A stretch of DNA of 32,070 nt from positions 1 to 32,070 of the forward strand of contig JAUXOM010000128.1 of the NCBI GenBank assembly GCA_030682175.1, read 5' to 3'. Below are positions 1 through 32,070 of the stretch, piece after piece. The DNA comes from Rhodocyclaceae bacterium (GTDB taxonomy: Bacteria > Pseudomonadota > Gammaproteobacteria > Burkholderiales > Rhodocyclaceae). Under the pieces are notes generated by a model that had not been told where the DNA came from, did not search any database, and saw nothing but the letters and a program-made list of their open reading frames with translations. Every line of letters starts with the position of its first letter. Within the stretch, counting starts at the first letter, position 1. A program made the position numbers and the translations under genes.

Positions 1-59
1 CCACCATCAACCCGAAGCAACTGCGCGCACTGGCTCTGATTCAAACGATTCGCTCGTAG
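1..59 (+). CDS. C-terminal tail of an unidentified protein (partial)
   Basis: Reading from base 3, 18 codons stay open to a TAG at 57-59 and end in ALALIQTIRS. The frame has a coding-like composition (Lys, Gln, Leu, Arg), and the sequence after the stop turns into repeats. The fragment is too short to place in a family. Its start lies outside the window, so the assignment as a gene is only tentative. Confidence 0.25.
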   Translation, partial: TINPKQLRALALIQTIRS

Positions 60-188
60 TCAGAAAACCAAACCGTGATTCAACGACAACTTATTGAATC
101 AGCGTAGAAACTCGGTTCAGACAGGGGCGAACTTCAGGCTAAAACCCCGGTTCGTACCACAGTGGGCACAGAAGACACGGAGAAGCGG

Positions 189-350
189 CCAGGGTAAATT
201 TGTTCTCGCGCTAAATCAAGGAGCTGACGTTACGCAACCTTGCAGTAGGTCGGGCTTCAGCCCGACAAGTCGGGTTAAAACCCGACCTACACCACTTGCG
301 CGACACACACGTAAATTCAATGTGTTAGCAGCAGAGCAAATTTACCTTGG
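189..350. mobile_element. MITE-like insertion, 162 bp, with terminal inverted repeats and target duplication
   Basis: The two ends form inverted repeats of about 26 bp that match at 21 positions: left end CCAGGGTAAATTTG at 189-202, right end (minus strand) CCAAGGTAAATTTG at 350-337. AGAAGCGG directly flanks the element on both sides (181-188 and 351-358), as expected of a target-site duplication. The related repeat at 30271-30440 lacks the insertion and shows the uninterrupted site. No open reading frame for a transposase is present, so this would be a non-autonomous element. The interior is AT-richer than the surrounding genes. Confidence 0.7.
245..290. repeat. Twin-hairpin palindrome inside the MITE-like element
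   Basis: GTAGGTCGGG at 245-254 pairs with CCCGACCTAC at 281-290. Inside lie two smaller perfect hairpins, GTCGGGCT/AGCCCGAC and GTCGGGTT/AACCCGAC. The layout resembles bacterial REP-type twin palindromes. It occupies the centre of the 162-bp element. Confidence 0.7.
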
Positions 351-516
351 AGAAGCGGCACAAGCACACAATATTCAGTCGCAGCTAACGGGCGACATTC
401 CCTTATTTCGTAACGCCTGGTTTTTCTCCGTGATCACCGTGTCCTCCGTGGTGAACTGCTTTTCCAGGTTGATTCGACCCAGCCCCGGGAGGGTCCAGCG
501 GGCTGCGGCGAGGCGC

Positions 517-522
517 TACAAT
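517..522 (+). promoter_or_regulatory. Possible -10 hexamer of glmU
   Basis: TACAAT lies 45 bases upstream of the glmU GTG and matches the sigma-70 -10 consensus at five of six bases. No good -35 is seen 17 bases upstream. It lies just outside the repeat copy that ends near 474. Confidence 0.3.
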
Positions 523-566
523 GTGCTCCGCTGCTTCCCACTTATTTCGCTCCCGGGCCTGAAATC

Positions 567-1946
567 GTGAACATCGTCATCCTCGCTGCCGGCCAAGGCC
601 GTCGCATGCGCTCGGACCTGCCCAAGGTCCTCCACCCGATTGCCGGCAAGCCCATGCTGGGCCATGTACTCGACACGGCGCGCCAACTCGGCAATGCGCA
701 AATCTGTGTCGTCTATGGTCACGGTGGCGAACAGGTGCGTACGGCGCTCGATGCCCCCGACCTCGCCTGGGCTTTGCAGGAACCCCAGCTCGGCACTGGT
801 CATGCCGTCATGCAGGCACTGCCCTGTTTTGGTGCCACTCATTCGACAATGCCGCCAGCGCCGACTTTGGTCCTGTATGGCGATGTGCCCTTGATCCGCG
901 CCGCCACGCTGCGGCGCTTGATCGAGGCCGCCGGCACGGATCGGTTGGCACTGCTCACCACGCAACTGGCCAATCCCCACGGCTATGGCCGCATCGTCCG
1001 CGTTGGCGGCGCGGTGACCCGCATCGTCGAGGAAAAGGATGCCGACGATGCCGAGCGGGCGATCCGCGAGATCAATACCGGCATCCTCGTTGCCCCCGGC
1101 GCGGCGCTGGCGCGCTGGCTGCCGCGACTCGGCAAGGCCAATGCGCAGGGCGAGTATTACCTGACCGACATCGTGGCGCTGGCCGTGGCCGAGGGTATCG
1201 AAGTCGTGACCGCCCATCCCGACGCACCCTGGGAGACCGACGGCATCAACAGCAAGACCCAGTTGGCTGCCCTCGAACGCATCCATCAAAGGAACATTGC
1301 CGAAGCACTGATGATCGACGGCGTGACACTGGCCGATCCGGCGCGCATTGACGTGCGCGGCAAGCTGAGCTGCGCGGGCGATGTCTTCATCGATGTCGGC
1401 TGTGTTTTCGAGGGTGAAGTGACCATCGGCGCCGGCGCCACGGTGAGTGCCCACTGCGTGCTCAAGAACTGCAGCATCGGTGCCGGGGCGCGCATCCATC
1501 CCTTCTGCCACATCGACGGGGCGAGCGTCGGGCCGCACAACCTGGTCGGCCCCTATGCCCGTTTGCGTCCCGGTGCCGAACTCGCCGCGGATGTGCACAT
1601 CGGCAATTTCGTCGAAGTCAAGAATTCGACCATCGCAGCGCACTCCAAGGCCAACCATCTCGCCTACATCGGCGACGCCACGGTGGGCAGCCGCGTCAAT
1701 GTCGGCGCCGGCACGATTACCTGCAACTACGACGGCGCCAACAAGTATCGGACGGTGATCGAGGACGATGTCTTCATCGGATCGGATACCCAGCTCGTTG
1801 CGCCGGTAACGGTCGGGCGCGGCGCCACGCTGGGCGCCGGCACCACGTTGACGAAAGATGCACCGCCCGATGCGCTGACCATCTCGCGACCGAAACAGGT
1901 CTCGCTGACGGGCTGGAAACGCCCGGTCAAGAAAAAAAAGGAATAA
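567..1946 (+). CDS. glmU: Bifunctional N-acetylglucosamine-1-phosphate uridyltransferase / glucosamine-1-phosphate acetyltransferase
   Basis: GlmU acetylates glucosamine-1-phosphate and then joins it to UTP to give UDP-GlcNAc for peptidoglycan and lipopolysaccharide, in the cytoplasm. The N-terminal nucleotidyltransferase half opens with LAAGQGRRM (residues 6-14) and LPKVLH with Lys20, and carries YGDVPL and DGINSK. The C-terminal half is a left-handed beta-helix of hexapeptide repeats with [10 protein letters not shown], where His364 corresponds to the catalytic His363 of E. coli GlmU, followed by [13 protein letters not shown]. At 459 residues it matches the family length (E. coli 456). The start is the GTG at 567, because the nucleotide-binding loop must begin within the first ten residues. 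The protein ends in a lysine-rich tail. Three bases separate its stop from glmS, so the two are co-transcribed. Confidence 0.97.
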
Positions 1947-1949
1947 ATC

Positions 1950-3767
1950 ATGTGTGGCATAGTCGCGGCCGTCGCTGGTGGCAACATCGTTCCCGCCCTC
2001 ATTGAGGGGCTGAAAAAACTCGAATATCGCGGCTACGATTCGGCCGGTCTCGCCCTGCTCAGTCCGGCGTTGACGCGCCTGCGCAGCGTCGGCCGGGTTG
2101 CCGAACTGGCCACCCAGGCAGAGGGCATGGTTGCGCAATGCGGCATCGCCCACACGCGCTGGGCTACGCACGGCGTGCCGAGCGAGCGCAACGCGCATCC
2201 GCATGTGTCGACCGGCCTGGCGGTGGTGCATAACGGCATCATCGAGAACTACGCTGAAATCAAGCAGGAACTGGGTGCCGCCGGCTACATCTTCAGTTCC
2301 GACACCGACACGGAAGTCATCGCGCATCTGTTGTGCGAAACGCTGAAGTCGGTGCCGGATTTGTTCGAGGCGGTTCGTCATGTTTCAGCCCGCTTGGTCG
2401 GCGCCTACGCCATCGCTGTGTTGCAGGAGGGCGACGAGCGTGTCGTCGTCACGCGCTACGGCGCGCCGCTGTTGCTCGGGCTTGGCACCGACGGTAACTA
2501 CGCGGCGTCGGACGCTTCGGCGCTCCTGCAGGTGACGCGGCGCATGATCTATCTCGAGGAAGGCGACGTCGCAGAACTCCGTTGCGACGGCATCCGCATA
2601 GTCGGCGCTGACGGGACGGCGGTCGAGCGGCCGGTGCATGAGAGCTCGCTCTCGGCCGATGCCGTGGAGCTTGGCGAATATCGCCACTACATGCAGAAGG
2701 AAATCTTCGAGCAGCCGCAGGCGCTCGCCGCCACGCTGGAGATGATCGGCGGCGCGCATGAGCTCTCGCCCAACCTGTTTGGCGTCAGCGCGCCGGAACT
2801 GCTGGCCGACGTGCAGTCGGTGCTGATCATCGCCTGCGGTACCAGTTATCACGCCGGCCTGGTGGCACGCTACTGGATCGAACAGATTGCCGGTCTGCCC
2901 TGCACCGTCGAGGTGGCGAGCGAATATCGCTATCGCGTCTCGGTGCCGCATCCGCAGCAACTGGTGGTGGCGATTTCGCAATCCGGTGAAACCGCCGATA
3001 CGCTGGCGTCGATCCGGCACGCCAAGTCACTCGGCATGGGACGTACGCTGGCGATCTGCAATGTGCCCGAATCGGCCATCGTGCGTGAATGTGCGCTGCG
3101 CTTCCTGACGCGCGCCGGCCCGGAAATCGGCGTGGCCTCGACCAAGGCGTTCACCACGCAGCTGGCCACGCTGTTCCTGCTGGCGGCGACGCTGGCGAAA
3201 CAGGCCGGCCGCCTGACGGCCGAGCGGGAAGCCGAGTATCTGACGGCGCTGCGCCATCTGCCCGTCGCGGTGCAAAAGGTGCTGACGCTGGAGCCGGAAA
3301 TTGCCGCCTGGGCGGGACTGTTTGCCGACAAGCGGCATGCCCTGTTTCTCGGCCGCGGCCCGCATTACCCGATTGCCCTCGAAGGTGCGCTCAAACTCAA
3401 GGAAATCTCCTATATCCATGCCGAGGCCTATCCGGCCGGCGAACTCAAACACGGGCCGCTGGCGCTGGTTGACAAGGACATGCCGGTGATCAGCGTGGCG
3501 CCCAACGACAGCTTGCTGGAAAAGCTGAAATCCAATCTGAAAGAGGTCGCGGCGCGCGGCGGCGAGCTGTATGTGTTTGCCGACGCCGACTCCGCCGTGG
3601 AGGCCGAACCCGGTGTGCACGTGCTGCGCCTGCCCGAGCATTACGGCGCTCTCTCGCCCGTGCTGCACGTCGTGCCGCTGCAACTGCTGGCGTATCATGC
3701 CGCTTTAGTCAAAGGCACCGATGTCGATAAGCCGCGCAATCTGGCGAAGTCGGTTACCGTCGAATAA
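1950..3767 (+). CDS. glmS: Glutamine--fructose-6-phosphate aminotransferase (isomerizing)
   Basis: GlmS makes glucosamine-6-phosphate from fructose-6-phosphate and glutamine, the committed step of amino-sugar synthesis. The protein begins MCGIVAAV; Cys2 becomes the N-terminal catalytic nucleophile after Met removal. The glutaminase half contains [24 protein letters not shown] and [10 protein letters not shown]. The isomerase half has two SIS domains with [30 protein letters not shown] and [18 protein letters not shown]. It ends NLAKSVTVE, the usual C-terminus. The length of 605 residues is close to E. coli (609). The AAGGA ribosome site lies inside the last codons of glmU, which suggests coupled translation. 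No glmS ribozyme is present, as expected in Proteobacteria. Confidence 0.97.
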
Positions 3768-3800
3768 GCAAGGGGAATTTCACTGCGGAGGCAATACACG

Positions 3801-3837
3801 CCCACCCCTCCCAACCTCCCCTCACGGGGAGGCGACT
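3801..3837. repeat. C-rich hairpin repeat, copy 1
   Basis: A run of C-rich sequence is followed by a perfect 7-bp hairpin, CCTCCCC (3815-3821) with GGGGAGG (3826-3832), and then CGACT. Related copies are at 19738-19774, 19846-19882, 24757-24797 and 26723-26759, always outside genes or at their edges. It fills most of the 142-bp gap between glmS and the EF-G-like gene. There is no T-run, so it is not a typical terminator. Confidence 0.6.
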
Positions 3838-3909
3838 GATTTGCGCGCTGCGCGCGAAGCTTTACTCAACGCTGAATTGCGATTTTCACGTTAAAAAAAG
3901 GGAGAAAAC

Positions 3910-5961
3910 ATGCCGAAATTCCATACCGCAGCAATTCGTGCCGTTGCCCTGGTCGGGCATGGCGGCGCCGGCAAGACCACCTTGGCGGAGGCGCTGTTGC
4001 AGCGTGCCGGCGCCATCGCCGCGCCGGGCAGCGTCGAAAAGGGCAACACCGTCTGCGATTTCGATGCGCAGGAAAAGGCCGCCGGGCATTCGTTGCAGTC
4101 GGCACTGGTGAATTTCGCATGGGAAGATGTGCATGTCCATCTCGCCGACACGCCCGGCTACCCTGACTTCGCCGGCCAGGCGATGGCCACGCTGGCGGGT
4201 GTCGATACTGTCCTGGTGGTCATCAACGCCCAGACCGGCATCGAGCTGATGGCGGAACGCATGATGCGTGCCGCCACGGCGCGCGGTCTGGCGCGCATGA
4301 TCGTCATCAACAAGATCGATGCCGACAACCTCGATCTGGCCGGCCTGATGGCCGACATCCGCGAGCGCTTCGGCCCGGCCTGCAAATTCCTCGACCTGCC
4401 GGCGCCCGATCATCAACAGGTTGTCGAAGTGCTGGAGCACGATAGCGGCGAAGCAGACATCGACAGCGTTGCCCATGCCCACCGCGAACTCATCGACCAG
4501 CTGGTCGAGGAGGACGAAAGCCTGATGGAGCGTTACCTCGAAGACGGCAAGGACCCGACCGCCGGCGAACTGCACGCGCCCTTTGAAAAGGCCTTGCGCG
4601 AAGGCCACCTGATTCCCGTGTTGTTTACCTCGGCCAAGACCGGCGCCGGGGTTGACGAGTTGCTGCATGTGCTCGCCACCCTCGCGCCCAACCCCGCCGA
4701 GAGCAATCCGCCGCCGTTCTACAAGGGCGAGCCGGGGGGTGTCACAGAAGCCTTCCAGCGCGTACCGGATGCCGACAAGCATGTATTGGCGCACGTCTTC
4801 AAGGTCATCGTCGATCCCTACATGGGCAAGGTCTGTGTGTTCCGCGTGCATCAGGGGACGATCCGCAAGGACGCGCAACTTTTCATCGGCGATGGCAAGC
4901 GCCCGGTCAAGGTCGGCCACCTCTACCAGTTGCAGGGCAAGGACTATGTCGAGGTGGATGTGTTGCTGCCGGGCGACCTCGGCGCGGTCGCCAAGATCGA
5001 AGAGATCGAGTTCGATGCCGTATTGCACGATTCGCACGATGAAGATCACATCCACCTGAAGCCGCTCGAATTTCCCAAGCCGATGCAGGGCCTGGCGGTC
5101 GAAACGCAGAAGAAGGGCGACGAGCAGCGCCTGTTCGAAATCCTCCGCAAACTGGAAGCCGAAGATCCCTGTTTCAAGGTGGAACGGCACCCGACCACGC
5201 ACGAAACGGTGATTTTCGGCCTGGGCGAAATGCACCTGCGCACCAAGCTGGACCGCATGTCCAGCCAGTACAAGCTGGAACTGGACACCAAACTGCCGCA
5301 AATTCCCTTCCGCGAGACCATCACGAAAAACGCCGAGGGCCATTGTCGCCACAAGAAGCAGTCGGGCGGCGCCGGTCAGTTCGGCGAGGTCTATCTGAGA
5401 ATCGAGCCGCTCGAGCGTGGCGCCGGTTTCGAATTCGTGGACAGCGTCAAGGGCGGCGTGATTCCCGGCGTCTTCATGCCCGCAGTCGAAAAGGGGGTGC
5501 TTCAGGCGTTGGCCGATGGCGTGGTGGCCGGCCATCCGGTCGAGGATCTGCGCGTCACCGTCTATGACGGCAAGACCCATCCGGTCGATGGCAAGGAAAT
5601 CGCGTTTGTCATGGCCGGCAAGAAAGCCACCATCGCCGCCATCCGGGCGGCTGCCGCGGTGGTGCTGGAGCCCATTGTCAGCATCGAGGTGGATGTGCAT
5701 GAGGACGAGATGGGTGACATTGCCGGCGATCTGTCGAGCCGGCGCGGCCACGTAACCGGCACCCTGCCGCGCGGTCCCGGTCGCGTCGCCGTCAGCGGCG
5801 AGGTGCCGCTCGCCGAGATCAGCGATTACGCCTCACGGCTCAAGTCGATGACCGGCGGACGGGGCAGCTACAACATCGAGTTTGCCCGTTATGCCCAAAT
5901 GCCGCCGCTGATCCAGCAACAATTGGCGGCTTCTTTCAAGCTGAAGGAAGATGAGGAGTAA
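3910..5961 (+). CDS. Elongation factor G-like GTPase
   Basis: This is a translational GTPase of the EF-G-like (second EF-G) group, 683 residues. The P-loop GHGGAGKTT is at 16-24, DTPGYPDF at 80-87 and NKID at 134-137. EF-G domains II to V follow, including FGLGEMHLRTKLDRM and GGRGSYNIEF. Unlike canonical EF-G it has GHGGAGKTT in place of AHIDAGKTT and lacks the RGITI motif of switch I; the matching stretch reads EKAAGHSLQSA. It is therefore unlikely to be the main translocase. In the literature such paralogues have varied and poorly settled roles. It has its own good ribosome site (GGGAGAAAAC before ATG) and stands alone between a repeat and a terminator. The fusA symbol is withheld. Confidence 0.88.
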   Translation: MPKFHTAAIRAVALVGHGGAGKTTLAEALLQRAGAIAAPGSVEKGNTVCDFDAQEKAAGHSLQSALVNFAWEDVHVHLADTPGYPDFAGQAMATLAGVDTVLVVINAQTGIELMAERMMRAATARGLARMIVINKIDADNLDLAGLMADIRERFGPACKFLDLPAPDHQQVVEVLEHDSGEADIDSVAHAHRELIDQLVEEDESLMERYLEDGKDPTAGELHAPFEKALREGHLIPVLFTSAKTGAGVDELLHVLATLAPNPAESNPPPFYKGEPGGVTEAFQRVPDADKHVLAHVFKVIVDPYMGKVCVFRVHQGTIRKDAQLFIGDGKRPVKVGHLYQLQGKDYVEVDVLLPGDLGAVAKIEEIEFDAVLHDSHDEDHIHLKPLEFPKPMQGLAVETQKKGDEQRLFEILRKLEAEDPCFKVERHPTTHETVIFGLGEMHLRTKLDRMSSQYKLELDTKLPQIPFRETITKNAEGHCRHKKQSGGAGQFGEVYLRIEPLERGAGFEFVDSVKGGVIPGVFMPAVEKGVLQALADGVVAGHPVEDLRVTVYDGKTHPVDGKEIAFVMAGKKATIAAIRAAAAVVLEPIVSIEVDVHEDEMGDIAGDLSSRRGHVTGTLPRGPGRVAVSGEVPLAEISDYASRLKSMTGGRGSYNIEFARYAQMPPLIQQQLAASFKLKEDEE

Positions 5962-5963
5962 GT

Positions 5964-6035
5964 ATGAGCCCGCTGGTGCCGAAGCTCGACGAGGAAGGGC
6001 GGCGCGGCGACATCGCACGCATCAACGCCGAGTAG
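5964..6035 (+). CDS. Possible 23-residue ORF downstream of the EF-G-like gene
   Basis: An ATG two bases after the EF-G-like stop is preceded by GGAG at a suitable spacing and encodes MSPLVPKLDEEGRRGDIARI plus three residues. The ribosome site is convincing, but the product is very short and not recognised. It may be a small coupled protein or the remnant of a longer gene cut short by the TAG at 6033. The 75 bases that follow up to the terminator hold nothing else recognised. Confidence 0.3.
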   Translation: MSPLVPKLDEEGRRGDIARINAE

Positions 6036-6110
6036 TCCCACAATCGCTGGACGCGCCAGGCCGAGTGGGGTCAACGCAGAAAAGCTGAACCCCCAGGCGC
6101 AGTGGCGAAA

Positions 6111-6138
6111 AAATGGCGCGGATTTCTCCGCGCCATTT
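6111..6138. terminator. Bidirectional Rho-independent terminator
   Basis: A perfect 12-bp stem, AAATGGCGCGGA (6111-6122) and TCCGCGCCATTT (6127-6138), encloses a TTTC loop. On the minus strand the stem runs into six T's; on the plus strand it is followed by CATTATTATG. It lies between the convergent EF-G-like gene and copK and should end both transcripts, more strongly on the minus strand. Confidence 0.85.
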
Positions 6139-6159
6139 CATTATTATGTCCGGTACGGC

Positions 6160-6447
6160 TTAGCCTCCTTCATGTCCTTGCCGGAGCAGGGTATCGAGGC
6201 GTGCGACCTCGTCGCCGTGCATGATGATCTTCTGGCCGGCCTTTGTTTCCATCACCGTATCTTTCTTCATGCGCATGGTACGGCCAAATTTGTCCTCCAT
6301 GGCCATTTTGCCGTCCTTGAAGATGTAGAGCGTCGTGCCGTCCTTCAGATCGATCACCTGCTTTGCTTCGGTGCGGGCGGCATCGCCGGCGAAGGCGGTG
6401 GAGGCAAGAGCGCTTGTTGCAACAACCATCAACAGTTTTTTCAGCAT
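6160..6447 (-). CDS. copK: CopK-family periplasmic copper-binding protein
   Basis: CopK is a small periplasmic copper-binding protein best known from copper-resistant Cupriavidus. This product has 95 residues. A signal peptide (MLKKLLMVVATSALASTAFA, 1-20) is followed by a Met-rich mature chain. The family signature is clear: LKDGTTLYIFKDGKMAMEDKFG (34-55, with one gap-free run), VMETKAGQKIIMHGDE and the tail RQGHEGG. Methionines 48, 50, 58, 60, 66 and 76 are candidate Cu(I) ligands. AAGGAG lies seven bases before the ATG at 6447 and only one base from the ATG at 6453, so 6447 is chosen; the longer frame to 6525 would hide the signal peptide. A CusR-like box and a -10-like hexamer lie upstream. 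The terminator at 6111-6138 ends it. Confidence 0.88.
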   Translation of the reverse strand: MLKKLLMVVATSALASTAFAGDAARTEAKQVIDLKDGTTLYIFKDGKMAMEDKFGRTMRMKKDTVMETKAGQKIIMHGDEVARLDTLLRQGHEGG

Positions 6448-6509
6448 TTTCATTCTCCTTGTGACATTGGTTTGATTGCACCGAACATTGCTTGTCCGAC
6501 GCTGACGCC

Positions 6510-6563
6510 ATCTTAGGAAACGCATGCCGACAGGAAGGTGACCGGCGGATTACCTTTCGGTCA
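6510..6563 (-). promoter_or_regulatory. Candidate metal-responsive promoter of copK
   Basis: On the minus strand TGACCGAAAGGTAA (6563-6550) is followed after exactly 34 bases by TAAGAT (6515-6510), a -10-like hexamer. No good -35 is present, as expected for an activated promoter. The box matches the one before the cus operon at 11 of 14 bases, in the same orientation and at the same distance to its hexamer. Confidence 0.55.
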
Positions 6564-6579
6564 GGTTGCCGAAAAGCTG

Positions 6580-6954
6580 TTAAGTCGGGATGTTCAACTC
6601 GAAGGCGGTCAAGCCGTGCGCCGAGCGCACCTTCGCATCCCCGCCATGGGCGCGCAATATTGAGCGGGTGATCGCCAGACCGAGCCCGACGCCGTCGCCG
6701 GCGCCTTGCCGCGAGGAGTCCGCCCGATAGAAGCGGTCGAACAGGCGAGGCAAATGCTCGGGAGCAATGGTTTTTCCCAAGATATGTCGGGCCAATTGCA
6801 TTTTCCCGGACAACACTCCGAGATCCTGCTCCTCGAAATGCCGCTCGACCGAATTGCCGATCAGCAGGCCCAAGATCAGCAATACCAGCGTCGAGGCTGC
6901 TGCGAAGAGCAGGGTCAGGCGGAAGGTGAGCGATTTCCTTCCGCTCATGCGCAT
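6580..6954 (-). pseudogene. CusS-like heavy-metal sensor kinase with in-frame loss of its core
   Basis: The frame encodes 124 residues where CusS-type kinases have about 460-480. Residues 1-60 are a normal N-terminus: a cytoplasmic start, one membrane segment (about 12-33) and the beginning of a periplasmic region. From about residue 62 the sequence jumps to IAPEHLPRLFDRFYRADSSR and GVGLGLAITRSILRAHGG, the F- and G-box end of the ATP-binding domain. The sensor domain, second membrane segment, HAMP, phospho-acceptor His region and N-box are missing. The junction is near 6766-6780. The start overlaps the stop of the response regulator (ATGA), as in intact cusRS pairs. Kinase activity is not possible from this product alone. 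Confidence 0.85.
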
Positions 6955-7627
6955 TCCGCAACCTCCAGGACATAGCCCATGCCGCGCACGGTGCGGATTA
7001 GCCTGGGTTCGAAGCCGTCATCGACTTTGGCGCGCAGGCGGCGCACCGCGACCTCGATCACGTTGGAGTCGCTGTCGAAATTCATGTCCCAGACCTGGGA
7101 GGCGATCAGCGAACGCGGCAGCACTTCGCCCTGGCGCCGCAACAGCAGTTCCAGCAGGGCGAACTCCTTGGCGGTCAGGTCGATGCGCTGGCCGGAGCGG
7201 GTCACGCGGCGCCGCAACAGATCGAGTTCGAGGTCGGCAATCTGCAGGATTTCGGTTTCCTTAACCTTGCTGTTCCGCCGCAGGAGAATGCGCACCCGGG
7301 CCAGCCGTTCCGCGAAGGAGAACGGCTTCACCAGATAATCGTCCGCCCCCTGTTCCAGGCCGCGCACCCGGTTATCGACATGGTCGCGGGCGGTCAGGAA
7401 CAGTACGGGCATGTCTTTGCCGGCCTTGCGGATACCCTGCAGCACGGCCCAGCCGTCGATGCCGGGCAGCATGATATCCAGGATGGTCAGGGCATAGGCC
7501 TCGGTCAGCGCCAGATGCAGGCCGTCGAGTCCGTCGCGCGCCAGATCGACGACAAACCCGGCCTCCATCAGGCCTTGCCTGAGGTAGTCCCCGGTTTTGA
7601 GTTCGTCCTCCAAACCAGAATTTTCAT
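6945..7627 (-). pseudogene. CusR/CopR-like response regulator with a frameshift at codon 6
   Basis: The OmpR-type regulator would bind DNA upstream of copper genes when phosphorylated by its partner kinase. From about 7610 downward the frame is intact: [14 protein letters not shown], the phospho-acceptor Asp in [20 protein letters not shown], and a winged-helix domain ending [12 protein letters not shown]. The natural start is ATG at 7627 with GGAG upstream, giving MKILV. The next codons are one base short: MKILV is followed by TGGAGGACG where the family motif VEDE needs one more G. The ATG frame therefore stops after 19 codons. An in-frame TTG just after the lesion could start a product lacking the first beta strand. 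A sequencing error is possible. Confidence 0.8.
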
Positions 7628-7688
7628 GCCCGTCTCCATATTGCCCGTGCCGCCATATTGCGCCAGCGGCGCGGGCGGACTGCAAAGC

Positions 7689-7742
7689 TTACGGAAATGT
7701 AATTTGTCGGTCAGCTTCCCGTTCGGATGCCTTTTGTAGAAT
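7689..7742 (+). promoter_or_regulatory. Candidate CopR/CusR-type box and promoter of the cus operon
   Basis: TTACGGAAATGTAA at 7689-7702 is a TTAC-N6-GTAA palindrome of the type described as a cop box for CopR-like regulators (from memory). TAGAAT follows at 7737-7742, after exactly 34 bases. The same box-to-hexamer distance is seen before copK. The box lies between the divergent response regulator and the cus operon, so it could also autoregulate the regulator. Confidence 0.55.
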
Positions 7743-7773
7743 CCGTCCCCATGGCAAACGCAGGATTTTCACA

Positions 7774-7848
7774 ATGAAATCACCCCGACAGGAATGGCGC
7801 GGCATTTTGCCGGTCTGCCTGCTCGCGTTCGCGAGTGGCGCCGCCTGA
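7774..7848 (+). CDS. 24-residue signal-peptide-like ORF in the cus leader
   Basis: The ORF begins MKSPRQEWRGILPVCLLAF and ends GAA before a TGA. It looks like an isolated signal peptide (positive start, hydrophobic core, Ala-rich end). No convincing ribosome site precedes it. It lies in the presumed leader of the cus transcript. It may be a leader peptide or the broken N-terminus of a lost secreted protein. Confidence 0.25.
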   Translation: MKSPRQEWRGILPVCLLAFASGAA

Positions 7849-7853
7849 CGAAC

Positions 7854-7882
7854 TTGCGGTACCACCGATTGACTCCTACAAT
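7854..7882 (+). promoter_or_regulatory. Alternative sigma-70-like promoter before the CzcI-like gene
   Basis: TTGCGG (7854-7859) and TACAAT (7877-7882) are 17 bases apart. The -10 matches consensus at five of six bases, the -35 at three. Transcription from here would begin only a few bases before the ATG at 7892. It may be a basal promoter in addition to the one at 7737. Confidence 0.35.
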
Positions 7883-7891
7883 GGCCGCACC

Positions 7892-8260
7892 ATGCGTCGC
7901 TTCAAGAGCTTTCTGCTGATCCTGATGGCCCTGTGGCTGCCCCTGCAAGCTGCAGCCGCGGTGGCCATGCCGTTCTGCCGCCATGCGGCGGAACAGCCGC
8001 TGCAGGCTGCGGCGCTGCAGTCCCCCGAACATTGCCATGAGCATGCCGGCAATGCGGCCGGTCCGGAAGGCGGCGCCGGTTCCAGCGATCTGGCTTGTGA
8101 CAATTGCGAAATGTGTCACCTGGCCAGTGCCAGTTACATTTCCTCCGCGGCCGTGGTTTTGCCGCCTCCCGTGGCGAGCGCCCTGGTCGGGAAACCGGCG
8201 CCCGTTGCCAGTAATCACATCGCCGAACCTCCGCGGCATCCCCCCAGACGTTTGAGCTGA
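7892..8260 (+). CDS. CzcI-like periplasmic Cys/His protein
   Basis: A 122-residue secreted protein with a clear signal peptide, MRRFKSFLLILMALWLPLQA (1-20). The mature part is rich in possible metal ligands: Cys29 and His31, a cluster HCHEH (47-51), and C-x2-C-x2-C-H at 69-76. The N-terminus (MRRF, LWLPLQ, FCRH) resembles CzcI-type proteins encoded just before RND metal-efflux genes. The tail is Pro/Arg-rich. The function in this family is not firmly known; a role in metal sensing or delivery in the periplasm is inferred from position. The ATG at 7892 is chosen because the upstream GTG at 7835 would put 19 polar residues before the signal peptide. No good ribosome site is visible. Confidence 0.6.
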   Translation: MRRFKSFLLILMALWLPLQAAAAVAMPFCRHAAEQPLQAAALQSPEHCHEHAGNAAGPEGGAGSSDLACDNCEMCHLASASYISSAAVVLPPPVASALVGKPAPVASNHIAEPPRHPPRRLS

Positions 8261-8375
8261 AACAGGACCGGCATACGCCGGGTTCTTCGCGCTGGTCGCC
8301 GTCACCCTGCGGGTGATTTCATGGCGCCAGCGCCAACTTTCAGTTCGCTCATTCGTTTTTTTTCGGAGGTTTTCC

Positions 8376-8690
8376 ATGAAAGCTGTTCTGCGTGCGTTCG
8401 CCCGGTTTGCCCTGGCGGCGAGTCTGGTTCTGCCCCTTTCCCTTCACGCTGCCGACAAGGCCGCCCTCTCCGAGGGCACGGTCAAGAAAATCGACGCGGC
8501 CAGCAAGCGCATCATGCTGGCGCATGGTCCGATCGCAAACCTGTCCATGCCGCCGATGACCATGATGTTCAAGGTCAAGGATGCGGCCATGCTCAAGAAG
8601 GTAAAGGATGGCGACAAGGTGCTGTTCCGCGTCGAAGAGGACAGCAAGGGCGACTACGTCATCGTCAGCATCGAAGCTGCGAAGAAGTAG
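8376..8690 (+). CDS. cusF: CusF-like periplasmic Cu(I)/Ag(I) chaperone
   Basis: CusF carries Cu(I) or Ag(I) in the periplasm and hands it to CusB. The 104-residue product has a signal peptide (1-26, ending LSLHAA) and a small OB-fold domain with His50 and the motif MPPMTM, giving Met61 and Met63, which match His36, Met47 and Met49 of E. coli CusF. The Trp that covers the metal in E. coli (Trp44) is replaced by Met58. The ATG at 8376 has GGAGG six bases upstream. The longer frame from 8313 adds a polar leader and is rejected. The stop is two bases before cusC. A second CusF-like domain is fused to CusB. Confidence 0.85.
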   Translation: MKAVLRAFARFALAASLVLPLSLHAADKAALSEGTVKKIDAASKRIMLAHGPIANLSMPPMTMMFKVKDAAMLKKVKDGDKVLFRVEEDSKGDYVIVSIEAAKK

Positions 8691-8692
8691 TC

Positions 8693-10018
8693 ATGAAGCC
8701 CCTGCCACTGCTGTTGGCGGCGGCGCTTGCCGTCGCCGGCGGGCTGCCGGCCGTTGCTCAGGAAACGCGCCGGGCCGCCCCAAGTGTTTTCGGGGGGGGA
8801 TCGATTCCCGCTGATGAAAAACTCATCGGTGGCAGTGTCGAGAGCCTGCTGGTTTTTGCCCGCGAACAACACCCGGAATTCGCCGCCATGCGCTTCGAAG
8901 CCGCTGCGGCGGCCGAGCGTGTGGGCCCGGCGGGTGCCCTGCCCGACCCGGGATTCCGCTTCGAACTCCGCGACTTCACCAACGAGATGAGCGGCGCCAG
9001 CCCCAGCGTGCTGCCGGCGCGGGTCGGCAGCACGAAGTACACGCTGACGCAATCCCTGCCCTGGTATGGCAAGCGTGATCTGCGGCGCGAAGTTGCCGCC
9101 GCCGGCGCCGACGCCGCGGCAGGTCAGGTGCGGGCGACGTGGACGGAACTGGCCATGCGCATCAAGCAGACCTATGCGCAGCATCATGTCTATCTGCATA
9201 CCCTGCGCCTGATGGGTGAAAACCTCGATTTGCTGCAGCGCCTCGGTGACATTGCCCAGACGCGCTATGCCAGCGGACTGGCACAGCAGCAGGATGTGAT
9301 TCGCGCCCAGACCGAGCGGGCGATGCTGCACAGTGACATGGTCATGCTTGAGGGCGAGAGCGCACAGGCCGTCGCGCGCATGCGCAGCCTGCTGGGTCGT
9401 CCGTCAAGCGACATCAAACTGCGCCCCCCGGAAACTTTGCGGCCCATGCCGCCGGCCGCAACTCTCGATTTCACTGCGCTGGAGGCGCGCTTGCTGGCGA
9501 ACAACCCGCAACTGGCCATGGCCGGGGCGCGCATTACAGCCGCCGACAAGGAGCGCGACCTCACCTATCGCAATCGTTATCCCGATGTGATGCTGGGGCT
9601 GTCGCCGATTCAGACGCGTTCGCGGGTCAGCGAGTGGGAATTCATGGTGGAGATCAACATCCCGCTGCAGCAGGAAAGTCGGCGCGCTCAGGAACGCGAG
9701 TCCGAGCGTATGTTGGATGCGGCCAAATTGCGTCGCGCCGCGACGCTCAATCAGGCGCTGGCCGAACTGGGTGAGGCGCTGGCTGGCCTGGAAGCGGCGC
9801 AGCGGGTCGAGAAGGTGGCGACCACCAGCCTGTTGCCGCAGGCCGAACTGATGCTGCAATCGGCACTTGCCGGCTATGAGACGGGCAAGGCCGAGTTCTT
9901 CATGGTGCTGGAAGCGCAACGGCAGATCCGTCGCACCCAGCAGGACCTGATAAGGGCGCGCGGCGATCAGCAGCTGCGCCTGGCGGAAATCGAACGATTG
10001 ATCGGAGAAGAACTGTGA
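8693..10018 (+). CDS. cusC: Outer-membrane channel of a Cu(I)/Ag(I) efflux system
   Basis: This is a 441-residue TolC-like outer membrane factor, the exit duct of the CusCBA complex. The signal peptide ends near PAVAQE (about 22). The two OEP repeats are visible: LVFAREQHPEFAAMRFEA with LTQSLPWYGKRDLRR, and FTALEARLLANNPQLAMA with MVEINIPLQQESRRAQ. Long alpha-helical stretches separate them. It lacks the lipobox Cys of E. coli CusC. The ATG at 8693 is two bases after the cusF stop; the long open frame from 8321 is the cusF gene read out of frame. The stop overlaps the GTG of cusB by four bases. CzcC is an alternative family name; the Cu/Ag assignment comes from CusA, CusB and CusF. Confidence 0.88.
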   Translation: MKPLPLLLAAALAVAGGLPAVAQETRRAAPSVFGGGSIPADEKLIGGSVESLLVFAREQHPEFAAMRFEAAAAAERVGPAGALPDPGFRFELRDFTNEMSGASPSVLPARVGSTKYTLTQSLPWYGKRDLRREVAAAGADAAAGQVRATWTELAMRIKQTYAQHHVYLHTLRLMGENLDLLQRLGDIAQTRYASGLAQQQDVIRAQTERAMLHSDMVMLEGESAQAVARMRSLLGRPSSDIKLRPPETLRPMPPAATLDFTALEARLLANNPQLAMAGARITAADKERDLTYRNRYPDVMLGLSPIQTRSRVSEWEFMVEINIPLQQESRRAQERESERMLDAAKLRRAATLNQALAELGEALAGLEAAQRVEKVATTSLLPQAELMLQSALAGYETGKAEFFMVLEAQRQIRRTQQDLIRARGDQQLRLAEIERLIGEEL

Positions 10019-11520
10019 GCTCTGGAAAAATAGTTGCTGTTGCGCTGGTGGTGGCCATTGCCGCCGCTGCCGGCTACTGGGCCGGTGGCCAATCAAAAGT
10101 CGGCGCTGGCGAGACGGCGAGTGCCGATGCCGCCGCCGCGCCGGGCGGGAAAAAACTGCTGTATTACCGCAATCCGATGGGCCTGCCCGATACCTCGCCG
10201 ACGCCCAAGAAGGACTCGATGGGCATGGATTACATCGCCGTGTATGAGGGCGAGGATGACGCGGGCGGCACCGAGGTGAAAATCAGCACCGCCAAGGTGC
10301 AGAAGCTTGGCGTGCGCGTCGAGGCGGCGAGCCTGCGCGAATTGTCGCGGCCGATACGCGCGGCCGGACGCATCGAGGTTGACGAGCGGCGCTTGCACAC
10401 CATTTCCCCGAAATTCGAAGGCTGGATTGAAAAATTGCACGTCAACTCCACCGGACAGCCGGTGGGGCGTGGCCAACCGCTCTTCGAAGCTTACAGCCCC
10501 GAACTGGTGTCGGCGCAGCGCGAATATCAGGTGGCGGCGCAGGGTCTGGTTGCGCTCAAGGATGCCTCTCCGGAAGCTCAGGCGTCAATGCGGCGCATTG
10601 CCGAGGCGGCACTGACCCGATTGCGGAATTGGGACATCTCGGCGGAACAGATCGAGCGACTGGCGGGAGGAGGCGAGGCCAGGCGCACCTTGACGTTCCG
10701 TGCACCGGCGAGCGGCATTGTGCTGGAGAAGAGGGCGATTGCCGGCATGCGCTTCATGCCGGGCGAGATGCTCTACCAGATCGCCGACATCAGCAGTATC
10801 TGGGTGCTGGCCGACGTCTTCGAGCGCGACATTGGCGCGCTGAAGGTGGGACAGAAGGTCAATGTCGCGATCACCGCTTATCCCGACAAGCTGTTCGCGG
10901 GCAAGATCGCCTACATCTATCCGACCCTCAATGCCGTGACGCGCACGGTGCCGATCCGCGTCGAACTGCCCAATCCGGGCGGCTTGCTGAAGCCGGCGAT
11001 GTATGCCGCCGTGGAAGTCGGCGCTGGCAACACGGTGCCAGTCGTCGCCGTGCCGCTCGCGGCGGTCATCGACAGCGGCACGCGGCAGACGGTGCTGGTG
11101 CAGAAGGAGGAAGGTCGTTTCGAACCCCGCGAGGTGAAGCTCGGCTTGCGCGGCGACGATTACGTCGAGGTCAGGGAGGGCGTCAAGGCCGGCGAGCAGG
11201 TGGTGGTTGCCGCCAACTTCCTGATCGATTCGGAGAGCAACCTCAAGGCGGCACTAGGCGGCATGCAGGATGCGCCGCAGGCCACCGTCAGCCATCATGC
11301 CGTCGGCACGCTCGACGCCGTCGATGCCCAAACCGGTACGGTGCTGGTGACGCACGAGCCGGTCGCCAGCCTCAAGTGGCCGGCCATGACCATGGAATTC
11401 GTACCCGCCAATTCGGCGCTGTTCGCCGACGTGAAGCCGGGAAGCGCCATCCACTTCGAGTTTGTCGAAAGGAAGCCAGGCGAGTGGGTGATCACTAAAC
11501 TCGACAAACAGGTGAAATGA
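10015..11520 (+). CDS. cusB: Periplasmic adaptor of a Cu(I)/Ag(I) efflux system with fused CusF domain
   Basis: CusB links the CusA pump to the CusC channel and accepts metal from CusF. The 501-residue product has one N-terminal membrane segment (about 5-24), a short linker, a heavy-metal-binding domain with YYRNPMGLPDTSPTPKKDSM (50-69), the membrane-fusion barrel-sandwich and beta domains, and a C-terminal CusF-like domain. That domain contains His447, Trp455, Met458 and Met460 in HEPVASLKWPAMTM, all four canonical CusF ligands. The start is GTG at 10015, overlapping the cusC stop (GTGA). Residues about 27-35 (KVGAGETA) are encoded by a dispersed 24-bp repeat, in a flexible linker. The cusA ATG follows one base after the stop. 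Confidence 0.92.
   Translation: MSSGKIVAVALVVAIAAAAGYWAGGQSKVGAGETASADAAAAPGGKKLLYYRNPMGLPDTSPTPKKDSMGMDYIAVYEGEDDAGGTEVKISTAKVQKLGVRVEAASLRELSRPIRAAGRIEVDERRLHTISPKFEGWIEKLHVNSTGQPVGRGQPLFEAYSPELVSAQREYQVAAQGLVALKDASPEAQASMRRIAEAALTRLRNWDISAEQIERLAGGGEARRTLTFRAPASGIVLEKRAIAGMRFMPGEMLYQIADISSIWVLADVFERDIGALKVGQKVNVAITAYPDKLFAGKIAYIYPTLNAVTRTVPIRVELPNPGGLLKPAMYAAVEVGAGNTVPVVAVPLAAVIDSGTRQTVLVQKEEGRFEPREVKLGLRGDDYVEVREGVKAGEQVVVAANFLIDSESNLKAALGGMQDAPQATVSHHAVGTLDAVDAQTGTVLVTHEPVASLKWPAMTMEFVPANSALFADVKPGSAIHFEFVERKPGEWVITKLDKQVK
10096..10119 (+). repeat. 24-bp dispersed repeat, short form, inside cusB
   Basis: The sequence starts AAAGTCGGCG and ends GAGACGGCG, one mismatch from the copies at 14398, 21868 and 30217. 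Here it is read as KVGAGETA in the linker after the membrane segment. Confidence 0.75.
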
Positions 11521-11521
11521 C

Positions 11522-14500
11522 ATGTTGAGTCAAGTCATTGATTGGTCGGCGCGCAACAAGCTGCTGGTATTGCTCGCCACGCTGTTCATCATCATGGGCG
11601 GCGTTTTTGCGGTGCTGAAAACGCCGCTCGATGCCCTGCCCGATCTGTCGGACGTCCAGGTCATCGTTTACGCGGACTATCCGGGCCAGGCGCCGCAGGT
11701 CGTCGAGGATCAGGTGACCTATCCGCTGACCACGGCGCTGCTGGCGGTGCCGAAATCCAAGGTGGTGCGCGGGTTTTCCTTCTTTGGCGCCTCCTTCGTC
11801 TATGTGATCTTCGAGGACGGCACCGACATCTACTGGGCGCGCTCAAGGGTGCTGGAATATCTCAGTACCGTTGCCGGGCGCCTGCCGCCGGGCGTGGCCC
11901 CCAGCCTCGGGCCGGATGCCAGCGGTGTCGGCTGGGTCTATCAGTATGTGGTGCAGGGCGCCAACCACACGCTGGCCGAGCTGCGCACGCTACAGGACTG
12001 GTATTTGCGCTACCAGATCACCAAGGCGCATGGCGTGTCCGAGGTGGCCAGCATCGGTGGTTTCGTCCAGCAGTACCAGGTGACGGTCGACCCGGTGAAG
12101 CTGCGCGCCTATGGCGTGTCGCTGATGACGGTGGCGAATGCCATCCGCAACTCGAACCGCGACGTCGGCGGGCGCGTGGTGGAACTGGCCGAGACCGAAT
12201 ACATGGTGCGCGGCCGCGGCTATCTGCGCGGGCGCAGTGATCTCGAACTGCTGGTGGTGAAAGCCACCAGTGGACAAGGCGGGGGCACGCCGGTGCTGCT
12301 GCGCGACATTGCCCGGGTCGAGCTCGGCCCGGACGAGCGGCGCGGTATCGCCGAACTGAACGGCGAGGGCGAGGTGGTCTCCGGCATCGCCGTGGCGCGC
12401 TACGGCCAGAACGCGCTCGAGGTCATCGACAACATCAAGGAAAAGATCAAGGAGGTTGCCCCCGGTCTGCCGGCGGGCGTGACGATCGAAACGGTTTATG
12501 ACCGTTCGGAACTGATCGAACGCGCCATCGACACGCTGAAGACGACCCTCATCGAGGAAAGCCTGATCATCGCGGCGGTTTGCTTCATTTTCCTGCTGCA
12601 CCTGCGCTCGGCGCTGGTGGCGATCCTCATCCTGCCGGTGGGCGTGCTGATTGCGTTCATCGCCATGCGCCTGCTCGGCATGAATTCCAACATCATGAGC
12701 CTGGCCGGCATCGCGATTGCGCTGGGCACCATGATCGACGCGTCGATCGTGATGGTCGAGAATGCGCACAAACATCTGGAAAGATTGAAGCCTGGCCATG
12801 CCAACGCCGAGCGCGTCGAGGCGATGATTGCTGCCTGTAAAGAAGTCGGCCCGGCGCTGTTTTTCAGCCTGCTGATCATCACCGTGTCATTCCTGCCGGT
12901 GTTCACGCTGGAGGCGCAGGAGGGCCGGCTGTTCGCCCCGCTGGCCTGGACCAAGACCCTGGCGATGGCCGGCGCGGCCGCCCTGTCGGTGACGCTGGTG
13001 CCCGTGCTGATGCTGTTGTTCATTCGCGGCAACATCATGCCCGAGATGAAAAATCCGGTGAATCGCTTCTTTGTCACGATCTACCGTCCGGTGATCGCGC
13101 TGGTGATGCGCTGGAAGCTGACGACGCTGGCGCTGACCGTCGTCATCATGTTGACGGCCATCTGGCCGGCCATGAAACTCGGCAGCGAATTCATGCCGAC
13201 GCTCAACGAGGGCACGCTGTTCTACATGCCGACCGGCCTGCCCGCCATGTCGGTGACCAAGGCGGCGGAACTGCTGCAGACGCAGAACAAGATCATCAAG
13301 AGCTTTCCCGAGGTGGCGTCGGTGATCGGCAAGGCCGGGCGCGCCCAGACAGCGACCGATCCGGCACCGATCGAGATGTTCGAGACGGTGATCAACCTGA
13401 AACCGGAAAAGGAATGGCGCCCCGGCCTGACGGTGGATGGACTGATCGCCGAACTGGACCAGGCCCTGCAGTTCCCCGGCATCGCCAACTCCTGGACGAT
13501 GCCGATCAAGGCGCGCATCGACATGCTGTCCACGGGCATTCGTACGCCGGTCGGCATCAAGGTATTCGGCAAGGATCTCGAAGAGATGGAGCAATTGGCG
13601 CGCGCCATCGAGGCCGTGGTCAAGGAGGTGCCCGGCACCAGTTCGGCCTATGCGGAGCGCATCACCGGCGGCTGGTATCTCGACATCGAGCCTGATCGCG
13701 CGGCGCTGGCGCGTTATGGCATTCTCGTCGGCGACCTGCAGGAGGTGATTGCCACGGCGCTCGGCGGCGAGATGGTGACGACCATGGTCGAAGGCCGCGA
13801 GCGTTTCGGGGTTTCCATCCGCTACCCGCGCGAACTGCGCGATGACCCTGCAAAGATCGCCGCCAACGTGCTGGTGCCGATCATGGCCGAGATGGGCTCG
13901 GCGGCGGCGATGGTGCCGCTCGGGCAGGTGGCCCGAGTGAGCATCGCCAAGGGTGCGCCGTCGATCCGCACCGAGAACTCACTGCTCTCGGCCTATATCT
14001 ACGTCGATATCCGCGAGCGTGACATCGGCTCCTATGTCGCCGCGGCGAAGCGCGCGGTGGCCGACAAGGTGACTTTCCCGCAGGGGAGCTATGTCACCTG
14101 GAGCGGCCAGTTCGAGTACATGGAGCGGGCGCTGGAACGGCTCAAGATCGTCGTGCCGTTCACGCTGCTGCTGATCTTCCTGCTGCTCTATCTCAACTTC
14201 AGGCGGGTGGTCCCGAGCGTGATCGTCATGATCTCGGTGCCGTTTGCGCTGGTGGGCGGGGTCTGGCTGATGTATCTGCTCGGCTACAACCTATCGGTGG
14301 CCGTGGCGGTCGGCTTCATCGCGCTGGCCGGCGTGGCCGCCGAAACCGGCGTGGTGATGCTGATCTACCTCGATCACGCCTGGGAGGCGGCGAAGCAAAA
14401 GTCGGCGCTGGCGGGACGGCGCCCCGACAGCGCCGATCTCTACAAGGCGGTGATGGAAGGCGCGGTGGAGCGCGTGCGGCCGAAGATGATGACCGTGGTG

Positions 14501-14689
14501 ACGATCATGGCCGGCCTGCTGCCGATCATGTGGAGCACCGGCACGGGCTCGGAAGTAATGCGCCGGATTGCCGCGCCGATGGTCGGCGGCATGATCTCCT
14601 CGACGATCCTGACGCTGGTAGTGATCCCGGCACTCTATGCGCTGGTGGAAGAGTGGCGGCTGAAACGGGCGGTCGCGAACAGCGTGTGA
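11522..14689 (+). CDS. cusA: RND-type Cu(I)/Ag(I) efflux pump of the inner membrane
   Basis: CusA is the proton-driven pump that moves Cu(I)/Ag(I) into the CusBC duct. The 1055-residue product has the RND plan: a membrane segment at 10-30, a large periplasmic loop, six central segments, a second loop and a C-terminal bundle. Met569, Met619 and Met668 (in FYMPTG, PIEMFETV and RIDMLSTG) align at a constant offset of four with the metal triad Met573, Met623 and Met672 of E. coli CusA. Asp406 in GTMIDASIVMVENAHK matches the proton-relay Asp. This supports Cu/Ag rather than Co/Zn/Cd. A dispersed 24-bp repeat lies in a cytoplasmic loop near the C-terminus. The gene is the last of the operon. Confidence 0.95.
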   Translation: MLSQVIDWSARNKLLVLLATLFIIMGGVFAVLKTPLDALPDLSDVQVIVYADYPGQAPQVVEDQVTYPLTTALLAVPKSKVVRGFSFFGASFVYVIFEDGTDIYWARSRVLEYLSTVAGRLPPGVAPSLGPDASGVGWVYQYVVQGANHTLAELRTLQDWYLRYQITKAHGVSEVASIGGFVQQYQVTVDPVKLRAYGVSLMTVANAIRNSNRDVGGRVVELAETEYMVRGRGYLRGRSDLELLVVKATSGQGGGTPVLLRDIARVELGPDERRGIAELNGEGEVVSGIAVARYGQNALEVIDNIKEKIKEVAPGLPAGVTIETVYDRSELIERAIDTLKTTLIEESLIIAAVCFIFLLHLRSALVAILILPVGVLIAFIAMRLLGMNSNIMSLAGIAIALGTMIDASIVMVENAHKHLERLKPGHANAERVEAMIAACKEVGPALFFSLLIITVSFLPVFTLEAQEGRLFAPLAWTKTLAMAGAAALSVTLVPVLMLLFIRGNIMPEMKNPVNRFFVTIYRPVIALVMRWKLTTLALTVVIMLTAIWPAMKLGSEFMPTLNEGTLFYMPTGLPAMSVTKAAELLQTQNKIIKSFPEVASVIGKAGRAQTATDPAPIEMFETVINLKPEKEWRPGLTVDGLIAELDQALQFPGIANSWTMPIKARIDMLSTGIRTPVGIKVFGKDLEEMEQLARAIEAVVKEVPGTSSAYAERITGGWYLDIEPDRAALARYGILVGDLQEVIATALGGEMVTTMVEGRERFGVSIRYPRELRDDPAKIAANVLVPIMAEMGSAAAMVPLGQVARVSIAKGAPSIRTENSLLSAYIYVDIRERDIGSYVAAAKRAVADKVTFPQGSYVTWSGQFEYMERALERLKIVVPFTLLLIFLLLYLNFRRVVPSVIVMISVPFALVGGVWLMYLLGYNLSVAVAVGFIALAGVAAETGVVMLIYLDHAWEAAKQKSALAGRRPDSADLYKAVMEGAVERVRPKMMTVVTIMAGLLPIMWSTGTGSEVMRRIAAPMVGGMISSTILTLVVIPALYALVEEWRLKRAVANSV
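14398..14421 (+). repeat. 24-bp dispersed repeat, short form, inside cusA
   Basis: The sequence starts AAAGTCGGCG and ends GGGACGGCG and is identical to the intergenic copy at 21868-21891. It is read as KSALAGRR, in a different frame from the copy in cusB, within a loop between two membrane segments. Confidence 0.8.
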
Positions 14690-14718
14690 GGCGAGCGGAG
14701 CGCACAGGGATGCGTGTC

Positions 14719-14744
14719 TGACGTTGACGTCAACGTCAACGTCA
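14719..14744. promoter_or_regulatory. 20-bp perfect palindrome, candidate operator upstream of icmF
   Basis: TGACGTTGACGTCAACGTCA (14719-14738) is a perfect palindrome, followed by a further ACGTCA. It resembles in outline the ACGT-rich palindromes described for LiuR, a MerR-family regulator of branched-chain acyl-CoA genes in Proteobacteria (from memory). TTGACG (14724-14729) and CAAAAT (14747-14752), 17 bases apart, could be a promoter overlapping it. A 119-bp insertion now separates it from icmF. Confidence 0.45.
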
Positions 14745-14769
14745 GCCAAAATCGTCCCCCTGCGCTAAC

Positions 14770-14888
14770 CTAGGGAAGTGCTGAACAAGTCCGGATTCGT
14801 CATTCCGGCGCAAGCCGGAATCCAGTGCTTTCAGACACATGGACACCGGCCTACGCCGGTGTGACGGACTTAATCAGTGTTTCCCTAG
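14770..14888. mobile_element. IS5-like MITE, about 119 bp
   Basis: The ends are inverted repeats: CTAGGGAAGTGCTGAACAAG (from 14770) and, on the minus strand, CTAGGGAAACACTGATTAAG (from 14888), with 18 of 23 bases matching. CTAG at each end fits the CTAR target duplication of the IS5 group, whose ends are of the GGAAGGTGCGAA type (from memory). The interior holds two perfect hairpins: ATTCCGGC-GCAA-GCCGGAAT (14802-14821) and ACACCGGC-CTAC-GCCGGTGT (14843-14862). There is no transposase. Confidence 0.65.
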
Positions 14889-14913
14889 CCTTATATTTCT
14901 GCCGGAGGTAACT

Positions 14914-15009
14914 ATGGCCCCCACGCTCACTTTGTTCGCTGCCCCCACGGGGGGCCTCATTTGCCAACTGAGCTCCCTCGGGGCGGCCCTTCGAGAGACA
15001 CGGCCATGA
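14914..15009 (+). CDS. Repeat-derived leader ORF overlapping the icmF start
   Basis: An ATG preceded by GGAGG at five bases opens a 31-residue frame starting [15 protein letters not shown] and ending LRETRP. Its TGA overlaps the icmF ATG (ATGA at 15006-15009), a standard translational-coupling arrangement. The DNA belongs to a dispersed repeat (TATGGCCCCCACGCTC, then GGGGCGGCCC) also found on the minus strand at 21810-21867. The ORF may be incidental to the repeat, but the icmF ribosome site is weak, so coupling is plausible. Confidence 0.35.
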
Positions 15010-18000
15010 CCGATCTTTCCGTTTCGACCAAGCTTGCCGCTTACAAGCCCAGGCACAAGGTCCGTTTCGTCACGGCGGCCGCGCTGTTCGACGGCCACGA
15101 CGCCTCGATCAACATCATGCGGCGCATTTTGCAGGCGACCGGGGCCGAGGTGATCCATCTGGGCCACAACCGCTCGGTGCAGGAAATCGTCAATGCCGCG
15201 TTGCAGGAAGATGTGCAGGGCATCGCCATCACCTCCTACCAGGGCGGCCATCTCGAATTCTTCAAGTACATGATCGACCTGCTGAAGGCGGGCGGCGGTG
15301 GCGACATCAAGGTATTTGGCGGCGGCGGCGGGGTCATCGTGCCGGCGGAGATCGCCGAACTGCATGCCTATGGCGTGACGCGCGTCTATACGCCGGAAGA
15401 TGGTGCGACGATGGGCCTGCAGGGGATGATCAACGACGTGGTGGCCAACAGCGACTTCGATCTGAAGGCGAGCGTTTCCATCGACGATCTGCGCGGCGGG
15501 AATCATCGCGTGCTGGCGCGGGCCATCACGCAACTGGAGAACGATCCGGGCGGCTCTCTGGCGCAGGCCATCAAAAATGCCGCCGTCCAACCAGTCCCGA
15601 AAAAGGGATTTCCTTCGGTCACGCCGACTTTAGGAATCACCGGCACCGGCGGCGCGGGCAAGTCGAGCCTCACCGACGAGTTGATCCGCCGCTTCCGTCT
15701 CGACCAGGACGATGCGCTCAGGATGGCCATCATCTCCATCGACCCGTCGCGGAAGAGAACCGGCGGCGCGCTGCTGGGCGACCGCATCCGCATGAACGCC
15801 ATCGAGCACCCCAACATCTTCATGCGTTCGCTGGCGACGCGCGATACGGGCAAGGAAATTTCCGCCGCATTGCCCGAGGCAATCGCGGCCTGCAAGCTCG
15901 CCGGCTTCGACCTGGTGATCGTCGAAACTTCCGGCATTGGCCAGGGCGACGCCGCCATCGTGCCGCATGCCGATGCCTCCCTGTATGTGATGACGCCGGA
16001 ATTCGGCGCCGCCTCGCAACTGGAAAAGATCGACATGCTCGACTTCGCCGATTTTGTCGCCATCAACAAGTTCGACCGCAAGGGCGCCGCCGACGCGCTG
16101 CGCGATGTGCGCAAGCAGTACCAGCGCAACCACGAGCGTTTTGGCGAAAGTGCCGAGGCGATGCCCGTGTTCGGCACGCAGGCCAGCCGCTTCAACGACG
16201 ATGGCATCACCGCGCTGTATCAGGCGATTGCCGCTCACTTGCAAACCCTCGGGCTCAAGCTGCAGCCCGGCCTGCTGCCCGTTGTGGCAACGCGCCAGTC
16301 CTCGCAAAGCCGTGCCATCGTGCCGGCGGGCCGGGTCCGTTACCTCGCCGAGATCGCCGAAAGCGTGCGTGGCTATCACCAGCATGTGGACGCACAGGTG
16401 AGCATTGCCCGTGAGCGCCAGAGCCTGCGCGCGGCCAAGGGTATCTTTGACGCTTGCGGCAAACCCGCCACTGATTTTGACGAGCTGATTGCCTGGAAGG
16501 ATGGCCAGCTCGATCCCAAGGCAAAGAAATTGCTCGACCTGTGGCCGGCGACGCGGCAAGCCTATGCCGGCGACGAATATGTGGTGAAGATCCGCGACAA
16601 GGAGATCCGCACTAGCCTGACCTACGAGACGCTTTCCGGCACGAAGGTGCGCAAGGTGGTGCTGCCCCGGTTCGGCGACGAAGGCGAAATCCTGCGCTAT
16701 CTGATGAAGGAAAACGTGCCGGGCAGTTTCCCCTTCACCGCCGGCGTGTTCGCCTTCAAGCGCGAGAACGAGGACCCGACGCGCATGTTCGCCGGCGAGG
16801 GCGATGCCTTCCGCACCAACCGCCGCTTCAAGAAGGTGTCGGCGGGCATGCCGGCCAAGCGTTTGTCCACCGCCTTCGACTCGGTGACGCTGTATGGCTG
16901 CGATCCCGACGAGCGGCCGGACATCTACGGCAAGATCGGCAACTCCGGTGTTTCCATCGCGACGCTCGATGACCTCAAGGTGCTCTACGACGGCTTTGAC
17001 CTGTGCGACCCGGCCACCAGCGTGTCGATGACCATCAATGGCCCCGCACCGATCATTCTGGCCATGTTCTTCAATACCGCCATCGACCAGCAGCTGGCGA
17101 AATTCACGCGCGACAACAGCCGAGAGCCGACCGAGGACGAGGCGGCGAAGATACGCGAGTGGGTGCTCGCCTCCGTGCGTGGCACGGTGCAGGCCGACAT
17201 CCTCAAGGAGGACCAGGGCCAGAACACCTGCATCTTCTCCACCGAGTTCGCATTGAAAATGATGGGCGACATCCAGGAATTCTTTGTGCACAACCAGGTG
17301 AAGAACTTCTATTCGGTGTCGATCTCCGGTTATCACATCGCGGAAGCCGGCGCCAACCCGATTTCCCAGCTCGCCTTCACGCTCGCCAACGGCTTCACCT
17401 ACGTCGAGACTTATCTGGCGCGCGGCATGCACATCGACGACTTCGCGCCCAATCTTTCATTCTTTTTCAGCAACGGCATGGACGCCGAATATACGGTGAT
17501 CGGCCGTGTCGCACGGCGCATCTGGGCGGTGGCGATGAAGAACAAATACGGTGCCAACGAGCGTTCGCAGAAGCTCAAGTACCACGTGCAGACCTCCGGG
17601 CGCAGCCTGCATGCCCAGGAAATGGACTTCAACGACATCCGCACGACATTACAGGCCCTCATTGCCATTTACGACAACTGCAACAGCCTGCACACCAACG
17701 CCTACGACGAGGCGATCACCACGCCGACCGACGCATCGGTGCGGCGCGCCATGGCCATCCAGCTCATCATCAACCGCGAATGGGGCCTGGCCAAAAACGA
17801 GAACCCCAGCCAGGGGGCCTTCGTCATCGACGAGCTGACCGATCTGGTTGAAGAAGCGGTGCTCAAGGAATTCGAAGCCATCGCCGACCGCGGCGGCGTG
17901 CTCGGCGCGATGGAAACCGGCTACCAGCGCGGCAAGATCCAGGAAGAGTCGCTGTATTACGAACACCGCAAGCACGATGGCTCCTATCCCCTGGTCGGCG

Positions 18001-18278
18001 TGAACACCTTTCTCAATCCGCATGGTTCGGGCATGGCGCACGAAATCGAGCTGGCGCGTTCCACCGAAGATGAAAAACAGTCCCAGATCAAGCGGCTGCG
18101 CGAGTTTCAGGCGCGTCACGCCGCTGCCGCTGCGCCGCTGCTGGCGCGACTCAAGCAGACCGTGATCGACAACGGCAATGTTTTTGCCGTGCTGGTCGAT
18201 GCCGTGCGCGTCTGCTCGCTCGGCCAGATCAGCGCGGCGCTTTATGAGGTCGGCGGACAGTATCGGCGCTCGATGTAG
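15006..18278 (+). CDS. icmF: Fused isobutyryl-CoA mutase (IcmF) with built-in G-protein chaperone
   Basis: IcmF is an adenosylcobalamin enzyme that interconverts isobutyryl-CoA and n-butyryl-CoA, and in some cases isovaleryl-CoA and pivalyl-CoA. The 1090-residue order is typical: a B12-binding domain with DGHDAS (29-34, His31 the cobalt ligand), a MeaI-like GTPase with [12 protein letters not shown] (210-221), and the mutase barrel and substrate domain. Gln739 in GQNTCIFS aligns with the Gln of isobutyryl-CoA mutases, where methylmalonyl-CoA mutase has Arg in RNTYIF. GVFAFKR has Phe where methylmalonyl-CoA mutase has Tyr. The start is ATG 15006; the upstream extension to 14961 is repeat sequence. 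Residues about 192-209 come from a dispersed repeat between the B12 and G domains. Confidence 0.93.
15582..15631 (-). repeat. Dispersed repeat, long form, inside icmF
   Basis: On the minus strand it starts AAAGTCGGCGTGACCG and ends near GGGACTGG plus GGACGGCG. It matches the long copy at 31772-31819. In icmF it is read on the opposite strand as [16 protein letters not shown], exactly in the linker before the GTPase P-loop. Confidence 0.75.
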
Positions 18279-18400
18279 CCGTCCGCGGGAGGGGCGCGCA
18301 GCAACTTGCCGCCGAGTTGGCCGTGCAGGATAAAATGAAAGACGGGGAGCGCTCGGACGCAAGGTCTGGTAGCGTGCTTCACCAATTGCGGGACTAGCTC

Positions 18401-19669
18401 ATGTGGCGCCATTTGACGGCCAATTTTGCCGATCTGATCTTCTCCGTTTCGGAGGCGATGGATCTTGCCGATACAGTGCTGGCCGACCACCAGATTCGCA
18501 CCGCCTTCGTGGCAGCCGAACTGGCGCGTGCCGCCGGGCTGGATTTCGAGCAGACCGAACGTTTGATCATCGCCGCGCTGCTGCACGATATCGGCGCGTT
18601 GTCGCCCGAGGCGAAAATCGGTGTACATAGCGGCCTGGATCAACGCTTCGATCCGCACTGCCTGCGTGGCGGCAAGCTGTTGCGCGAAGCGAGCTGGCTG
18701 GTGCCGGCAGCGGCAATTGTGGAATGGCACCATACGCCAATCAAGAAGCATCTGGAAGCCGGCCGGAGTCTGGCCGATTTCGATGTGCTTGGCGCGCAAA
18801 TCGTCTGCCTGGCGGATCACCTTGAGCAGGCCATCCGGCGTGATACTTTCATCCTGCGGCAGGTCGATGAATTGCGCGCAACAGTACACCAGTTTGCCGG
18901 GACGCTGCTCCACGCCGACGTGGTGGCCCTTTTCGATCAAGTTTCGGGCAATGACTGTTTCTGGCTCGAACTGGTCGCGCGCGACCTTGGCCAGCAATTG
19001 CGCAAACGCAACCTGCTGCGTTCGGTCAGCCTCGATCACGCCGCGGCGCGCGCGTTGGCCGGCGTATTCAAGGACATGACCGATTTTCGCGTGGGGTTCA
19101 CGGTGACGCACTCGACGGGCGTTGCCGCGTGTGCCTGCGGCATCGGGGAGGTCCTGGGCCTCGTGGAAAAGGAACTGCAGCAACTCGAACTGGCCGGACT
19201 CGTCCACGACATCGGCAAACTGGTGGTGCCCAATGCCATCTTTTGCAAGCCGGCAAAGTTGACGCCTGAGGAATATGCCGTCATCCGCCAGCATGCTTAC
19301 TGTTCCTATCAGATCCTGTCGCGGGTGCGCGGATTCGAGAAGGTCGCCAAATGGGCGGGCCATCATCATGAACGGCTCGACGGCAGCGGTTATTGCCGAG
19401 GTGCCAAAACGGCGGACCTTGATCTCGGCGCCATAGTGCTCGGCGTGGCGGATACTGCTGTCGCCATGGCCGAACGCAGACCGTACCGGGAGCCGGGTAA
19501 CTCAAGCGCGGTGCTTGGCGAACTGCGCGCGATGGCGGGCAGGGGCTTGCTGGACATTCTTGTCGTCGAGGCGCTGGCCGACAATTACCCGTCGATCTCT
19601 GGCCGTATTCAGGCGGCTCGGGCAGAAGTTGAAACGCGCTACCGAAATCACTACGCGATGATCAGCTAG
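18401..19669 (+). CDS. Tandem HD-domain protein with degenerate HD-GYP signature
   Basis: The 422-residue cytoplasmic protein has two HD-type halves. The first has LLHDIGALS (HD at 62-63) and a second His-rich site, EWHHTP. The second has THSTG, LVHDIGKL (HD at 269-270) and HHHERLDGSGYCRG (321-334). The last motif is the HD-GYP signature with GYP changed to GYC. HD-GYP proteins hydrolyse cyclic di-GMP or related dinucleotides using two or three metal ions. The metal ligands of the second half look intact, so activity is possible. No receiver, GAF or membrane domain is present. No clear ribosome site precedes the ATG. The 122-base gap after icmF suggests separate transcription. A cyclic-di-GMP role is inferred from family only. 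Confidence 0.8.
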   Translation: MWRHLTANFADLIFSVSEAMDLADTVLADHQIRTAFVAAELARAAGLDFEQTERLIIAALLHDIGALSPEAKIGVHSGLDQRFDPHCLRGGKLLREASWLVPAAAIVEWHHTPIKKHLEAGRSLADFDVLGAQIVCLADHLEQAIRRDTFILRQVDELRATVHQFAGTLLHADVVALFDQVSGNDCFWLELVARDLGQQLRKRNLLRSVSLDHAAARALAGVFKDMTDFRVGFTVTHSTGVAACACGIGEVLGLVEKELQQLELAGLVHDIGKLVVPNAIFCKPAKLTPEEYAVIRQHAYCSYQILSRVRGFEKVAKWAGHHHERLDGSGYCRGAKTADLDLGAIVLGVADTAVAMAERRPYREPGNSSAVLGELRAMAGRGLLDILVVEALADNYPSISGRIQAARAEVETRYRNHYAMIS

Positions 19670-19882
19670 CCATGCGCCAAGCCGCCTCAAGCATGGCGTA
19701 GCCAGGGACGCGGAGCCGCATCGCGGCGAACCTTCGTCACCCCCGCCCGGGCGGGGGTTGGGGGGAGGGGGCCCTGGCCATGCGCCGAGCCGCCTCAAGC
19801 ATGGCGTAGCCAGGGACGCGGAGCCGCATCGCGGCGAACCATCGTCACCCCCGCCCGGGCGGGGGCTGGGGGGAGGGGGCCA
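19669..19882. repeat. Tandem duplication of a 108-bp unit carrying C-rich hairpin repeats
   Basis: Two direct copies with a period of 108 bases start at 19669 and 19777 with GCCATGCGCC and differ at only a few positions (CAAG/CGAG, CTTCG/CATCG, GGTTGG/GGCTGG). Each ends with the palindrome CCCCCGCCCGGGCGGGGG and a G-rich run, a variant of the C-rich hairpin repeat. The second copy overlaps the 3' end of rlhA and supplies its stop codon. Confidence 0.85.
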
Positions 19883-21809
19883 AGTTCTCTGCCGGGCTGG
19901 CAAGGACGTGTTTCTTGATCCGGCCGACGACGTGCATCTCGCAGGCCTTGCAATCGAAGCGCAGCGTCAGTCGCTCGGTGCCATTCACCAGCGTCATCGG
20001 TTCGGCGCGCACCTGCCCCTGCACGCCGGTCACGCCCTTGGCCTGATGCGGGCACAGGTTGAAGGCGTGGCGCAGGCAGTGCTTGGTGATCATCAGCGAG
20101 ACTTCGCCCCTTGCCTCGTGCGTTTCGTAGGCGGCCTCGATCAGCTGAACGCCGTGTTTTGCATAGAAGGTCCGCGCCGCCTGGTTAAAAACGTTGGCGA
20201 GGTAGCTCAGCGAGGTTTCCGGGTAGGGCGTCGGCGGCAGCCCGGCGGGGCGGCGCAAGATCCGCGTATACGCCGCCAGGCGGGCGGCTTCAAGTTGCGC
20301 GACCGCGTCGCGGCGTAGTTGGTTGAGCGTTGAGTTCGGCACGAACCAGGGCTGGCGGCAATCGATGCTCAGCTCATCCAGAACGAAATCGGTATTGCCC
20401 AGTCGGCCGAGTTGCGTGCGCAGATTGGCAGCCGCTTCTTCCGCCTGTCGGGCCGGCTGCTTGGTGCTGGCGATGGCGGCGGTGGCGTGGCTGCCGTCGC
20501 CATCGCGCAGGGTCAGCGCGAAGCCGTCGTCGGTCTCGGCAAATAACGCAGTGAGCGGGATGCGCCGCTTGGCGGATTCTTTGGTAAGCGCCTGCTCCCA
20601 GGTATGGTCGCGGTTGCGGCTGATCAGGGTGCCGGCCCGCAGTCCGGGCAGATTGGCCAGGGCTTCGTTCGGCCAGATGCGCCAGTTTGACGCCGCCACT
20701 TGCTCGACGCGGTTGGCCTGCACGCCAACCACCGTGCGTTTGTTCAGCCAGGTCAGCCCGTCGCCATTGGCGAGCGGTTCGCTGGCGGTGATGTCAAAGA
20801 AATCGGTGCCGGTCTTTGTCACTTCGCCGAGCGGCAGTCCGACATAGCCGGGCGAGTCGAAGGCGCCGATGTGCTGTGGATCGGCCTGGCGGCCGTGGGT
20901 GAAGTAGTCGGTCGCGCCGCGGTGAAAGGTCTTGTCGGGATTGGGGGTGAACAGCAATTGCGTGCGGCCGCTGGAGGCCGGGGCGAGTTCCGGACGTGCG
21001 CCGAAGAGTTTGTCGAGCAGCTGGCGATAGTGGCCGGTGATGTTCTTGACGTAGGCCGCGTCCTTGTAGCGCCCTTCGATCTTGAAACTCTGCACGCCGG
21101 CGTCGATCAATGCGGCCAGGTTGGCGCTCTGGTCGTTGTCCTTCAGCGACAGCAGGTGCTTTTCAAAGGCGACGACGCGGCCCTCCTTGTCCTGCAAGGT
21201 GTAGGGCAGGCGGCAGGCCTGCGAACAGTCGCCGCGATTGGCGCTGCGGCCGGTCTGGGCATGGCTGATGTAGCACTGGCCGGAAAAGGCCACGCACAGC
21301 GCGCCATGGACGAAGTGCTCGATGACGATGTCGTCCGGCACGGCGGCGCGCACGGCGGCGATATCTTTCAGGCTGAGTTCGCGCGCCAGCACCAGCTGCG
21401 AAAAGCCGGCAGCGGCGAGGAAGCGCGCCTTGGCCGGCGTGCGGATGTCGCACTGCGTCGAAGCGTGCAGGTCGATGGGCGGCAGGTCGAGCTCCAGGAT
21501 GCCCATGTCCTGGACGATGAGGGCATCGACGCCGGCGTCGTAACAGTCCTGGATCAGGCGCCGCGCCGGCTCCAGTTCGCTGTCGGCGAGAATGGTGTTG
21601 AGCGTGACATAGATGCGTGCATGAAAGCGGTGCGCATGGTCGACAAGACGCGCGATCTCGCCCATGGCATTGCCCGCGTTGTGTCGCGCGCCGAAGGCCG
21701 GGCCGCCGATATAGACGGCATCCGCACCATGCAAAATCGCCGCGTGGCCAATCTCCGCAGTGCGGGCGGGCGCGAGCAGTTCAATGCGGCGGGGCGGGTT
21801 AATCATCAT
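19845..21809 (-). CDS. rlhA: 23S rRNA hydroxylase, peptidase U32 family
   Basis: RlhA hydroxylates C2501 of 23S rRNA in E. coli. The 654-residue protein follows it along its length: ELLAPARTAEIGHAAILHGA, QDMGILELDLPPIDLHAST, and the U32 signature with four Cys in GALCVAFSGQCYISHAQTG and RSANRGDCSQACRLPY, followed by KDNDQSANLAALIDAGVQSF and ITKHCLRHAFNLCP. The ending CKACEMHVVGRIKKHVL is conserved. After that the protein runs into a dispersed repeat and ends APSPQPPPGRG in place of the usual tail. GGAGG of another repeat copy serves as ribosome site; the second ATG (21806) is better spaced than the first. The extension from TTG at 21830 (MGRPGGG) is repeat sequence. Confidence 0.9.
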   Translation of the reverse strand: MMINPPRRIELLAPARTAEIGHAAILHGADAVYIGGPAFGARHNAGNAMGEIARLVDHAHRFHARIYVTLNTILADSELEPARRLIQDCYDAGVDALIVQDMGILELDLPPIDLHASTQCDIRTPAKARFLAAAGFSQLVLARELSLKDIAAVRAAVPDDIVIEHFVHGALCVAFSGQCYISHAQTGRSANRGDCSQACRLPYTLQDKEGRVVAFEKHLLSLKDNDQSANLAALIDAGVQSFKIEGRYKDAAYVKNITGHYRQLLDKLFGARPELAPASSGRTQLLFTPNPDKTFHRGATDYFTHGRQADPQHIGAFDSPGYVGLPLGEVTKTGTDFFDITASEPLANGDGLTWLNKRTVVGVQANRVEQVAASNWRIWPNEALANLPGLRAGTLISRNRDHTWEQALTKESAKRRIPLTALFAETDDGFALTLRDGDGSHATAAIASTKQPARQAEEAAANLRTQLGRLGNTDFVLDELSIDCRQPWFVPNSTLNQLRRDAVAQLEAARLAAYTRILRRPAGLPPTPYPETSLSYLANVFNQAARTFYAKHGVQLIEAAYETHEARGEVSLMITKHCLRHAFNLCPHQAKGVTGVQGQVRAEPMTLVNGTERLTLRFDCKACEMHVVGRIKKHVLASPAENLAPSPQPPPGRG

Positions 21810-21867
21810 GCCTCCGCCGGGCCGCCCCAAGGAGGCAGCGAGTCGGGGTTACGAGCGTGGGGGCCAT
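21810..21867 (-). repeat. Dispersed repeat providing the rlhA ribosome site
   Basis: On the minus strand it reads TATGGCCCCCACGCTC, then CTGCCTCCTTGGGGCGGCCC and GGCGGAGGC directly before the rlhA ATG. The first part matches 14913-14928 and the second part matches 24836-24864. A 22-residue frame starting MAPTLVTPTR runs through it and overlaps the first codons of rlhA, without a ribosome site of its own. Confidence 0.7.
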
Positions 21868-21891
21868 AAAGTCGGCGCTGGCGGGACGGCG
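21868..21891 (+). repeat. 24-bp dispersed repeat, short form, intergenic
   Basis: Starts AAAGTCGGCG and ends GGGACGGCG; identical to the copy inside cusA at 14398-14421. It lies between rlhA and the Crp/Fnr gene, next to another repeat. Confidence 0.8.
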
Positions 21892-21902
21892 ATTGGCAGC
21901 GC

Positions 21903-22613
21903 TCAGCCGCCAAAAGAGCGCAGGCCGTCGAGATCGAGAATCTTCAGGCCGCCGTACTCGATGTGCAGGAAGCCGGCATCTTCGAGAATCTTCAGCGAGC
22001 GATTGACGCGCTGGCGCGAGACCCCGGCCAGGTTGCCGATTTCCTCCTGCGAGATGCTGAGCTGGGGATTCTGACCCGGATAAAGCACCGGGTTGAACAT
22101 CGCGGACAGGCAGCGCGCGACGCGGGCATCGGTGTCAAGCAGGCGTTCGGATTCCAGCAGGCCGATGAACTGGCCGAGCCGCTCGTTGATCTGCTCGATC
22201 ATCGCGTGGTTGAAGGCGATGCTGTGGTCGAGCAGCCAGTGGAAGGTTTCGCGCTTCATGCAGGCGACGCGGGTGCTGCGCAGGGCGATGACATCGTAGC
22301 GGCGCAGTTCGGTCTTCATCAGCGAGCCTTCGCCGAACCAGCCACCGGTGGGAATGCCGGCGTAGGAGGCGGTCTTGCCGGTGACCCAGTCCGAGGACAT
22401 TTTCGCCAGACCATCAATGACGCCGATCCAGCAGGAGGCGGGTTCGCCCTTGCGGCAGATGAAGCCGCCGGCATCGATGTGCCGCTCGGTCGTGCCCTGG
22501 CGTACCTGTGCCAGTTCGTCTGCCGACAGGCCGCGCGCCCAGCGCGACTGGGCAATCGCCGCATCAAGCGTCAGGGGGGTGGTCGGCGGCGATTTGGACG
22601 AATTGTCTGCCAT
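21903..22613 (-). CDS. Crp/Fnr-family transcriptional regulator
   Basis: The 236-residue regulator has an N-terminal cyclic-nucleotide-binding fold (about 30-150) with GGWFGEGSLM in the place of the phosphate-binding cassette, a dimer helix, and a C-terminal winged helix with ISQEEIGNLAGVSRQRVNRS as recognition element. It lacks the N-terminal Cys cluster of oxygen-sensing Fnr. The ligand is unknown. The ATG at 22613 is chosen because TATAAT lies just upstream of it; the frame open to 22712 would include that promoter. It is transcribed away from the acyl-CoA synthetase and Liv genes and is a likely regulator of them, though no CRP-like TGTGA-N6-TCACA site was seen in the 147-base divergent gap. 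Confidence 0.85.
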   Translation of the reverse strand: MADNSSKSPPTTPLTLDAAIAQSRWARGLSADELAQVRQGTTERHIDAGGFICRKGEPASCWIGVIDGLAKMSSDWVTGKTASYAGIPTGGWFGEGSLMKTELRRYDVIALRSTRVACMKRETFHWLLDHSIAFNHAMIEQINERLGQFIGLLESERLLDTDARVARCLSAMFNPVLYPGQNPQLSISQEEIGNLAGVSRQRVNRSLKILEDAGFLHIEYGGLKILDLDGLRSFGG

Positions 22614-22619
22614 GCGACA

Positions 22620-22625
22620 ATTATA
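22620..22625 (-). promoter_or_regulatory. Consensus -10 hexamer giving a possibly leaderless transcript
   Basis: On the minus strand TATAAT (22625-22620) is a perfect -10. A start six to seven bases downstream would fall on the first base of the regulator's ATG at 22613. The -35 region is poor (CAGACT at 18 bases). Confidence 0.45.
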
Positions 22626-22706
22626 TGCAGCTGCAGGGGTTAAAGTCTGTGCAGCAAGAAGGAATTGGCCGACCCGGCGACAGATAGTCATCGTGGTCTG
22701 GCACGC

Positions 22707-22726
22707 GATCACCCGGGATCACCCGG
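22707..22726. repeat. Tandem 10-bp direct repeat in the divergent promoter region
   Basis: GATCACCCGG occurs twice in direct succession, 35 bases before the acyl-CoA synthetase ATG. Each unit overlaps a CCCGGG palindrome. It could be a regulator site or chance slippage. Confidence 0.4.
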
Positions 22727-22760
22727 GGATACGACGAAAGTTGGAAGAGGAGAATTGCGT

Positions 22761-24743
22761 ATGGCTGTATCGACCGCAGACAGCATGCCTGCTGGCGTAC
22801 CCGCGGCACTGGATACTTTTCCGCGCCTGCTGCTGGCGCATGCCCGCACGCGTCCCGACCGACCGGCGATTCGCGAGAAGGATCTGGGCATCTGGCAACG
22901 CTGGACCTGGGCCGAGGCGGCGCAGGAGGTGCGTGGCATGGCCTGCGGCCTGGCCGAACTCGGCTTCAAGCGCGGCGACCGGCTGGCCATCATCGGCGAC
23001 AACCGCCCACGGCTCTACTGGGCGATGTGCGCCGCGCAGATGCTGGGCGGCATTCCCGTGCCGATGTACCAGGATGCCGTCGCCCAGGAAATGATCTTCG
23101 TGCTGCAGGATGCCGGCATCCACATCGCCATCGTCGAGGATCAGGAACAGGTCGACAAGCTGCTCGAGGTGAAGGACCAGTGCCCGGAGCTGCTGCACAT
23201 CATTTACGATGATCCGCGCGGCCTCCGCCATTACACGCAGCCATTCCTGCACGAACTTGAAGGCATGATTGCCGGCGGGAAAACCTACGACAAGACCCAC
23301 GCCAGCTTTCTCGAACAGGAAATCGCCGTCGGTCGTCCGGACGATGTGGCGATCATGCTGTACACCTCCGGCACCACCGGCAAGCCGAAAGGCGTCTGCC
23401 AGACGCACGGCGCGCTGATCGCCGCCGCGCGGGGCGGTTGCAGTTTTGACAAGCTGGATGAAACGGGTGAAATCCTCTCCTACCTGCCGATGGCCTGGGT
23501 GGGCGACAACCTGTTTTCCTACGCCCAGGCGCTGGTGGCGGGCTTTACGGTGAATTGTCCGGAATCCAGCGAGACCGTGGTGACCGATCTGCGCGAGATC
23601 GGTCCCAGCTATTATTTTGCTCCGCCGCGCGTGTTCGAAAACCTGCTCACGCAGGTGATGATCCGCATGGAAGATGCCGGTACCTTGAAGCGCAAGATGT
23701 TCCACTATTTCATGGACGTGGCGAAGCGCTGCGGGGCCGACGTGCTCGATGGCAAGCCGGTCGGCGGCCGTGATCGTCTCCTCTACGCGCTGGGTGATCT
23801 GTTCGTCTATGGCCCGTTGAAGAACGTGCTCGGCATGAGCCGCATCCGCGTCGCCTACACGGCGGGCGCCGCGATCGGCCCCGACCTGTTCCGTTTCTAT
23901 CGTTCGATCGGCATCAACCTGAAACAGCTGTATGGCCAGACCGAAACCTGTGCCTATGTCTGTTTGCAACCGGATGGCCAGATCAAGCTCGACTCGGTGG
24001 GCCTGCCGGCGCCGGGCGTGGAAATCAAGATCGCCGACAGCGGAGAAATCCTGGTCAAGGGCCCGATGCTGCTGAAGGAGTATTACCAGCGTCCCGACGC
24101 CACCGCCGAATCGATCAATGCCGAGGGTTACTTCATGACCGGCGATGCTGGTTTCATCGACGAGGATGGCCACCTGAAGATCATCGATCGCGCCAAGGAT
24201 GTCGGCAAGCTGAATAACGGCGCGGTGTTTGCGCCCAACTACATCGAGAACAAGCTCAAGTTCTTTTCCTACATCAAGGAAGCGGTCGCCTTTGGCCATC
24301 ACCGCGATATGGCCTGCGCCTTCATCAACATCGACATCGGTGCGGTGGGCAACTGGGCGGAACGGCGCGGCATGCCCTACTCTGGTTATAACGATCTTGC
24401 CGGCAAGTCCGAGGTCTATGAGTTGATCCAGGAATGCATCGAGCAGGTCAATGCCGACCTTGCCCATGACGCCATGGTCGCGGATACGCAGATCCACCGT
24501 TTCCTGATCCTGCACAAGGAGCTCGATCCGGACGACGACGAGTTGACGCGGACGCGCAAAGTGCGACGCAACTTCGTCTCCGAGAAATATGCCGTGCTGA
24601 TCGACGCGCTGTATTCCGGCAAGGCGACCCAGTTCATCGAGACGGAAGTGAAGTTCGAAGACGGCCGCAAGGGCAAAGTGTCCGCCGACCTGGTGATCCG
24701 GGACGTGAAAACCTTTCCTGCCGTTTCCAGGAGGGCTGCTTGA
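22761..24743 (+). CDS. Long-chain acyl-CoA synthetase (AMP-forming)
   Basis: The 660-residue enzyme activates a carboxylic acid with ATP and CoA through an acyl-adenylate. The ATP loop YTSGTTGKPKG is at 201-211, and YGQTETCAYVCLQ and GYFMTGDAGFIDEDGHLKII follow in the usual order. The C-terminal part, with DELTRTRKVRRNFV, has the long-chain ACS layout rather than the acetyl-CoA synthetase one. GAGGAG lies eight bases before the ATG at 22761; the frame open from 22665 lacks a ribosome site. It heads a run of same-strand genes with livGHMKF, divergent from a Crp/Fnr regulator. The substrate could be a fatty acid, or another acid carried by the transporter; the sequence does not decide this. Confidence 0.88.
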   Translation: MAVSTADSMPAGVPAALDTFPRLLLAHARTRPDRPAIREKDLGIWQRWTWAEAAQEVRGMACGLAELGFKRGDRLAIIGDNRPRLYWAMCAAQMLGGIPVPMYQDAVAQEMIFVLQDAGIHIAIVEDQEQVDKLLEVKDQCPELLHIIYDDPRGLRHYTQPFLHELEGMIAGGKTYDKTHASFLEQEIAVGRPDDVAIMLYTSGTTGKPKGVCQTHGALIAAARGGCSFDKLDETGEILSYLPMAWVGDNLFSYAQALVAGFTVNCPESSETVVTDLREIGPSYYFAPPRVFENLLTQVMIRMEDAGTLKRKMFHYFMDVAKRCGADVLDGKPVGGRDRLLYALGDLFVYGPLKNVLGMSRIRVAYTAGAAIGPDLFRFYRSIGINLKQLYGQTETCAYVCLQPDGQIKLDSVGLPAPGVEIKIADSGEILVKGPMLLKEYYQRPDATAESINAEGYFMTGDAGFIDEDGHLKIIDRAKDVGKLNNGAVFAPNYIENKLKFFSYIKEAVAFGHHRDMACAFINIDIGAVGNWAERRGMPYSGYNDLAGKSEVYELIQECIEQVNADLAHDAMVADTQIHRFLILHKELDPDDDELTRTRKVRRNFVSEKYAVLIDALYSGKATQFIETEVKFEDGRKGKVSADLVIRDVKTFPAVSRRAA

Positions 24744-24756
24744 TGAAATCTGCGGC

Positions 24757-24867
24757 CCCCATCCCCCCAACCCCCTTCCCGAGGAAGGGGGTGACTTTGG
24801 TTCAGCCGCTGGCGCGGCTTCCGGTTTCTGAACTGCTGCCTCCTTGGGGCGGCCCGGCGGAGGCAGC
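24757..24867 (+). repeat. Composite repeat between the acyl-CoA synthetase and livG
   Basis: It joins a C-rich hairpin repeat, with the perfect 9-bp stem CCCCCTTCC (24771-24779) and GGAAGGGGG (24783-24791), to CTGCCTCCTTGGGGCGGCCC plus GGCGGAGGCAGC. The second part matches the copy upstream of rlhA and ends at the livG ATG, for which its GGAGG is the ribosome site. Confidence 0.7.
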
Positions 24868-25650
24868 ATGACCCGACAAATCGGCGAGGTCATCCTCGAT
24901 CTCCAGAATGTTTCCCTCTCCTTCGGCGGGGTGAATGCCCTGACCGACATTTCCTTTGATGTGCGCGAACATGAAATTCGCGCCATCATCGGCCCCAACG
25001 GCGCGGGCAAGAGCTCGATGCTCAATGTCATCAACGGCGTTTACCGGCCACAGGCTGGCGAAATCATCCTGCGCGGCGAGCATTTCCGGCAGATGAATCC
25101 CTACAAGGCCGCCTGCGCCGGGATTGCCCGCACTTTCCAGAATATCGCGCTGTTCAAGGGCATGAGCGTGCTCGACAACATCATGACCGGACGCAACCTG
25201 AAGATGAAGGCGAACATCTTCCAGCAGGCGTTCTGGATGGGAGCGGCCCGGCGCGAGGAGCTGGAGCATCGTGCCAAGGTCGAGGAAATCATCGACTTTC
25301 TCGAAATCCAGCACATCCGCAAGACGCCGGTGGGCCGCTTGCCGTACGGCCTGCAAAAGCGCGTCGACCTGGCGCGGGCGCTGGCGATGGAACCGCAGAT
25401 ACTGCTGCTCGACGAGCCGATGGCCGGCATGAACATCGAGGAAAAACAGGACATGAGCCGCTTCATCCTCGACGTCAATGATCAGATGGGTACCACCATC
25501 GTGCTGATCGAGCACGACATGGGTGTGGTGATGGATGTATCCGATCGCGTCGTGGTGCTCGACTACGGCAAGAAAATTGGCGATGGTTCGCCGGACGAGG
25601 TGCGCGGCAATCCCGAAGTCATCAGCGCCTATCTCGGCGCCAGCCACTGA
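24868..25650 (+). CDS. livG: Branched-chain amino acid-type ABC transporter ATPase (LivG-like)
   Basis: One of two ATPases of a Liv-type (HAAT family) importer. The 260-residue protein has Walker A GPNGAGKSS (42-50), a Q-loop in ARTFQNIALFKGMSV, a degenerate signature LPYGLQKRVDLARAL, and Walker B ILLLDEPMAGMN. The C-terminal AYLG is typical of LivG. The ATG at 24868 is preceded by repeat-borne GGAGG; the extension from TTG at 24844 (MGRPGGGS) is repeat sequence. livH follows after 19 bases. The cargo need not be an amino acid; Liv-type importers also carry aromatic and other organic acids, and two acyl-CoA ligases flank this set. Confidence 0.9.
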   Translation: MTRQIGEVILDLQNVSLSFGGVNALTDISFDVREHEIRAIIGPNGAGKSSMLNVINGVYRPQAGEIILRGEHFRQMNPYKAACAGIARTFQNIALFKGMSVLDNIMTGRNLKMKANIFQQAFWMGAARREELEHRAKVEEIIDFLEIQHIRKTPVGRLPYGLQKRVDLARALAMEPQILLLDEPMAGMNIEEKQDMSRFILDVNDQMGTTIVLIEHDMGVVMDVSDRVVVLDYGKKIGDGSPDEVRGNPEVISAYLGASH

Positions 25651-25669
25651 CGGAAAAGGACACGACGAC

Positions 25670-26599
25670 ATGGGGTTTTTTCTCGAAGTATTGATTGGCG
25701 GCCTGATGACCGGCATGCTGTATTCGCTGGTGGCGCTGGGATTCGTGCTGATCTTCAAGGCCTCCGGCGTCTTCAACTTCGCCCAGGGCGCGATGGTGCT
25801 GTTCGCGGCGCTGGCGATGGCACGCTTTTCCGAGTGGATTCCCGGTTGGCTCGGCGTCGAAAACCTGATGGTGGCAAACATCCTCGCCTTCATCATCGCG
25901 GCGTTTCTGATGTTCGTGGTGGCCTGGTTGATCGAACGGCTGGTGTTGCGCCATCTGGTGAACCAGGAAGGCGCCACCCTGCTGATGGCGACGCTGGGCA
26001 TCGCCTACTTCATTGATGGCCTCGGCCAGACCGTGTTCGGCAGCGACATCTACAAGATCGATGTCGGCATGCCGAAGGAACCGGTGATGGTGTTGCAGGG
26101 CGTTTTCGAAGGTGGCCTGCTGATCAACAAGGAAGACTTCATCGCCGCGCTGGTGGCCGCCCTGCTGGTGGCCGCGCTGGCGCTGTTCTTCCAGAAGACC
26201 GCCACCGGTCGCGCGCTGCGCGCCGTGGCCGACGACCATCAGGCCGCGCAGTCGATCGGCATTCCACTGAACCGCATCTGGGTGATCGTCTGGTGCGTGG
26301 CCGGCATTGTTGCCCTGGTGGCCGGCATCATCTGGGGCTCCAAGCTGGGCGTGCAGTTTTCCCTAGTGACGGTGGCGCTGCGCGCCCTGCCAGTGGTCAT
26401 CCTGGGTGGCCTGACCTCGGTGCCGGGTGCCATCATCGGCGGTCTCATCATCGGTGTCGGCGAGAAGGTTTCCGAGGTCTATCTCGGGCCGCTGGTGGGT
26501 GGTGGCATCGAAATCTGGTTCGCTTACATGCTGGCGCTGGTGTTCCTGCTGTTCCGGCCGCAGGGCTTGTTCGGGGAGAAAATCATTGATCGTGTTTGA
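25670..26599 (+). CDS. livH: Liv-type ABC transporter permease (LivH-like)
   Basis: Inner-membrane permease of 309 residues with about eight hydrophobic segments. Family landmarks are LIGGLMTGMLYSLVALGFVL, FNFAQGAMVLFAALAM, TATGRALRAVADDHQAAQSI (the cytoplasmic EAA-like loop that meets the ATPase) and GGLTSVPGAIIGGLIIGV. It ends FRPQGLFGEKIIDRV, as is usual. The ATG at 25670 follows AAAGGA; the open frame from 25535 is livG read out of phase. A 165-base gap with repeats separates it from livM, unusual for a tightly packed transport operon. Confidence 0.92.
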   Translation: MGFFLEVLIGGLMTGMLYSLVALGFVLIFKASGVFNFAQGAMVLFAALAMARFSEWIPGWLGVENLMVANILAFIIAAFLMFVVAWLIERLVLRHLVNQEGATLLMATLGIAYFIDGLGQTVFGSDIYKIDVGMPKEPVMVLQGVFEGGLLINKEDFIAALVAALLVAALALFFQKTATGRALRAVADDHQAAQSIGIPLNRIWVIVWCVAGIVALVAGIIWGSKLGVQFSLVTVALRALPVVILGGLTSVPGAIIGGLIIGVGEKVSEVYLGPLVGGGIEIWFAYMLALVFLLFRPQGLFGEKIIDRV

Positions 26600-26764
26600 T
26601 AAAAATTATCTGAGCGTTTGCGCCGGGCCGTCCCAAGCAAACGCGGCACGCGCCGTTAGGCGCAATCTGCTCACAGGTCAATCAATGGCGCCCTGTAATT
26701 CACGAGCGCAGCGAGCAACAGTCACCTCCCCGCGAGGGGAGGCCGGGAGGTGTGGGGCTAAATT
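26600..26764. repeat. Repeat-filled gap inside the liv operon
   Basis: Three hairpins follow the livH stop: GCGTTTGC (26614-26621) with GCAAACGC (26637-26644); GCGCC-GTTA-GGCGC (26650-26663); and CCTCCCC-GCGA-GGGGAGG (26725-26742). The last is part of a C-rich hairpin repeat in inverted orientation relative to the copy at 3801. No gene is seen. The stems could reduce read-through to livM or act as mRNA end-points. Confidence 0.6.
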
Positions 26765-27841
26765 ATGATTTACAGGGAAAACGGTCAATTCAAGACCTCC
26801 TACGCGGCGGATCAGCAGATCTTCCCCATCCTCCAGGATCGCTGGGCGATTCTCGGCATCCTCGCCTTCGCATTCATTGCGGTGCCGCTGTTGGCCGACG
26901 AATACCTGTTCCGCGCCATCCTGATCCCGTTCCTGATCCTGTCGCTGGCGGCATTGGGCGTCAATTTGCTGGTCGGCTATTGTGGCCAGATCACTCTGGG
27001 TGCAGGGGCATTCATGGCAGTGGGTGCTTACGCAGCCTACAATTTCTTTGTCCGCGTGGATGACATGCCCCTGCTGGCCGCCCTGCTTCTGGGTGGTGCG
27101 ACTTCGGCGGCGGTTGGCGTGGTGTTCGGCGTACCCAGCTTGCGGGTGCGCGGCCTGTACCTCGCTGTTGCTACCCTGGCGGCGCAGTTCTTCTGGGACT
27201 GGGCCTTCCTGCGCATCAAGTGGTTCACCAACGACTCTTCATCCGGCTCGGTGTCGGTGTCGAACCTGAGCGTCTTCGGTTGGGATCTGAAATCGCCGAC
27301 GGATGTCTATCTGTTCTGCTTGGCTGTCCTGGTGGTGTTCGCCCTGCTAGCTAAAAACATGACGCGCGGCGCCATTGGCCGGCAGTGGATGGCGATCCGC
27401 GACATGGACGTTGCCGCCGAGGTGATCGGCATCCGGCCGATGTACGCCAAATTGTCGGCCTTTGCCGTCAGTTCCTTCTTCCTCGGCGTGGCCGGCGGGC
27501 TGTGGGGTTTCGTGCACCTTGGCGCCTGGGAGCCGGCGGCCTTCTCGCTCGACCGTTCCTTCCAGTTGTTGTTCATGGTCATCATCGGCGGCCTCGGCTC
27601 GATCATGGGCAGTTTCTTCGGCGCCGCCTTCATCGTCATCCTGCCGATTTTCCTCAACCAGATGTTGCCCTGGCTGGGTGATCTGGTCGGGGTGTCGATT
27701 TCCACCGCCGGCGTCTCCCATGCCGAAATCATGATTTTCGGCGCGCTCATCGTGTTCTTCCTGATTGTCGAACCGCACGGCATTGCCCGCCTGTGGTCGA
27801 CGGCCAAGGAGAAGCTCAGACTGTGGCCGTTCCCGCACTGA
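26765..27841 (+). CDS. livM: Liv-type ABC transporter permease (LivM-like)
   Basis: Second permease of the importer, 358 residues. The N-terminus is a cytoplasmic segment of about 25 residues, followed by nine or so hydrophobic segments. LivM landmarks are LSLAALGVNLLVGYCGQITL with GAGAFMAVGAYAAY, VPSLRVRGLYLAVATLAAQF, RDMDVAAEVIGIRPMYAKL (coupling loop) and GGLGSIMGSFFGAAFIVILP. It ends soon after FLIVEPHGIARLW, as in the family. The ATG at 26765 is the first in frame; no strong ribosome site precedes it because the upstream DNA is repeat. The gap to livK is 70 bases. Confidence 0.92.
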   Translation: MIYRENGQFKTSYAADQQIFPILQDRWAILGILAFAFIAVPLLADEYLFRAILIPFLILSLAALGVNLLVGYCGQITLGAGAFMAVGAYAAYNFFVRVDDMPLLAALLLGGATSAAVGVVFGVPSLRVRGLYLAVATLAAQFFWDWAFLRIKWFTNDSSSGSVSVSNLSVFGWDLKSPTDVYLFCLAVLVVFALLAKNMTRGAIGRQWMAIRDMDVAAEVIGIRPMYAKLSAFAVSSFFLGVAGGLWGFVHLGAWEPAAFSLDRSFQLLFMVIIGGLGSIMGSFFGAAFIVILPIFLNQMLPWLGDLVGVSISTAGVSHAEIMIFGALIVFFLIVEPHGIARLWSTAKEKLRLWPFPH

Positions 27842-27911
27842 CGGGAACGCGCAGGGATGTTTGTGTTTCAAGGCAGCACCATAACCATCATCAATAAAAG
27901 GAGAGAGATCA

Positions 27912-29261
27912 ATGAACATGCGCAAATATGCACTCGCCGCTTCACTGGCGGCGATTGGCCTGTCATTTACCCTGACAGCGCCGGTCCATGCCCAGGCCAA
28001 GGGCAAGCAGGCCCAGGAGCAGTTCTTCCCCGTGCTGGTCTATCGCACAGGGGCCTATGCACCGAACGGCGCACCCTGGGCCAACGGCTTTGTCGACTAC
28101 ATCAAGCTGGTCAACGCCACTGGCGGCATCAACGGCGTCAAGGCCACCTTCGAGGAATGCGAAACCGGCTATGCCACCGACCGCAGTGTCGAGTGCTATG
28201 AACGGCTGAAGAACAAGGGCGGCGGCGCGACGGCGTTCCAGTCGCTGTCCACGGGCGCGACCTTCGCGCTGACCGAAAAGGCGCCGGTAGACAAGATTCC
28301 GCTGATCACCGCCGGCTACGGCCGCAGCGAATCCGCGAACGGCGCGGTGTTTACCTGGAACTTCCCGCTGCTGGGCACCTACTGGGTGGGCGCGGATGTC
28401 CTCATCCAGCACATCGCCAAGAAGGAAGGCGGCTTCGACAAGCTGAAGGGCAAGAAAATCTCGCTGGTTTATCACGACAGCCCGTATGGCAAGGAGCCGA
28501 TCCCGCTGTTGCAGGAGCGCGCCAAGATGCATGGCTTCGACCTGTCGCTGCTGCCGGTTGCCCATCCGGGCGTCGAACAGAAATCCACCTGGCTGCAAAT
28601 CCGCCAGAACCGGCCGGATTACGTGCTGCTGTGGGGCTGGGGCGTGATGAACTCCACCGCGCTCAAGGAAGCCCAGGCCACCGGCTATCCGCGCGAGAAG
28701 ATGTATGGCATCTGGTGGGCGGGTGCCGAACCGGACGTGAAGGACGTCGGTGAAGCCGCCAAGGGCTACAACGCGCTGGCGATGCAGCATGGCGCCGAGC
28801 CGGATGCCAAGGTGGTCAAGGACATTCTGGCCAAGCTGCACGCCAAGAATGAAGGCACCGGCCCGAAGGACGAGGTTGGTTCGGTGCTCTACATGCGCGG
28901 CCTGATTTCCGCCATGCTCGGCGTCGAAGGCGTCAAGCGGGCGCAGGAGCGCTACGGCAAGGGCAAGACCATGACCGGCGAGCAAGTGCGCTGGGGCCTG
29001 GAGAACCTCGACCTCACCCAGCAGAAGCTCGATGCGATGGGCTTTGCCGGCGTGATGCGACCGGTACAGACCTCCTGCCTCGATCACATGGGTTCGAGCT
29101 GGGTGCGTGTGCATACCTGGAACGGCAGCAAGTGGCAGTTCAGCTCCGACTGGTACCAGGCTGACGAGAAAGTCATTCGTCCGATGGTGATGCATGCCTC
29201 GCTGAAGTATGCGGAAGAGAAGAAGATCACTCCCCGCACGCCCGAGCAGTGCAAGCAATAA
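27912..29261 (+). CDS. livK: Periplasmic solute-binding protein of the Liv-type transporter
   Basis: The 449-residue binding protein has a signal peptide (1-27, ending APVHA before QAKG) and a type I periplasmic-binding fold: FPVLVYRTGAYAPNGAPWAN, YIKLVNATGGINGVKATFEE, and KISLVYHDSPYGKEPIPLLQ. It is longer than LivK/LivJ of E. coli (about 370) and belongs to a divergent subgroup. Four Cys in the mature part (Cys83, Cys95, one in QTSCLDH, one in PEQCKQ) could form two disulfides. The AAGGAGAGAG ribosome site is the strongest in the cluster, fitting the excess of binding protein over permease. The ligand cannot be read from sequence. A strong hairpin follows the gene. Confidence 0.87.
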   Translation: MNMRKYALAASLAAIGLSFTLTAPVHAQAKGKQAQEQFFPVLVYRTGAYAPNGAPWANGFVDYIKLVNATGGINGVKATFEECETGYATDRSVECYERLKNKGGGATAFQSLSTGATFALTEKAPVDKIPLITAGYGRSESANGAVFTWNFPLLGTYWVGADVLIQHIAKKEGGFDKLKGKKISLVYHDSPYGKEPIPLLQERAKMHGFDLSLLPVAHPGVEQKSTWLQIRQNRPDYVLLWGWGVMNSTALKEAQATGYPREKMYGIWWAGAEPDVKDVGEAAKGYNALAMQHGAEPDAKVVKDILAKLHAKNEGTGPKDEVGSVLYMRGLISAMLGVEGVKRAQERYGKGKTMTGEQVRWGLENLDLTQQKLDAMGFAGVMRPVQTSCLDHMGSSWVRVHTWNGSKWQFSSDWYQADEKVIRPMVMHASLKYAEEKKITPRTPEQCKQ

Positions 29262-29277
29262 GCTGAATCAGCGGTCC

Positions 29278-29299
29278 GGGGTCCGCCGCGGCGGGCCCC
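29278..29299 (+). terminator. Hairpin between livK and livF, possible partial terminator
   Basis: GGGGTCCGCCG (29278-29288) can pair with CGGCGGGCCCC (29289-29299), with one G-T wobble; the middle bases form the loop. No T-run follows, so it is more likely to protect the livK mRNA or weaken read-through than to end transcription fully. Confidence 0.45.
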
Positions 29300-29338
29300 C
29301 AAGCTGAAACCGATAGCATCGACAAGCGAAGAACGCCC

Positions 29339-30151
29339 ATGACTACCGCCAACCTGCTCCTCAACGTCAACAGCATCGAGGTGATCTACAACCACGTGAT
29401 CCTCGTCCTGAAGGGCGTGTCGTTTTCCGTGCCCGAGCGCGGCATTGTCGCCTTGCTGGGCGGCAACGGCGCGGGCAAGACCACCACCCTGCGTGCGGTC
29501 AGCAACCTGCTTGCCGGCGAACGCGGCGCGGTCACCAAGGGTTCCATCGAGTTGCGCGGCGAGCGCATCGAGGCGCTGACGCCGGCCGATCTGGTCAAGC
29601 GCGGCGTCATCCAGGTGATGGAGGGCCGCCACTGTTTCGGCCATCTGACCATCGAAGAAAACTTGCTCACGGGGTCGTACACCCGCACCGACGGCAAGGC
29701 GGCGGTGGCCGCGACTCTGGAAAAGGTTTACAACTATTTCCCGCGACTGAAAACCCGGCGCACCAGTCAGTCTGCCTATACCTCCGGGGGCGAGCAGCAG
29801 ATGACCGCCATCGGCCGCGCCCTGATGGCCAATCCGAGCATGGTATTGCTCGACGAGCCCTCGATGGGCCTTGCCCCGCAGATTGTGGACGAGGTGTTTT
29901 CCATCGTGAAAGATCTGAATCAGAAGGAAGGCGTGACTTTCCTGCTGGCCGAACAGAACACCAACATGGCATTGCGCTACGCCGATTTCGGCTACATCCT
30001 CGAAAACGGCCGCGTCGTCATGGAAGGCCAGGCCGAAGACCTGCGCAACAACGAGGACGTCAAGGAGTTCTACCTCGGCCTGTCCTCCGCCGGTCGCAAG
30101 AGCTTCCGCGAGGTCAAGCATTACAGAAGGCGCAAGCGCTGGCTGGCGTGA
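29339..30151 (+). CDS. livF: Liv-type ABC transporter ATPase (LivF-like)
   Basis: Second ATPase of the importer, 270 residues. Walker A is GGNGAGKTT (41-49), the Q-loop region is QVMEGRHCFGHLTIEENLL, the signature is SGGEQQMTAIGRAL and Walker B is MVLLDEPSMGLAPQI, followed by LLAEQNTNMALRYAD with the switch-like end. The length exceeds E. coli LivF (237): about 20 extra basic residues (SFREVKHYRRRKRWLA) form a C-terminal tail. The ATG at 29339 is the usual family start position. It is the last transport gene; a 341-base repeat-filled gap separates it from the PaaK-like ligase. Confidence 0.9.
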   Translation: MTTANLLLNVNSIEVIYNHVILVLKGVSFSVPERGIVALLGGNGAGKTTTLRAVSNLLAGERGAVTKGSIELRGERIEALTPADLVKRGVIQVMEGRHCFGHLTIEENLLTGSYTRTDGKAAVAATLEKVYNYFPRLKTRRTSQSAYTSGGEQQMTAIGRALMANPSMVLLDEPSMGLAPQIVDEVFSIVKDLNQKEGVTFLLAEQNTNMALRYADFGYILENGRVVMEGQAEDLRNNEDVKEFYLGLSSAGRKSFREVKHYRRRKRWLA

Positions 30152-30216
30152 TGCCTGGAAAAGCATTTCACCACGGCGAACACGGCGACACGGCACAAAT
30201 CCCTATTGAATCGCCG

Positions 30217-30240
30217 AAAGTCGGCGCTGGCAGGACGGCG
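30217..30240 (+). repeat. 24-bp dispersed repeat, short form, intergenic
   Basis: Starts AAAGTCGGCG and ends AGGACGGCG; one mismatch from the copies at 14398 and 21868. It lies between two other repeats. Confidence 0.75.
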
Positions 30241-30270
30241 CTTTAGACAGGTCGTGCGGCCTCTTTGATT

Positions 30271-30440
30271 GATCCTGGAAAAAGCAGTTCACCACGGAGG
30301 ACACGGTGATCACGGAGGAAAAACCAGGCGTTACGAAATAAGAGCATGTCGCCCGTTGGGTGTGCCTGAATTTTGTGTACTTGCGCCGTTGCTCCGTGTC
30401 CTCTGTGCTCTCTGTGGTGCGAATTGAGGTTTTTAGGTTG
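30271..30440. repeat. Dispersed repeat, copy B (uninterrupted)
   Basis: The reverse complement matches copy A (135-474) on both sides of the MITE-like insertion there, and runs straight through the insertion point (GACACGGAGCAACGG then CGCAAGTACACAA). It is therefore the empty-site form of that repeat. Confidence 0.8.
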
Positions 30441-30492
30441 ATAGCGCATTGCGTCGTGCCATCGTGTTCGCCGTGGTTTGAATGAGGTTTTA

Positions 30493-31731
30493 ATGATGAA
30501 TGACCACTTTGATTCCCTCGAAACCCGCCCCCCGGCCGAGCGCGAGGCCGCGTTGCTGGCGCGCCTGCCGCAGCAGGTCGCCCATGCCAAGGCGAACACG
30601 GCGTATTTCGCCGCCACCCTGCGCGAAGTCGATCCGGCCAGCATCAACTCGCGCGCGGCACTGGCGCAACTGCCGGTGCTGCGCAAGCATGAACTGATCG
30701 ACTTGCAGAAAAAACAGCGCCCCTTCGGCGGCCTGGCGGCATCAGGCTGGGGCCGTCTCGGCCGGGTGTTTTCCTCGCCGGGGCCGATCTACGAACCCGA
30801 AGGGCGCAGCGCCGACTACTGGCGCACCGCGCGGGCGCTCTATGCGGCTGGTATTCGCCCTGGCGATCTGGTGCATAACAGTTTTTCGTATCACATGACG
30901 CCGGGCGGCTGGTTGCTCGAGGCGGGCGCACAGGCGCTCGGCTGCACGGTCTTTCCGGGCGGCGTCGGCCAGACCGAACAACAGGTGCAGGCGATGGCCG
31001 ACCTGCAACCCAATGCCTATGTCGGCACCCCATCCTTCCTGCGCATCCTGCTCGAGAAGGCCGATGCACTTGGCCTGCAGATCCCCTCGCTGACCAAGGC
31101 GCTGGTCTCCGGCGAGGCTTTCCTGCCGCCGGTGCGCGAAGCCTTGCTGGCGCGCGGCGTCCATGGCTACCAGGCCTATGCCACCGCCGACCTCGGGCTG
31201 ATCGCCTACGAAACACCCGCCCGTGAAGGCTTGGTTGTCGACGAAGAGATTATTCTCGAGATCGTTCGCCCGGGCAGCGGCGAGCCTTTGCCCGCAGGCG
31301 AGGTCGGCGAAGTCGTGGTCACCCTGCTCGGCGCCGACTATCCGCTGCTGCGCTTTGGTACCGGCGATCTGTCGGCCATCATGCCGGGCACCTCGCCGTG
31401 CGGCCGCACCAACCTGCGCATCAAGGGCTGGCTGGGGCGCGCCGATCAGACCACCAAGGTCAAGGGCATGTTCGTGCACCCCGAGCAGGTCGCGGCGGTG
31501 GTGAAACGCCATCCGCAACTCTCCCGCGCGCGACTGGTGGTGACCAACCCCGACAGCTCCGATGCCATGACCCTGCACTGTTGCGTGAGCGCCGGCACGG
31601 GCGATGCGGCGCTGGCCGCGGCGATTGCCGATTCGCTGCGCGAACTGACCAAGTTGCGTGGCGCGGTGGTCTTTGTTGATAGCCTGCCCAATGACGGCAA
31701 GGTCATCAGCGACGAACGAAAGTACGACTGA
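30493..31731 (+). CDS. PaaK-like adenylate-forming enzyme (phenylacetate-CoA ligase family)
   Basis: The 412-residue protein has the architecture of phenylacetate-CoA ligase: an N-terminal helix region with LPVLRKHELIDLQ, then SYHMTPGGWLLEAGAQALGC, TPSFLRILLEKADALG, KALVSGEAFLPPVREALLAR and DYPLLRFGTGDLSAIMPGTS. The C-terminal domain has RIKGWLGRADQTTKVKGMFV. The usual ATP loop SSGTTGKP is replaced by SSPGPIYEPEG, a feature of this subgroup. The substrate is unknown; an aromatic or branched acid supplied by the adjacent Liv transporter is an inference. GAGG lies five bases before the first of two ATGs (30493 and 30496); the frame from TTG 30478 is less likely. Confidence 0.82.
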   Translation: MMNDHFDSLETRPPAEREAALLARLPQQVAHAKANTAYFAATLREVDPASINSRAALAQLPVLRKHELIDLQKKQRPFGGLAASGWGRLGRVFSSPGPIYEPEGRSADYWRTARALYAAGIRPGDLVHNSFSYHMTPGGWLLEAGAQALGCTVFPGGVGQTEQQVQAMADLQPNAYVGTPSFLRILLEKADALGLQIPSLTKALVSGEAFLPPVREALLARGVHGYQAYATADLGLIAYETPAREGLVVDEEIILEIVRPGSGEPLPAGEVGEVVVTLLGADYPLLRFGTGDLSAIMPGTSPCGRTNLRIKGWLGRADQTTKVKGMFVHPEQVAAVVKRHPQLSRARLVVTNPDSSDAMTLHCCVSAGTGDAALAAAIADSLRELTKLRGAVVFVDSLPNDGKVISDERKYD

Positions 31732-31771
31732 CTGCGTAGCACCGCCCGTATTTGTCCGGCGGGCCGGCTAG

Positions 31772-31819
31772 CGCCGTCTCGCCAGTCCCACGGGGATTCC
31801 CTACGGTCACGCCGACTTT
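31772..31819 (-). repeat. Dispersed repeat, long form, intergenic
   Basis: On the minus strand it begins AAAGTCGGCG, continues TGACCGTAGGGAATCCCCGT and GGGA, and ends CTGGCGAGACGGCG. Removing the 24 middle bases gives the short form exactly. It matches the long copy inside icmF. The rest of the 31732-31850 gap holds only a small CCGGC hairpin. Confidence 0.75.
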
Positions 31820-31850
31820 TTCTGAAAAGCGCAGGGCCGGCGTGCGCTAG

Positions 31851-31923
31851 CGTACAGAGCAGCGTGGCGAAATGGAGGAAGATTTCGTCCAGGGGGATGG
31901 CCCCATAACTTTCTGTACGGAGG
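31851..31923 (+). promoter_or_regulatory. Structured leader upstream of the lipoprotein gene, possible RNA switch
   Basis: CGTACAGA (31851-31858) pairs with TCTGTACG (31912-31919). Inside are GGCGAAAT (31866-31873) with ATTTCGTC (31882-31889), and GGGG-ATGG-CCCC (31893-31904). The result would be a three-way junction. The closing stem runs directly into the GGAGG ribosome site (31919-31923), eight bases before the ATG. No known riboswitch class was recognised. Confidence 0.4.
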
Positions 31924-31931
31924 ACGCTTAC

Positions 31932-32070
31932 ATGAAAACCCGCCATGGATCGCTTGTTTTGAGTACGACGCTTGCCGCTGTGCTGGCAGTCTTGATTGTC
32001 GGCTGCAGCAAACCCCCGGAACCGACGGTCATGCCGCCGCCGAGCAGGACGGTGGGGACGGTGATTGACG
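31932..32070 (+). CDS. Lipoprotein, probably BON-domain type (partial, runs off the window)
   Basis: The first 46 codons encode a lipoprotein signal: a basic start MKTRHGSLV, a hydrophobic core (LAAVLAVLIV) and a lipobox ending VGC, with Cys25 as the lipid-bearing residue, followed by SKPPEPTVMPPPSRTVGTVI. The last part resembles the region just before the BON domain in OsmY-like envelope proteins, which often reads VGTVIDD, but the domain itself lies beyond the window. A GGAGG ribosome site sits eight bases before the ATG, at the foot of a predicted RNA stem. The BON assignment is a guess from a short motif; the lipoprotein assignment is solid. Confidence 0.65.
   Translation, partial: MKTRHGSLVLSTTLAAVLAVLIVGCSKPPEPTVMPPPSRTVGTVID

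Follow-up and report, generated by a model that had tools for sequence, protein, structure and literature searches.

The best-known cases of abundant uptake sequences come from two families, the Pasteurellaceae and the Neisseriaceae (available excerpts of PMC1939737). Excerpts of Frye et al. give roughly 1900 copies of the DNA uptake sequence (DUS) in N. meningitidis and N. gonorrhoeae (PMC3630211), a higher density than that of the repeat described here. For the uptake signal sequence (USS), Redfield et al. 2006 argued, with a test comparable to the one used below, that the copies are not insertions (excerpts of PMC1626085).

The stretch of Rhodocyclaceae DNA that we analysed, 32,070 nucleotides long and called the window here, contains a 24-bp repeat that the original prediction took for a mobile short element adding peptide segments to proteins. 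The repeat is real: it is exact at 14398 and 21868, and has one mismatch at 10096 and 30217. Of the two long forms, the one at 31772-31819 (minus strand) lies as described, while the other begins one base earlier, at 15581 rather than 15582. The peptides read from the copies in CusB, CusA and IcmF are also correct. The features are the following.

10096..10119, plus strand: short motif, 1 mismatch, in the cusB N-terminal linker, read KVGAGETA
14398..14421, plus strand: short motif, exact, in cusA, read KSALAGRR
21868..21891, plus strand: short motif, exact, outside the long reading frames scored as coding
30217..30240, plus strand: short motif, 1 mismatch, in the gap between 30151 and 30478
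2598..2621, plus strand: short motif, 2 mismatches, in glmS, read IVGADGTA; absent from the original prediction
11014..11037, plus strand: decayed motif, 5 mismatches, in cusB
15581..15631, minus strand: long form, 51 bp, in icmF (gene on the other strand; 13-residue peptide), with a 27-bp hairpin cassette inside the motif
31772..31819, minus strand: long form, 48 bp, with a 24-bp hairpin cassette inside the motif, after the gene ending at 31731
852..868, minus strand: 17-bp head-only match, in glmU
8327..8340, minus strand: head-only copy, upstream of the cus operon

The NCBIfam models for CusA/CzcA and IcmF both score above cut-off; for CusB, the CusB family model falls below its own cut-off, and the RND adaptor subunit model is above it.

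Abundance, dialects and placement of the motif

The window holds five matches to AAAGTCGGCGCTGGCGGGACGGCG with at most three mismatches, and 100 shuffles gave none. At the same threshold the 3.49-Mb genome has 567 matches (296 forward, 271 reverse) against 0 for the reversed pattern. The 24-mer is thus strongly over-represented genome-wide and on both strands, as DUS and USS are, at a density of about one per 6 kb. A 432-kb sample holds 8 perfect copies against 31 with a single mismatch; for the shorter USS and DUS cores the balance is the other way round, according to excerpts of Redfield et al. Among the words over-represented in G000, AAAGTCGG and its neighbours rank highest.

Across the family, copies vary in clade-specific dialects around a constant AAAGTC-N12-ACGGC, whose genome-wide enrichment is seen in 21 of 150 genomes, belonging to 10 of 68 genera. 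The spacing between the boxes is strict: over 400 kb of G000, N12 occurs 52 times and each of nine other spacings 0 or 1 time. The middle specific to the dialect of this genome is GGCGCTGGCGGG. Elsewhere, the last base is A (G002 and G017), the ninth base is T (G026), or the head is AAAGTCAGTC (G028 and G114), with AAAGTCGACGCTGG in G086 and AAAGTCAGCCGT in G188. In a sample from G028, where both boxes were fixed by the search, 15 of 16 copies were distinct; g11 copies vary in the middle between the boxes. Each dialect is held throughout a genome and is specific to its clade, as in DUS and USS.

Copies lie on both strands, within and between genes. Coding copies are found in all six frames, with 41 of 44 in the four frames that avoid Arg/Trp-rich peptides, and 34 of 79 copies are non-coding, while about 28% of the sample is not called CDS. 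One Mu-like prophage stretch (L151) has no copy, and neither does the adjoining L152, which carries core genes; prophage makes up only half of this copy-free 40 kb, and core genes are among the remainder. In G002 the matches listed are all forward, which we do not read as a strand bias, the counts on the two strands being 86/98 and 134/160.

Two alternatives are concerned by these data. The motif might be Chi-like, or some other signal orienting recombination or replication, given that it is abundant, genome-wide and on both strands. Signals of this kind, however, measure about 8 bp and show a strand bias along replichores, whereas an eye count of the forward copies of G002 among the matches listed (100 of 134) gives 30, 21, 22 and 27 in successive 0.5-Mb stretches of the first 2 Mb; we consider this explanation very improbable. 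Alternatively, the motif could be a selected site, evolving in place, bound by a protein that organises the chromosome or otherwise acts on DNA (in the nucleoid, in segregation or as a global regulator). Any protein site would be expected to show two constant boxes, dialects and an in-place origin, and the proportion of non-coding copies goes in the same direction. Nevertheless, a 24-bp consensus present in hundreds of copies, many of them inside housekeeping enzymes, would be unusual for regulatory sites, the forward matches listed for G002 show no polarity along the first 2 Mb, and uptake sequences are known to shift dialect genome-wide from one clade to the next (Frye et al. 2013, excerpts of PMC3630211). 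A protein site seems unlikely, if less so than a Chi-like signal.

Origin of the copies in genes

If short copies had been inserted, relatives devoid of the motif should lack the corresponding residues. We compared proteins with three motif-free relatives, site by site and genome by genome, retaining comparisons at 50% identity or more; of the 31 segments with short copies that were prepared, 17 are represented in these 37 comparisons. The repeat-coded residues aligned without a gap in 30 of the 37, and 12 sites were gap-free in every such comparison; among the gap-free copies are those of LeuC, LeuD, TrpB, MutL and GlmS, the last (2598) against motif-free G023 and G006. Gaps were nevertheless commoner at copies (7/37) than in control windows taken from these alignments (8/381), an excess that permissive sites could account for, as could some insertions. 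One HtpX-like site, with 8 extra residues relative to two relatives, does look like an insertion.

The orthologous sites were also followed at the DNA level. Among 89 alleles at ten sites (three of 13 sites, with fewer than three species, were left out, and gap costs were made dearer), none was 21-27 bp shorter; 60 were motif alleles, 4 carried a cassette, 12 had 4-8 mismatches and 8 were of the same length without the motif. In this series the G013 cassette owes its label to a loose rule, and a shifted frame accounts for the 8 mismatches given for G018 cusA. A looser pairwise count with cheap gap costs left 193 of 577 pairs gapped, of which 69 were net zero and 5 stood at -24/-25 bp.

In cusA (14398) the motif is present at two mismatches or fewer in 8 of 10 genomes, and the motif-free allele of G018, 12 mismatches away in the alignment, is equally long. 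At 10096 in cusB, the allele is 24 bp long and differs by 1-5 mismatches in 9 of 10 genomes, and at 11014 all 12 alleles are 24 bp long, 8 of them with 1-3 mismatches. The counterpart of the 8327 site has the motif with 2-3 mismatches in G001, G013 and G012. Third positions inside the motif are conserved in 97 of 109 cases in cusA (0.70 in the rest of the gene; 49 of 1007 windows equal or higher) and in 137 of 169 in cusB (0.65; 33 of 421 windows), only modestly above the remainder of each gene, and we do not rely on them.

These alignments suggest that short copies in genes were mostly made by substitution at fixed length. Because of the protein comparisons and the site series, we dropped insertion of a mobile element, whether related to the Rickettsia palindromic elements or of the REP/RAYT type, as the main reading, and the short form is largely at odds with it. 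Several observations do speak for such an element inserting in frame into proteins: near-identical copies are many, the long forms bear hairpins, IcmF has nine additional residues, gaps are enriched at copies, and the linker that holds KVGAGETA in CusB varies in length among congeners, with two adjacent motif copies in G010. In addition, all three Y1_Tnp genes of G000 have a motif copy less than 1 kb away, which by a rough estimate would occur by chance about one time in twenty at the mean density. Against this, most sites align gap-free, and the middles of g11 copies differ, which copying would not produce. Across genomes, Y1_Tnp is present in 7 of 20 motif genomes as against 27 of 41 others, and the motif occurs with no Y1_Tnp match in G002 (3 contigs) and G017 (1 contig), whose completeness is rated at 100% in each case. 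With 13 of 20 motif genomes in that situation, a RAYT source of the motif is not supported. Taken as the explanation of the repeat, a mobile element appears quite improbable.

Hairpin cassettes

The long form is the motif with a hairpin cassette lodged within it; cassette sizes are 24-27, 21 or 60 bp. The icmF site shows a graded series of alleles of constant length, and its cassette, 27 extra bases or 9 residues, is missing in 9 of 12 other genomes; it sits within a motif that G005, G010 and G013 have at the same place. G009 has a 48-bp long form at the 10096 site of cusB, and G004 has a 60-bp cassette inside the motif of cusA and a cassette-bearing allele at the 8327 counterpart. Hairpin cassettes may thus form a second layer, settling in motif copies already present. 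The idea of a peptide-adding element consequently survives for the cassette in IcmF, which alone behaves as an in-frame insertion absent from orthologues; at most sites of the short form the idea fails.

A candidate uptake signal and its relation to known systems

Judging from sequence comparisons, the repeat is probably a bipartite DNA uptake-signal-like sequence, working like the Haemophilus USS or the Neisseria DUS. A type IV pilus DNA receptor (a ComP- or ComN-like minor pilin) would bind both boxes and, as a result of this putative binding, kin DNA carrying them would be preferentially taken up, then recombined. Acting on chance near-matches, such a bias could push copies into permissive sites. 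Two components of competence machinery, as expected of DUS and USS bearers, occur here: of the 20 genomes rich in g1-type motif, 19 have ComEC and 18 a ComP_DUS-family pilin (2 of 20 without a match). They do not discriminate: ComEC (55/61) and these pilins (53/61) are equally common without the motif, G006 included, and both were rejected as markers separating motif from motif-free genomes. The low density, the excess of single-mismatch over perfect copies, the gaps at some copies and the core genes in the copy-free 40 kb likewise speak against an uptake signal.

A fuller proposal, to which we give an even chance, is that of a further, separate lineage of self-DNA uptake signal spread over 10 or more genera of a single betaproteobacterial family, with a receptor contacting two boxes whose starts are 18 bp apart and tolerating a dialect middle, and with hairpin cassettes specifically colonising the signals as landing sites and adding peptides. 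If true, this lineage would carry self-recognition tags for DNA uptake, as few other bacteria do, written into existing genes letter by letter. Its dialects (at least five) and motif-free sister genomes would offer an independent replicate of how a signal starts, spreads and shifts, and the cassettes within the motif would represent a novel type of passenger on uptake signals. It would also point to competence in environmental bacteria, on which the portions of the open-licence literature at hand contain next to nothing. In titles and abstract openings of that literature for Rhodocyclaceae, Sulfuritalea, Rhodocyclales and Azoarcus, we found no earlier report of the motif.

Among described repeats, REP/RAYT elements are likewise short and dispersed, with hairpin-bearing long forms, and copies of our repeat lie near the Y1_Tnp genes of G000. 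They differ in that in-gene copies here mostly arise in place, and the presence of Y1_Tnp has no positive link with the motif across genomes. The Rickettsia palindromic elements resemble the IcmF cassette, a hairpin that adds an in-frame peptide within a protein. The 24-mer, however, is mostly not inserted, the 21-60 bp cassettes sit in existing motif copies, and, one HtpX-like site excepted, the short form is not an in-frame insertion absent from orthologues.

With the Neisseriaceae DUS the repeat shares clade dialects, abundance and placement in and between genes, and its tail box, ACGGC, matches in reverse complement the GCCGT at the start of the Neisseria DUS GCCGTCTGAA. The DUS is a compact 10-12-mer, whereas the repeat is a 24-bp bipartite sequence of lower density, in another family and with a candidate receptor only; neither GCCGTCTGAA nor a named dialect is the over-represented word in G000. 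The USS belongs to another family too and differs in sequence, having AT-rich tracts where the repeat has its second box ACGGC, and its uptake role has only a putative counterpart here; the Haemophilus/Actinobacillus core, AAGTGCGGT or ACAAGCGGT, is not the over-represented word in G000. Yet AAGTGCGGT has AAGT and CGG in common with the head of the repeat, and the Pasteurellaceae USS likewise is a long motif in several segments with hundreds of copies, many of them in genes and most of them not inserted.

Abundance, spread and dialects of the motif

Every copy of the repeat named in the original prediction was confirmed in the window, and a further copy of the 24-mer, the fifth, was found at 2598, in glmS. 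The whole genome of origin (G000; 3.49 Mb, 153 contigs) contains the 24-mer at 567 places with at most three mismatches, and its reversed pattern nowhere at that threshold. In a 432-kb sample of G000, 8, 31, 24, 16, 4, 14 and 5 copies have 0 to 6 mismatches, respectively; the reversed motif gave one match only, at four mismatches, and five permuted motifs gave none up to five mismatches. Two boxes define the motif, AAAGTC-N12-ACGGC: in 400 kb of G000, AAA[GC]TC and ACGGC stand 12 bases apart at 52 places, and at each of nine other spacings 0 or 1 time.

By a rough gene caller, which called 72% of the 432-kb sample coding, its 79 copies with at most three mismatches are 44 coding, 34 non-coding and one straddling. 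Four reading frames take 15, 10, 10 and 6 of the coding copies, and two Arg/Trp-rich frames take 2 and 1. No copy lies in a 20-kb stretch with Mu-like portal, terminase and transposase genes (L151; G000 contig C25, 1-20000), a prophage stretch of lower GC content (0.55), nor in the adjoining stretch L152, which carries nusA, infB, truB and pnp.

Sixty-one genomes were searched at up to three mismatches. All but one of the 19 that belong to the window's genus have the motif in abundance (184 to 660 copies each), and so do G019 (510 copies) and G026 (738 copies). The exception, G006 (87% complete), has no copy at this threshold, and the remaining 40 genomes have 0 to 5 copies. The exact word occurs in at least 80 named records, among those listed mostly Rhodocyclaceae and Sulfuritalea MAGs. 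The window would come from a Sulfuritalea-like bacterium, in a family that is probably Rhodocyclaceae. In 150 genomes of the family, AAAGTC-N12-ACGGC is found 63 to 677 times in 21, which span 10 of 68 genera. The remaining 129 have 0 to 26 occurrences each, and the reversed control reaches at most 11 per genome. Motif-bearing genera are not uniform, with counts of 2 in G124 (genus g47), and of 12 in G107 and 26 in G154 (genus g90).

The middle of the motif varies from genome to genome. The ninth base is T in G026, and the last base is A in G002 and G017. The G028 dialect, AAAGTCAGTCCCnGCGGnACGGCG, was first detected as the most over-represented 10-mer of that genome. The 26 matches listed for G086 have AAAGTCGACGCTGG, with variation. 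Among the matches listed for G114 and G188, two of six genomes, most have AAAGTCAGTC in G114 and many have AAAGTCAGCCGT in G188. Since 15 of 16 copies in the G028 sample are distinct from one another, and the mean identity of their middle is 0.68 (vs 0.81 in G000), independent origins under recognition would account for them better than copying.

No N12 match occurred in samples (16 to 140 kb each) of 13 further genomes, G006 included, and some of these samples show other repeated words. Different over-represented words are seen in other genera of the family: TGTGGGAGCGGCG, TTTCGCGGGAATGAC and GTGTCCTTGG for stretches L330-L336 (G023), L359-L362 (G031) and L381 (G024). In part of the G000 sample (L139-L145), CTTTCTTGACAGCCGG is a second over-represented word.

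Insertion or change in place

Thirty-five segments of G000 proteins whose best-scoring reading frame contains a copy, 31 of them short copies, were aligned to fetched loci; 25 were also searched in G006, G023 and G031, which have no match within three mismatches. At a minimum identity of 50%, and with each site counted once per genome, this gave 37 comparisons over 17 of the 31 short-copy sites. No gap falls inside the copy in 30 comparisons, and 12 sites are gap-free throughout. LeuD (SRRPTNADFVLN against SKRPLNPDFVLN), LeuC, TrpB, MutL, an ABC-F ATPase and GlmS align residue by residue to motif-free relatives. Of the seven comparisons with a gap, two have one of eight residues, both at one HtpX-like site. 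Because gaps occur in 7 of 37 comparisons, vs 8 of 381 same-width control windows elsewhere in these alignments, either the copies occupy gap-tolerant places or a minority may have been inserted.

At the DNA level, ten orthologous sites in two regions, each site represented by three or more species, yielded 89 alleles. Of these, 60 carry the motif, 4 carry it with a cassette, 12 differ from it by 4 to 8 mismatches, 8 have the same length and no motif, and 5 have small gaps. None is 21 to 27 bp shorter. At the IcmF site, G006, G002, G016 and G017 are free of the motif, G004 and G007 carry it in part (6 and 5 mismatches), and G005, G010 and G013 carry it with 3, 2 and 1 mismatches, all at one length. 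The linker is longer in G003 and G014, each with a motif copy, G009 has none, and no alignment was obtained for the G018 stretch. In G000 the motif contains a 27-bp hairpin cassette that adds nine residues. Judged from these alignments, the motif in genes is mostly not an insertion. The proposal of a mobile element inserting peptides thus fails for the 24-mer at most sites (30 of 37 comparisons gap-free, no shorter allele among 89) and holds for the hairpin cassettes, as in IcmF.

Hairpin cassettes and other repeats

The hairpin pattern GG[AG]AATCCC-GGGACT has 12 matches in the G000 sample, every one between a motif head, in one case badly decayed, and a CTG..tail. All 11 matches to TGAAATGCCCCG-GGGTA in this sample lie within a motif tail or beside another such unit. 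The CusB linker has a 48-bp form in G009 vs 24-bp alleles in nine other genomes, and G004 (L166) carries one 60-bp GC-rich hairpin inside the motif at two places, one within cusA and the other upstream of the cus operon. Such placement within motifs indicates that cassettes enter motifs already there. Cassette-type inserts are few in samples of G002, G017 and G026.

Other arrangements were noted. In G017 (L291, L292), 78-bp arrangements have a partial inverted motif between two motifs. Near both window ends (349-463 and 30280-30395) lie inverted, near-identical copies of a dispersed repeat, CACCGTGTCCTCCGTGGTGAA (43 nt at 98%, 78 nt at 86%), and a 108-bp unit is tandemly duplicated at 19666-19881 (96% identity). 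A GGGCCGCCCCAAGG-type repeat has inverted copies (95%) at 21803-21839 and 24835-24871; 12-mers from it rank with the most over-represented ones of G000, and similar sequence lies 3' of a AAAGTCGGCG-type head at four places in the G000 sample.

Comparison with known uptake sequences

The repeat is real: an uptake-signal-like motif with dialects and a second layer of hairpin cassettes, and mostly not a peptide-inserting mobile element. This is a better finding than the one originally proposed, which applies to the cassette layer. The motif shows the pattern known from DNA uptake sequences, and uptake is probably its cause. ComEC and a ComP_DUS-family pilin do not discriminate, because most motif genomes have both and so do most other genomes.

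For uptake sequences, Redfield et al. (2006, PMC1626085) describe copies that for the most part were not inserted, Bakkali (2007, PMC1939737) a gradual drive through the load of mismatches, and Frye et al. (2013, PMC3630211) dialects. According to Treangen et al. (2008, PMC2397512), recombination gives rise to Neisseria DUS, with few intermediates, and the DUS lie in permissive regions. The Rhodocyclaceae motif does have intermediates (12 of 89 alleles), and the enrichment of gaps at its copies agrees with a location in permissive regions.
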